Part shown: positions 1 through 64,000 of the stretch, piece by piece
Position numbering within the stretch: the stretch's first letter is position 1
How the letters are laid out: every line of letters begins with the position of its first letter
Source: Auriscalpium vulgare
Taxonomy: Eukaryota; Basidiomycota; Agaricomycetes; Russulales; Auriscalpiaceae
DNA: 64,000 nucleotides
Direction: 5' to 3'
NCBI GenBank assembly: GCA_019915015.1
Contig: JAHBBC010000056.1
Location: 33,070-97,069 of the forward strand
Notes under the pieces: model-generated
The model's database searches: none
Told to the model about the DNA's origin: nothing
What the model saw: the letters and a program-made list of their open reading frames with translations, nothing else
Program-made: the position numbers and the translations under genes

Positions 1-177
1 GCCCACCATCTACGCTGTCCGCAGGCACAGCGCTCCACTCAGGTCACGCAGGTGTCGCATCAAAATGTTCATCGCAAATCACTCCAGGGGGGGCAACCTG
101 AGCGGTCCGCTTCAATGCTGCGTGAACCGTGTCTTCAAATAGACCCTTAACCACAAATACCTACACCACCTTTTCCC

Positions 178-1547
178 TCAATACCCGTATTCCACGGCCT
201 CCAGCCCTATCTTTAGCCCTGGAGCGTTAACCTCCCAATCCGCGAATGTCCCCCTCGTCATCTTGCAGCGTAAAGCCTCGACGGAAAACGTATCCCGCGT
301 CCGACTCTTCCTCCACCTGTCGACATCCTGAGGGAACGTCGCCTTGGTGTACATGATGAAATCGACTTGCACAATGACCAACTTTGTCAAGCTGGGCAGA
401 TAGGACCCGTCCAAGGGCGCTTCGCCCATCGCCTCGCAGAAAGTAATCGCGCTTTGGCCAAAGACTTCCACTGTACGCAGGACGTGGGCTGATGCCATCA
501 ATGACCTCCACGTCCACGGCGCGGCTGTTGGATCGCCGATGTTGTAGACCAGGTCAACCATTTTCAGCGCGGATGTGGCAACGACAGCGGCGTGGGCAAG
601 GCGTAAAACCATCCCACGGTTCGAGAACGGCGCGACAACGATGATGGAGGGTTTGTGGCCGGCCCGTTGAGCGCTGATTGCGATCTTCCACCAGCGCCCA
701 CTCTCACGGTCTATGGTCAATTGGTGGGAGATCTCTTGGTCCGTCTCCTGGAACCGGCGTTAAACTCTTGATCACATCGCAACAAAACTGGATCTGTCCT
801 CACCATTGCCATCTGTGTGGGGGGTTTAGCTAACACTGCCAGAAACCCTTCGGCCGCCTCATGGTCCGGCACCTGGTGATGCTTAACGAAGATCGTGCGC
901 TGGCAGGTGGAGGGATGTTGGACGTGCGAGATGAGCATAGAAACCATCCGGAGAGAGCCTGAGTCCTGCCAGGTAATCTCCAGTACCTCCAGTCTCGCGA
1001 GAGTGATGATCGGCATGGTTCCCTCGATGTCAAGGGAAAGTTGAACTGTGACTTGAAGGGTTGTCAGACCCGCAAACGCACCGGAGAACCGCAGTGCGTC
1101 CGACAACTCCAAACCCGGATAGAACCCCCCTCGAAGTATGAGTGACTTCAGCGGCACCGCAACAGCTTCCATAGAAAGGTGACTCCACAACTCGAGCGTA
1201 TCGGGAGCGTTATCAACCCAAAACGTGAGGACCTCCAGGCGTTCCCGGGCGGATCGGATAAGTTGAACCATCTCAGGCGCCAGTGCTCTTTCTCCGCGAG
1301 GGGGCTCTACAAACATAGTGATCAATGCGCAACCACTCCTGGCAAGGTGGCTCGAGACCGAGGCCAGCCCACGCCGAGTGTAGACTTTCGCCCACAGAGC
1401 CTTGAAGGCGAGACCAGCGTCGTGCCATCGCCTGCACACCAGCAAGACCGCCGTCCAACTGCACATTGTTGCTTCCGATTCTTCCACCTCCGCCTTTAAA
1501 ATTAGAAATATGTGGCCAAGTGTTTCTGTCGCCAGACGTGACTGCAT
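178..1547 (-). CDS. F-box protein, family member 1 (two exons)
   Basis: Predicted substrate-recognition subunit of an SCF-type ubiquitin ligase. The first 45 residues show an F-box pattern (RLATETLGHIF, then LLVCRRWHDAG and LWAKVY). Exon 1 is 1547-804 and exon 2 is 747-178. The 56-bp intron (748-803) has GT..AG ends and phase 0, and splicing gives 437 residues. The splice matches the intron of the related gene at 10126, whose exon 2 shares APLDGSYLPSL, ATFPQDV and APGLKI. The family motif PSTCQR lies in the leucine-rich middle part. The start is the ATG followed by QSRLATETLG, as in the paralogue. The neighbouring F-box genes at 2386 and 4783 run the same way. Family is clear from pattern; the substrate is unknown. 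Confidence 0.75.
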
Positions 1548-2385
1548 TATTGACTGTTACCATCTCTCTGTCAGCATTTCGGCGAGAAGACTTGGGGAAG
1601 ACCTACGGTGACCGGGGGATATAAAGTCATTCATCGAACGAACACCCCCGCCCCGCTTTTATTCTACATGCTGTTACCAACCCCGGGTTGTTCTACGTTA
1701 TATCCCTTGTCACACTGCGGTTAACAACCTCAGGCCGCCCGCGATTGACGGTTTTGTCCGTCCCTGACGGACGCGTGCGCGCACGGCCAATATTCGCACG
1801 CATCACCCGGCGACCCTGACGCACACATGCGTGATGCGGTTAACAACCTCAGGTCGCCCGCGATTGACGGTTTTGTCTGACGGACGCGTGCGCGCACGGC
1901 CCATATTCGCAAGCATCACCCGGCGACCCTGACGCACACATGCGTGATGCGGTTAACAACCTCAGGTCGCCCGCGATTGACGGTTTTGTCCGTCCCTGAC
2001 GGACGCGTGCGCGCACGGCCCATATTCGCAGGCATCACCCGGCGACCATCACACATGCGTGATGCGGTTAACAACCTCACTCGCCCTTCAGGGACGGTTT
2101 TGTCCGTCCCTGACGGACGCGTGCGCGCATGTCCCATATTTGCGGGCATCGCCCGACGATCGATGCGGTCAACGATCTCAAATCGCCCCTGAGAGCCAGT
2201 TATGTCCGTCCCTGACGGACGCGTGCGTGCATGGCCCATATTCGCCGATGTAATCGCGGCTATCTTGCCGGACCCGCGGCATCTTTTCGAATGCTCAACA
2301 TTTCATCGCACGCCCATGTGTGGAACCAGAGCGACGAAATAATACAAGCCCCGATTCCAACCAAGGGCTGCAGGCAGCGAAATGA
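1548..2385. repeat. Intergenic tandem repeat, about five units of 102-119 bp, with palindromes
   Basis: Units begin with GCGGTTAACAACCTCA near 1717, 1836, 1949, 2063 and 2165. Each contains GTCCGTC-CCT-GACGGAC (perfect at 1756, 1988, 2102 and 2204) followed by a CGTGCGCGCA run and a CATATTCGC block; the unit at 1836 has a deletion in the palindrome. The array begins about 200 bp upstream of the F-box gene that starts at 1547, and downstream of the one ending at 2386. No gene is supported here. Confidence 0.9.
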
Positions 2386-3843
2386 CTACGCTCGAGTACT
2401 ATCGACTACCAAACGGGAACTCTCAGACGCTGGCGGGTCACGGAAATAACAATCTACAAACTTCAACTGCTTGACCCCATCCGCCGCAAGTCTGGCCCAC
2501 TCCTCGACATATTTGCCGCTTACCATGCAGCGTTTGAAAATGACCCTTCGCTCTCGTGCTCCCCATTTGTCCGACTTCAGCCACTCCAACACCTCCCGGG
2601 TCCATCTGCGGTTGCGTAGATCCAAGTCCCCAATGGTGACAAGTACCAGCGAGGAAAAGCATGGGTACCAGCCCAAACCTTCCAAAATAATCCCCTTCTT
2701 GCGCCGTCGCCAGAGATAGTGAAGGGTTGATACGTTCATGTCTGGTAGCAGGCGCATACAGAGGGATGACCATGAGCCACCCTCGGCGGGAAAATCGATG
2801 ATGCATTCCTCGCAGTCGTTTCCCAATTTCATGATGCGGCGGCCGCTACCTTCTGAGCAGTGGACAGTCATGGGTGACCGCGTGGGAATCTGCTGTATGT
2901 CAGCGTCCCGCATGCTCAAGGTACTCCATGGACATACCCCAATCATGTGGCGTGGGAACACCATTGAGACCAGAGTGTTCACCTCAGCGTTGTCGCCCTC
3001 GAGAATCAATGATCGCTTGCATGTCACGGGAAAGTGCATGAGGCCCATGACCCGAACGATGGTCCGACGGGGCGACCAATTTTGCAATCTCGGCGCGTAT
3101 ATTTGAAGAGTAGAAAGGCGAGGGAATATGACTGGATCGCTTGCCTCGAACGTGGCGGTCTCTGCGAGGTGGAGTTCGATGTCGAGATTCTCCAAGTGGC
3201 TGAATCCCCGCAAAAGTCGCATGGCTTCCCAGTCGTGGGTTACTGGTGAGCGAGTCAGGGGGTTCTCCCCTCCGGATCGCAATCGGAATGAGACCAACTG
3301 GCCGGAGGCGGGGACAGACTCCGGCCACACTACGTCATACCAGGTCACGCTTCGGAGGAGGGGGGTTCCTCGTGACAGGAATCGGCTGGGCAAACGTCGT
3401 ACCGCCTGGAACAGCGGTCGCTCTGTCCAGCAAGCCATGGTAAGGGACTCCAGCAGCGGTGCAGGTCCTTGGAGTTGGCGCAACAGCGGGGTACCATCGC
3501 CGTACCTCTCCGGACTCCAATCCAATTGGAGGCCCCGCAGGCGCCCTTGGTGCTCAACTATCTTCGCTGTGAGGCGTGGGTTCATGTGGCAATCCATGCC
3601 GGTAAAGTCGACCGAACGGGCCCCTGAGCGCGCAAAAAACTCGATCGCCCATTCCTCGCCGCCGTCGATCTGATTGATGCGGGTCCAAAGTTCTCCATCG
3701 TCTATCGCTATCCGACGCCACCGTTGGCTGACGCTACTCACTGTAAGCAACAGGGACAACGTGTCGCCCCGATCGCACGCAAGATGCCGGAACACGGTGC
3801 TTAGTATCTCGGGGGCCAGGTCGTTGATTGTTGGGTGCAACAT
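2386..3843 (-). CDS. F-box protein, family member 2 (single exon, 485 aa)
   Basis: Intronless reading frame. Residues 5-55 fit an F-box: INDLAPEILSTVFRHL, a hydrophobic stretch with SSVSQRWRRIAI, then GELWTRI. The rest is a leucine-rich region with regularly spaced hydrophobic strands, probably the substrate-binding part. The motif FPVTCKRSLIL in the middle matches PxxCxR in the three neighbouring F-box genes, so all four belong to one family. A TATATAAG box lies 117 bp upstream of the ATG and a palindrome cluster about 300 bp upstream. The copy at 55214 encodes the same protein. An SCF role is inferred from the F-box alone. Confidence 0.8.
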   Translation of the reverse strand: MLHPTINDLAPEILSTVFRHLACDRGDTLSLLLTVSSVSQRWRRIAIDDGELWTRINQIDGGEEWAIEFFARSGARSVDFTGMDCHMNPRLTAKIVEHQGRLRGLQLDWSPERYGDGTPLLRQLQGPAPLLESLTMACWTERPLFQAVRRLPSRFLSRGTPLLRSVTWYDVVWPESVPASGQLVSFRLRSGGENPLTRSPVTHDWEAMRLLRGFSHLENLDIELHLAETATFEASDPVIFPRLSTLQIYAPRLQNWSPRRTIVRVMGLMHFPVTCKRSLILEGDNAEVNTLVSMVFPRHMIGVCPWSTLSMRDADIQQIPTRSPMTVHCSEGSGRRIMKLGNDCEECIIDFPAEGGSWSSLCMRLLPDMNVSTLHYLWRRRKKGIILEGLGWYPCFSSLVLVTIGDLDLRNRRWTREVLEWLKSDKWGARERRVIFKRCMVSGKYVEEWARLAADGVKQLKFVDCYFRDPPASESSRLVVDSTRA

Positions 3844-3952
3844 TTCACCTTCGGAGACCCATGTCTTAGTAAACCAAGTGCTCCTGTAAACCTAGCATAC
3901 ATACCAGCTTTGGGGGAAAGAGGGGTGTCTCCTCCCGTGCTGTCGTCCGGCC

Positions 3953-3960
3953 CTTATATA
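3953..3960 (-). promoter_or_regulatory. TATA box of F-box gene 2
   Basis: TATATAAG reads on the minus strand 117 bp before the ATG at 3843. The spacing is similar to that of the TATA boxes of the F-box genes starting at 6228 (129 bp) and 10126 (122 bp). Confidence 0.5.
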
Positions 3961-4140
3961 ACATGTCTGGTACGGAGGCGCGCTTCCGCTGTGTGATTGG
4001 GACTCCGACAATGTCCTGTATGGGGAGCACCGCGCGACCCGCCTGACCTGTGACGTAGCCCGATCGGCCGTCCAGACACGGAACAAGTGCGCGTGCTACC
4101 CGATCAACAGATTATGGTGTTCGACCCGATCAGTGCGCGT

Positions 4141-4478
4141 GTCCGTCCTGGACGGACGCCCCGCGTCCTGGCACAGTCAATTGGCGCGCACTTCGACAGC
4201 ATCGCGGGGCCCGCATTGTCCGTCCCGGACGGACGCAACGCGTCCTCGCACGGCGAGTGCTGGCGCGCACCTCGATACGCGTCCTGGCACAGTCAATTGG
4301 CGCGCACTTCGCGGGGCCCACACTGTCCGTCCCGGACGGATGCAACGCGTCCTCGTACGGCGAGTGCTGGCGCGCACCTCGATAGTGCCACGGCGGCGCA
4401 GCCCCTGACGGACGGCGGGCATGAATTGTAAGGAAGTTGCCCAAGGACCCCCTGCCTGTACGTCCGTCTGCGACGGAC
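4141..4478. repeat. Palindrome cluster with a 107-bp tandem duplication
   Basis: Perfect palindromes lie at 4141 (centre CTG), 4218 (CCG) and 4462 (TGC); the one at 4325 has a last-base mismatch. The two at 4218 and 4325 sit in a tandem pair of about 107 bp containing CAGTCAATTGGCGCGCACTT and GCGAGTGCTGGCGCGCACCT. The cluster lies about 300 bp upstream of the F-box gene starting at 3843. The rest of 3844-4782 shows no gene. Confidence 0.85.
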
Positions 4479-4782
4479 ACCCTGAAGACCACACCTCGAC
4501 AAGTGTTGCTCACATTCCGCTCGCTGACCGACGAAGACTACACGAGAGGCCCCCGCGGCGGCACTGGACAAATTTATGCTATAATTCCCGCTACCTATAG
4601 GTAGTGGGTCTTGCAGTGCACTCAATGCCCATTTTACTGCAATCGTGGGTTGATCTTGTAACACGATAGAGCTCGCTTACACGACCTGATCGAGACGCTA
4701 CCTGGCAATGCCTCTCATACAACAGCATCCACCTCACCTCCCCTGGTACTAGTGTAGCCCTACGCAATTATACATACTGCAG

Positions 4783-6228
4783 TCAGATCTCATCACTAAG
4801 TTCAAAGCGCCCAGCAGGGGGCGTAGGGGCTGCCACTGCATCATGGTACCGGTCAACCCAGTGGCAGCAATCCAACTTCACCATCGTACCAGCGGTCGCC
4901 CAGGTGGACCAAAGCAAAAGTGCCTGGTCCTGTAGCACACATCTCTGAAATATCACCGTGCGTTCCGCCCTGCCCCACCTCGCTTCCGCTAGAAAACCCC
5001 CGGAGTGGAAGAGGCTGACCTGTTCACAGTCGTGGATGGTGACCCGAGCGAGTTGCGGGAGGAACTGCCCGCCCTGAGCACCCACGCAGGCTCTCATCCA
5101 CCCTTCGGCCCCACCCTGGTTGAGGGTGACCACAGTGAGCTGGTGTAGGGGACGCATGACTTCCCTCCAGACTGAAAAATCCGGATTCATGGTGGCACCA
5201 AGGTACCGAAACGCCTGTATGTTTCGCCTTCTGAGCAGCCGCAGGCAAGCGGACAGCCACGCCATACGGTCCTCATAAACGGAGACGACTATTGTCGCAT
5301 CTTCTGTATCATTCGTGATGTGGAGACAGCAGCTTGTGTCATTGTTCCGCACGGACACAGAGACTGTCGTAGGTGTCTGAAGAGTAGGCTGTGGGTGGCA
5401 TGACAATGAATAACGTGGGCTCATAGGCAGAAATTCCAAACATACGCTGCTCTCCGGAAATGCTAGGGCAGCTGCAATCCCTCCCATCTCGGACGGATCA
5501 ATGTGACCATTGCTGAGCGTGATCTTCCGTTGACAGGTGGGGGGGATTATCACCATGGATAGGAACTGCAGCATCCCATCCGGAGGGCCACGGCCTGTGA
5601 GACGCAGGACCCGGAGGTGGGGTAATGTCACGGCTTGTACTTCCACACCCATGTGGAAGTCAACGTTGAACTCCAGGTGCTGCAATGAAGCGAATGTCCG
5701 AAGGGGCTGCAGCGCTCTGGGGACTGAATAGTTGTTGCGGTCGATGAATCCATAGCTGACTCGGTGACCAAGTGAGATGTTGGTCAGGCTATGGCATCCC
5801 TGGGAGAGAAATTCGGTGGGCCATTCATGGCGCCCGACCGGTGTAGCAAGCAAGATGCCCACCAGCGCGTCCGCCGGGCCAGTCATCCGCCGCAGCAGTG
5901 AGTAGGTGTCACCAGCTTGTCGAAGATCAACATGTCGTAGACGACCCTGGTGCTTGATGAGGAGTGCACAGGTTGCATGGTCGAGCTGGCGGCGGGCGAT
6001 GAAGTCGACCAAAGCATGTTTTGAGCGTTCAAACAACTCTGTGGTCCACCACGGCCCATACCCCATGTCGATATGTGTCCACAGGTCGCCCTGGTGTAAT
6101 GCCACCTCGCGCAAATAGCGGTTCAGGCCACTCAACGCGAGCAACTCTCTCATCGAGTGTCCGTATTCATCGGCGACAAGCCGGAATATCTTCTCAACGA
6201 CCTCAACGGGCTGGTTCTGGAGGACCAT
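4783..6228 (-). CDS. F-box protein, family member 3 (single exon, about 481 aa)
   Basis: Reading frame open from 6288, but the start is best placed at the internal ATG at 6228: its product begins MVLQNQPVEVVEKIF, directly at the F-box helix, and this places the TATA box 129 bp upstream, as in the sister genes. F-box features are VEVVEKIFRLV, a leucine-rich stretch ending SGLNRYLREVAL and GDLWTHI. A leucine-rich body follows with IPPTCQRKITL, the family PxxCxR motif. It resembles its neighbour at 2386 in LW(T)xI, in LFERSKHALVDF versus FFARSGARSVDF, and in HQGRLR. Likely an SCF adaptor; the partner is unknown. A second copy starts at 59056. Confidence 0.78.
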   Translation of the reverse strand: MVLQNQPVEVVEKIFRLVADEYGHSMRELLALSGLNRYLREVALHQGDLWTHIDMGYGPWWTTELFERSKHALVDFIARRQLDHATCALLIKHQGRLRHVDLRQAGDTYSLLRRMTGPADALVGILLATPVGRHEWPTEFLSQGCHSLTNISLGHRVSYGFIDRNNYSVPRALQPLRTFASLQHLEFNVDFHMGVEVQAVTLPHLRVLRLTGRGPPDGMLQFLSMVIIPPTCQRKITLSNGHIDPSEMGGIAAALAFPESSVCLEFLPMSPRYSLSCHPQPTLQTPTTVSVSVRNNDTSCCLHITNDTEDATIVVSVYEDRMAWLSACLRLLRRRNIQAFRYLGATMNPDFSVWREVMRPLHQLTVVTLNQGGAEGWMRACVGAQGGQFLPQLARVTIHDCEQVSLFHSGGFLAEARWGRAERTVIFQRCVLQDQALLLWSTWATAGTMVKLDCCHWVDRYHDAVAAPTPPAGRFELSDEI

Positions 6229-6349
6229 GACGGGGTTTCTGTGGGAGCACGCTGTGAGCCATATGTACCACATGCGTCGTAGGGGCATTTACGCACTTTC
6301 GGTGATACAGCGACGAGCTCGTCTGCCACCCATGGATGGCCCTCTGGCG

Positions 6350-6357
6350 TTTATATA
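6350..6357 (-). promoter_or_regulatory. TATA box of F-box gene 3
   Basis: TATATAAA on the minus strand, 129 bp before the ATG at 6228 and only 69 bp before the ATG at 6288. The distance argues for the downstream start. Confidence 0.45.
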
Positions 6358-6609
6358 TCCTCACTGCATTTCAAATCGCGCACTTTCTGCTGTCAACGGG
6401 ATTCTTCGCAGCGGCCTTCTCTGCCATGTCGGCATTCATTTCCGCATCTGAGTTGAATTTAATTTTAACCTTGTCTATATCTGGCATTTAATTTTCTTGC
6501 GCAGCGCGACTGCTCTTCTCTGCGCCATCGCATGAACACTCTCAATTTGGAAGACACAACGAGGCGAGGAAGGCGTCACTGCAAGCTCAGCTGGTAACCC
6601 ACTCGGCCT

Positions 6610-6895
6610 GTCCGTCCAGGACGGACAGCGCGCGCGGGGCCTAAGCTGTCCTCACGCATAGCGGTGCCCCTCAATCTGTCCGTCCCGGACGGACACGCGT
6701 GGGTGGCACCGCACCTGGACGGACAGGCCGAGCGCGGGGCCTAAGCTGTCCCCACGCACAGCGGTGCCCCTCAATCTGTCCGTCCCGGACGGACACGCGT
6801 GGGTGGCACCGCACCTGGACAGACAGGCCGAGCGCGGGGCCTAAGCTGTCCCCACGCATAGCGGTGCCCCTCAATCTGTCCGTCCCGGACGGACA
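6610..6895. repeat. Three-unit 100-bp tandem repeat with palindromes
   Basis: Perfect palindromes at 6610 (CAG), 6678, 6778 and 6878 (all CCG). The last three are exactly 100 bp apart, in units containing GGGTGGCACCGCACCTGGAC and GCGGTGCCCCTCAATCT. The cluster begins about 380 bp upstream of the preferred F-box start at 6228. It shares no monomer sequence with the repeats at 1717 or 4141 apart from the palindrome. Confidence 0.88.
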
Positions 6896-7264
6896 CGCGT
6901 GGGTGGCACCGCAGCTGACGCGTTGCACATCTTGCTGCATATGCCGTAAAATGCGGCATCGCGTCCAATTTTGACACAGAACGCCTCGAGGAAACGTGAT
7001 ATGTAGTAGCTTATATGGCTCAACGTGAGAAGAAAATTCGAAAATTTGTGCCAAATACTCCAACGAAGCTCTTGTTATGCGTGACCTCAGTCTGATTGAC
7101 AACACAACATGGCCCGTTGGTACCATTCAGTGGGTACAGTACTGTATATGACCGCCAGGGACCCCTCACATCAGAGCGGCAACTTCTGCACTGCGCACCA
7201 GATGACCTTCCAACCGCGCACAATGATGACGGCGCTAGATGGGGTATCAGCCACAAGAGTTCCC
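6896..7264. other. Intergenic, no gene seen
   Basis: Sequence of mixed composition between the 100-bp repeat and the 3' end of the kinase-like gene. Reading frames here are short and resemble nothing I recognise. Confidence 0.5.
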
Positions 7265-7279
7265 TTACAGTGAAATAAC

Positions 7280-8148
7280 TTACGATGTACTCTCTGTGGC
7301 GACAGATGGCAACCATGCAGTGGCAGTTAACCAGACTTTCAGAGCTCTGAACCCCCAAACAGTTGCCCGTATACTGGGACGTATGTGGGCTGCCTCCACA
7401 GACAGAGCATGGCCAAATGCGTTCAGGCAAGTGATATCTGGACCTGTCTTCCCTGAAATCTGTGCCAACATTGTTACCTCACCGCTGGACCAAGCGCCGA
7501 AGAAAAGGACTGACCTCCAACATTGTGGATATCGCGTGTCCCAAGCCGAATACATCGAACTGAAACGGGTCACCAGCGTTCTCCTTGTCTTTGGGGTGGT
7601 AATGTGCCACAACTGTATCCACATTCGCAGTCTCTCCCAGTCGGTAGTTTGGCAACCATCTAGATGACCCGAAATCAATGAAGAAGACCTTGTTCCCTTC
7701 CTTGTCAAACACAAGATTGGAGGGTGCAATGTCCTGGTGAGGAGAAATATTAGTGAATCCCTGGCAACCAGTTGTTTCCAAAAGTAGGCCCACAATATAA
7801 GCTATCTTGTTGTCATGCATGAAGCGCACTCCCTACAGGTGAATGATCAGTTTTCCATGTCAGATATTATATATTTGGTCTGCCAATAAATACCTCAATT
7901 AGTTGTTCAATGACATTCAAAAAACTCCACTGGGGTCCGCGCCAGAGCCACATGACTCGGTCTTGCGTCGACATTCGAGGCATGACAATTATCGCTGTAG
8001 ATTCACACTCCAATATCTCGGCAGGGATTGTGTGGTTATGACGGTGAGGCAGGTGGGTGAGGATGCGCAGGATGGATAGCTCCTCTGAGTCGCGGTCAAC
8101 GACCTTGATCACATACTCCTCGCCCTCATGTCCGTCTGCGAACACCAC
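7280..8148 (-). CDS. Protein kinase-like gene, several exons, limits uncertain
   Basis: Pieces in different frames appear in kinase order. The first (from 8148) has YVIKVVDRDSEELSIL, fitting the ATP-binding lysine and helix C glutamate. The next (7829-7479) has the catalytic-loop pattern HQDIAPSN and the metal-binding FIDFGSS. The last (about 7460-7290) has HIRPSIRATVWGFRALKVWL, like the end of a kinase C-lobe. A 63-bp segment before the loop has splice-like ends and an in-frame length. If it is removed, HQD becomes YID, so either it is retained or the enzyme is a pseudokinase. Further N-terminal exons toward 8640 are possible. The substrate is unknown; it resembles fungal kinase families known only from genomes. 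Confidence 0.5.
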
Positions 8149-8466
8149 AGTCGATTGCCAGTTCTACACATCGACTCGTCAGGACGTTCTGCCAGTCGAG
8201 AACGTAGAAATTGCCTCACCGCTGTCCTGCTGGTCAATACAATGCGTCTCCTCGCAAGGGCCTCGAGCTGATCATCCTGCCAGACGTATGGCTGCATTAA
8301 TGTTATGGTGGATAGAACAAAGAGGGGTGACAAACTAAGTTCAGAGCAAGATATCTGCTTTGCACTCAGTTTCTGACTCCGCTGCGACAACCTTACAATA
8401 ATAGATGGAGGTACATAAGGAACCCAAAGCGATTTGTGGACCACGCTGCTCTTTCTCCCAACCACC

Positions 8467-9088
8467 ATGTCCCCTCTACCAAACATTGTCTTTGTCCGCG
8501 TCGCGGACCGTCTCGAGGACTTGCTGAGCTCCGGGGATACGCTACAAACGTTCGCGACGAGCGTCGTCCCCGTGATCGTCCCTGTGGACGACGAGCTAAC
8601 GTGCGTACTCCAACATGTTGCCCTTACTATAGTGTAGCTCACATTACATTCATGTCAGCGTCGCTATCACGCAAACGTCTGAATCACACAACTTCAATGA
8701 GAGCCGAAAGCGCTTCAGCATTACGGATGCGGTAGGGTTGTATTGGGTGTCAACGGTGTACATCACCGACGTCCTCGGCACCACCAACTGGCGCGCCATC
8801 GTCGAAGCCCTCACGAGGGCCTTGAGGAGGCTCGGCACCGGCCCCAGCGGCGCGCAGCCGCTCAGCGCCACCGAGAGTGTCCTCGTCCAGGTGGGTCCCC
8901 TCCGTCTCTACCATGCAGGGCACATGCTGATGCGGTACAGTAAAACCGCGGGCCGAAGCCGGCCCGCCGGCCCCCACGTGAGCGTCCGGATGGTGGAGGA
9001 CGGCGGAGCAAGCGGGCGGTGGGGCGCATGTGCTGAAAATATTCTTGGTTCGCGTTTGTTGTACAATCATGCTGTATTGTCGCTGTGA
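8467..9088 (+). CDS. Small uncharacterised protein, possible spliced gene
   Basis: ATG at 8467 opens MSPLPNIVFVRVADRLEDLL and continues to VPVDDELT before a GTGCGT donor-like site. A second open segment contains FSITDAVGLYWVSTVY and NWRAIVEALTRALRRLGTG and ends near a GTGGGT donor. Both parts look protein-like, but I recognise no domain. It is divergent from the kinase-like gene. In the second copy a 1-bp deletion falls in the first segment and a 5-bp deletion in the putative intron. Confidence 0.3.
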
Positions 9089-9289
9089 AGTACGAGTCAT
9101 TGATAGTCATTGATTTTCCTGCCCCTGTCCAAACTCGAAAAGCGCCGCTGCGTGCGGCAGCTGCCTTACTTGTTGCACGCACGGATCGTCAGGTCGGGTG
9201 CGCCTCATCGATTCGCGATGAACATGCAAATGCCACGGGTAGATGACTACGTCTCAGCGCCGACGCGCCCAACCAATTGTCCCCTATAG

Positions 9290-9830
9290 TAGGAGACAAT
9301 GAGGTTAGCGAGCTTGACAGTGTTAAATGCTCGACAGGATGGATTAAGTACGACGGCACTTTTCACACCCCCGGTAGCTTGTTTTCATGCCAGTGGAGCG
9401 CAGCCAAACTATGTAGGCAACAGGTGTCCGCCGCATCGACCCTATTTGTCCGTCGCGGACGGACGGTTCGCGGCACCCCCTGTGCGAACACGTGACCTGT
9501 ATGGGGTGGTCAGGGAGCGTCCGTCCAGGACGGACAGCTCCACCCCTTGATAGCGACCTTGGCATATTGTTCGATGCTCGACTACGACAGCAGTGTTTAC
9601 GCGCCACATCAGGGGAAGCCTGTTTCACGCCGGTGGGCAAGAAGTGTCCAATCCTCAGGGTGTCCGTACAGACGGCTCGTGCCTCTCCTGGCCAATCACG
9701 TGACCTGCATGAGGTGTCCCGCCTGAACCAGCTGCCAGCGATGAAGTTGTCATGTTGCTCGGCTGGCGTGAACCACTTTGTGGGCAGGCGCGCACGTGTC
9801 CGTCCGGGACGGACGCAACCTGGTGTCAGG
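9290..9830. repeat. Repeat modules with CACGTGACC box and palindrome
   Basis: A module of about 200 bp (GTTTTCATGCCAGTGGAGCG, a palindrome, CACGTGACCTGTATGGGGTG, a second palindrome, then GATAGCGACCTT) occurs here, followed by a partial second module with TCACGTGACCTGCATGAGGT. Perfect palindromes are at 9448 (GCG), 9519 (CAG) and 9798 (CGG). Related modules occur at 32.88-33.44 kb and inverted at 11.7-12.1 kb. The block ends about 300 bp upstream of the F-box gene at 10126. From 9830 to 9930 short GTCAGGGT/ACCCTGAC repeats follow. Confidence 0.82.
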
Positions 9831-10003
9831 GTTGGGCATGGTACCCTGACACAGGGTCACTGCGACAGGGTCGGTGACAAGCCTGCGTCAGGGTCGGTCA
9901 TAGCCCTGCAGCAGGGCCAACATGTATAGTATATGATAGGCGATAGATTGTTGATGGCATCACCAATGTATCATTCGCCTGGACATACCGGGAAAGCAGC
10001 TCG

Positions 10004-10010
10004 TATAAAA
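10004..10010 (+). promoter_or_regulatory. TATA box of F-box gene 4
   Basis: TATAAAA 122 bp upstream of the ATG at 10126, the same geometry as the other F-box genes in this window. Confidence 0.55.
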
Positions 10011-10125
10011 GGGCTGTGACCAGGTTTTCCTCTGGTGCAGCCTTTGAAAGCCCCAGTCTTGGTAGGTCTTCAAAGTCTAAGGCCCTTGCATTGATGATGC
10101 TAACGAAGTGGAGTAGTGATCAAGA

Positions 10126-11494
10126 ATGCCCTCACGTCTGGCAGCAGAAACATTGGGAGAAATATTCCTACACTTGAAGGCAATCGTGAAACATTCACGG
10201 AGTGGAAGTTGGACGGTCGTCTTGCTGGTGTGCCGGGATTGGAATCACGTTGCCGTCAATTTGCCTGCACTGTGGGTCACAATCTACACCCGACATGGCC
10301 CGGGCGCTGTGGCGAAGTACCTCGAGAGGACGCGTCGCGCACCAATCACCCTGGTCGTGCGGCCAGTCAAACTGCGCCGCACATTATCGAAGCAGATGGT
10401 CAAAACAATCTTGGCTTGCCAGGACCGCTTGGAACGCCTCCATTTCTTTGTGACTGATGATACTCGCGCCTTGTGGAGTGATCTTTCGAAGGAGGTTCTT
10501 GCCGGGCCATTGAAGTCACTTGCAATCTCCAACCATCCGGTGTACGCGGTGGACTTGCGCATGCCGGAGGTACTGCGGTTCTGCGGCGCCTTCGCTGGCC
10601 TGACGAACCTTGCAGTGCGAATGCACCTTCTGCCCGGAGGCACCCAACCAACCATCACCTTGCCGAAACTGGAGAACCTGACTATTTGGGGGGAGTCCAT
10701 GGGGGAGGCTACAACGCTCATCTCACACATCCATCACCCATCCAACTGTCAACGTGCCTATATGTGGTTCCCCAACGATTGGCCAGAGGCCTACCCAGCG
10801 ATATCAGAGGAGGCGTTCATCCGGCTCATGGTGAATCCCCCCACTGGAATGGGACAGGTGGGGTTCAGGTTATATTTTGCAATTCATTCAATGAAGGGTT
10901 GAACATCTTTTACAGGAGAATGTCGAAGACATTGCCTACGATGCTTGTATTGAAAAATGGGAGGGCCACCTGAGGATCCATATAATCGCGCGCACGCACG
11001 GTGACGAGGTTAAGGCCTGCTACATCACTGTCCCTTGGCGCCTCGCGCTGAGTCGTCGTCTTGCCCAGGCTGCTGTCCCTGCGATGTCCGGGCTCAAGAT
11101 AGAGCGGCTGCTTTACTCAGTAGGCGACACGTCGGCCGATGAAGATGTGTGGAGGGAATGGCTGGCATCGGCCCACCACCTGTACGAGGTGACGGTCGAC
11201 GGACACAACGCGCTGGCCTTCTGTCAGGCGATGAGTAAGGCGCCTGTGGATGGGTCGTACCTGCCCAGCCTGCACACGTTGAATATTGACGAGGTGAACT
11301 TCATGAACTCCCCGACTGCGACATTCCCCCAGGATGTCGAGATGTGGAGGACGAGTCGGGATCGGGCTGCATTTTCGGTCTTGCTTTCGTGTTGCAGGAT
11401 GACAAAAGGGATACTCGCGGCGTGGGAGGAGGGAGCTCCAGGGCTAAAGATAAAGAGGTGGAGCTGTACGGTTGTTAAGGTGAAGGTGGCTTAG
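10126..11494 (+). CDS. F-box protein, family member 4 (two exons)
   Basis: Closest relative in the window is the gene at 178-1547. The start MPSRLAAETLGEIF aligns with MQSRLATETLGHIF. Exon 1 is 10126-10857, the 58-bp GT..AG intron is 10858-10915 (phase 0), and exon 2 is 10916-11494, giving 436 residues. F-box residues are LAAETLGEIFLHL, LLVCRDWNHVA and LPALWVTIY. The family motif is HPSNCQR. Exon 2 ends with APVDGSYLPSL, ATFPQDVEMWR, CRMTKG and APGLKIKRW, mirrored in gene 1. It points the opposite way from the other three F-box genes. An SCF adaptor role is inferred from the F-box. Confidence 0.75.
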
Positions 11495-12115
11495 GTACAA
11501 GTTGTTTAAGTCCTGTTTCAAACAAGTGTTATCGCACCATCATGTCATGCAGGATGAACGTCGAGGACGGACCGCGCAGCGCGCGGCGAGATATAAACAT
11601 AGCGCAGAGAGGAATGTAAACGGGCCTGAAACATCACAATAGTGAGACACCTACCAGGCAGGGCAAATTAAGGCATTCCGCCACCATAATTCGCTATTGG
11701 AACACCTCGAAAGCGGTGGTTGTTGCTAAGGTGGGGGTTTGGGAATGCGACATGGGACGGGTTGTTGAGGTCGCTCTGAGGGGATGGGCGCGTCCGTCCG
11801 GGACGGACGCTCGCAGACCGCCCCATGCAAGTCACGTGATTTTGCAGGAGAGCCGCGTCCGACGTCGCGTCGCGCGACCGTCTGCCCACATAATTTTGGC
11901 TGCGCTCCACCGGCATGATAACAAACTACCTGATATGGCGCGTAAACAGGGCTTCGAGGATTTCAGAATTTGTCAAGGTCGCTATCAAGGGTTGGGAGTG
12001 TGCGCGTCCGGCCAGGACGGACACTCCCAGGCCACCTCTTACAGGTCACGTGATTGCGTAGGAGTGCCGCGCGGCGTCCGCGGCCGTCCGTCCGCGACGG
12101 GCCCTTGCGGTTGTC
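11495..12115. repeat. Inverted copy of repeat modules also found at 33.0-33.6 kb
   Basis: Read on the minus strand this region contains two modules with the CACGTGA box and palindrome (perfect at 11792, degenerate near 12005 and 12083). Together with the 3' part of the preceding F-box gene (from about 11390) it matches 32.99-33.74 kb in inverted orientation, for example CGCCACCATAATTCGCTATT and GATATAAACATAGCGCAGAG. The pair is diverged by substitutions and small indels, so it is older than the 52.8-kb duplication. Confidence 0.8.
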
Positions 12116-12887
12116 TTATAATTAGTCGGTTGTCTCGGGCCGCCTGGGCGAGAACGAGCCGGCGTGGGAAGGAGTCTGCGAGCTTGCGCCAGTCCGCCTC
12201 TCGTACCGCGTCCACCACCGCTGCAGCCTCCACCACCAAGCACCCTGCACACCAGCATCCGATGCGCTTGAACAGGACCGAGCCCAGTTGGAAGCGAGAG
12301 GCTCGCAAGCTGAAGCAGCGAGAGGAGACGGCCATAAGATGGTGGGTCCTATGAGCACTCGCCCGTCGCAGATCGCTCACAGCGTGGAGCAGGGGCGCGC
12401 CAGCCTCCGGATGTGTCTGGAAGGACGGCGGGATTGTGTGGGATCCTGTCCGGGCGGCATTGCTGCGGAAGAAGCGGGGCACGAGCGAGAGGGGAGTATT
12501 TGGTGGGCCACTGAGGGCCCCTGCGGGGCCTCCACGCGTCAACGACCAGATGGTCCGCAACGCGATCGCTGCTGTCTGGAGGCGGAATGGCTGGGGCGTC
12601 TCGGGGGTGGGCAATGGCGGGGAAGGGGACGCCTGAGGCGGCTCGGGGTGGAATGGCTGGCATGACGACGTCTGGGGCGGTGGGTTTGCCGGCGTTGACG
12701 AGTCCTCGTCCTCGGGGAGTGGATGAGACGGCCTCCGCAGCGGGCGCCGCACGTAGCTCCCACCGAATACAGTCGCTGCATCTGTGCCCCCTCTTGCCCG
12801 ACGCGTGGCCTTCACTGGCATTTGCAAGTGTTTGCAAGGGCGTCACAGGTGGTCCTTCCTTGCCAGACAGATCAGTGCAATGGGGTG
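12116..12887. other. GC-rich stretch with no assignable gene
   Basis: Long frames are open on both strands here (262 codons on minus, 212 on plus) because stops are rare in this GC-rich sequence. The minus-strand translation is proline/serine rich and the plus-strand one is arginine rich. I recognise no domain and no convincing splice pattern. It could be a decayed part of the adjoining transposon or a disordered-protein gene. Confidence 0.3.
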
Positions 12888-13234
12888 TCAATAGACTGTA
12901 ATATAGATGTGTCTGTCTACAAAGGAAGATACATAAAACTTTCTACACTTGTCGAGGACGTTCTCTGAAGTCAGTGGCGAGGAGCTTGCGGCCCGAATCG
13001 CAGCATGAGGTGCACGCTCCGGTGGATGTCCTTGACGGCAATCGCGCTTGCCTGCCTGCGGAGGCCCGTTCGGAACTTTCGCGACACCCGGTAAGTACAT
13101 GAGATGGTTCGGCTCTGACGCTGGCCCGAACGGTGGAAACCACTCCACGTACGCGAGGTGGGCGGGGCCAACGTAGTCCATTGGAACGCTGCCGCGCGAG
13201 CTTTCACCGGGGAGGGTGAAGAGAGACAGCGCAC
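12888..13234 (-). pseudogene. Plavaka-type transposase, C-terminal remnant
   Basis: Three pieces in two frames read in order: AHLAYVEWFPPFGPASEPNH, then RVSRKF and DIHRSVHLMLRFG, then WTSENVLDKCRKFYVSSFVD followed by RHIYITVY and a stop. This order matches the end of basidiomycete Plavaka (CACTA-like) transposases as I know them. Two frameshifts make it a pseudogene. It lies against the left edge of the satellite and points away from it. A related remnant is at 26765. Confidence 0.65.
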
Positions 13235-13309
13235 CTGCGCAGCTTGATACCCTACAGCGGCAGCGTTAGCATCTCAGCTGCTCCTGTCGGGGACCGCGGC
13301 GTACCTATC

Positions 13310-15368
13310 GCAGTGTGAGCGTCCTGGACGCCCACTGCACGCGCAATTGCTGTCAGCGGGCCCTGCGCTGTGTGGTGTCCGTCCGGGAGGGACACTGCCG
13401 AGCACAGGCAACAACGCTGCGGAGGGTGGCGCACGGCGTTGCGCGTCCTGGACGCCCACTGCACGCGCAAATTGCTGTCTGCGGGCCCTGCGCTGTGTGT
13501 CTCTGTCAAGGAAAGATGCTGCCGAGCATGCTGCGCAGGCTGGCGCGCGGTGTGGGCGTCCTGGACGCCCACTGCACGCGCAATTGCTGTCTGCGGGCCC
13601 TGCGCTGTGTGTGTCCGTCCGGGACGGAACTGCCGAGCACAGGCAACACACTGCGGAGGGTGGCGCACGGCGGCGCGTGCGCGTCCTGGACGCCCACTGC
13701 ACGCGCAATTGCTGTCTGCGGGCCCTGCGCTGTCTCTGTCAAGGAAAGATGCTGCCGAGCATGCTGCGCAGGCTGGCGCGCGGTGTGGGCGTCCTGGACG
13801 CCCACTGCACGCGCAATTGCTGTCTGCGGCCCTGCGCTGTGCGTGTCCCGTCCGGGACGGGACACTGCAGAGCACAGGCAACACGCTACGGAGGCTGGCG
13901 CACGGCTGTGCGCGTCCTGGACGCCCACTGCACGCGCAATTGCTGTCTGCGGGCCCTGCGCTGTCTCTGTCAAGGAAAGATGCTGCAGAGCATGCTGCGC
14001 AGGCTGGCGCGGCGTTGTGGGCGTCCTGGACGCCCACTGCACGCGCAATTGCTGTCAGCGGGCCCTGCGCTGTGTGTGTCAAGGAACATGCTGCCGAGCA
14101 TGCTGGCGCAGACTGGCGCACGTGTGGCGTCCTGGACGCCCACTGCACGCGCAATTGCTGTCTGCGGGCCCTGCGCTGTGTGTGTCCGTCCGGGACGACA
14201 CTGCAGAGCACAGGCAACACGCTACGGAGGCTGGCGCACGGCGTGCGCGTCCTGGACGCCCACTGCACGCGCAATTGCTGTCTGCGGGCCCTGCGCTGTG
14301 TGTCTCTGTCAAGGAAAGATGCTGCAGAGCATGCTGCGCAGGCTGGCGCGCGGTGTGGCGTCCTGGACGCCCACTGCACGCGCAATTGCTGTCTGCGGGC
14401 CCTGCGCTGTGTGTCTCTGTCAAGGAAAGATGCTGCAGAGCATGCTGCGCAGGCTGGCGCGCGGTGTGGGCGTCCTGGACGCCCACTGCACGCGCAATTG
14501 CTGTCTGCGGGCCCTGCGCTGTGTGTCTCTGTCAAGAAAGATGCTGCGGAGCATGCTGCGCAGGCTGGCGCGCGGTGTGGGCGTCCTGACGCCCACTGCA
14601 CGCGCAATTGCTGTCTGCGGGCCCTGCGCTGTCTCTGTCAAGGAAAGATGCTGCAGAGCATGCTGCGCAGGCTGGCGCGCGGTGTGGGCGTCCTGGACGC
14701 CCACTGCACGCGCAATTGCTGTCTGTCGCGGGCCCTGCGCTGTCTCTGTCAAGGAAAGATGCTGCCGAGCATGCTGCGCAGGCTGGCGCGCGGTGTGGGC
14801 GTCCTGGACGCCCACTGCACGCGCAATTGCTGTCTGCGGGCCCTGCGCTGTGTCTCTGTCAAGGAAAGATGCTGCAGAGCATGCTGCGCAGGCTGGCGCG
14901 CGGTGTGGGCGTCCTGGACGCCCACTGCACGCGCAATTGCTGTCTGCGGGCCCTGCGCTGTGTGTCTCTGTCAAGGAAAGATGCTGCAGAGCATGCTGCG
15001 CAGGCTGGCGCGCGTGTGGGCGTCCTGGACGCCCACTGCACGCGCAATTGCTGTCTGCGGGCCCTGCGCTGTGTGTCCGTCCGGGACGGACACTGCCGAG
15101 CACAGGCAACACGCTGCGGAGGGTGGCGCACGGCGTGCGCGTCCTGGACGCCCACTGCACGCGCAATTGCTGTCTGCGGGCCCTGCGCTGTGTGTCTCTG
15201 TCAAGGAAAGATGCTGCCAGAGCATGCTGCGCAGGCTGGCGCGCGGTGTGGGCGTCCTGGACGCCCACTGCACGCGCAATTGCTGTCTGCGGCCCTGCGC
15301 TGTGTGTGTCCGTCCGGGACGGACACTGCCGAGCACAGGCAACACGCTGCGGAGGGTGGCGCACGGCG
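13310..15368 (+). repeat. Satellite array, left part (108-121 bp units)
   Basis: Tandem units begin GCGTCCTGGACGCCCACTGC and continue with CGCAATTGCTGTCTGCGGG and CCCTGCGCTGTG. Type A units (112 bp, or 108 bp lacking GTGT) continue TCAAGGAAAGATGCTGCAGA. Type B units (121 bp) instead carry GTCCGTCCGGGACGGAC, perfect here at 15075 and 15308. Each unit also has a GGGCGTC-CTG-GACGCCC palindrome. No stop codon occurs in any forward frame, so very long forward open frames cross the array; they are not evidence of a gene. The array resumes at 19303 after a transposon insertion. Confidence 0.97.
15361..15368. repeat. 8-bp target-site duplication, left
   Basis: GCACGGCG immediately before the hAT element, repeated exactly at 19295-19302. 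Removing one copy plus the element restores a normal type-B satellite junction (GGTGGCGCACGGCGTGCGCG). Confidence 0.9.
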
Positions 15369-18300
15369 TAGGGTTCGGGGAAAGTGGTAGGGTAAATTTA
15401 CACAGTGTAAATTTACCCGGGTAAATTAGCGGTAATGTACGGTAAATTTGGCAGGGCCCGGATTTGCGTGGTAAACTGGGTAAACTGGGAATATAGGTCG
15501 CGCCTCGTAGCTACAGAGCCTCTCGACGTCCCACACCCCCTGCTACAAATCAATTGCCTACCAGCCTTTTCTGAACTCATCATGCTCGCTGATGTATTCA
15601 GAATGTATTGCAGTTGCTGATAAATCATGAGCTATTGTAATGCCCGCGCCGCGCGGCGCGGCCGCGCTACACTGACACCCGTCCTCGTCGACAATGCCTA
15701 CAGCCCCTATTGAACAGCTTCCGAGGGGCTCTCATTACTCTCTGCATATCTCAAAAACCTACCCACGCACTGCCATCCGCAGCCACCTTCTGTTGACCTC
15801 CGGATTTGCCCCAGATTTCGATCGGTTCGCGGATGAGGGCCGAGAGACGGCTGTCAATCGAGAGCTCGAGGTCACTCTTGGCCCGCGAACGGGCCAAACA
15901 ACACCTTCATACTCACCGAGCGCGGCCCGGCATCGAGGCCCTGGTTGATGTTCTTGCTATATTTGCGAGAGCTTCCAAATTCAGTGATCCTGCAAAAATG
16001 GTTCAGGATTCGATCCGCGCAGCAGAGAACATTTACAATGCAGCTGGGGCGCTTGTGAGCTCGTCTGCCTCTATTCATCGTCTGTGCCCACCTTCAACAT
16101 ATCTAAGCCATCGGTGCAAGCGTGCATGACCGAAGCATTTGTCGACGGTGGACTCCGTGCCCGATATCGAGCTCGTCGAGGCAGATTCAGCACACCTTGC
16201 TGTGGCAAAACAGTCAGCAAAGGAAGATGGGAAGAAGCGGCACGCACTGGCGGCACTGTCAAACGCCCGGATACGAAGATTGTCGAGAACTTTGATGACC
16301 CCGACTTCATCGATAGCACCGAGAAAGCCGATACTCGTCGGAGCGGCCTCAAGCAGCACCCTCTCATAGCAAAGGTGACTCGCCATGTCGTCTGGCGCAG
16401 GCAATGGGCAAGGATGACGACCTGAAGAAGGACCGACGGCGATGCGCAGCCAGCTTCGGCTGCCATACCTTTTGGTCGAGCACCACCAAGCACGCATTTT
16501 CGACCATGCGAAGGATTGCTCCTGCCTTCCCCCTGACTTGCGGAGAGAAGCAATTGAAGCGCTGGCGGTGAAGGGAGCTGGACGTGCGGCGTTGAGTGTG
16601 GCACCTGCCGCAGAGACGATCCGGGGTTCCGATGACGAAGACGAAGACGATAAACCTGCTCCTTCTCGGAAGCGCGCAAAGACGGCGGCGGCTGTCAAGA
16701 GGAACGCCTCAGCACCAAATTTGGAGGCGTATTCAAAGCGCAGGGGAAGAAGGATCTGAAGGAAGGATCCGATCGCCGTCTCATGCTCTGCTCGTTCCAA
16801 CGGAATTCCCACTCACACCATCGATGACGAGAAGTTTGATGCCTTTGTTGCCGGACTGAATATCAATTACAAGGCCGCTTCTTCAACGACACTGCGCGAC
16901 AAGTTATTCCCGAAGAGGCTTCGCTCATCTATATCAAGATGCTGGAGTACCTGCGTACCTGCCGAAACCTCACGATCTCATTTGATGGTGGCAAGACTCG
17001 TCGTCCTCGGGGCGTCTACACAATTCACGTCACACGCCTGGAGACGTGCATTCCTGATGAATCTGGCAGACGCGTCGAAGTCAGTCACACTGGGACGTAC
17101 TTGAAGGGATTTTGTTCGAGTTGAGACTTCCTTTCTTTCTGATCTACACAAACTCACTGCGGCAGCGTGATTGTCAGGTCATAGACCAATTGGCCCTTAC
17201 CTATTTTCTGGGACTGTGTCCGACAATACAGGTAATACGCGAAAGGCGCGAGAACTGGTGACGACAGCGCTGCCGCACATCATCAACATGCAAGACCCCT
17301 GTCCCCACGAACCTAGGCATACAGGCCCTATGTCTGATCCCCGAGTTTGTGAAGTGCGTCATCGTCTTTATGAAATCAGTTTCGGAGCTAGGAGTAACCG
17401 CTCAGACTAGACGATTGCACCCGTGCGAGAAATACTCACATTTATGAATGAGTCGACCTATGCGAGGGAGCATTTCGATGCTAAGCGAGCGAAATTAAGT
17501 CTCGCGGGGCCTCGAAAGCATCGGGAAGACGCGGTTCAGTAGCGTATACTGGGCCGCGCTCTCCCTACTTCGGAACCTGCCTGCCATGCGTGACCTCGTT
17601 GCCGACACGAAGTTTGGCATTAATGTTGCTGTATGTGGCCTTTTAATTGACGGGATTTGACACCGCCGCTGGCGAGCTGACGTTGAAGCCAGGGCCATAA
17701 TGCACTACTCGAAAGAACTCATGGCTTCGATACATTTGAACTCGAGCTTACCAGTTTTACCAGAGTGCAGCGCCCTTCGCGAAGACTATCCTTTGTCTAG
17801 AATCGAGCCACGCGACACCGGCTGATGTCTATCTGTTCTGGCTCTCGATCATGGCGCATCTGGAGGATTCACTGAGGCAAGATCAGCTGGGGTTACTACC
17901 GAGACGATGGAAATGATACGGACAATTGCAAACCGCCGGTCAATGAGTTGATCAATGGCAAGGCATGCGGAGACATATACATCTCCGCATTCTTCCTCAA
18001 TCCAGGTAAGTTCCTGACACAATCGGAGTGAGGGAGGCTCACAGCAATGACAGCATACCGCAACGCACCGATTTATCGCAATATCAACCCGCTCGCGATT
18101 CCACCCATTATCATCCCGGCGGCCGCGAATCGCGCCAATCTCGGACGGCGCCGGATAAAGTCAAGAATCGTGTCGGTACAGCCTTGCAGATACTCCTGCA
18201 GAATGAATATGGTAAATCCTTGTTGAAAACACGGCACCTCAGCCCCAAGGGAAAGAGAGAGACGCACTTACCGCCGCCATGAAGCTGCGGAATCCCGCAC

Positions 18301-19294
18301 TATCCCATCTCTCGCCTCTTGAAGCCTTAACAAAGTTCACACAGCAGTTTGACAAGTACTGCAATGGTGAACCACCTTTCGACCTGGATGTTGAAGCGCG
18401 GGAACGGTGCGCGACTGGTGGAAGAAAGTCGCAAAGCGTCGAGCAGGCGACAGCGATGTGCTGGCAGTAGGTGCTTCTTTTGCCGCCGACTGCCTAATTA
18501 TGACCACTCGCAGACGCTCGCTATCAAAATCTACTCGTTGACCGTCAATCTATGCACGAGGAACGGCTATGTCAATATCACCTGGTTGAACAGTGCAAGG
18601 CGGAGCAAGCAGCTAGTCAAGACCTTGAAGGATAGCATCCAGATCCGACAGTGGCACATTGGGATCCGGTCAGTCGCGCGCACGTGACTTTCGACATCTG
18701 GAGACAACACTAACGGAATAGTACAAAGGCAAAGGACACTGCACCGAAGCAGATGCTCTCGTCAAATGGCACGACGTCCAGAAAACCATTTTGAAGGAAA
18801 AGGCCCGGCCTCCAAGTCCGTCCCGGGCTGCCTCCGCATCGGCGGAGCCCCCGGAGGACGACGACTTGGACGAGGACCATGAAGACTGGCTCGACACCGC
18901 AAATTAGAGCCCGACGACCGGAATGGATCAGACATGCAGCGTCGGGCCCTCTCTGCGTCGGTTGGTGAAAGATTGATCTGAGCTCGTCATTTGTGAAGGA
19001 TTCCTTGCCGACACACCATCCCAGCCCTCTCTCAACACATTCTTCATCCAGGCTCCGAGAATATTGTAGTACGCTCGGATTTGCGCTGGGATGTCTTTGG
19101 AGTTCCCTCACGTTGACTTCACCCTGATTTACCAACTTTTACCAACTTTTACCGATTTTACTCCATACTTACCGTAAATTTCCGTCAAACTGGGACCCGT
19201 AAATCTACTGTAAATCTCGGATGTAAATGGCCCACCCTGAGCACCTGGGTAAATCTACGGTAACTCTCGAGCCGGATCGACTTCCCCGAACCTA
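15369..19294 (+). mobile_element. hAT-superfamily DNA transposon, 3926 bp, inserted in the satellite
   Basis: The left end TAGGGTTCGGGGAA pairs with the right end (19281-19294), which reads TAGGTTCGGGGAAG on the opposite strand: terminal inverted repeats of about 14 bp with one indel. An 8-bp target duplication flanks it, as expected for hAT. Subterminal regions on both sides hold many GGTAAA/TTTACC motifs (15390-15490 and 19130-19265), likely transposase-binding repeats. It encodes one transposase in the forward direction. The element is less GC-rich than the satellite around it. Confidence 0.93.
15694..18907 (+). CDS. hAT transposase, multi-exon
   Basis: Cut-and-paste transposase of the hAT element. 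Segments appear in family order. Near 16.5 kb is a BED-finger-like piece (DHAKDCSCLPPDLRREAIEAL) and an acidic/basic linker. Near 16.95 kb are MLEYLRTCRNLTISFDGGKT and then SDNTGNTRKARELVTTALPH, the region of the DDE-type catalytic core. Near 17.5 kb is TRFSSVYWAALSLLRNLPAMRD (separate frame). The C-terminal dimerisation part contains FTQQFDKYCNGEPPFDLDVE and LAIKIYSLTVN, and the tail ends EDDDLDEDHEDWLDTAN. At least one intron is clear (about 18006-18052, GTAAGT..ACAG, joining FFLNP to YRNAPIYRN). Other frame changes could be introns or decay; I cannot tell whether it is intact. Start at 15694 is tentative. Confidence 0.7.
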
Positions 19295-19302
19295 GCACGG
19301 CG
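19295..19302. repeat. 8-bp target-site duplication, right
   Basis: GCACGGCG, exact copy of 15361-15368, directly after the right terminus of the hAT element. Confidence 0.9.
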
Positions 19303-22300
19303 TGCGCGTCTGGACGCCCACTGCACGCGCAATTGCTGTCTGCGGGCCCTGCGCTGTGTGTCTCTGTCAAGGAAAGATGCTGCCGAGCATGCTGCGCAGG
19401 CTGGCGCGCGGTGTGCGCGTCCTGGACGCCCTGCACGCGCAATTGCTGTCTGCGGGCCCTGCGCTGTCTCTGTCAAGGAAAGATGCTGCCGAGCATGCTG
19501 CGCAGGCTGGCGCGCGGTGTGGGCGTCCTGGACGCCCACTGCACGCGCAATTGCTGTCTGCGGGCCCTGCGCTGTGTGTGTCCGTCCGGGACGGACACTG
19601 CCGAGCACAGGCAACACGCTACGGAGGCTGGCGCACGGCGTGCGCGTCCTGGACGCCCACTGCACGCGCAATTGCTGTCAGCGGGCCCTGCGCTGTGTGT
19701 CTCTGTCAAGGAAAGATGCTGCAGAGCATGCTGCGCAGGCTGGCGCGCGGTGTGGGCGTCCTGGACGCCCACTGCACGCGCAATTGCTGTCAGCGGGCCC
19801 TGCGCTGTGTGTCTCGTCAAGGAAAGATGCTGCCGAGCATGCTGCGCAGGCTGGCGCGCGGTGTGGGCGTCCTGGACGCCCACTGCACGCGCAATTGCTG
19901 TCTGCGGGCCCTGCGCTGTCTCTGTCAAGGAAAGATGCTGCAGAGCATGCTGCGCAGGCTGGCGCGCGGTGTGGGCGTCCTGGACGCCCACTGCACGCGC
20001 ATTTGCTGTCTGCGGGCCCTGCGCTGTCTCTGTCAAGGAAAGATGCTGCAGAGCATGCTGCGCAGGCTGGCGCGCGGTGTGGGCGTCCTGGACGCCACTG
20101 CACGCGCAATTGCTGTCTGCGGGCCCTGCGCTGTCTCTGTCAAGGAAAGATGCTGCCGAGCATGCTGCGCAGGCTGGCGCGCGGTGTGGGCGTCCTGGAC
20201 GCCCACTGCACGCGCAATTGCTGTCTGCGGGCCCTGCGCTGTGTGTGTCCGTCCGGGACGACACTGCCGAGCACAGGCAACACGCTGCGGAGGGTGGCGC
20301 ACGCGTGCGCGTCCTGGACGCCCACTGCACGCGCAATTGCTGTCTGCGGGCCCTGCGCTGTCTCTGTCAAGGAAAGATGCTGCCGAGCATGCTGCGCAGG
20401 CTGGCGCGCGGTGTGGGCGTCCTGGACGCCCACTGCACGCGCAATTGCTGTCTGCGGGCCCTGCGCTGTGTGTGTCCGTCCGGGACGGACACTGCAGAGC
20501 ACAGGCAACACGCACGGAGGCTGGCGCACGGCGTGCGCGTCCTGGACGCCCACTGCACGCGCAATTGCTGTCTGCGGGCCCTGCGCTGTGTGTGTCAAGG
20601 AAAGATGCTGCCGAGCATGCTGCGCAGGCTGGCGCGCGGTGTGGGCGTCCTGGACGCCCACTGCACGCGCAATTGCTGTCTGCGGGCCCTGCGCTGTGTG
20701 TCTCTGTCAAGGAAAGATGCTGCCGAGCATGCTGCGCAGGCTGGCGCGCGGTGTGGGCGTCCTGGACGCCCACTGCACGCGCAATTGCTGTCTGCGGGCC
20801 CTGCGCTGTGTCTGTCAAGGAAAGATGCTGCAGAGCATGCTGCGCAGGCTGGCGCGCGGTGTGGGCGTCCTGGACGCCCACTGCACGCGCAATTGCTGTC
20901 TGCGGGCCCTGCGCTGTCTCTGTCAAGGAAAGATGCTGCAGAGCATGCTGCGCAGGCTGGCGCGCGGTGTGGGCGTCCTGGACGCCCACTGCACGCGCAA
21001 TTGCTGTCTGCGGGCCCTGCGCTGTGTGTCTCTGTCAAGGAAAGATGCTGCCGAGCATGCTGCGCAGGCTGGCGCGCGGTGTGGGCGTCCTGGACGCCCA
21101 CTGCACGCGCAATTGCTGTCTGCGGGCCCTGCGCTGTGTGTCTCTGTCAAGGAAAGATGCTGCCGAGCATGCTGCGCAGGCTGGCGCGCGGTGTGGGCGT
21201 CCTGGACGCCCACGCGCAATTGCTGTCTGCGGGCCCTGCGCTGTGTGTCTCTGTCAAGGAAAGATGCTGCCGAGCATGCTGCGCAGGCTGGCGCGCGGTG
21301 TGGGCGTCCTGGACGCCCACTGCACGCGCAATTGCTGTCTGCGGGCCCTGCGCTGTCTCTGTCAAGGAAAGATGCTGCAGAGCATGCTGCGCAGGCTGGC
21401 GCGCGGTGTGGGCGTCCTGGACGCCCACTGCACGCGCAATTGCTGTCTGCGGGCCCTGCGCTGTGTGTCTCTGTCAAGGAAAGATGCTGCAGAGCATGCT
21501 GCGCAGGCTGGCGCGCGGTGTGGGCGTCCTGGACGCCCACTGCACGCGCAATTGCTGTCTGCGGGCCCTGCGCTGTGTGTCTCTGTCAAGGAAAGATGCT
21601 GCAGAGCATGCTGCGCAGGCTGGCGCGCGGTGTGGGCGTCCTGGACGCCCACTGCACGCGCAATTGCTGTCTGCGGGCCCTGCGCTGTGTGTGTCCGTCC
21701 GGGACGGACACTGCCGAGCACAGGCAACACGCTACGGAGGCTGGCGCACGGCGTGCGCGTCCTGGACGCCCACTGCACGCGCAATTGCTGTCTGCGGGCC
21801 CTGCGCTGTGTGTCTCTGTCAAGGAAAGATGCTGCAGAGCATGCTGCGCAGGCTGGCGCGCGGTGTGGGCGTCCTGGACGCCCACTGCACGCGCAATTGC
21901 TGTCAGCGGGCCCTGCGCTGTGTGTCTCTGTCAAGGAAAGATGCTGCAGAGCATGCTGCGCAGGCTGGCGCGCGGTGTGGGCGTCCTGGACGCCCACTGC
22001 ACGCGCAATTGCTGTCAGCGGGCCCTGCGCTGTGTCTGTCAAGGAAAGATGCTGCCGAGCATGCTGCGCAGGCTGGCGCGCGGTGTGGGCGTCCTGGACG
22101 CCCACTGCACGCGCAATTGCTGTCTGCGGGCCCTGCGCTGTCTCTGTCAAGGAAAGATGCTGCAGAGCATGCTGCGCAGGCTGGCGCGCGGTGTGGGCGT
22201 CCTGGACGCCCACTGCACGCGCAATTGCTGTCTGCGGGCCCTGCGCTGTCTCTGTCAAGGAAAGATGCTGCAGAGCATGCTGCGCAGGCTGGCGCGCGGT

Positions 22301-23990
22301 GTGGGCGTCCTGGACGCCCACTGCACGCGCAATTGCTGTCTGCGGGCCCTGCGCTGTGTGTCTCTGTCAAGGAAGATGCTGCCGAGCATGCTGCGCAGGC
22401 TGGCGCGCGGTGTGGGCGTCCTGGACGCCCACTGCACGCGCAATTGCTGTCTGCGGGCCCTGCGCTGTGTGTCTCTGTCAAGGAAAGATGCTGCAGAGCA
22501 TGCTGCGCAGGCTGGCGCGCGGTGTGGGCGTCCTGGACGCCCACTGCACGCGCAATTGCTGTCTGCGGGCCCTGCGCTGTGTGTCTCTGTCAAGGAAAGA
22601 TGCTGCCGAGCATGCTGCGCAGGCTGGCGCGCGGTGTGGGCGTCCTGGACGCCCACTGCACGCGCAATTGCTGTCTGCGGGCCCTGCGCTGTGTGTGTCC
22701 GTCCGGGACGGATGCTGCCGAGCACAGCAACACGCTGGGAGGTGGCGCACGTGCGCGCGTCCTGGACGCCCACTGCACGCGCAATTGCTGTCAGCGGGCC
22801 CTGCGCTGTGTGTCTTCTGTCAAGGAAAGATGCTGCAGAGCATGCTGCGCAGGCTGGCGCGCGGTGTGGGCGTCCTGGACGCCCACTGCACGCGCAATTG
22901 CTGTCTGCGGGCCCTGCGCTGTGCGTGTCCGTCCGGAAAGATGAGGCTGCTGACACTGCAGAGCACAGGCAACACGCTACGGAGCTGGTTGCTGCCGCTG
23001 CGCGAGCGAGCCGAGCTGGCGAGCCTCTTCGCTGTCCTGGACGCCCACTGCACGCGCAATTGTGTGTGCTGGGCCTGCGGCCCTGCGCTGTGTGTGTCAA
23101 GGAAGATGCTGCCGAGCATGCTGCGCAGCTGGCGCGCGGTGTGGGCGTCCTGGACGCCCACTGCACGCGCAATTGCTGTCTGCGGGCCCTGCGCTGTGTG
23201 TGTGCTCTGTCAAGGAAAGATGCTGCAGGGCATGCTGCGCAGGCTGGCGCGCGGTGTGGGCGTCCTGGACGCGCTGCGCACCTGCACGCGCATTGTGGGC
23301 GCTGCTCGCGTGCGCGGCCCTGCGCTGTGTGTCCTGTCAAGGAAAGATGCTGCCGAGCATGCTGCGCAGGCTGGCGCGCGGTGTGGGCGTCCAGGACGCG
23401 CCACTGCACGCGCAATTGCTGTCTGCGGGCCCTGCGCTGTGTGTCTCTGTCAAGGAAAGATGCTGCAGAGCATGCTGCGCAGGCTGGCGCGCGGTGTGGG
23501 CGTCCTGGACGCCCACTGCACGCGCAATTGCTGTCTGCGGGCCCTGCGCTGTCTCTGTCAAGGAAAGATGCTGCAGAGCATGCTGCGCAGGCTGGCGCGC
23601 GGTGTGGGCGTCGTCCTGGACGCCCACTGCACGCGCAATTGCTGTCTGCGGGCCCTGCGCTGTCTCTGTCAAGGAAAGATGCTGCAGAGCATGCTGCGCA
23701 GGCTGGCGCGCGGTGTGGGCGTCCAGGACGCCCACTGCACGCGCAATTGCTGTCTGCGGGCCCTGCGCTGTGTGTCTCTGTCAAGGAAGGATGCTGCAGA
23801 GCATGCTGCGCAGGCTGGCGCGCGGTGTGGGCGTCCAGGACGCCCACTGCTGTCTGTGGGCCCTGCGCTGTGTGTGCTTGTCCAGGACAGATGCTGCAGA
23901 GCATGCTGCGCAGGCTGGCGTGCGGTGTGGGCGTCCTGGACGCCCACTGCACGCGCAATTGCTGTCTGCGAGCTGTGTGCTGCGTGGTGA
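19303..23990 (+). repeat. Satellite array, right part
   Basis: Continuation of the array at 13310. Most units are near-identical type A (112 or 108 bp). Type B units with a perfect 17-bp palindrome occur at 19580, 20474 and 21693, and with damaged ones near 20247 and 22697. Units from about 22920 to 23990 are clearly more diverged, with small insertions and lost segments, as expected at the edge of a tandem array. The two parts together hold about 60 units. 112 and 121 both leave remainder 1 when divided by 3, so the same repeat is read in all three frames. Confidence 0.97.
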
Positions 23991-24003
23991 GTGGAGAGGT
24001 TTC

Positions 24004-24049
24004 ACCAACCCTACTGAACCCTACCATGCCCATAACCCTAAACCCTAGG
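24004..24049. repeat. Degenerate telomere-like CCCTAA tract
   Basis: AACCCTACTGAACCCTACC followed by AACCCTAAACCCTAGG, resembling the fungal telomere repeat TTAGGG in degenerate form, right at the distal edge of the satellite. Only about five repeats, so chance is not excluded. Confidence 0.4.
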
Positions 24050-24239
24050 CCTTCCTCGCCATGATCGGAACACCCCGCCGACTCCCCACGCTGCTCGCAC
24101 CACGCGCCTGAACACACACCCAGTCGCCACACGCCTTGCAGCACAGCATTTCCACGCCCGTCACAACCATCAGATTTCCATCAGACTCGCACAGCTGGTC
24201 GCACTACAGCCAGCTCGGCGCTCCGCAGCTCCGGAGCTC

Positions 24240-25010
24240 TCACGCCATCCGAGTACTGCCTCAGTAGCCCATTGTCCGCTCGCCCATTGTCCGCGCACTC
24301 GCACAATTTTCATGAGGACAAAGACGCGTTCTACCTGGCCGGCGCGGTGCAGAGCTTCGAGCTCCCGAAGCTGCACTCTATGCTGCACTACTCTGAGGCC
24401 ATCAAGCTGTTCAGCACTACGGATAATTACAACCCAGAGTACGCCGAGCGCCTCACATTGACCTGGGGAAGGATGCCTATATCGCCACCAATCACAACGA
24501 CAATATCCTCAAATGATGAAATGGCTGCTCCGCCGGAGAAATCATGCGCCACAATGTATTCATCAAGTGGCTGCTGAGCGGGATGCGAGCTATCGGCGAC
24601 CTCAAGCGCGTTCAAATTCCGCAGCAATTGTGGATCAAACTCACCAAAAACCCAAGTGTGAAGGGTGTCTCATTTGCCAATGTTGCCACGCGATATGGCG
24701 CCGAAATGTTCAAAAATGATTTGGCCTGGTATATTGTCCAGTGGAACAACCCGACTTGGACGCCGGCCCGCGTCAAATGTATTGCGGCTGATTACACTGT
24801 CTTTTGGCTCAGTGGCAGCATTCCACAAGGTGAAGTTCTGGCATCCTGATGCCCAGGGCCGCGACGACGTGCCCCAGACTTTGGATTGCATCTATGCTCG
24901 CCCAGAGTATCGTGACACGCGCGGTCGCTCCAGGAGGGACGATTTGACACGGCGCTGATTGATGATCGTGCGGTTGATGAGGACGAGTCACCGATTCATG
25001 GTACTGCATT
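24240..25010 (+). pseudogene. Plavaka-type transposase, central-to-C-terminal remnant
   Basis: Pieces in changing frames: LPKLHSMLHYSEAIKLFSTT and DNYNPEYAERL, then RHNVFIKWL and IPQQLWIKLTKNPSVKGVSF, then FHKVKFWHPDAQGRDDVPQT with ARPEYRDTRGR and LIDDRAVDEDESPIHG. This is the usual order near the end of Plavaka transposases. Several frameshifts break it, and sequence before LPKLHS is missing or unrecognisable. The expected C-terminal piece resumes about 1.7 kb later at 26765. Confidence 0.7.
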
Positions 25011-25258
25011 CACCATTCAAATGAGTTTCTCCGGTTGCTAATGGCCATCATGATGTTCAGGGTTCCGGGCAGTACAGGTCAGAATAGTTTCTCGATGTCG
25101 CAGACTGCCGTGGATATACAGAGTCCTGGAGTGGTCCGCTCAAAAAAGGCAATTATTGATGCCATCAGTGGCGGGACCCCAGGCACTACAGATGTGTCAT
25201 GTACCTTCCCAATGCAGAAGTACAGAGTTCCAGCCAAGTTAATCCCCTTATCGGGTGG

Positions 25259-25324
25259 TATGGCAGAGTCGCACATGCTCAGTAACTTGGTATGGCAGAG
25301 TCGCACATGCTCAGTAACTTGGTA
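25259..25324. repeat. Tandem duplication of about 32 bp
   Basis: TGGCAGAGTCGCACATGCTC plus AGTAACTTGGTA occurs twice in a row without change. Confidence 0.9.
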
Positions 25325-26020
25325 TTGCTGTTCCAAGCTTTGAATTTGATCCGAGCTTGAGGAGGGAGATGCACGTCCGATATCACGTGACCACCTCGGA
25401 ATTAGACTCTGGTGTTTCAGTGTGGCAATACATTTTCCGTCTTATTCTGAAGGGTTAGGAATACATTGCACCTCCAGATTTCGGAAGCCTGAGCATACTA
25501 TGCCTTCCACTCAGTGCTCCCTCCTTGTTTTATTCTACACACCAATTGCCTCCTAACTCCGCGCTAACTCCGACGTTGCCTCTGCTGCCCGCGCAGCATG
25601 ATCCTGTGCACTGCAATAATTGTTTGCCAACACCGGGCTACTACTTGCATATCTCCCCGCACACTTGTGCTATCTCATTGCTTTCTGTCATATAAATTCT
25701 TCATAAGTCGAATAGGAGTTAGTAAGCGGCGAGTGCTTTGGCAACCTCGGAGTTGTGCCAGTCCGCACAAGTATACCATTCTCCCGGCATTTTCAGGTGC
25801 ATTATATAAAATGGTTTCGATGTATGGTACAATGAGCAGATAGAGAAAATCAAACATACCAGGACGCGGAGAACAGGTCCGACTCTTAACTCCGAGTCTG
25901 AATCCCAAGAGGGAGGTATTACTTACCATGCTCTCGTTATGCACATTTTCTGCACTGCTCTTGTGATCTACAGCCTCTTTGTTCCAAGTTTTGTTCTACA
26001 CAACCAGAATTGCCACAAGC

Positions 26021-26311
26021 TCTGGTCCGACACTTTGATCCGACTCTGGTCCGACACTTTGATCCGACTCTGGTCCGACACTTTGATCCGACTCTGGTCC
26101 GACTTTGGTCCGACACTCTGGTCCGACCCTTCCGGTCCAACTCCGACTCCAACTCTGCCTCTGCGCCCGCAACATAATCATGTTTTGTTCTACACAACCA
26201 GAATTGCCACAAGCTCTGGTCAGACACTTTGATCCGACTCTGTCCGACTCTGGTCCGACCCTTCCGGTCCAACACCGACTCCAACTCTGCCTCTGCCGCC
26301 CGCAACATAAG
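26021..26311. repeat. Minisatellite of 24-bp units inside a larger duplication
   Basis: The unit CTCTGGTCCGACACTTTGAT + CCGA is repeated about three times from 26021, then decays. A larger segment (CTACACAACCAGAATTGCCA followed by a shorter minisatellite and CCGACCCTTCCGGTCCAAC) recurs from about 26182 to 26311, so 25990-26180 was duplicated and then the unit number changed. Confidence 0.85.
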
Positions 26312-26764
26312 TCTGCAAACTCCGTCCATTGTCAGCCCGGATACGTGTCCGCTTCACCTCGCACATGCTCCATACCATTGTTCTTCTGTCATTTCAATTC
26401 TTCAAATGTCGGAATAGGAGTTATGCACTTTGCAATGTTGGATGGTCCGCACAAGTCCACTCTTGAGCTCCCGATATTGTCGGTTGCATGATACAGGCCG
26501 CAATTGTAATTCCGAGTTATGCAGATGGAGAATGAACACCCAAGTGCACTCTACGGAATGAAACATTAAGTCCGACTTTTGGCAATTTGGCCCCACAGGT
26601 TGGTCTGCTTCTTTCACCCTCCTTCAACACATTCATCATGTGTATCATTTGTATCCTTTACTATTTACTGCCCCGTCAGCTTTGGCTACAAGTGCTCATC
26701 ACTGGATATTGATCTATCATTATATATTATCTGACTAATACAGGTAGGAGTTCAGGGGGACAGG

Positions 26765-27131
26765 GTGAGCCGAGCCTGCCGGGACCTCTCGATCGAAGCT
26801 GACCACTCCAGGCCTCCGTATGGAGACGGGTTCAAGGGCGTTGATCCTACCAGGAAGCCTCCGAAACACCTCGCCTATGTGGAATGGTTCACCAAGTTCC
26901 GCCCTACTGCCGACAACACCACAACATGTACAGAGTATCGCGTGCAGTGGAGGCGGATCAGCGTATGATCAGCATAGTGCCGGTGAGCGGCTGCAGAGGA
27001 GCATCCATATGCTGCCCGTTTTTGGAGCGGAGGTCCCTCGGGAGTGGAAGAGTTCCACAGTGCTCGATAGAGCAGCACAATTTTACTTAAATTGCTTTAC
27101 GGATCGCACGATGTACATTACGCTTTACTGA
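26765..27131 (+). pseudogene. Plavaka-type transposase, C-terminal remnant
   Basis: Reads PPKHLAYVEWFTKFRPTADN in one frame, RVSRAVEADQRMISIVPVSG in a second and RSIHMLPVFGAEVPREWKSS with VLDRAAQFYLNCFTDR and a YITLY end in a third. The order and motifs match the remnant at 12888. It probably completes the element begun at 24240. Its stop overlaps the stop of the opposing TET/JBP gene by about 14 bp. Confidence 0.65.
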
Positions 27132-28906
27132 AGGAACGCATGTCTTTCTCGAGCTCAGACACCTTTGAGAAGAGCCCCAGCTTCTCCCTCCAACGGCCCG
27201 CAGCCTCAGTCTTGAACTTCTGCGCGAGCGAGGGGTCTTCATTCTGCATCGTGGCCTCGGTTCGCAGGCCGTAGGTCCACCAACGGACCAGCGAGCCCGC
27301 GAAATGCTGAGTGAATGATTGGCGTGTTTCCCCCGGTTGAATGGCCGTGTTTGAGTGGGTAAGGATGGCCGAAGGAATTAAAATGGTAGAACCTGGCGGG
27401 AACTCAATGAGGAGCTTGAGATCCCAGAGTATGAGATGGCCCCCTAGCTTGTAGTTGAAGTTCCCAAGGGCCGTAATCGCGCACCAGCCGTACGGCACGT
27501 TGCGAGAATCACGGTGCGGAATGGTGGCCGCCCTCGGGCCAAAGTTAAACGTTGCGGCGGGGAAGATGCTGTTCTGGAATGGCTTCTCCAACGTGGGGTT
27601 GTCCTTCTGGATGTCGACGAGAACCTTGTCGAGATGCTGGTACATGAGGGGAGCGCCAGTGAAGACACCAGCTGCACAAGTCGTCAGATGATTGCTAGCC
27701 ATGGCTATAACGGCGCACGCACCGTTTGCCTGGCCTGCATACCGCACGAACGAGGGGTGGCGCACGAGGCGATCCAGCGCCCGCTTGTGGTTGACCTTGT
27801 TGATCGGGATGTTGAACGGCGTCTGTCGCGACAGCAAATTAGCTCGGAGAAACGAGCGACTTGTCAGTGACGCACCTTGGGCCCGCCGCCGAAGGAGAAG
27901 CCTGTGCTCAGCGTAGGATATTGGCCTCTGCCATTCCCGTGCTGGGCCGCAGTCAGCTTGCATTCTTTCCGGACCTCGTCCATGGCCGCGCTCGCGTCCG
28001 GGGCAAGGTCCTTGTACCCGGGATCTCTCTTCGGCGCGCAAATCAGGCGCGCAATGACGCGCTGATCGCGGTCGACAATGACGTGGCTGTCACTAGCCAT
28101 ACCCATCAGCTGGTGAGCCGGTATGAGAACGTGTCTGCTTACTCGCCATCCCAGGCTTTGAGACCGAAGGTGGGATCTTGAAGGAGTATTCTGGCATCGA
28201 CAACGGTGCCCTTGTAGGGAACGGCGGCTGGCGCAATGCCCTGCGCTTTGGCGACGAATGCCCCTTTGGCAGCAGGGAGTAGTTCGGAGTCCTGGGTGGT
28301 GGCCGTGGCGGACGGCCGTCCGTACTTTTTGATGATGCGTGCGGTCGGCCTGGGGAGGGCGGACGGGCTGAACGCTCGTTCAGCCTTGCGCTTCTCGCAG
28401 CGGACCTTGCGCCTGTAGAAATGGGCCGGTTTTTCGTCGTGTCGCGGACCGTCGGCGGCGCGGAACGCGCTGGTGATGGCGGGTGGCGCCTTGGCGTGGC
28501 GACGGTCGCGGGGCATGGCCTGTGGGCCGACGACGTCGGTGAGCAGGTTTGGATTGGGCGAAGGCAGGGCGGCGAGGGCGGCAGAAGGGCGCGTAGTGGC
28601 TGGCATCGTTCGTGGACTGTCGACGGCGCCGAGCATGCTGGCGGGGTCCGAGGGCGCCGCAGGGCAGGGAGGCGCGGCGGTGGAGCTATCACGCGGGGTC
28701 GGCGTCGCAGGTGGCGGGTTGGGTGTGGGGTAGCCTTCATCAACTATGGCTTGAAATAGGTCTTCAACGTTGAACGCGTCCGCCGCTCCAGAGTCGGCCG
28801 CTGCGTCGGCGTCGAGAGGGAACGTGTTGCGGATGGCCGCGGCGAGGTCGAACGAGAGCGGTGCCTGGTATATACTGTATGGGGAGTATTCTTTTTTGGA
28901 GCGAAG
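27118..28906 (-). CDS. TET/JBP-family 2-oxoglutarate Fe(II) dioxygenase
   Basis: Predicted nuclear enzyme oxidising 5-methylcytosine (or thymine) in DNA. Exons: 28906-28143, 28092-27876 and 27822-27118, with introns of 50 and 53 bp that keep frame. The first listed exon is preceded by a TACTAAC branch site and CAG acceptor, so a short upstream coding exon is missing from this model. The N-terminal third is proline/alanine rich and disordered, with basic patches. The last exon holds the double-stranded beta-helix: iron ligands H and D in IPHRDS (near 27516), WCAITALGNF, GGHLILWDLKL, FPPGSTILIPSAILTHSN with the distal histidine (near 27357) and the 2-oxoglutarate arginine in GETRQSF (near 27324). 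All ligands are present, so it may be active. Fungal TET/JBP genes are known to spread with DNA transposons; here its 3' end abuts a Plavaka remnant. Confidence 0.8.
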
Positions 28907-29006
28907 CTGGTCGCCGGTTAGTAAGGGCAAAAGATGAGCAGCAGCAGGCTAGACGAACCATTGTTGAGTAAGTCGCAGCTCGCGCCTCGGTTGCGCCTCG
29001 CTTTGC

Positions 29007-29253
29007 GTCGGATTGAGAGGCCTGAAGAAGAAGTAGGTTAGCAAGATGTTGAGAGCACGGAACAGGAGCCAAGAGACGCCAGGAGTGGCATCATGCAAGG
29101 CAAAGAGAGCACTTTCCTTGCTGCCCTTCGCTGCTTTATGCTGCGTCTCGAAGCCTGTTGAAGAAAAGAGTAGGTCAGCAAACGCGTCGCAAGTGCGGGA
29201 CGGGTGCCAAGAGACGCCAGGAGTGGCGTCATGCAAGGCCAAGAGGGGACTTT
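29007..29253. repeat. Tandem duplication, about 130 bp x 2
   Basis: GCCAAGAGACGCCAGGAGTG plus GCATCATGCAAGGCAAAGAG and neighbouring AAGTAGGTTAGCAA recur about 130 bp downstream with substitutions. The surrounding 28930-29439 stretch separates two divergent genes and probably holds their promoters; no other gene is seen. Confidence 0.75.
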
Positions 29254-29439
29254 CCTTTCCACAGGGCCTTGCCAGTGCGCGTAGTGAGGAGGCTGTGGGA
29301 GAGGTGAAGGAGGGGAGCCGGGTGTTCGTTGATCGCGACGCGTGAAGCGTGACACATGATGTGTGACTGCGGATGGAGACGCGACACGGAGGCTTTCTCC
29401 CTCGCGCCTCTCCATCTTCCCACCCAGGCGCCTCCCGCC

Positions 29440-30327
29440 ATGGCCCATCATATTCTTCAAGCCAACGTCAATATTTTCCTGGGCGAGCCTGGCGAATATG
29501 TGCCTAAGCCGCGCGCCTGCCTGCACAGATGCTGACTTGTGTCTTTCCTGTAGGTCATCGACCTCCCGCAGCTACGCGATGCGTGGTGGGTAGCTCACAT
29601 TGTACCTGCCGCCTCGACGAACGCCGGCTCCACCTTCGTCGCAACAGGCGGCACTTTCCAGTCCACGGACAGCCCCGCTCCGCCATTCGGGCCTCCCTTT
29701 AACGGCGCAGCGAACTTCGCCACCACGGCCTTCTCCCCCGCCTTCCCCGCTGCTGCGTTTGACCCCACCTCCGCCTTCCCCGCTGCTGCGTTTGACCCCA
29801 CCTCCTCCTCCAACTCCGTCGCGAGCAACCCCGAGGGCGTCACGCCCGGCGTCGCGCCCCTCGTGCATCCTACTCCAACCGTCGCCGCCCCCATACCCAC
29901 GCCGCTCTTCTCCGAGTCCGCCGGCGCCTTTCTCACAGGCGCTCTTCCCGAAGCGGCTGCGAGCGCAGCACCGTTCATCACCACCACCGCGCTCTTCGTC
30001 GCCAACTCGCCAGTGACCTACGGTGCCCCACCATCCAGTGGCCCAAGGACGCCTCCACCGTCCCCAGCACAGACCCCTGCGCCATCCCCCGCACTCGCCT
30101 TGGTCACAACCGCTGCAGCGGGCACATTGGTTGTGGACGACGACAGCGTGCCGTTCCGGCCGCTCACCCCCGCGCCAGCGCACAGGCGCGCGCGGGCACG
30201 TCGCGGGGGCTCACCGCCTCCCCCGGTGCCTCCAGTCGGCGCCGTCCCGCGGCCGCCTCCAATGAGCCCGTTCGGCGGCGCTAACGCGTTCGTTGTGGAG
30301 GACGCTGTGGATGACCTGGCCATTTGA
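29440..30327 (+). CDS. Uncharacterised disordered protein (two exons, 277 aa)
   Basis: ATG at 29440 begins MAHHILQANVNIFLGEPGEY. A 54-bp intron (29500-29553, GT..TAG, phase 0) leads into VIDLPQLRDAWWVAHIVPAA. The rest is low complexity: a duplicated FPAAAFDPTS segment (29740-29800), long proline/alanine/threonine runs, an arginine-rich patch (HRRARARRGG) and a final NAFVVEDAVDDLAI. No membrane segment or known domain. It lies divergent from the TET/JBP gene. The conserved-looking N-terminus argues for a real gene; function unknown. Confidence 0.45.
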
Positions 30328-30768
30328 AGAAAATTTGGTATGTGGCTTGCTGGTTGGGTCGCTCATACCGTCGTCTAACTGCCTGCTTTCACCGCTTAGC
30401 GTTTGGACACAGTCTCATTGAGTTGTTACTTGCGTCCCACCACGACTTGTTTGCGTTGCTCATACCCTTGTCTCACTGCTTGCCTTCACTGCTTTGCTTT
30501 CGGAGAATTTCTTGTTTGCTTGTTACTTGCGTCTCACCATGAATATGTTGCTGACATAGCTTGATTGTACTTACACAAATAAGACACGATTGGAGCTCCT
30601 TTCTCGTCGCGCATGCCTCAAGAAAGTCTTTCATACTGTAGCTAAAGACAACCGCAATGATCCGGCCCTATTCATTTCCCTCAGCACGACGCGGGCTGCC
30701 GAGCACAACGCGGGCTGCCGAGCACAACGCGGGCTGCCGACAAACAACAGCGGTGCACCTTCCTCTTT
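30328..30768. other. Intergenic; contains a 19-bp triplicated sequence
   Basis: No gene seen. GCGGGCTGCCGAGCACAAC is repeated about three times between 30689 and 30740. CT-rich tracts with recurring TTGCGTC(C/T)CACCA(C/T)GA occur at 30430-30545. Confidence 0.6.
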
Positions 30769-31639
30769 TCACGCCTGCTTCGCCTGGCGGGCACGCTTGC
30801 GCTGGCGAGGCGTGCAATCCGCAGGCGCCGGGTTCGACAGCGCGGCCTCCGAAAGTCTGAGGGATGAAGTGAGCTAAGAGGCGGCAGAGATATGCAAAGA
30901 AGGGCGCACGAAGACGGGTTCGTCATCTCGAAGTACCCAGGACGGCCATCGATGGGCACAAGCTGAGCCTCGGCCGGGCTGAGGAAGAGCAGGCCATCGC
31001 TGGCAGCATACTCGCCCCAGTCCGACGGCGTCCTTGCGCGTGTTCCATCATCGGACGGCGTGGCCTCGCGCGATCCTGATGCTGCGGCCTGCTGCGTGGC
31101 GGGCTGTTCGACTGCAATAGCACGCGCTGCGCAATCAGGGGTGGCGGGATGGTCCATGGCCATGGGTGTGTGCACGGCGGCGGGAGTGGGGCCGTCTGGG
31201 CGATCGAGGGCCCGCGGTTCGTTTGTGCCAGGAGGAGGGGGCGCGCCCGAGAGGTCGCCTTCGCTGTGGGCGTGCGTGGTATCAGGATCTCGGGGAGCTG
31301 GGCCGCGCGCAGCAGACGGGGCGTTGTCTCCAGGGAGCGCATGTTGGGCGAGTTGGGAGGCACGCACAGCAGCGCTGGCGTCGGCGGTGCCGCCACTATA
31401 CTTGGGCTGTGAAGTGACTTGCATGTGCTAGTAAGACACGAGGTCAGAAGAGAGGGTCGCGGTTGAGAGCAGCGCGTACGCACCGTGCCTACACCGCCAT
31501 CATTTGGCCTGAAAGCCACCTCAACCGTGCCGTAACCTGACATGACAACGGCCACATCTTTCAGGGTGTCCTGAACGCCTAATGAGCACGGAAATGGGGG
31601 GCATGAAGGGGAAGAACGGACGTTGGGCCAGAAAGCCAT
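30769..31639 (-). CDS. Uncharacterised protein, related to the gene at 43342
   Basis: ATG at 31639. A conserved exon follows an AG acceptor: DTLKDVAVVMSGYGTVEVAF + RPNDGGVGT, ending at a GTGCGT donor. The next exon begins HMQVTSQPKYSGGTADASAA and is a proline/alanine-rich disordered region with SDWGEYAASDGLLFLSPAEA and PGYFEMTNP; a last exon with a basic end (PRQRKRARQAKQA, stop near 30769) is likely. The first exon aligns with DTLQDVNVVVAGHGTVDVVF + RPADLGAGT of the plus-strand gene at 43342, including the phase-0 donor. No known domain recognised; exon borders after the second are approximate. Confidence 0.45.
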
Positions 31640-31763
31640 CGAGCAGAGACGAAGGGAGCCGGGGTGTGACAGGGCGTCACATTTTGCGCGAGTCGCCTTG
31701 TTCTTATCTCACTCCCTTGTGCCCATCACTCAACTTTCACCATGGAATCACACATCCGCTTCA

Positions 31764-31806
31764 ACGTGGAGGTTGCCCCTAGCAACGTGGAGGTTGCCCC
31801 TAGTCG
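31764..31806. repeat. 21-bp tandem duplication
   Basis: ACGTGGAGGTTGCCCCTAG occurs twice in a row. Confidence 0.8.
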
Positions 31807-31869
31807 CGTTGTGGTGTGTGTCGTGCCGTTTGCTTACGATTTCGTTGCGCTGACTTTGTTGCACGCAGG

Positions 31870-32747
31870 TACTCACGCTGGTGGTGTCTCCTGCCGGGAT
31901 CGCGGTCGGGGACTTGCACGGTCTCGCAGCACTCAGCGGATTCGACACGCTTGGGACCGTACAGATTTTTCCAGCGGTAGAGCTTCACCTGTTTCCAATA
32001 TACGACACTCTTGTCTTCATCCGAGAGCGAAGAGAATGCGGCACCATCGAAAAGCGTGTTTGCAAGTGTCGTCAATGTAGGGCCGCCGCCGCCGATCTGC
32101 GATGTGCGACGTAGATATATCCCGACCTTTTCGTTCGACGAAGCCCTCAAGCCAACGCAAGGCTTGTCTACCATGATCACAGTGGCGCGCTTTCCCTTGG
32201 GCGGAGCACCTCCCCAGAAAGCTTCCAGCCGGTGGGATTTCGCAGGTGCCGTGCGGGGACATAGAGGGACGTGATCCTTAAAAGCCTTCACTTGGAAAGG
32301 CTGGGTCATTAGCTTCTCTTCCTCGCATCCGGAGCACCAGACATATCGGACATTGTCTTGGTTGAATTGAGCTTGAGCGTCGAGTTCACGAATCTTGGCG
32401 ACAAAGACGTCGTAGCGCCGACGATCTCTTACTGAAAGAGTTGAAGGGGACAGGATAGATGAGTTTGCAGCGCGCGTTCTGATAGACGATGCTGAATTTC
32501 CCACTGCAGCTTTAAGGCTGGGCGCAACACGTGGGCGCTTCGCCTCGATAGCTAGCGAGTCGTTCGAGCGCTTGTGCTTTGTTGGCTTCGACCACTCTGC
32601 TCTCTCCTTCCCATCCCCCAAAGACCTCGAGCTTGCATCCGTTTCACTTCCACTGCCGACCCGCAACTTCTGTTTGACCCAACAACTGCTTTCTGTGCCT
32701 TCTTCAACGTATTCTTGGGACTCGGCGGCCTCTTGAAGATACCCCAT
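31870..32747 (-). CDS. Uncharacterised protein with C-x2-C..H-x3-C zinc-knuckle pattern, C-terminus lost
   Basis: ATG at 32747. Residues 1-100 are polar and disordered with a basic patch. Residues 108-135 form a charged helix-like stretch (RRRYDVFVAKIRELDAQA). C138 and C141 (VWCSGC) with H159 and C163 (FKDHVPLCP) could bind zinc. After that come GIYLRRTSQIGGGGPTLTTL and SDEDKSVVYWKQVKLYRWKN. It resembles a widespread agaricomycete hypothetical family seen near transposons (from memory, not verified). The frame runs into short direct repeats near 31800, and a GTGAGT donor-like site lies near 31880. No downstream exon was found, so it is probably truncated. Confidence 0.45.
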
Positions 32748-32879
32748 ACCTTCGGTGACTGACGACGTGGCGATGGTGCGGCAGCGATATCTTCATTAGA
32801 TGGGGATCTCGACCGAAAATCTGCATTGGAGGATGCAGACGCGAAGTCGGAGGGGGAGTATCGATGAGCATGTAAATGC

Positions 32880-33440
32880 CATGGGCTCTGTCCTCTACGG
32901 GAGGTGACAATAATGTTAGCGAGCTTGACAAATGATTGAATCCTCGACAGGATGTAAGTATTACGATGGCACTTTTACGCCTGGGGGAGCCTGTTTTCAT
33001 GCCAGTGGAGCGCAGTCATGGGCAACAGCTGTCCGTCGCGGACGGACGGACGGACGGCTCGCGGCACTCCTACGCAATCACGTGACCTATATGAGGTGGC
33101 CTGCGAGCGTCCGTCCGGGACGGACGCGCACACCTCCACCCCAGGATAGCGACCTTGACACATTCTGAAATCCTCGAGAGCATGCGTCACGATAAGCCCT
33201 GTTTACGCGCCATATCAGGTAAAGGTTGTTATCATGCCGGCGGAGCGCAGCCAAAATATGTGGGCAAACGGCTCGCGGCTCTCATGCAAAATCACGTGAC
33301 CTGTCTGGGGTGGTCTGGGAGCGTCCGTCCCGGACGGACGCGCCCATCCCCTCAGAGCGACCTCAACAACCCATCCCACGGAGCATTGCCAAACCCCCGC
33401 CTTAGCAACAACCACCGCTTTCGAGGTGTTGAATAGCGAA
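32880..33440. repeat. Two CACGTGACC/palindrome modules
   Basis: Two successive modules like those at 9290: GTTTTCATGCCAGTGGAGCG, palindrome at 33031 (GCG, followed by extra GGAC repeats), AATCACGTGACCTATATGAG, palindrome at 33109 (CGG), then GCCGGCGGAGCGCAGCC, AATCACGTGACCTGTCTGGG and a palindrome at 33323 (CCG). The second module continues into the inverted copy of the 11.5-11.8 kb region. Confidence 0.82.
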
Positions 33441-33745
33441 TTATGGTGGCGGAATACCTTAATTTCCCCTGCTTGGAAGGTGTCAACTATTGTGATGTTT
33501 CAGGCCCGTTTACATTCCTCTCTGCGCTATGTTTATATCTCGCCGCGCGCTGCGCGGTCCGTCCTCGACGTTCATCCTGCGTGACATGATGGTGCGACAA
33601 CACTTGTTTGGAACTAGACTTAAAACCACTTGTACCTAAGCCACCTTCACCATATAGACCGTACAGCGCCACCTCTTTATCTTTAGCCCTTGAAGCTACC
33701 TCCTCCCAAGCCGCGAGTATCGCATTTGTCATCCGAGGTGTGCGC
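33440..33745 (-). pseudogene. 3' end fragment of an F-box gene with downstream flank
   Basis: On the minus strand, 33735-33650 reads MTNAILAAWEEVASRAKDKE, aligning with MTKGILAAWEEGAPGLKIKR at the end of the F-box gene at 10126. The flank beyond it (33640-33440) matches the downstream flank of that gene. Only the last about 30 codons are left, so it is a relic of an older inverted duplication. Confidence 0.65.
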
Positions 33746-33947
33746 GTTCGTCCTGGGCGGACGCTCCCACACCAACTCATGCAGCCTATCCACCGGGCTC
33801 ACAGCGTCCTGTCCAATCAGCGTCTGGATTGCTTGCAGGGTGGTAATCGCTAGGGGCGAAATGATTCATAATATAACATACATCCGCATCCCATGTAGCT
33901 CTCCCACTCTGTGTAAGTATGTAAAAGGACCGATATACTTACAGAAT

Positions 33948-36900
33948 TCATGGGCGGCTCGACTTTGGTCCCTTGCGGATTGCCCCGAGTGGACCCATTT
34001 CCTTCGTAGCCTGCATGAAGTCGTCGTCGGTCGTGAGGTTCCGACGTCCACGACCCGCCTTTTTTTTGGGTGGGCTGCTAACCCTTGGTGAGTCGGGGCG
34101 TTTGCGTTTGACTTCCTCAACTGTCCTGGAGGACGTGGTTCCAGCGCCGACGTCGTCGGCCATTTGGGAAGAGGATACCATGTCGAGTGTTCGGTTAAGA
34201 TGAGGCTCGGCCCATTGGAGACCAGGCGACTCCGCCCTGTAGTCCAAGTCCCATGTCGAAGCCGCTGAGAGGCCGGACGACGGGCTCCTGGTTGGGGGAA
34301 GGGAGGGCGAGCAGAAGTTGTCTGCCACAAGGTGCTCGCGCAGTACAGAAATCTCCTCATTTGTGCTCTCAGCGGGAGAGTTGGGACCGCGCAAGCTGCT
34401 GGTAGGGGGAGGGGTCCTGGTCCCCGGGCCGGAAGGGTAGCCGGGTGCGCGCGTGGCTGTCGGCTCCGGCACGGCAGTTCCTTGGCGTGACTCCGTAGCG
34501 GCCTCATTTTCATTGGGCGTGTCGTCATAGCCCGATGGTTTGGACATCTCGAGTGCTGCAGAGGCAGGGGTAGTGTGCAACGGCGTGCTGGTCCTGGTGC
34601 CGGATGGGGAGGGTGCGCGTGTGCCGGTCGGATCTGGCACATCGGATGGTTTGCATGACTCCCAAGTGACCTGATTGGCATTGGTCGTATCGTCAGAGCC
34701 CGATGGTTTGGACACCTCGAGAGCTGGAGGCGTCGTCGAGGTACTGGATGGTCGGCTTGCAGCTGTGGCATGGCCAGCTTTGTCTACTCTGGAACCTTTG
34801 GACGATGCTTTCTGTTTGTCACGCTTCGCCCGCTTCTTCGGCTTAGGTAGAGATTCGTGCGAGTCGTCGTCGTCCATATTGCCTTCCAAGAAGTCCAAGA
34901 AGGTTAGACGAAAATGTTCCATCGCATGCCGGATTCGACGTACCTCTTGGTGGTGCGCCTTTAACAAATGCATCTTGTAAGATGTGCTTGTCAAAAGACA
35001 GGTTGTTGAGGAAGACGTCTGGGGTCCTGTTGGCAATGAGGCGGTAGATGTACACCTGCTTGGATTGAGGTTGCCGCCAAACCCTCCCAATGAGCTGCTG
35101 ATCCAGCATAACGGTCCAAAGCACATCCTGAAAGTATTCAGCGTGCGCTGAGAAAGTGCTTAGCTGACGACATACAATGATAATGAGTATGTTTGCGAAT
35201 GCCATGTTCAACCCGACGGAGCCTACGGAAGACATCAACAACACTGGGCACTTGGGGTCCGCCTCAAACGTCTTGAGTGTTTTTGCGCGCACTGCTGCGC
35301 TAACGTTGCCAGTGATCGACATATAGTTAATGCCGAAAGCTTTGAGGACCTGAATTTCGCAGAGTCCTCAGCCGACTAAAATAAAATCCTAAATTTGCCG
35401 CTTACTGTCTCGATCAGTGGGAAAGAGCTGACGAAGTAGGCATAAACTATTATCTTATCCCCACCCGAGGCGGGGTTAGTGATGGCCTTAGGCGCATTGA
35501 ATTGCTTGGTCTGAGAATCGTTGTAGGACAGACTCTTCGCGCCTGGGGTGGAGATATGGTGCACTATGATCTCCAGCAGGGCGTGCATCTTGGCTGATGG
35601 ATCTTTCAGATAGGCGTCCCGCGTCGCCGGAATGTCGGCTGTTGATACGTCATCGCAGAGTCGGTGAAGGACAACCTGGCGGATAGAGAGGTAGAAACGC
35701 TACGAGGTATCAGCTGGTATCAGCAACAGGGCATGCTCAAATCCGATAACTTGAATGCTGTGAATGCCAGGTATTTATTTCGCCATCACAGGGATTTTCG
35801 CCGACAACGTCTCGCGCGGCTGTGCTGTCGTATTCCAGCACGACCGCCCCATACGCAGGGCTAGCACCTCCCGCCAGTGCCTACCCTCCCGCGTGTCCGT
35901 CCAGGACGGACAGCGTGGGCGGCGGTGCATGAGACAACACGCCGTTACGTACTCAGAGGACCACCTCCCGCGTGTCCGTCCAGGACGGACACTGAACGCT
36001 CACGAGGGAGATGGCAAGCAATGACTTGAATGGAGTAAAGCACTCACCGTGCGGAATTGCTTCAGGGCTGTAGGGTTATTTTCTGCCTCCACTGCGGTGA
36101 GACGTTCGAGGTTTTCGTACTCGGGAGGGAACAAGTCGACCAGCCACTGGACCTCCTGATACGGTGGAAGGCCGGATATTGGCTTGCTCTCGTTGTCCAA
36201 GGAAGTCGCGGTACGTCTGATAACCGCGCCGTCGAAGTACTCCCGTACCTTACTGATCGCTGTTTGTGCAGCATGTGCGGCCTCTGACACTGGTGCTTCT
36301 GTAGCATCGCCGTGGACGACTCCACGCACAACCTCGAGCCCGTCCTGGCTTTTGTGCTTCTGGCGATCTCGCTTGGCAGCGGCGTTGATGTCTGAGGTGA
36401 GGGACCGCAGGATCAATGTTGACTCCTCGCTACACCCCGGGAGCCCAAGGACACGACCGAGGTACCACAGGTCCTGCAATGGCTCAGTGAAGTCGTGCAG
36501 GTCAGGACCACGGTAGCTCACTGATAATTTGTTCTGGATCGGGGTGGCTGTCATCGCAATGAAGATTTTGCAGTGCTTCTCCAACGAGCGGGCAGCCCAG
36601 TGATTGCCGTTCAGCCGGCGTGCTTCGTGCGCCTCATCGTACGCAGTGACGAAAATGTCTGCGCGAAAATCGTATTCTTCTCCGCGTCGAGTCCAATACC
36701 AGGGTTCTTCATGGGGTACCCTTTTTCGTCCCTCTTGCCTGTTCCGTACAGTTTTTTGGCATCCGCCACGACAGCCTTGAGATGCAGCTGAATGGGTGGA
36801 CATACATCGTCGTGGGGCGGTGGACGTACCGAGTGAGATGCAACATACACGCGCTTGTGTGGGGGCAGCTTGGCTTGTTCTTCGAGGGCGTCGACCCATT

Positions 36901-38561
36901 GCTCTCTTTTGTGGGGGGTTCCCGTCCAAGGGATAACGTCCAGGCTACCAGGCTTGAGGAAGCGGCGGGCTTCGTCACAGACCTGACTGACCAGGCCAGG
37001 AGGCACCACAATGAGGAAGGGAGTGGCTGGCAGGGTGCCCGATTTGCCAGATCTGTCCTTCCATGCTACGGTGCACTGGGTTAGGGATGGTAAACTACAG
37101 GCGCAGAATGGTGCGACTTACTCCACTCTCCCGGATATGAGCCATGCTTGCAGTGGTATTCCCGGTAGAAATCAAGCATAGCGAAGAGCCCAATAACCTG
37201 AAGGGTCTTCCCCAATCCGACATCGTCCATAAGCAGCACTGGGCTCGATGTGCTTGCACGCGTCAGCATCCTGTGAATACCAACAACTTGATGCCAGCGC
37301 GGACGGAGCGGCTCGCCATTGTCGTCAAACCAGGCGTCGTCGCCTCTAGTGTGAACCCCGGCTGGGTCATACTTGGCATTGAAGAGGGGAATACAGTCCT
37401 TGACCCCCAGGAGCTTCCATAGGTCGTCCATCGACTTTGTTTGATACTGCTCCACCCCGCTGTCCCAGTCGACAGGTGCCGCACGGTCGACGTCAATGTC
37501 GGGCAAGGATGCCTCAGCGTGCACATCTGACATGAGGGAGGATATGGCGGACGCGAGCGACTCTGCGTCTTCAGCGCTGGAAAGCAATTTCAACGCGTCG
37601 CGTAGAGCTTTTGGCAAGGCTGTGCATGTTCGTCAGTGTCAAGAGCACCCATGAGCCAAGGAGAGCTTACAGGATGGGACGGCACCGGGGCCTGTCTGCA
37701 GCTCTTCTCGAATGTGAATGAGATTCTCCTTGTGGCGCTCAAGAACGCCTTCTGACTCGCCCCAGATGTCGACAATATGTTGCAATTTCCGTTGCTTTGC
37801 GGCATAGCCGCGCAGGACGGCTCTTGTGACGTCACCTCCGGGTGAGGATAGGGCTGCACCCGGGATGAGTTGGCGGACAGTAAATGTGAAACCAAGCCTA
37901 CTCACACGCCCAGGTGTCGTCGAGCTCTTCCGTTATGCTCTTTGCTCTCGCCTTGTCGCGCCCGAATTTTTTACGGAAGGCGTTCCACATGGCGGCCACC
38001 ACCGAGGACAAAAACTCCTGCACCTCCCGCTTGGGCAGGGGCATCGGTTTTGTTGGGTCGTTCATTGCGTCCTTACCAAATAAAGCTTCGGCAATTGCCG
38101 GGTACATGGCGGCCACCCCGGAGTACTCCATCTCTGGGAAGTCGCTCTTCGTGATGTCATAAGCGTAGCGACTGGGGTGAATATGACCTGCGTACCTCGA
38201 TATTCTCCACGATCTGGGGGGGAGTACGATCCGCATCCGCGAGGATTTGTTCCAACACGACGTCAACCCCCCACTGGTCCCAGCGGTCACGACAGAACTT
38301 CGTCCACCCTTCACGACCCGCTTTGTCATTGTTGTTCCTTGCGCGGCTGAAAAGTAATGGGTTTTCAGCAGCCCAGAACTTCTGGGCGTATGCTGTGATC
38401 TGTTCCAGCTGGGTAGGAGTGAGGCCCAGCTCTCTTGCGTCGGCCGCGGGTAGATACGGAGGTATGATTTTCCCAGTCCGCTCCTGCCATTCGGGCCACT
38501 CCCAAACACCGGAGTGGCGACTGAGCTGGAGCAGGGCGTGGCTCGGCGTGAATGTAGGCAT
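33948..38561 (-). CDS. SNF2-type helicase/translocase, paralogue 1 (many exons)
   Basis: Predicted ATP-driven DNA translocase of the SNF2 class. The start is the ATG giving MPTFTPSHALLQL, like MPTLSYML of the paralogue at 52167. Exon pieces in order: an N-terminal unknown region (38561-37640); Walker A VLLMDDVGLGKTLQ near 37210; motif Ia-like FLIVVPPGLV; motif II YDEAHEARR near 36635; motif III IAMTATPIQNK; the C-terminal helicase lobe with DKIIVYAYFVSSF, motif V SSVGSVGLNMAFAN near 35210 and motif VI QQLIGRVWRQPQ near 35090; then a 330-residue disordered tail with basic clusters (RKRPDSPR, KKKAGRGRRN). Most introns are about 50 bp, but the one between the lobes is 348 bp and holds palindromes. 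It has DDVGLGKT where most SNF2 proteins have DEMGLGKT. Divergent from the 875-aa gene at 38726. Tail frame and some junctions are approximate. Confidence 0.8.
35700..36047 (-). repeat. Enlarged intron of SNF2 paralogue 1 holding two palindromes
   Basis: GTGAGT donor at 36047 and CGTAG acceptor at 35700 join KQFRT to RFYLSIRQVV in phase 0. Inside are two copies of CTCCCGCGTGTCCGTCCAGG + ACGGACA (palindromes at 35895 and 35974, centre CAG), 79 bp apart. The paralogue at 46670 has its 611-bp palindrome-rich intron at the same protein position. Confidence 0.8.
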
Positions 38562-38725
38562 CATATTTCTTACTGCCACGGAACGGCGGCTTATTTATAC
38601 GTTCGGACCGCATGTACTCCGGATCAAAACATTGTCTGCAGGGTTGATGGCCGTGCTACCCTGCCCCTGGGAAGGATGATATAAAAAGGGAGCAACGAAA
38701 ACCCTAAGCTCCTCTGAATAGCAGC
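38562..38725. promoter_or_regulatory. Divergent promoter between SNF2 paralogue 1 and the 875-aa gene
   Basis: Only 164 bp separate the two start codons. A TATAAATA box (38594-38601) faces the helicase and a TATAAAAA box (38680-38687) faces the plus-strand gene, 46 bp from its ATG. The arrangement suggests shared regulation. No 17-bp palindrome lies here. Confidence 0.55.
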
Positions 38726-41415
38726 ATGGCCGCCCCCAGAGCACCCCATGAAGACCTGCCCGAACGTCAAGTCAGTCTAAAGACATTCGTCAAAGAAGCC
38801 GCCACTAGCCTTATGAGTGCCCAGCTGGTCGACGATGACGGGGAGGCAGAGGCTATTGTTGCCCAGGCCCGAGTTACCGAGTTCATCGATCTCGTTTTGT
38901 GCGGGCGCTGTGAGTTCGAGGATGAAGACGGGGACGACGTGCTGCATCGCGTGCGTGTGAACGCTCGACAAGGCTTGGCCGCAACGGACCCGACGAACTT
39001 CACAGTAACCCGCGACCTGGACTCGGCCCTCGGGATTACAAGGAACCTCCCCTTCTCCGTACCATTCTCGTTTTATCCTGTCCCACCTCTCAAGAATATT
39101 TTGAGCACCCCCGTTCATCTCAAAGGACCCGTGGCCGACGAGGTAAGTAATTTTGTGGATAGCCCGTCGTCGTTACTAAAAACGTCACAGAACGGCGAAG
39201 AAATTGACGTCCCCCTTCACAAGATCCCCAACATTTGCATCGGCAAATTCGGCACCAGGCACCAAACTCGCGCATTCTTTCCCAGCTTGTACAAGAAAGT
39301 GGAGAAAGTGACTCAGGCCCAAATGAGGAGATGGTACGACGAGTGCGTCCGACCTGCTTTGCAAGCGGTAGCGCCGGAGAGGATGGCCCACTGGCCACCA
39401 GATTATGACTCCGCCATGCGGCTGGACAGAGACGTAAGGGGCATGATCCACCTGGGTACCGTGGACATCCCCAGCGACGAACTGGTTGCGTTCACTCAGG
39501 CCCTGCGCGACAGGTGCGAAGCTCACTCAGACTTCGAGGACGTTTATTTCGGTCATGAGATCAGAGGTCTCAAGGAAGCGCATACACATCACCCTTCGGA
39601 CCACGACGCGCGCGCACGAGCCCTTGCCGACTTCACTTCGTGTCTCGACATGGGACGCATCAACGACGACGAGTGGTGGGTCGATGTAGCCCTGGAGATC
39701 CACAGCAGGGCCGCAGGCGTCGTGCAGTGGCTGGACACCGCGCCCACCCAGATTCTCAAAGAGGTCCTTCCCCATGCCACGGACGGCCAAATCGAGAGAC
39801 TGCGGAGGGGCAGGCGGTTCTACACAGACACTGTTGCCCAGATCGGAGATTTTGCCGGCTTTCGAGTGGAGCCCGGCGCTGCCGGCACCCAAGATGGCGT
39901 CCAGTACATCAATGTGTACACCACGGACAAGGCAGTAACGTACCAGTTGCACCATGGGTTGTGGAGGAGGCGCAGTGCCAAGGATACCTTACCGACCGAG
40001 ATCGCTCGGTTGACCGCGGACATTGAGAGGATGAAGGAGACGTATCAGTCGTGCATGGGGCTCAATCCACAAGTTGGGACTGCCAGGCTGGAGATCCGTG
40101 TTCGGATGTGCGATGCGTCAGACGTACTGCGGGGCCTGCCCGACAGGATACTCAGGGAGTGCGTCGCGGTCGTGCCACCCAACGTCTGGTGGTAAGTCTC
40201 GCAACCTGCCGCTTCTACGTATGCATTCTGATCCCCGCCAACTATCCACACAGGATGTTCAAGGTGTACCGACTTTCTGGCCTGTTCCTCGTCCTGAAGG
40301 CATTCCAGGACACGCCCAACAAAGCCGTTCGTTCAATCCCAGAGGCGCTCACGCTTGGGGCAATCATCATCTACATGCTGAATGCTCTAAATTACCGCCC
40401 TCAGGCAAGCGAGGACGAGGTCGAGCTCCTAGACTGGTGCTGTTATCACCAGCCCAGAGAGGTACAAGGAGAAGACGTCGAGGACGACCGGGACTGGGAG
40501 CCGCTTCACTACCAGTTTGGCGTATACTTCATATCCGGTATCGTGGAGCAGAGCGGTGTGCCGCGGATGTACTATCGCATGGTAGTGCCGAACGATGTGC
40601 TCCGAAAGCTGTACGGCGTAGACACAATGGCGGACCTCAGGGCGGCATTCCATCTCTCCGTTACCCGCGCAGACAAGTCGTTCATTAACCAGACTCGCAC
40701 GAAAAACCGCCGTCGAAACCGTCGAAACCTCCTCACTCTGGTGGATCCCGATCAGCTCCCACTGGCGTCGTTCAACCTGGACGAGGACAGTATACCAATG
40801 CAGCCACTTGCTCAAGCCGCAGGAGACGACGTTGAGGATGATGGCGTTGCCAGGGACGACGAAGATGGTCTGAACAACACTGTATCGCAGATCTGGGCTA
40901 CCTTCGCCTTTGACCTCCTCGATAACGGCCCAAACATGAAAGCGTCCTCAGCAGGAAGTTACATTACAATGTCCAGTGCCGACCGGGAGGGCGTGACGGA
41001 CAACATATTCCGACAGACTGACCTCTCAGGCGTTTTCCTGCGGGTTGCATTGAAAATGGTGACAGCCGAATCCTGGCATACCGTCCACTTCGATCACTGG
41101 TTTCCAGCTGAGATCCGGAAAACCGCCTGGAGACAGAATTTCAATAACTTCCCATACTGGCAACGCTGGGCGAAATTGATCGACGGCCTCAGTCCAGAGG
41201 GCATCAGCAAGGTCAGGAACGCCATCTGGGTCCAAAAGTTCAGGGACCTTGTTTGGCTGCCGTTTTCGGAGGCCGGGCGGGCATGGCGGACCGGAGTCCA
41301 GAAGGACCCCAGGTTACGACATTTGCCCCAGGGGGAAGAAGGGTTGCGATGTGTGTTGTTGGTGGTGAATGAGGGGACTAGGAAGACTTTGCAGGACTTC
41401 ACGCTGAATGCGTAG
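38726..41415 (+). CDS. Uncharacterised 875-aa protein paired with an SNF2 helicase
   Basis: Exon 1 is 38726-40191, the 62-bp intron is 40192-40253 (GTAAGT..CACAG) and exon 2 is 40254-41415. The splice keeps frame and joins PNVWW to MFKVYRLSGLFLVLKAFQ. No signal peptide or clear membrane span. The N-terminal half is mostly globular and charged, with HQTRAFFPSLYKKVEKV and RINDDEWWVDVALEIHSRA. The second half has an acidic patch (GDDVEDDGVARDDEDG), a strongly basic patch (TKNRRRNRRN, possible nuclear signal or nucleic-acid contact) and a tryptophan-rich C-terminus (ESWHTVHFDHWFP, WVQKFRDLVWLPF). No domain recognised. The long intact frame, correct splice and TATA box indicate a functional gene. 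Confidence 0.75.
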
Positions 41416-42001
41416 AACACGGCGGAGGACGGGTTATATTGAATGTGATCATCATATTCGCAATGATAATGGGGCATGACGATCGCCCGCCTGTGTTCCA
41501 TGCCAAGATTTGTCCGTCTGGGACGGACGTCTGTGGGGGCGCCCACTAATCCAATCTTAGAACAGGCGGATACGGTGTGCTTCGATTACAACGCCGAGGC
41601 AAGCACCGTGTCAATCTTGGACGGACAGTGAGGGGGGGCTCAGGGGTTAGGACGATCGCACGCCTGTTGGACGAGCCAAAGATTGTCCGTCCAGGACGGA
41701 CGCCTGTGAGAGGGCCCGCATATCGTCTCTTAGGCGGTGTGTGTCGTTTACCAGACCGAGGCAGTCACCTTGTCCGTCTTGGACGCATTCCTTGCGGGCG
41801 TTTTATCACAAAGTCGCGCATGTCCGTCCCGGACGGACACTGCGGAGGGGCCGACGGATCGCGCGGATGCCAAACGCACAGGGTTTGGCACCGTGTGCGG
41901 GTCCGTCCCGGACGGACACTTTTGAACACTTCCTAAGGTGTGGTCAGCTCATTGAACCACCGAAAAACATATCCTCCGGCAGCACTCTGAAGCGATCGTG
42001 C
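41416..42001. repeat. Palindrome cluster downstream of the 875-aa gene
   Basis: Perfect palindromes at 41512 (TGG), 41685 (CAG), 41822 (CCG) and 41901 (CCG), with degenerate ones near 41612 and 41771. Two loosely repeated blocks of about 170 bp share CCAAGAT/CAAAGATTGTCCGTC and ACCGAGGCAGTCACC-like segments. No gene is seen. Confidence 0.8.
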
Positions 42002-42009
42002 ACCTAGGT

Positions 42010-43081
42010 TAGTGTTGCCGGAATACGATACGATACGGCTTTAAGGCAGCTTAGGTAACGCATTAAGGTGGTATCAAGCTACCTTAAAGCACGCTCCACA
42101 GCTCCATCGGCGCAGGGCTCGTGCCACGGGAACAGGCTGGCAAGAAGCCAATTGGGCTGTGCTGTCGACGCGAGGCTCACCGCATTAATGCCAGGACAGT
42201 GTTGAGTCCGTGTAGTACGAAAATAAGTATGTACAATAATCATATGTACGACAAGTCGACCTATACTGTCACGAGCCAAGGCCCCATTGAGCAGGCCAGA
42301 GAGCTCGTCGACCTCTCCTCTCTCTAACAAGCCGCGCAACGTCTCCGCAGGGATGTCCACAACCTGCAGCCTGCAGACTGGTAAGTTGAGGGCACAGAGT
42401 GGCGGGATTGCACCCGGATACGGATAGGAATATGATGTTGGGCCAAAGGTGAGGATGTGATAGGATGGGGCGGGCAGCGGGCGCTCGGCGGCATAAACCG
42501 ACGCATGCTGCGCGGTCACCTCACGAGCAGATCGACACCACAATGGAATAAAGGAGCCAAAGTGCCAGATGGCAGTGGCGTAGGATGTCGTGCTGATGAG
42601 GGTGCACTCGATGGATGGCAGGGACAGCAAGTGACATTAAGTACTACACAGTAGAGTACAATGTCAAAGAAAATGTCAGGTAAATACCTCTATATCATGC
42701 AGCTCCATCTTTCCTGCCTGATGCTCACATCCCCACCGTCGCTAACCCTCAACGAGCCTGTCCCACCGCCCGCCGCCCTCCGCCGCCCCGCAGTCATCTT
42801 CAGAGTAGCCGAGCCGACAATGATCGATGGAGCCATCGGTGGTGCATGGCGACATGGTCACCGCGCACGTTGGGATCTAAGGAGATGCGGAGACGACGAG
42901 GGTGAGGAGGGATGAGTGTTGTGGGAGGAAGGGCAGCCTCCGTCGCATCAGGTGTTGTACATCACGGAATTTGCCGACTGGCCTTAAGGTGTATCGATGT
43001 GACATTAAGGTTCCACATATGGGCATAATGTGATATTTTCATCGTATTGACCTTAAGGCGCATCGTATTCCGGCAACACTA
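42010..43081. mobile_element. Non-autonomous hAT-like element (MITE), 1072 bp
   Basis: Terminal inverted repeats TAGTGTTGCCGGAATACGAT are perfect over 20 bp at both ends. The flanking 8-bp duplication ACCTAGGT (42002-42009 and 43082-43089) indicates a hAT-type mechanism. The paralogous sequence at 46514-46531 shows the empty site with a single ACCTAGGT. Subterminal CCTTAAGG/TTAAGGTG motifs recur on both sides. No transposase is encoded. The TIR differs from that of the 15369 element, so it is a different family. Confidence 0.93.
42079..42630 (-). other. Open frame inside the MITE, possible captured host sequence
   Basis: 183-codon frame that fills much of the element. Parts look protein-like (LPVCRLQVVDIPAETLRGLL, ERGEVDELSGLLNGAL). 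It has no transposase features and I do not recognise it. MITE or Pack-type elements may carry gene fragments; here that is only a possibility. Confidence 0.3.
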
Positions 43082-43160
43082 ACCTAGGTGCTTCAATAGG
43101 CAAGACAGAATGTAGCAGGATGTCAGTACATTGGAATTTTGGAAACTCCGGCGAAAGTTC

Positions 43161-43206
43161 AACCTAACCCTAGACCCTCAACCCTAGACCTAACCTAAAC
43201 GGTTAG
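43161..43206. repeat. Degenerate telomere-like tract
   Basis: AACCTAACCCTAGACCCTCA + ACCCTAGACCTAACCTAAAC, an imperfect CCCTAA-type tract with a GGTTAGG just after it. Short and degenerate. The flank 43116-43341 shows no gene. Confidence 0.4.
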
Positions 43207-43341
43207 GCGCTGGGCGGGTGGGTTAGGAGTGGTGATGTCATCAGCTCTCGTGGGAGCTGGATAAGAGGCGCAGCATCTCGGCTCGCCCTCCCCAGCTTCC
43301 TCACCTCTCCCACACCTCTTCAATCAGCGCGTTCGTGCATA

Positions 43342-44240
43342 ATGGCAACTGGGGTAAGCTATTGACCTCAGCGCCGTTGTTGCGACTGCTGATCGGCGCT
43401 CTACAGGATACCTTGCAAGACGTGAATGTTGTCGTTGCAGGACACGGCACGGTGGACGTCGTTTTTAGGCCGGCAGACTTGGGAGCGGGCACGGTGCGTC
43501 CTTGCAGCTTCTTAGCATCCACGAGCTCTCGCTGATAGACGTCGTTGCTGCTTGTAGCACATCAGATTCCTTTCGATTCCTCGCGATGGTCCCAACCCCG
43601 CGCCCGCGCGCGATGGCCAACCCGCCATGCGTGCTATGCCCACTGAAGTGCGCGAAATCACCTCCAGCCGCCACACACTCGCTCCTGCTGCAGACCCTCC
43701 TCCTGCCGCCAGCGGCAGCCCTGCGCTGCTGGGCCAACCTATCGTGAACGCCCCGGCTCCCATCATCCACTGCGCCCCGCCGTCTCTGCGAGTCGCCAGC
43801 CCTGGGCACTCTCCCATAGACGTCGATCGTGCCGACTCCCCTGGATTGCAGGCGCACCATGAGGACCAAGAGTCAGACAAAGCAGAAGCCTCGGAGCACG
43901 ACAATTCGGGGCACGACAGCGACATCCCTCTTGACGACGACCCCAGCATGATGTTGCTCACGATGTCGCAGATGGCGCAGATGGGGGTGCACGGCTTGTC
44001 GGACAGCGAGGTGGCCAGGTTGGGGCTCCCGCCCGGGATCTACGTGGATTTCTCGGAACAGCCTAACTTTGACGGCGGCGAGTCTAGCGCCAGGTAAGTG
44101 CCGTGCGTTTGCTTAGGGAATTCACTAATGCAATCCAATCTAGCGACGCCCATCTGCCGCCGTCGCAAGCGAACGCTGCGCGTGCGTTCCCCGTCAAAAA
44201 GCGGGCTGGTCGCAGGGTCCGCAATCCGAGGGGGGTCTGA
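43342..44240 (+). CDS. Uncharacterised protein, related to the gene at 30769
   Basis: ATG at 43342 encodes MATG, then a 53-bp intron (43354-43406, phase 0), then DTLQDVNVVVAGHGTVDVVF + RPADLGAGT ending at a GTGCGT donor. A middle exon encodes a disordered, acidic region (HEDQESDKAEASEHD) and a compact segment LLTMSQMAQMGVHGLSDSEV + ARLGLPPGIYVDFSEQPN. A GTAAGT donor near 44095 leads to a last exon with a basic end (PVKKRAGRRVRNPRGV). The acceptor of the middle exon is uncertain. The order (short conserved exon, disordered part, PG-Y-aromatic motif, basic tail) matches the other member. Confidence 0.45.
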
Positions 44241-44533
44241 GGAGCGGGGGAAGCGGCCCTCATAGCTAGGCACTTTTGCGACTGTGTGTAGATAACACTG
44301 CTTGAATTACTCGTCTTTGAATCGTCAACGCGGGTGCGCCCGCAGGAACAACGAACGGCGCATCCATTCAGAGCGCGCCCACGCCATCGCGCAATACGAC
44401 GACCCGACCATAACACATGCGATGATGCGCTCAACTCCCACCTCTACGCCGTACGCAAGGCGTGCCCGCGAACCGAGCATCTCGCCCTCCTGCCGTCCAC
44501 ATTCTGCCCTCGCCGCCATTTAGAACGTATGAC

Positions 44534-45257
44534 ATGCGCAAGGCTGCGAAAGCGAAACAACCCTCACGAGCGCTAGACGACGACGACGATGGCCGTTTTC
44601 TTTCATCCGCATCCTCCTCGACCCCAGCGCGTGTCAAGATGCCACCACGCAGTCAACAGAATCGCCCACGACGTTCAGACCATGCACCGATGCCCCCTCC
44701 GCCGCCATCTTTGATCCCATCGACATCTGCGCTGCGTACACCCATCAAGCCTTCTCTAGCCCGCACCCGGCCATTAGACAACCCCCACCCTACCTCTTCG
44801 GTGCGCCAAACGCTCTCGCGCCCCATTTCGCTCCACAGCTCAGTCGCTCCGCAGGCCCAGACCCAGATGCCCGCGATGCCGGCAGGGCCATCCGACACAA
44901 AGCGTAAGCCCACTGCGCTGCCCGTCACGATGCCCTACCGGAAGCGGACGACGGTGACTCCGCTCAGCGTCGCAAAAGCGAGCGGCAACGGTAGCTTTGA
45001 TCGACTCGCACCGCTGCCGGCGCCGAAGTTCCGCGCAATGCAAGCGAAGGGTGGAGCGGAGGGATTGCTGGGTGTCGGACAGCTGAGCATCGGGCAGGAT
45101 GGTACGGAGGCGGTGGTGCTCGGGGATGCGAGGGAAGGGGAGGAAGAAGAGGCGGTCGGCGTTTCACCCGGAGGACACATTACGAAAAGGCGCGCAAAGA
45201 GCAGACCAGTGAGCTTGGAGCTCATCGAGAGTGCCAAGGGGCCTTACTCAGGTGAGT
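44534..45257 (+). CDS. Uncharacterised basic, disordered protein
   Basis: ATG at 44534 (MRKAAKAKQPSRALDDDDDG). Rich in serine, proline and arginine, with IKPSLARTRPLDNPHPTSSV, LPVTMPYRKRTTVTPLSVAK and a last segment ITKRRAKSRPVSLELIESAK + GPYS before a GTGAGT donor. Beyond the donor the frame overlaps, antisense, the KDZ fragment at 45269, so the open continuation to 45478 is probably a shadow. The original 3' exons may have been replaced by the KDZ insertion. No domain recognised. Confidence 0.35.
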
Positions 45258-45268
45258 CGCAATTGTCC

Positions 45269-46373
45269 TCAACTGCTCGTACATGTACTGACTACATAGC
45301 AGAGACTCGCAAATGCGTCTGCTCCGCGCTGCTCTCCGGTATGAGGGGCGTACAGGAGCTCACCACGACGTTCGTGATCACGAAGGAGGGCGAGGATCAC
45401 GAACGCATCCCAGACCTGTTCGGTGGTGAGCGTGGATCCAAATTGCCAGTCCTCGACCTGAGTGTTGCTCTGAGATAGCGACATTTCATACGACCGTGCA
45501 CAGTTTGTGGCAGACACCCTACTCGGAGGTGAGCACCACGTCAAAACCACATAGCAGCGGAACGGACGTACCAGCTGACAACCTCCAGGTCCGTCCATAG
45601 GCTGGCTAGTTCGGTTTGTACAAACTGATGCTCGCCAACTTGTAGGAAGGTCGGAACACCGGGGTAGTAGATGCGTTGGCCTCCGCGCACGTAGTAGTTG
45701 TGGTGATAGGTCGTCTGGCAGTCTGCGCGGAATTATAAACACAGCGGACAGATGAGGACGAGAGGGGACATACAATGACATTATAGGTTTATTGCCCAGG
45801 CGGGGCGCGCGCCATCCTTGAGGGTAAATGCGACGGCCCGTCGAGCTTGTTGCTTCCGAAGGGCAGGCCGACGTCCGCCACAGAGAGGGTTCTCGCAGCG
45901 GCTATGCGGCGGGTAGAAAGTGATAGTGGCTAGGCCACGTCAGAGATGGGGGACATGCAGCCGAAAGATGGCGACATACTGATGCCAAGGGGAAGGCCAT
46001 GCTGCTCGAGCGCGCTCCGAACCGATGCCGCATGCTCGTCGGGGCCAGGATGCACCCAGACAACGTCACAGAGAGCATCCCATATATCTTGGATGAGACC
46101 ATAGGCAATGTTGGTAGCGTCGGACAGGACCGTGCATACGGATTGCGGTAGAAATGCAGGTGGCGGGCCGTCGGGGAAGGTCGGTGTGGGCTGCGCAAAG
46201 CAGATGTCGGCCTTCAGGGCGGCGGCGAGAGAGACGTAGATGAGGAGCTGTTCCATTGACACGGTCTCTAAGAGCTCGCGGTATTCACGCAGACGGCGAA
46301 CGACCGAGACGAGCAGCATGGCGGGGGAGCGGGACGGGCAAAACACGTTCAAGTTCAGGCTGTATGCGCACAT
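45269..46373 (-). pseudogene. KDZ transposase, N-terminal CxC5-CxC6 part only
   Basis: Exon pieces in order: RRLREYRELLETVSMEQLLI and SLAAALKADICFAQPTP (ATG at 46319 or 46373); a cysteine cluster ITFYPPHSRCENPLCG with ARPAWAINL; then DCQTTYHHNYYVRGGQRIYY and PGVPTFLQVGEHQFVQTELA; then SATNCARSYEMSLSQ, LTTEQVWDAFVILALLRDHE and LYAPHTGEQR. These match the cysteine-rich N-terminal modules of KDZ transposases. The sequence stops matching just after PHTGEQR, before any catalytic domain, so the element is truncated. Short introns appear intact. Confidence 0.7.
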
Positions 46374-46669
46374 TGGGTCTGGCTACGGATCGCCCATACA
46401 GATCTGACCGACAGCCTGGTGTCCGTCCGGGACACTTTTGAACACTTCCTAAGGTGTGGTCAGCTCATTGAACCACCGAAACACATATCCTCCGGCAGCA
46501 CTCTGAAGCGATCGTGCACCTAGGTGCTTCAATAGGCAAGACAGAATGTAGGATATCTTCCAAACCGGTGGCTGTATTTCAAGCCCATGATGATCACTAG
46601 CGTACACAAAAATTCGCCGAACGAACTGGCAAGAAGGATAAGTACTGATGACCGCGGTGCTCCTCACAA
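46374..46669. repeat. Intergenic with dispersed repeat copy 2 (empty site)
   Basis: 46429-46551 matches 41914-42009 joined to 43082-43115 with a few substitutions and a single ACCTAGGT in place of the MITE. A half palindrome (GTCCGTCCGGGAC) precedes it at 46421. No gene otherwise. Confidence 0.85.
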
Positions 46670-49600
46670 CTACTGTGCCCGCGGGCGCTTGCTCGGTGGG
46701 GCGTCCTCTGTGGGGCTCTTCGTAGACCGTTTAGGAGGTGCTTCGCTGTTCCCACGACTCCGCGTCGCGACGACTTTGACCGGGGCGATGTGGCCTGAAT
46801 TCCAGAAGTCAGAGCCCGTAGGAATGGTGACGGAATTGCCGGCTCCTTCCACCCAAGCGTCCAATTCATCGAGCCAGCGGAGGAAATTCTCGAAGCGCGC
46901 GCAGGTAGGCTCGCTCTTTGCATTCTTCGCGGCCTGGAGATGGCACTTGGCCATTTTGCGCATGTGGGGGATGTACTTCGGCCAATCCTCGTTCAGGTTC
47001 TGGGCGGCCAACTTTTCATCTTCCTCCGCTTCCCACTGATCAACGACACCCTCGTCCAACATAGGGTACCCTTTGCGCAGTGCCGCGAGCAACGCCTGAT
47101 TGGTGGACTTTCTTTCAGAGTCTGGCGTGGGGCGCGAGCGCTTGGCCGCGGGCTCTTCCGTCGACGCAGTGGGCTGACGCTTGGATGATCCGGCGGTCCT
47201 CGCTGGAGCTGCGAGCTTGTCGCCCGACGACTTCCCTACCGTGCTCTTAGCGGTGGCTAAGCGCATTGAACTCCTCGATGCTTGGTCGACCTGTTTCGTC
47301 TTGCCCTTCTTGGGACTGTTGCCTTCGGGCTCTTTGGCGGACTCGACGACTTCGTGCGATCCAGTTGGCTCTCCCTCTGAGCGGGCGCTTGTAGCAGGGG
47401 ACTTGGGGTCCAGGGCGCGCGGGGATGGCGGCTGCCCGCCCGTGCGGGATGAGACTTGCGCGTGGGGAGTCGTGGCGCGGGAGGATGTGTGGGCGGGCTG
47501 CGATCCGGTTGATTCATCGCCCATGCCTGATGAGACTTGCTCCTCTGGATACGGGGCGCGGGAGGATTCATTGACCGGGGGCGTTTCGTCCTTCCTTGGT
47601 GGCAAATTGGGACCGGAAGTCGGCTTGGGTGAAGATGTTTCGCCGGGTGGCGACTTGTCCGACGCAGGCCCTGATGGCTGGTCCGTAGACTTGGCGCTGG
47701 TGGTCGCAGTCGCAGCTTGGGACTTTGCCGTGTCTGATTGGCCACTGTCCTCTGAGCGCGTGGAGGGGCCAACTGCGGCGGGGGTTACGGGCTTGCCAGC
47801 TGGTGGCTGCACCGTGCCTGTCTTGCCCGATTTGCGCCGTGCTTTCTTCACCTCGCCCGCGTCGGCCTTCGCAGGCGTCCTGGATGTCTTGGCCTTCACT
47901 GGCGGGCTCTCCTCCTCGACGGCACCATCGACAATGTCCTCATTGCCTGCCTTGCGCGATTTCCGCCGCGGTTTCTTCACCTTGCCCGCGGGAGCCTTCG
48001 CAGACTTAGCGCCTTTGGATTTCTGGGCCTGGACCGCAAGGCTCTCCTCCTCCGACTCGACATCGGTGGGGTCGGCATCGTCGAGGTCGTCAGCGGTCGC
48101 CAATTGTTCTGTTCGATTGTAAGACAAGGATTCTGACAGGTGCAGTGGGACTCACGAAATGCCGGTTTCGAGCTCGTGAACACCTCTTGGATGTAACCTT
48201 TAGCGAACGATATGTTGTTCAGCCACACGTCTGGCGTCTGGTGTCCGATGAGACGGTAGACATGCACCGTCTTCGCCTGCGGTTGCCTCCAGAGACGTCC
48301 GATAAGTTGCTGATCGGTCATGACGGACCACATCACATCCTGTGGGTGGTTTTTGTTAGAGCGTGAGAGACGAAATGAACTCCTTGCATACAATGATAAT
48401 GAGAACATTGGCCACGTGGAGATTGAGGCCAACTGTTCCCGCCTCGGATATGATCAGAACCCTTATGTTCGGATCGGTGCGGAACTGTTCAACGACTTTA
48501 CTCCGAGCGTCCATCGTCATGCTCCCGGTCAGCACGAGAGAGGAGGATTTGTTGAGAAGTTTCAGTTGCTGAGCTCGGTGATGAGGACAATGACAACAGA
48601 GGAATCGTCGGAAGCTCACATTCTGCAGACGCGGATGGTTGAAGATGAAGAACGAGTAAATGACGACTTTGTCCGGGCTCACGTCCGTGACAGGCTCGTC
48701 TCCCCGTAGGTCTTCAACGGTTGGCGGTGATATAGCATCGCCATCGGCTACAGAAATGTCAGCGACGGACAACGACGATGGACAATGACTCGCATACCCG
48801 CTGGTTGCTCATAGTGAAGCCCAGCTACGACGTGCTTGTCCTGAAGATGGTGGTTCAATATCTCCGCCACGTTGTCCAGCTTACGCGACGGGCGCCTGTC
48901 GTACTCTGCCATGGTGGCAGGGAGGGGTCCTACGTTAAGACAATCTGGGTGCGTGCTCGCAATGCGAAGGTCGAGATAGAAATCCTGTGGGATCAATAAA
49001 TGGTAAGCACCCGGCTGCAGGGAGGGCGGAAAGCGACGGCTCAGAGGGTGCCGCACACATGAAATGTCCGTCCGAGACGGACACCCTGGGGGTGAGCCCA
49101 GTGCCGCCTTCGCAGACGATATGGCGTATGCCACACACATGAAATGTCCGTCCGAGACGGACACCCTGGGGGTGAGCCCAATGCCTTCGCAGACGATATG
49201 GCGCATGCCGCACACATGCAATGTCCGTCCGAGACGGACACCCTGGAGGGGAGCCCAATACCGCCTACGCAGAGTACACGGCGTATAGCGCACACGCAGC
49301 GTCCGTCCGGGACGGACACCCTCATGACTGTCCATCGAGCACGCCGCGCGCGCTGTCCGTCTGGGACGGACAACTGAGGAGCTGCCTCCATGCACGGTGC
49401 AGACGTCACACACGGCGCCCTCCACCGTGGAGGCGTTGCAGCCTCCTGCGGCGAGCGGCGCGTGCGCCTCGCTGTCCGTCCTCGGCGGCAGATTGCCATG
49501 GGGCCCTCGTTTGTGTCCCGGGGCTCCCCACCAGTACAAGCCGTCACAGTACGTCCGTCCGAGACGGGAAATGAGTAACTACGATTCACACTCACAAGTT

Positions 49601-52167
49601 TGGCCGGGTTCCTGATTCCGGCATCAGTCTCGAGTTGATCGACTGCGATTTGCTCCAGCACTTCCATCTCCCATGGGTGAGGCTTTTGAACCACCAGGTG
49701 TTCGCGATACGGGTAGAGACCAGAGATGGGCTTTCCGTCCGATCCGAGCGACTTACCCGTGCGACGTATCACACAGCCTTCGAACGCAACACGAATTTCT
49801 TCAACGACTTGTCCAAGCTTCTCCCTGTGGTGCTTGCCGTAGGCAACGCCGGTCTGGCCCGCGATCGTCCTCGTGAGTACCTCCTTGGGTGGGCCTTGTT
49901 TCTTCGCTTCTTTCCGGTCCAGGGCAGTCCCCGAATTGACGGTCTTCTGCCATTGATTGATGCGGTCTTCACATGCGTCGGCGAACGCTGCAAGCCCAAG
50001 TGCGCGGCCAAGGTTGCAAAGATCCTGCGGTTGAGGTCAGAGCATGCGTGATATCGGCAGTCTAGATTACAGTCACCTTTGGGTGTGTTTGGACGGGTGT
50101 CGCGGTCATGGCAACGAAGACTCCCGACTTGGCTCGAAGCGTCCGACCTGTCATGTACATGAAATTAACCTTCCTCAGAACGTGGGCTTCATCGAGCGCA
50201 GTCGCCGCGAAGGTTTCGCCGAAGACGGTGTGAGGCAGCTTGTTGGCGATGTTCGGCATCTCGCGCGGTGCGAACGCCTTTTTCCTAGGGTCTGGAACCA
50301 TGACGTGACGGAAGTCGGACATAGCGGCCTATTGGGTGTCAGCTCAGCTCGCTGAGGTTGAGCAAGTTGACAATACCGTAGTCGACATCAGCAGGATGGT
50401 GTTATTGTAGCGGTTCCCTGTCCTCTTTTTGATCTCGTCCAGAGCGCCTAAGCGCCTCAGGATGCCCCCGGTGATGGGCTGGACTGGAATCGAGTCGGCG
50501 CGAAGGAACCTCGCGACCTCATGAGCCACCTGACCGACGAGGCCAGGCGGAACCACCATCAGAAACGGAGCGTTGGGGACGCGTCCGGTCGGATGGTTTG
50601 GGCCGCCGAACCTCTTTCCTGCTGCTGCGGATAAGGAACCACCGGCTGCGCCTAAGATGTCGCACCACTCACCAAATTGACCTGGGTAAGGTCGGCCTTG
50701 CCGGCGCTCATCCCTACACCACGCGAGCATCGCAAAGAAACCGAGGACTTGCAGGGTCTTTCCAAGACCCACGTCGTCCATGAGGAGGACAGGTTTACCC
50801 TCGAATGCACAATCGAGCATTCTGCAGATGCCAACAAGTTGATGCCAGTGCGGCACCAAGGGCACGCCATTGCTCTCCTCCTCGAACCAAGCCCGATGCA
50901 GCGATGGTACCTTGCTGCCTTCCAGGTCCACCTTCGGATGGAAGAACGGCAATTGGCCCGTCGTGATCCCGAGCGCCTGCCAGAGTTGTTCAACGGTGTA
51001 GTCCTTGTATTGATCGACGCCGGTGGTCCACTCCGCGTTGCTCAAGTCGCCCATGGCTGCATCGGCCGACATTGGCACTGGGTGGTCCGTTCGCTCTTCG
51101 TCGGGATCTTCGTCTCGACTGAGGTGACGCGCCCAGGGGATGAGGTCCCCGCTGCCTGATTCACTCGCTATCTTTTCCAAAGCCTCGCGCATCAATTTCG
51201 GGAGCTCTGCATGTTGTCGTCAGACAGTCTGCTTGCTCCATAGCTCTAGCACTTACTTGCAGTCTTGTCCGGCTCATCGGGCTGGAGCCCCGCCAAAATG
51301 TCACGCACTTGCTGCTTCCTAGCCTCCAAGATCGTCACTGCCTCACCGTCCTGGCACTTGGTGACGATGGCCATGAGTTTGTTGGCCGTGGCCAAGTACT
51401 TACGGACCCCGTCGCCATTCGCGTTCCCCTCGAATATGCCTATGAGGGGTGAGCATGAGCAGACGAGCAGTTACACATGTCCTACATACCAGTCCACCGC
51501 ACAGTCAGGTCTTGCTCGTACTTCGTTCGAGTCTTTTTCATGCGTGTATGGCTTGTCCGCCATCCATCCCAGACATTGTTGATCAAGCAACCGACAACGT
51601 TGCGTAGCTCGGGGGTCAGGAGGGCCGCGCCCGACTTGGTGATAAGGAATGCTTCATCGCCAAACAGGTGTCTGGCGATGTTCTCGTAGCTCACCGAGAG
51701 CTCGGTGTAAGACGGGAACTATGGCGCCTTGAGTGAGAAACTATCATGGACAGTGGGTAACTCACCTCAGATTTTTGCATCGCAACCATATATTCATAGG
51801 GATTGACCTCTTCGACCTCCTCTAGAAACTGCCTGACGCTCTGCGGCACCTTCCACTTCTTCCAAACATTGGCGTGCCACGTGTGTGCAATCGCCCGGCC
51901 TTCTCTGTACTCCTCGTCGCGCGCCCTCTCTTTCGTCTCTTGGACCGTGAGCAGCCTTCGGGGTTTCAGGTCGTCGCCCCTGACATGCTTGGCAAACGCA
52001 CACGCAGTATCCAGTTGTGACTGCGAGAGGTTGGGCACAGTTTCAGGCCTTGCCTCTGTGGCCCAGGGCGGAATATCGCCGCCCGTGTACTCAGTCCACT
52101 CGTAGCTATCGACGAAAAGGTGCGTTGGCAGAAGGACAGTGGCGAGCATATACGACAAAGTGGGCAT
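46670..52167 (-). CDS. SNF2-type helicase/translocase, paralogue 2 (many exons)
   Basis: ATG at 52167 (MPTLSYMLATVLLPTH). Same architecture as the gene at 33948: an N-terminal unknown region with NLSQSQLDTACAFAKHV; Walker A VLLMDDVGLGKTLQ near 50760; FLMVVPPGLVGQV; motif II ALDEAHVLRK near 50185; motif III VAMTATPVQT; the C-terminal lobe with DKVVIYSFFIFNH, SLVLTGSMTMDARSKVVEQF, motif V SEAGTVGLNLHVAN near 48430 and motif VI QQLIGRLWRQPQ near 48290; then a long lysine/serine/proline-rich tail (48100-46670) with repeated KVKKPRRKSRK-type blocks, likely DNA-binding or nuclear targeting. The intron between the lobes is 611 bp and full of palindromes. All motifs are present, so ATPase activity is plausible. 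Identity to paralogue 1 is moderate, so the pair is old. Minor junctions are approximate. Confidence 0.8.
48985..49595 (-). repeat. Enlarged intron of SNF2 paralogue 2 holding a palindrome array
   Basis: The GTGAGT donor (49595) and CCACAG acceptor (48985) join IRNPAKL to DFYLDLRIAS in phase 0. Inside are perfect palindromes at 49066, 49146, 49223 (centre CGA), 49301 (CGG) and 49355 (TGG), and damaged ones near 49474 and 49553. The first four sit in units of about 80 bp with GCACACATGAAAT before and ACCCTGGGGGTGAGCCCA after. Confidence 0.82.
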
Positions 52168-52828
52168 GGTGGGGAAAAGAGAGGGCGACTGAGACCCAAC
52201 TCGTGCTGGTTATATACTGCCTGGCCGATCGAATTTAGGAGCACATGACTCACGGCAGCACCAATGCGGACGGGCACGCGTGTCAAAGCCAAAGCGGGTC
52301 CGGGGATGCCGAGCGCGAATATGACCCGGAACCGGCCGAGCAGATGTGGCTCAGTGATTTCCCTACTCGTGCGGGTGTCGCGGTCATCAGGCCCAAATGG
52401 TCCTGAGGTGTACGTTCGGAAGGAGAGCAGTATGCGCGTCGATGCCGCCTCCAACAATCCCTTGAAAGGCTTCGCACAGCTGCTATAAACATTTTCCCTG
52501 GGCTTAGTGTCCCGACGGGCGTTCCCTCCCAGGGCAATGACGACTGACCACTCCTTCCACAATTTGTGATGGGCTGAGCATTTTAACACGGCCTGGAATG
52601 CTCATGGCGTCCGTCCCGGACGGACACCGCGGGGACCGTCCTCATGCTGAGGCAAAACAGACGGCGTTCCACGGGAGGTATATCTGACCCGCGTGGCCTC
52701 TTCTGTCCATACGACCCTGCGGGGCGTCCGTCCAGGACGGACACACGGGGCTGTACCGCTGGGGCGTACCTTCGTCACCGGCGAGTCAACCCCAGGACCG
52801 ACGTGTCCGTCCAGGACGGACCGCCCGC
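52168..52828. repeat. Intergenic region with three palindromes next to the duplication
   Basis: No gene is seen. Perfect palindromes at 52609 (CCG), 52726 (CAG) and 52805 (CAG). The start of the in-window copy of the 11-kb repeat lies 8 bp after the last one, but the true border is hidden because sequence left of position 1 is not available. Confidence 0.75.
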
Positions 52829-53005
52829 GCCCACCATCTACGCTGTCCGCAGGCACAGCGCTCCACTCAGGTCACGCAGGTGTCGCATCAAAATGTTCAT
52901 CGCAAATCACTCCAGGGGGGGCAACCTGAGCGGTCCGCTTCAATGCTGCGTGAACCGTGTCTTCAAATAGACCCTTAACCACAAATACCTACACCACCTT
53001 TTCCC

Positions 53006-54375
53006 TCAATACCCGTATTCCACGGCCTCCAGCCCTATCTTTAGCCCTGGAGCGTTAACCTCCCAATCCGCGAATGTCCCCCTCGTCATCTTGCAGCGTA
53101 AAGCCTCGACGGAAAACGTATCCCGCGTCCGACTCTTCCTCCACCTGTCGACATCCTGAGGGAACGTCGCCTTGGTGTACATGATGAAATCGACTTGCAC
53201 AATGACCAACTTTGTCAAGCTGGGCAGATAGGACCCGTCCAAGGGCGCTTCGCCCATCGCCTCGCAGAAAGTAATCGCGCTTTGGCCAAAGACTTCCACT
53301 GTACGCAGGACGTGGGCTGATGCCATCAATGACCTCCACGTCCACGGCGCGGCTGTTGGATCGCCGATGTTGTAGACCAGGTCAACCATTTTCAGCGCGG
53401 ACGTGGCAACGACAGCGGCGTGGGCAAGGCGTAAAACCATCCCACGGTTCGAGAACGGCGCGACAACGATGATGGAGGGTTTGTGGCCGGCCCGTTGAGC
53501 GCTGATTGCGATCTTCCACCAGCGCCCACTCTCACGGTCTATGGTCAATTGGTGGGAGATCTCTTGGTCCGTCTCCTGGAACCGGCGTTAAACTCTTGAT
53601 CACATCGCAACAAAACTGGATCTGTCCTCACCATTGCCATCTGTGTGGGGGGTTTAGCTAACACTGCCAGAAACCCTTCGGCCGCCTCATGGTCCGGCAC
53701 CTGGTGATGCTTAACGAAGATCGTGCGCTGGCAGGTGGAGGGATGTTGGACGTGCGAGATGAGCATAGAAACCATCCGGAGAGAGCCTGAGTCCTGCCAG
53801 GTAATCTCCAGTACCTCCAGTCTCGCGAGAGTGATGATCGGCATGGTTCCCTCGATGTCAAGGGAAAGTTGAACTGTGACTTGAAGGGTTGTCAGACCCG
53901 CAAACGCACCGGAGAACCGCAGTGCGTCCGACAACTCCAAACCCGGATAGAACCCCCCTCGAAGTATGAGTGACTTCAGCGGCACCGCAACAGCTTCCAT
54001 AGAAAGGCGACTCCACAACTCGAGCGTATCGGGAGCGTTATCAACCCAAAACGTGAGGACCTCCAGGCGTTCCCGGGCGGATCGGATAAGTTGAACCATC
54101 TCAGGCGCCAGTGCTCTTTCTCCGCGAGGGGGCTCTACAAACATAGTGATCAATGCGCAACCACTCCTGGCAAGGTGGCTCGAGACCGAGGCCAGCCCAC
54201 GCCGAGTGTAGACTTTCGCCCACAGAGCCTTGAAGGCGAGACCAGCGTCGTGCCATCGCCTGCACACCAGCAAGACCGCCGTCCAACTGCACATTGTTGC
54301 TTCCGATTCTTCCACCTCCGCCTTTAAAATTAGAAATATGTGGCCAAGTGTTTCTGTCGCCAGACGTGACTGCAT
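53006..54375 (-). CDS. F-box protein, family member 1, second copy
   Basis: Same two-exon structure as at 178-1547 (intron 53576-53631). Two base differences fall in the gene. One changes a histidine to arginine (ELWSHLSM to ELWSRLSM, near 54008); the other, near 53402, leaves the protein unchanged. Otherwise intact. Confidence 0.75.
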
Positions 54376-55213
54376 TATTGACTGTTACCATCTCTCTGTC
54401 AGCATTTCGGCGAGAAGACTTGGGGAAGACCTACGGTGACCGGGGGATATAAAGTCATTCATCGAACGAACACCCCCGCCCCGCTTTTATTCTACATGCT
54501 GTTACCAACCCCGGGTTGTTCTACGTTATATCCCTTGTCACACTGCGGTTAACAACCTCAGGCCGCCCGCGATTGACGGTTTTGTCCGTCCCTGACGGAC
54601 GCGTGCGCGCACGGCCAATATTCGCACGCATCACCCGGCGACCCTGACGCACACATGCGTGATGCGGTTAACAACCTCAGGTCGCCCGCGATTGACGGTT
54701 TTGTCTGACGGACGCGTGCGCGCACGGCCCATATTCGCAAGCATCACCCGGCGACCCTGACGCACACATGCGTGATGCGGTTAACAACCTCAGGTCGCCC
54801 GCGATTGACGGTTTTGTCCGTCCCTGACGGACGCGTGCGCGCACGGCCCATATTCGCAGGCATCACCCGGCGACCATCACACATGCGTGATGCGGTTAAC
54901 AACCTCACTCGCCCTTCAGGGACGGTTTTGTCCGTCCCTGACGGACGCGTGCGCGCATGTCCCATATTTGCGGGCATCGCCCGACGATCGATGCGGTCAA
55001 CGATCTCAAATCGCCCCTGAGAGCCAGTTATGTCCGTCCCTGACGGACGCGTGCGTGCATGGCCCATATTCGCCGATGTAATCGCGGCTATCTTGCAGGA
55101 CCCGCGGCATCTTTTCGAATGCTCAACATTTCATCGCACGCCCATGTGTGGAACCAGAGCGACGAAATAATACAAGCCCCGATTCCAACCAAGGGCTGCA
55201 GGCAGCGAAATGA
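54376..55213. repeat. Tandem repeat with palindromes, second copy
   Basis: Copy of 1548-2385, units of 102-119 bp from 54545; one substitution (CTTGCCGG to CTTGCAGG near 55096). Palindromes at 54584, 54816, 54930 and 55032. Confidence 0.9.
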
Positions 55214-56671
55214 CTACGCTCGAGTACTATCGACTACCAAACGGGAACTCTCAGACGCTGGCGGGTCACGGAAATAACAATCTACAAACTTCAACTGCTT
55301 GACCCCATCCGCCGCAAGTCTGGCCCACTCCTCGACATATTTGCCGCTTACCATGCAGCGTTTGAAAATGACCCTTCGCTCTCGTGCTCCCCATTTGTCC
55401 GACTTCAGCCACTCCAACACCTCCCGGGTCCATCTGCGGTTGCGTAGATCCAAGTCCCCAATGGTGACAAGTACCAGCGAGGAAAAGCATGGGTACCAGC
55501 CCAAACCTTCCAAAATAATCCCCTTCTTGCGCCGTCGCCAGAGATAGTGAAGGGTTGATACGTTCATGTCTGGTAGCAGGCGCATACAGAGGGATGACCA
55601 TGAGCCACCCTCGGCGGGAAAATCGATGATGCATTCCTCGCAGTCGTTTCCCAATTTCATGATGCGGCGGCCGCTACCTTCTGAGCAGTGGACAGTCATG
55701 GGTGACCGCGTGGGAATCTGCTGTATGTCAGCGTCCCGCATGCTCAAGGTACTCCATGGACATACCCCAATCATGTGGCGTGGGAACACCATTGAGACCA
55801 GAGTGTTCACCTCAGCGTTGTCGCCCTCGAGAATCAATGATCGCTTGCATGTCACGGGAAAGTGCATGAGGCCCATGACCCGAACGATGGTCCGACGGGG
55901 CGACCAATTTTGCAATCTCGGCGCGTATATTTGAAGAGTAGAAAGGCGAGGGAATATGACTGGATCGCTTGCCTCGAACGTGGCGGTCTCTGCGAGGTGG
56001 AGTTCGATGTCGAGATTCTCCAAGTGGCTGAATCCCCGCAAAAGTCGCATGGCTTCCCAGTCGTGGGTTACTGGTGAGCGAGTCAGGGGGTTCTCCCCTC
56101 CGGATCGCAATCGGAATGAGACCAACTGGCCGGAGGCGGGGACAGACTCCGGCCACACTACGTCATACCAGGTCACGCTTCGGAGGAGGGGGGTTCCTCG
56201 TGACAGGAATCGGCTGGGCAAACGTCGTACCGCCTGGAACAGCGGTCGCTCTGTCCAGCAAGCCATGGTAAGGGACTCCAGCAGCGGTGCAGGTCCTTGG
56301 AGTTGGCGCAACAGCGGGGTACCATCGCCGTACCTCTCCGGACTCCAATCCAATTGGAGGCCCCGCAGGCGCCCTTGGTGCTCAACTATCTTCGCTGTGA
56401 GGCGTGGGTTCATGTGGCAATCCATGCCGGTAAAGTCGACCGAACGGGCCCCTGAGCGCGCAAAAAACTCGATCGCCCATTCCTCGCCGCCGTCGATCTG
56501 ATTGATGCGGGTCCAAAGTTCTCCATCGTCTATCGCTATCCGACGCCACCGTTGGCTGACGCTACTCACTGTAAGCAACAGGGACAACGTGTCGCCCCGA
56601 TCGCACGCAAGATGCCGGAACACGGTGCTTAGTATCTCGGGGGCCAGGTCGTTGATTGTTGGGTGCAACAT
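55214..56671 (-). CDS. F-box protein, family member 2, second copy
   Basis: Encodes the same 485-residue protein as 2386-3843 with the same TATATAAG box upstream. No coding difference found by eye. Confidence 0.8.
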   Translation of the reverse strand: MLHPTINDLAPEILSTVFRHLACDRGDTLSLLLTVSSVSQRWRRIAIDDGELWTRINQIDGGEEWAIEFFARSGARSVDFTGMDCHMNPRLTAKIVEHQGRLRGLQLDWSPERYGDGTPLLRQLQGPAPLLESLTMACWTERPLFQAVRRLPSRFLSRGTPLLRSVTWYDVVWPESVPASGQLVSFRLRSGGENPLTRSPVTHDWEAMRLLRGFSHLENLDIELHLAETATFEASDPVIFPRLSTLQIYAPRLQNWSPRRTIVRVMGLMHFPVTCKRSLILEGDNAEVNTLVSMVFPRHMIGVCPWSTLSMRDADIQQIPTRSPMTVHCSEGSGRRIMKLGNDCEECIIDFPAEGGSWSSLCMRLLPDMNVSTLHYLWRRRKKGIILEGLGWYPCFSSLVLVTIGDLDLRNRRWTREVLEWLKSDKWGARERRVIFKRCMVSGKYVEEWARLAADGVKQLKFVDCYFRDPPASESSRLVVDSTRA

Positions 56672-56968
56672 TTCACCTTCGGAGACCCATGTCTTAGTAA
56701 ACCAAGTGCTCCTGTAAACCTAGCATACATACCAGCTTTGGGGGAAAGAGGGGTGTCTCCTCCCGTGCTGTCGTCCGGCCCTTATATAACATGTCTGGTA
56801 CGGAGGCGCGCTTCCGCTGTGTGATTGGGACTCCGACAATGTCCTGTATGGGGAGCACCGCGCGACCCGCCTGACCTGTGACGTAGCCCGATCGGCCGTC
56901 CAGACACGGAACAAGTGCGCGTGCTACCCGATCAACAGATTATGGTGTTCGACCCGATCAGTGCGCGT

Positions 56969-57306
56969 GTCCGTCCTGGACGGACGCCCCGCGTCCTGGC
57001 ACAGTCAATTGGCGCGCACTTCGACAGCATCGCGGGGCCCGCATTGTCCGTCCCGGACGGACGCAACGCGTCCTCGCACGGCGAGTGCTGGCGCGCACCT
57101 CGATACGCGTCCTGGCACAGTCAATTGGCGCGCACTTCGCGGGGCCCACACTGTCCGTCCCGGACGGATGCAACGCGTCCTCGTACGGCGAGTGCTGGCG
57201 CGCACCTCGATAGTGCCACGGCGGCGCAGCCCCTGACGGACGGCGGGCATGAATTGTAAGGAAGTTGCCCAAGGACCCCCTGCCTGTACGTCCGTCTGCG
57301 ACGGAC
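56969..57306. repeat. Palindrome cluster, second copy
   Basis: Copy of 4141-4478: palindromes at 56969, 57046 and 57290, and the mismatched one at 57153. Confidence 0.85.
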
Positions 57307-57610
57307 ACCCTGAAGACCACACCTCGACAAGTGTTGCTCACATTCCGCTCGCTGACCGACGAAGACTACACGAGAGGCCCCCGCGGCGGCACTGGACAAA
57401 TTTATGCTATAATTCCCGCTACCTATAGGTAGTGGGTCTTGCAGTGCACTCAATGCCCATTTTACTGCAATCGTGGGTTGATCTTGTAACACGATAGAGC
57501 TCGCTTACACGACCTGATCGAGACGCTACCTGGCAATGCCTCTCATACAACAGCATCCACCTCACCTCCCCTGGTACTAGTGTAGCCCTACGCAATTATA
57601 CATACTGCAG

Positions 57611-59056
57611 TCAGATCTCATCACTAAGTTCAAAGCGCCCAGCAGGGGGCGTAGGGGCTGCCACTGCATCATGGTACCGGTCAACCCAGTGGCAGCAATC
57701 CAACTTCACCATCGTACCAGCGGTCGCCCAGGTGGACCAAAGCAAAAGTGCCTGGTCCTGTAGCACACATCTCTGAAATATCACCGTGCGTTCCGCCCTG
57801 CCCCACCTCGCTTCCGCTAGAAAACCCCCGGAGTGGAAGAGGCTGACCTGTTCACAGTCGTGGATGGTGACCCGAGCGAGTTGCGGGAGGAACTGCCCGC
57901 CCTGAGCACCCACGCAGGCTCTCATCCACCCTTCGGCCCCACCCTGGTTGAGGGTGACCACAGTGAGCTGGTGTAGGGGACGCATGACTTCCCTCCAGAC
58001 TGAAAAATCCGGATTCATGGTGGCACCAAGGTACCGAAACGCCTGTATGTTTCGCCTTCTGAGCAGCCGCAGGCAAGCGGACAGCCACGCCATACGGTCC
58101 TCATAAACGGAGACGACTATTGTCGCATCTTCTGTATCATTCGTGATGTGGAGACAGCAGCTTGTGTCATTGTTCCGCACGGACACAGAGACTGTCGTAG
58201 GTGTCTGAAGAGTAGGCTGTGGGTGGCATGACAATGAATAACGTGGGCTCATAGGCAGAAATTCCAAACATACGCTGCTCTCCGGAAATGCTAGGGCAGC
58301 TGCAATCCCTCCCATCTCGGACGGATCAATGTGACCATTGCTGAGCGTGATCTTCCGTTGACAGGTGGGGGGGATTATCACCATGGATAGGAACTGCAGC
58401 ATCCCATCCGGAGGGCCACGGCCTGTGAGACGCAGGACCCGGAGGTGGGGTAATGTCACGGCTTGTACTTCCACACCCATGTGGAAGTCAACGTTGAACT
58501 CCAGGTGCTGCAATGAAGCGAATGTCCGAAGGGGCTGCAGCGCTCTGGGGACTGAATAGTTGTTGCGGTCGATGAATCCATAGCTGACTCGGTGACCAAG
58601 TGAGATGTTGGTCAGGCTATGGCATCCCTGGGAGAGAAATTCGGTGGGCCATTCATGGCGCCCGACCGGTGTAGCAAGCAAGATGCCCACCAGCGCGTCC
58701 GCCGGGCCAGTCATCCGCCGCAGCAGTGAGTAGGTGTCACCAGCTTGTCGAAGATCAACATGTCGTAGACGACCCTGGTGCTTGATGAGGAGTGCACAGG
58801 TTGCATGGTCGAGCTGGCGGCGGGCGATGAAGTCGACCAAAGCATGTTTTGAGCGTTCAAACAACTCTGTGGTCCACCACGGCCCATACCCCATGTCGAT
58901 ATGTGTCCACAGGTCGCCCTGGTGTAATGCCACCTCGCGCAAATAGCGGTTCAGGCCACTCAACGCGAGCAACTCTCTCATCGAGTGTCCGTATTCATCG
59001 GCGACAAGCCGGAATATCTTCTCAACGACCTCAACGGGCTGGTTCTGGAGGACCAT
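57611..59056 (-). CDS. F-box protein, family member 3, second copy
   Basis: Identical in translation to 4783-6228. The same reasoning places the start at 59056 rather than the upstream ATG at 59116. Confidence 0.78.
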   Translation of the reverse strand: MVLQNQPVEVVEKIFRLVADEYGHSMRELLALSGLNRYLREVALHQGDLWTHIDMGYGPWWTTELFERSKHALVDFIARRQLDHATCALLIKHQGRLRHVDLRQAGDTYSLLRRMTGPADALVGILLATPVGRHEWPTEFLSQGCHSLTNISLGHRVSYGFIDRNNYSVPRALQPLRTFASLQHLEFNVDFHMGVEVQAVTLPHLRVLRLTGRGPPDGMLQFLSMVIIPPTCQRKITLSNGHIDPSEMGGIAAALAFPESSVCLEFLPMSPRYSLSCHPQPTLQTPTTVSVSVRNNDTSCCLHITNDTEDATIVVSVYEDRMAWLSACLRLLRRRNIQAFRYLGATMNPDFSVWREVMRPLHQLTVVTLNQGGAEGWMRACVGAQGGQFLPQLARVTIHDCEQVSLFHSGGFLAEARWGRAERTVIFQRCVLQDQALLLWSTWATAGTMVKLDCCHWVDRYHDAVAAPTPPAGRFELSDEI

Positions 59057-59437
59057 GACGGGGTTTCTGTGGGAGCACGCTGTGAGCCATATGTACCACA
59101 TGCGTCGTAGGGGCATTTACGCACTTTCGGTGATACAGCGACGAGCTCGTCTGCCACCCATGGATGGCCCTCTGGCGTTTATATATCCTCACTGCATTTC
59201 AAATCGCGCACTTTCTGCTGTCAACGGGATTCTTCGCAGCGGCCTTCTCTGCCATGTCGGCATTCATTTCCGCATCTGAGTTGAATTTAATTTTAACCTT
59301 GTCTATATCTGGCATTTAATTTTCTTGCGCAGCGCGACTGCTCTTCTCTGCGCCATCGCATGAACACTCTCAATTTGGAAGACACAACGAGGCGAGGAAG
59401 GCGTCACTGCAAGCTCAGCTGGTAACCCACTCGGCCT

Positions 59438-59723
59438 GTCCGTCCAGGACGGACAGCGCGCGCGGGGCCTAAGCTGTCCTCACGCATAGCGGTGCCCCTC
59501 AATCTGTCCGTCCCGGACGGACACGCGTGGGTGGCACCGCACCTGGACGGACAGGCCGAGCGCGGGGCCTAAGCTGTCCCCACGCACAGCGGTGCCCCTC
59601 AATCTGTCCGTCCCGGACGGACACGCGTGGGTGGCACCGCACCTGGACAGACAGGCCGAGCGCGGGGCCTAAGCTGTCCCCACGCATAGCGGTGCCCCTC
59701 AATCTGTCCGTCCCGGACGGACA
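59438..59723. repeat. 100-bp tandem repeat with palindromes, second copy
   Basis: Copy of 6610-6895, with palindromes at 59438, 59506, 59606 and 59706. The following 59724-60107 stretch, as in copy A, shows no gene. Confidence 0.88.
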
Positions 59724-60107
59724 CGCGTGGGTGGCACCGCAGCTGACGCGTTGCACATCTTGCTGCATATGCCGTAAAATGCGGCATCGCGTCCAATTTT
59801 GACACAGAACGCCTCGAGGAAACGTGATATGTAGTAGCTTATATGGCTCAACGTGAGAAGAAAATTCGAAAATTTGTGCCAAATACTCCAACGAAGCTCT
59901 TGTTATGCGTGACCTCAGTCTGATTGACAACACAACATGGCCCGTTGGTACCATTCAGTGGGTACAGTACTGTATATGACCGCCAGGGACCCCTCACATC
60001 AGAGCGGCAACTTCTGCACTGCGCACCAGATGACCTTCCAACCGCGCACAATGATGACGGCGCTAGATGGGGTATCAGCCACAAGAGTTCCCTTACAGTG
60101 AAATAAC

Positions 60108-60975
60108 TTACGATGTACTCTCTGTGGCGACAGATGGCAACCATGCAGTGGCAGTTAACCAGACTTTCAGAGCTCTGAACCCCCAAACAGTTGCCCGTAT
60201 ACTGGGACGTATGTGGGCTGCCTCCACAGACAGAGCATGGCCAAATGCGTTCAGGCAAGTGATATCTGGACCTGTCTTCCCTGAAATCTGTGCCAACATT
60301 GTTACCTCACCGCTGGACCAAGCGCCGAAGAAAAGGACTGACCTCCAACATTGTGGATATCGCGTGTCCCAAGCCGAATACATCGAACTGAAACGGGTCA
60401 CCAGCGTTCTCCTTGTCTTTGGGGTGGTAATGTGCCACAACTGTATCCACATTCGCAGTCTCTCCCAGTCGGTAGTTTGGCAACCATCTAGATGACCCGA
60501 AATCAATGAAGAAGACCTTGTTCCCTTCCTTGTCAAACACAAGATTGGAGGGTGCAATGTCCTGGTGAGGAGAAATATTAGTGAATCCCTGGCAACCAGT
60601 TGTTTCCAAAAGTAGGCCCACAATATAAGCTATCTTGTTGTCATGCATGAAGCGCACTCCCTACAGGTGAATGATCAGTTTTCCATGTCAGATATTATAT
60701 ATTTGGTCTGCCAATAAATACCTCAATTAGTTGTTCAATGACATTCAAAAAACTCCACTGGGGTCCGCGCCAGAGCCACATGACTCGGTCTTGCGTCGAC
60801 ATTCGAGGCATGACAATTATCGCTGTAGATTCACACTCCAATATCTCGGCAGGGATTGTGTGGTTATGACGGTGAGGCAGGTGGGTGAGGATGCGCAGGA
60901 TGGATAGCTCCTCTGAGTCGCGTCAACGACCTTGATCACATACTCCTCGCCCTCATGTCCGTCTGCGAACACCAC
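60108..60975 (-). pseudogene. Kinase-like gene, second copy, frameshifted
   Basis: Same pieces as at 7280, but one G is missing near 60917, which breaks the frame within YVIKVVDRDSEEL, just after the ATP-binding lysine. The catalytic-loop and C-lobe pieces are unchanged. The deletion is the first of the run of indels in this copy, so it may be a sequence error. Confidence 0.5.
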
Positions 60976-61293
60976 AGTCGATTGCCAGTTCTACACATCG
61001 ACTCGTCAGGACGTTCTGCCAGTCGAGAACGTAGAAATTGCCTCACCGCTGTCCTGCTGGTCAATACAATGCGTCTCCTCGCAAGGGCCTCGAGCTGATC
61101 ATCCTGCCAGACGTATGGCTGCATTAATGTTATGGTGGATAGAACAAAGAGGGGTGACAAACTAAGTTCAGAGCAAGATATCTGCTTTGCACTCAGTTTC
61201 TGACTCCGCTGCGACAACCTTACAATAATAGATGGAGGTACATAAGGAACCCAAAGCGATTTGTGGACCACGCTGCTCTTTCTCCCAACCACC

Positions 61294-61909
61294 ATGTCCC
61301 CTCTACCAAACATTGTCTTTGTCCGCGTCGCGGACCGTCTCGAGGACTTGCTGAGCTCCGGGGATACGCTACAAACGTTCGCGACGAGCGTCGTCCCGTG
61401 ATCGTCCCTGTGGACGACGAGCTAACGTGCGTACTCCAACATGTTGCCCTTAGTGTAGCTCACATTACATTCATGTCAGCGTCGCTATCACGCAAACGTC
61501 TGAATCACACAACTTCAATGAGAGCCGAAAGCGCTACAGCATTACGGATGCGGTAGGGTTGTATTGGGTGTCAACGGTGTACATCACCGACGTCCTCGGC
61601 ACCACCAACTGGCGCGCCATCGTCGAAGCCCTCACGAGGGCCTTGAGGAGGCTCGGCACCGGCCCCAGCGGCGCGCAGCCGCTCAGCGCCACCGAGAGTG
61701 TCCTCGTCCAGGTGGGTCCCCTCCGTCTCTACCATGCAGGGCACATGCTGATGCGGTACAGTAAAACCGCGGGCCGAAGCCGGCCCGCCGGCCCCCACGT
61801 GAGCGTCCGGATGGTGGAGGACGGCGGAGCAAGCGGGCGGTGGGGCGCATGTGCTGAAAATATTCTTGGTTCGCGTTTGTTGTACAATCATGCTGTATTG
61901 TCGCTGTGA
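61294..61909 (+). pseudogene. Small uncharacterised gene, second copy, disrupted
   Basis: Copy of 8467-9088. One C is missing in a run of four (near 61394), shifting the frame after FATSVV, and five bases are missing near 61447. May reflect sequencing error. Confidence 0.3.
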
Positions 61910-62109
61910 AGTACGAGTCATTGATAGTCATTGATTTTCCTGCCCCTGTCCAAACTCGAAAAGCGCCGCTGCGTGCGGCAGCTGCCTTACTTGTTGCACG
62001 CACGGATCGTCAGGTCGGGTGCGCCTCATCGATTCGCGATGAACATGCAAATGCCACGGGTAGATGACTACGTCTCAGCGCCGACGCGCCCAACCAATTG
62101 TCCCCTATA

Positions 62110-62645
62110 GTAGGAGACAATGAGGTTAGCGAGCTTGACAGTGTTAAATGCTCGACAGGATGGATTAAGTACGACGGCATTTCACACCCCCGGTAGCTTG
62201 TTTTCATGCCAGTGGAGCGCAGCCAAACTATGTAGGCAACAGGTGTCCGCCGCATCGACCCTATTTGTCCGTCGCGGACGGACGGTTCGCGGCACCCCCT
62301 GTGCGAACACGTGACCTGTATGGGTGGTCAGGGAGCGTCCGTCCAGGACGGACAGCTCCACCCTTGATAGCGACCTTGGCATATTGTTCGATGCTCGACT
62401 ACGACAGCAGTTTACGCGCCACATCAGGGGAAGCCTGTTTCACGCCGGTGGGCAAGAAGTGTCCAATCCTCAGGGTGTCCGTACAGACGGCTCGTGCCTC
62501 TCCTGGCCAATCACGTGACCTGCATGAGGTGTCCCGCCTGAACCAGCTGCCAGCGATGAAGTTGTCATGTTGCTCGGCTGGCGTGAACCACTTTGTGGGC
62601 AGGCGCGCACGTGTCCGTCCGGGACGGACGCAACCTGGTGTCAGG
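62110..62645. repeat. CACGTGACC/palindrome modules, second copy
   Basis: Copy of 9290-9830 with four deletions of 1-2 bases. The palindromes near 62268, 62337 and 62613 are undamaged. Confidence 0.82.
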
Positions 62646-62940
62646 GTTGGGCATGGTACCCTGACACAGGGTCACTGCGACAGGGTCGGTGACAAGCCTG
62701 CGTCAGGGTCGGTCATAGCCCTGCAGCAGGGCCAACATGTATAGTATATGATAGGCGATAGATTGTTGATGGCATCACCAATGTATCATTCGCCTGGACA
62801 TACCGGGAAAGCAGCTCGTATAAAAGGGCTGTGACCAGGTTTTCCTCTGGTGCAGCCTTTGAAAGCCCCAGTCTTGGTAGGTCTTCAAAGTCTAAGGCCC
62901 TTGCATTGATGATGCTAACGAAGTGGAGTAGTGATCAAGA

Positions 62941-64000
62941 ATGCCCTCACGTCTGGCAGCAGAAACATTGGGAGAAATATTCCTACACTTGAAGGCAATC
63001 GTGAAACATTCACGGAGTGGAAGTTGGACGGTCGTCTTGCTGGTGTGTGCGGGATTGGAATCACGTTGCCGTCAATTTGCCTGCACTGTGGGTCACAATC
63101 TACACCCGACATGGCCCGGGCGCTGTGGCGAAGTACCTCGAGAGGACGCGTCGCGCACCAATCACCCTGGTCGTGCGGCCAGTCAAACTGCGCCGCACAT
63201 TATCGAAGCAGATGGTCAAAACAATCTTGGCTTGCCAGGACCGCTTGGAACGCCTCCATTTCTTTGTGACTGATGATACTCGCGCCTTGTGGAGTGATCT
63301 TTCGAAGGAGGTTCTTGCCGGGCCATTGAAGTCACTTGCAATCTCCAACCATCCGGTGTACGCGGTGGACTTGCGCATGCCGGAGGTACTGCGGTTTCTG
63401 CGGCGCCTTCGCTGGCCTGACGAACCTTGCAGTGCGAATGCACCTTCTGCCCGGAGGCACCCAACCAACCATCACCTTGCCGAAACTGGAGAACCTGACT
63501 ATTTGGGGGAGTCCATGGGGGAGGCTACAACGCTCATCTCACACATCCATCACCATCCAACTGTCAACGTGCCTATATGTGGTTCCCCAACGATTGGCCA
63601 GAGGCCTACCCAGCGATATCAGAGGAGGCGTTCATCCGGCTCATGTGTGAATCCCCCCACTGGAATGGGACAGGTGGGGTTCAGGTATATTTTGCAATTC
63701 ATTCAATGAAGGGTTGAACATCTTTACAGGAGAATGTCGAAGACATTGCCTACGATGCTTGTATTGAAAAATGGGAGGGCCACCTGAGGATCCATATAAT
63801 CGCGCGCACGCACGGTGACGAGGTTAAGGCCTGCTACATCACTGTCCCTTGGCGCCTCGCGCTGAGTCGGTCTTGCCCAGGCTGCTGTCCCTGCGATGTC
63901 CGGGCTCAAGATAGAGCGGCTGCTTTACTCAGTAGGCGACACGTCGGCCGATGAAGATGTGTGGAGGGAATGGTGGCATCGGCCCACCACCTGTACGAGG
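62941..64000 (+). pseudogene. F-box protein, family member 4, second copy, frameshifted and cut by the window end
   Basis: Copy of 10126-11189. An indel near 63046 (GTGTGCCGGG versus GTGTGTGCGGG) breaks the frame inside LLVCRDW. Further indels lie near 63395, 63505, 63552, 63645, 63686, 63723, 63870 and 63973. The intron acceptor TTTACAG is retained with one T fewer. Nearly all changes are single bases in short runs, so this may be an intact gene read with errors. Confidence 0.6.

Follow-up and report, generated by a model that had tools for sequence, protein, structure and literature searches.

The window, a stretch of 64,000 nucleotides from Auriscalpium vulgare, covers one complete length of a subtelomeric repeat unit and part of the next copy, which starts at 52829 and shows 99.75% identity to the first over 11.2 kb. 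Its main features are the following, with gene models and introns as predicted.

1..52828, no strand: subtelomeric repeat unit, one complete length; the start point is arbitrary
181..1556, minus strand: F-box-family ORF A1, two ORFs; Pfam F-box-like at 19.4 bits, under the cut-off of 24.3; paralog of 10120-11491
2389..3891, minus strand: F-box-like ORF B1; PF12937, 3.7e-07, above cut-off
4786..6288, minus strand: ORF B2, a diverged B1 paralog (24% identity) without a Pfam match of its own
10120..11491, plus strand: F-box-family ORF A2, A1 paralog (44%); Pfam 16.3 bits, under cut-off
13309..24070, no strand: satellite of 112-bp monomers forming two blocks, at about 13309-15314 and 19298-23970, that other DNA separates
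33951..37632, minus strand: SNF2-type helicase paralog 1, predicted model; SNF2 lobe at 21.9 bits, under cut-off, Helicase_C above
35676..36047, minus strand: predicted intron of paralog 1 (372 nt, phase 0), falling between the SNF2 lobe and the Helicase_C lobe
46673..51219, minus strand: SNF2-type helicase paralog 2, predicted model; SNF2 and Helicase_C both above cut-off
48985..49595, minus strand: predicted 611-nt, phase-0 intron of paralog 2, matching the paralog 1 intron in position

B1 is 40% identical to an Auriscalpium vulgare protein, and the Pfam scan gave no family for most ORFs scanned. The 52.8-kb unit occurs at about ten contig ends, several with a TTTAGGG cap. Unit sequence was found at the ends of contigs C2, C8, C11 and C56, and TTTAGGG-type repeats at the ends of C2, C8, C9, C27, C42, C51, C52 and C56; the unit thus recurs at several chromosome ends that carry telomere repeats, which marks it as a subtelomeric repeat.

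Dispersed through the unit is the palindrome GTCCGTC-N3-GACGGAC. The window holds 51 perfect copies, against none in 100 dinucleotide shuffles: 32 that had been listed in the first-pass annotation, all of them exact on re-checking, five in the satellite and 14 in the second unit copy. A genome-wide count against a control, proposed at the same time, gave 387 exact copies and 0 for the reversed pattern, or 449 and 16 when up to one mismatch is allowed. Each 52,828-bp unit contains 37 perfect sites and 6, 6 and 8 sites with one, two and three mismatches, whereas ten first-order Markov sequences average 0, 0, 0.3 and 3.0, respectively. The one-mismatch and two-mismatch sites together thus number 12 per unit (chance about 0.3), compared with 37 perfect ones. 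When the spacer between the arms was varied from 0 to 60, 37 copies were found at a spacer of 3 and at most one at every other value. An Rfam scan of the window returned no match above gathering score. Outside the introns and the satellite, the sites are arranged as follows.

1756..2220, no strand: perfect sites 1756, 1988, 2102 and 2204, with a fifth tandem copy near 1870; 5' side of A1 (minus)
4141..4478, no strand: perfect 4141, 4218 and 4462, one-mismatch 4325; 181-518 bp upstream of the TATA-like box of B1 (minus)
6610..6894, no strand: perfect 6610, 6678, 6778 and 6878; 253-537 bp upstream of the TATA-like box of B2 (minus)
9448..9814, no strand: perfect 9448, 9519 and 9798; 190-556 bp upstream of the TATAAAA of A2 (plus)
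11792..12102, no strand: perfect 11792, one-mismatch 12006 and 12086; 3' of A2
33031..33339, no strand: perfect 33031, 33109 and 33323; 5' side of ORF 31803-32792 (minus)
41512..41917, no strand: perfect 41512, 41685, 41822 and 41901, two-mismatch 41610 and 41772; 3' of ORF 40027-41415 (plus)
52609..52821, no strand: perfect 52609, 52726 and 52805; 5' side of SNF2 paralog 2 and of ORF 51969-52601 (minus)
54584..62629, no strand: 14 perfect sites of the second unit, shifted by about 52,828 from their first-unit positions

Near each of the four F-box-family ORFs, sites lie on the 5' side, 129-593 bp from predicted TATA-like sequences. Both limits come from the A1 cluster, whose box at 1627 was chosen by eye and fails the minus-strand TATA pattern. 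Other sites are found in predicted introns, in the satellite and at two places 3' of an ORF (11792 and 41512-41917), the former cluster being a diverged inverted copy of 33031-33339. The matching predicted intron of the two diverged SNF2 paralogs contains two perfect sites in paralog 1 (35895 and 35974, 79 bp apart) and five in paralog 2 (49066, 49146, 49223, 49301 and 49355, together with the two-mismatch 49553). In the satellite, five monomers carry a perfect site (15075, 15308, 19580, 20474 and 21693), while most carry a different palindrome sharing a CGTCCNGGACG core (GTGGGCGTCCTGGACGCCCAC). As a side observation, five of the 15 E-boxes (CACGTG) lie within 30 bp of a site (simulated mean 0.7, P 0.0012), an association that is weak because four of the five sit in homologous flanks.

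How much of this abundance reflects copying? Since the copies sit in the subtelomeric repeat unit, the genome total of 387 is mostly a product of unit copying. Neutral spread and homogenization at chromosome ends of minisatellite arrays with one palindrome per unit would be in keeping with the tandem arrays that form several clusters, and with identities between unit copies of mostly 99.4-99.9% (97.0 and 98.8 for two shorter pieces, lower for the satellite). Subtelomeres do recombine freely. Such copying accounts for the 387, but not for the 17-21 unrelated flanks among the 37 sites of one unit, at 10 places plus the satellite. One longer repeat family, which the first-pass annotation had named as the outcome that would overturn its reading, therefore does not explain every copy within a unit. 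The upper value of 21 flank groups corresponds to an alignment score threshold of 22 (random pairs: 95th percentile 11, 99th 28); the range arises because, by eye, 2204 joins 1756-2102, 35895 joins 35974 and 41512 joins 41685.

Neutral copying also leaves unexplained the contrast between arms and flanks. In 11 homologous site pairs whose flanks have diverged by 4-26%, the 154 arm positions showed two differences, whereas the divergence of the flanks would lead one to expect 23.9. The pairs are not fully independent, since 33031 and 33109 are each used twice, and the test left out the tandem copy near 1870, the nearly identical set 6678/6778/6878 and two-mismatch sites. Two observations count against strict conservation: in the pair 11.4-12.1 kb and 33.0-33.7 kb (86% identical), a single arm change is seen at each of two out of three sites, and 6 bp of the site are missing from the tandem copy near 1870. 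Comparison between units, with one arm difference in 1302 positions, had no power as a selection test. Taken together, we give neutral copying hardly any credence as the full explanation, and the persistence of the arms in flanks that have diverged indicates that the sites are old.

A short mobile GC-rich palindrome, repeatedly inserted and intact through recent movement, would be a nuclear counterpart of the GC clusters of yeast mitochondria, which are palindromic and regarded as mobile in the available excerpts of the source (PMC4478555). The same 17-mer in unrelated flanks, and its copies in predicted introns and satellite, would suit such an element. However, no direct repeat of at least 4 bp was detected beside the 32 non-satellite sites or at six site pairs. 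Among 246 site-by-copy cells, 94 could be compared, of which 93 were full-length and one lacked 6 bp, with no clean 17-19-bp empty site. The contrast between diverged flanks and unchanged arms also speaks for old sites, and the regular spacing between neighbors (see below) is left unexplained. Without target-site duplication and without empty sites, a mobile 17-mer was rejected, and we consider this origin very unlikely.

The form of the site is informative in this context. Across the 21 flank groups, the base preceding the left arm is a pyrimidine in 20 and the base following the right arm a purine in 20, so that the full site reads Y-GTCCGTC-N3-GACGGAC-R, with one extra base on each side. 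Because only perfect sites entered this comparison, its arm columns are invariant by construction, and the evidence for arm constraint rests on the mismatch counts and the arm/flank test. The first-pass annotation had described fixed arms around a free center. The center does vary, but not freely: it is C-N-G in 14 of 21 groups (first C in 17, last G in 17) and in 288 of 387 genome copies (216 CCG/CGG and 72 CAG/CTG). The wider motif YCGTCCNGGACGR showed no enrichment outside the full site (342 in total, of which 288 are the full site with a C-N-G center; reversed control 124).

Perfect 7-bp arms around a 3-base loop could also pair in transcripts or cruciforms, giving an RNA or DNA hairpin that acts as a processing, termination or recombination signal. 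Copies in predicted introns fit this idea, as do symmetric variants, namely GGGCGTCCTGGACGCCC in the satellite, TCCCGTCCGGGACGGGA at 13846 and GTTCGTCCAGGACGAAC on contig C4, although such variants suit a dimer equally well. The conserved outer bases form Watson-Crick pairs in 7 of 21 groups, compared with 10.7 by shuffling, and the outer center bases in 14 of 21, compared with 13.9 expected. With the exception of the C4 and satellite variants just named, paired positions do not covary, and the hairpin was set aside as the main reading; we regard it as highly doubtful. Structured spacers between neighboring sites were likewise rejected, as inter-site sequences showed no better folding than controls did (mean z -0.50 versus -0.18, sd 1.22). 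Outer bases that are kept on each side yet do not covary favor half-site reading by a dimer. Of the earlier proposal that selection on a dimer site or a hairpin, rather than simple copying, maintains the palindrome, selection on a dimer site is thus the part that stands.

Neighboring sites are also regularly spaced. A distance of 77-80 bp recurs in six of nine clusters with unrelated flanks; in simulations allowing any 4-bp window this gave P 0.0003 with near-matches included and 0 of 20,000 with perfect sites only. Excluded from the test were the satellite, the cluster at 11792, which is homologous to that at 33 kb, and the near-matches 33557, 33746 and 49553, which have no neighbor within 180 bp. 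For comparison, 77-80 bp is about 7.5 turns of DNA, near one gyre of nucleosomal DNA.

Given its survival amid changing neighboring DNA, the palindrome probably serves as a docking site for a paired protein. With moderate confidence, and from sequence features, we interpret Y-GTCCGTC-N3-GACGGAC-R as a probable operator for a homodimeric DNA-binding protein, which would co-regulate the F-box-like and SNF2-helicase genes of the cassette. Each monomer would read one half-site, neighboring sites 77-80 bp apart may bind two dimers cooperatively, and binding would alter transcription of the adjoining genes. Several observations count against the operator: the satellite has no recognized gene and yet holds five sites per unit, the two clusters 3' of an ORF (11792 and 41512-41917) have no evident target gene, the region 5' of SNF2 paralog 1, at about 38.6 kb, contains no site, and of the four F-box-family ORFs B1 is the sole one above the Pfam cut-off.

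By analogy, a Zn2Cys6 (zinc-cluster) protein reading an everted CCG-N7-CGG is a natural candidate for the binder. Fungal operators of this type belong to the everted CCG-Nx-CGG class, in which mainly the triplets are required and other positions vary. The triplets pointed out in the first-pass annotation are indeed present at constant spacing (positions 3-5 and 13-15 of the 17-mer), but the remaining arm positions are equally constrained. By hand count, 18 mismatches in the 12 one-mismatch and two-mismatch sites fall 11 on the eight non-triplet and seven on the six triplet arm positions, where equal constraint would give 10.3 and 7.7; a requirement mainly for the triplets does not fit.

The same palindrome might instead act on the whole unit and not on single promoters, by nucleating or bounding silent chromatin or by anchoring chromosome ends. 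Its location speaks for this: of the copies that could be placed, 315 in all, 314 are no more than about 110 kb from a contig end, including sites near the ends of C13, C26, C27, C42, C51 and C52, the sole interior copy is on C4, and sites extend into predicted introns and into the satellite, which has no recognized gene. Placement covers 315 of the 387 sites; the other 72 (CCG/CGG center, then AC) fall by list order on C27-C96 except C56. On the other hand, C10, C17 and C22, for which site lists are complete, have telomere-type repeats but no palindrome, so that the site tracks the unit and not telomeres. CpG in the unit is 0.85-1.09, i.e. undepleted, and gives no sign of heavy cytosine methylation; for the same reason, CpG depletion yielded nothing as a test of protection. 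The promoter-like positions near F-box-family ORFs also argue against a chromatin-based role, which we consider unlikely.

A bolder extension of the operator reading, offered tentatively and with some chance of being right, is a private code of chromosome ends. The 19-bp dyad operator, in pairs 77-80 bp apart, would be kept in promoters, in the matching SNF2 intron and in the satellite amid turnover, and one dimeric protein, possibly in the service of a selfish subtelomeric cassette, would act on all of the cassette at some ten ends together, as a switch or a silencer. Fungal subtelomeric gene families evolve quickly, and what is known of their group control comes mostly from yeasts. The strict dyad confined to one subtelomeric cassette, the fixed pair spacing and the shared intron position in diverged paralogs provide a testable handle: if the operator reading is true, a single DNA probe should retrieve a single protein, whose loss should alter expression of the whole cassette. 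In the available portions of the literature on basidiomycete subtelomeres, telomere repeats, palindromes and the arm strings, we found no description of the palindrome element.

Related systems resemble the cassette in part. The mushroom-forming fungus Agaricus bisporus var. burnettii has a subtelomeric helicase gene family of the RecQ/TLH type, likewise repeated at many chromosome ends, and in the available text of that paper the word stem 'palindrom' occurs 0 times (PMC7473861). Here, in contrast, the helicase is SNF2-type and its neighbors are F-box-like. Yeast mitochondrial GC clusters are, in excerpts of their description, also short GC-rich palindromes at many unrelated places with constrained symmetry (PMC4478555). 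The present sites differ in being nuclear, in the lack of detected flanking duplications or empty sites and in their fixed neighbor spacing. MITEs and foldback elements similarly place inverted repeats in introns and promoters, whereas our sites share no interior, show no target-site duplication and span at most 17-19 bp. With Zn2Cys6 operators they share a dyad of CCG and CGG at a fixed spacing of 7 and, at some of the sites, a place upstream of predicted genes; as a candidate site, however, the palindrome constrains all 14 arm bases plus the outer Y and R, is restricted to subtelomeric units and occurs in pairs 77-80 bp apart.

The window contains 51 copies of the palindrome GTCCGTC-N3-GACGGAC, two seven-base arms at a spacing of 3 around a variable centre, against 0 in shuffles (n = 100). 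All 32 starts listed by the first-pass annotation are exact matches; the rest comprise five sites in a satellite and, in a second copy of the same long repeat unit, 14 more. Abundance is also above chance across the genome (51.6 Mb, 96 contigs), with 387 exact sites against 0 for a reversed control pattern. The centre is CCG/CGG in 216 of these, CAG/CTG in 72 and another triplet in 99, the last counted after dropping 9 double rows. Perfect sites number 37 per unit, with 6 more at one mismatch and 6 at two, for a Markov expectation of 0.3 two-mismatch sites and none with fewer mismatches. The satellite lies in two blocks:

13309-15314, 112-bp satellite, most monomers carrying GTGGGCGTCCTGGACGCCCAC
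19298-23970, 112-bp satellite, most monomers carrying GTGGGCGTCCTGGACGCCCAC

By eye, TCTCTGTCAAGGAAAGAT, a part of the consensus monomer, resembles a decayed 17-bp site. Elsewhere in the unit, 27121-28089 (-) shows a weak, sub-threshold similarity (E 0.015) to the TET/JBP oxygenase domain, a family that occurs in mushroom-forming fungi.

The window (C56:33070-97069) comprises one full 52,828-bp unit, followed by 11.2 kb of another copy, 99.75% identical. Its contig (C56) starts at the left end with CCCTAAA repeats, arrays of which occupied mostly contig-end positions in a genome scan. The telomere repeat here is TTTAGGG, not TTAGGG, four tandem copies of which were found 0 times anywhere in the genome; the string TTTAGGG also appears in two basidiomycete genome papers (PMC12144256, PMC8874372).

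TTTAGGG telomere repeat (C-numbers are contigs):
C56:1-57
ends of C2 and C8
starts of C9, C27, C42, C51 and C52

C2 and C8 both terminate on the right in TTTAGGG repeats, which are fused onto the unit at different inner points (~30.5 kb and ~9.65 kb, respectively), a pattern consistent with breakage followed by the addition of a new telomere. Together with the CCCTAAA start of C56, these junctions identify the unit as subtelomeric. Since C10, C17 and C22 have telomere-type repeats and lack the palindrome, the site goes with the unit and not with telomeres. Among 315 sites assigned positions, 314 lie within ~110 kb of a contig end, the sole interior one being C4:365883; the remaining 72 of the 387 are somewhere on C27-C96. 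About 1.07 kb of the window (42009-43082) is unaligned in the C2 copy and the first C56 unit. Short internal TTTAGGG tracts at C13:1568374 and 1657698, near or within a palindrome-bearing end, are possible scars of end fusion. C26 opens with a 10-bp tandem repeat, CTTACTTTAG (C26:1-150), not a telomere repeat, and an open frame at a contig end (C1:1-1536), LINE-type reverse transcriptase-like by eye, adjoins palindrome-bearing satellite (sites C1:2003 and 2346). Placement at chromosome ends and copies within satellite would both suit a chromatin or silencing role, a reading we consider rather unlikely.

Fixed arms around a free centre had been attributed to selection, not simple copying. The number of units is accounted for by copying; whole unit copies differ at 1/1302 arm positions, their divergence being too low for a selection test. 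Inside one unit, however, copying does not account for the sites. The 37 fall into 21 groups by flank alignment (17-21, a few being akin by eye), not into one longer repeat family. With one representative per group, and arms invariant by construction, information is ~1 bit at -1 and at both outer centre positions, 0.8 at +17 and 0.7 at +18, and mostly <0.5 farther out. In 11 homologous site pairs with 4-26% flank divergence, arms show 2/154 differences against 23.9 expected from the flanks (Poisson 1e-8, the pairs being partly dependent; the copy near 1870, the set 6678/6778/6878 and two-mismatch sites were left out).

The unit also carries a cassette of F-box-like and SNF2-helicase genes:

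181..1556 (-), A1, F-box-family ORF
2389..3891 (-), B1, F-box-family ORF
4786..6288 (-), B2, F-box-family ORF
10120..11491 (+), A2, F-box-family ORF
33951-37632 (-), SNF2 paralog 1, predicted gene model
36047-35676 (-), predicted phase-0 GTGAGT...CAG intron of paralog 1, 372 nt, 2 perfect sites
46673-51219 (-), SNF2 paralog 2, predicted gene model
49595-48985 (-), predicted phase-0 GTGAGT...CAG intron of paralog 2, 611 nt, 5 perfect sites

All four F-box-family ORFs have a site cluster on the 5' side, 129-593 bp past a TATA-like sequence (that of A1 picked by eye). B1 alone scores above the Pfam cut-off, the matches of A1 and A2 being under it and B2 being assigned via paralogy; B1 (ORF 2389-3888) shares 40% identity over 82% with an Auriscalpium vulgare protein. 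A C9 site, 66.6 kb from a telomere, lies 1.7 kb 5' of an F-box-like ORF (PF12937, 3.6e-10). The two diverged SNF2-type helicase genes of each unit are both interrupted between the SNF2 and Helicase_C lobes. Exons flanking the gap are homologous between them (two-sequence E 1e-16 before, 2e-06 after), and comparison of the two introns revealed no common sequence apart from the sites, which belong to different flank groups. The SNF2-like ORF 50347-51219 is 85% identical to an A. vulgare protein over 81% of its length, and relatives of the paralog 2 query ORF occur in Auriscalpium, Lactarius, Pisolithus and Paxillus. Going by the A. vulgare matches of this ORF and of B1, the genome probably belongs to Russulales (Agaricomycetes), near Auriscalpium.

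The palindrome had been proposed to be a dimeric protein site or a hairpin. The outer left base is Y and the outer right base R in 20/21 flank groups each, and R directly follows the CCG-class site in 216/216 genome cases. Arms pairing as a stem would be compatible with symmetric variants (satellite GGGCGTCCTGGACGCCC; 13846; C4), yet the conserved outer bases form Watson-Crick pairs in 7/21 groups, under the shuffle mean of 10.7, which makes a hairpin very improbable. That they are kept without pairing suggests that each half is read separately, as when the monomers of a dimer take one half each, so that the dimeric part of the proposal fits. Neighbouring sites are 77-80 bp apart in 6/9 clusters with unrelated flanks:

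4141/4218
33031/33109
35895/35974
41822/41901
49066-49301
52726/52805

When sites are placed at random, a 4-bp spacing window, wherever it falls, is shared by as many clusters in <=0.03% of runs; as a caution, local duplications are present in 2 of the 6 (35.9 kb, 49 kb). At the C4 and C9 sites the neighbour carries two mismatches and stands 66 bp away, not 77-80; the partner of the interior C4 site is GTTCGTCCAGGACGAAC, with one symmetric change, and GTTCGTCCNGGACGAAC has no other occurrence in the genome. CACGTG E-boxes, mostly 24 bp from a palindrome, were seen at 9489, 9793, 11833, 33079 and 33293 and in a C4 stretch near 4987; four of the five in the window fall in homologous flanks, the C4 one does not.

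Judging from this pattern, the site is likely read by a putative homodimeric DNA-binding protein. Such homodimers would bind at promoters and inside introns, in pairs ~7.5 helical turns apart, and their binding could co-regulate the subtelomeric cassette, activation and silencing being alike compatible. Searches of open-licence PMC papers turned up no description of a fixed palindrome linked to a subtelomeric cassette. Zn2Cys6 proteins with everted CCG-N7-CGG operators are presumably the obvious candidate readers. Their sites usually require less strict arms, whereas here, with mismatches counted by hand, non-triplet arm positions are constrained as much as the triplets. Neither dyad operators nor subtelomeric helicase families are new as kinds, and a passage on Agaricus bisporus var. 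burnettii places RecQ genes in subtelomeres (PMC7473861).
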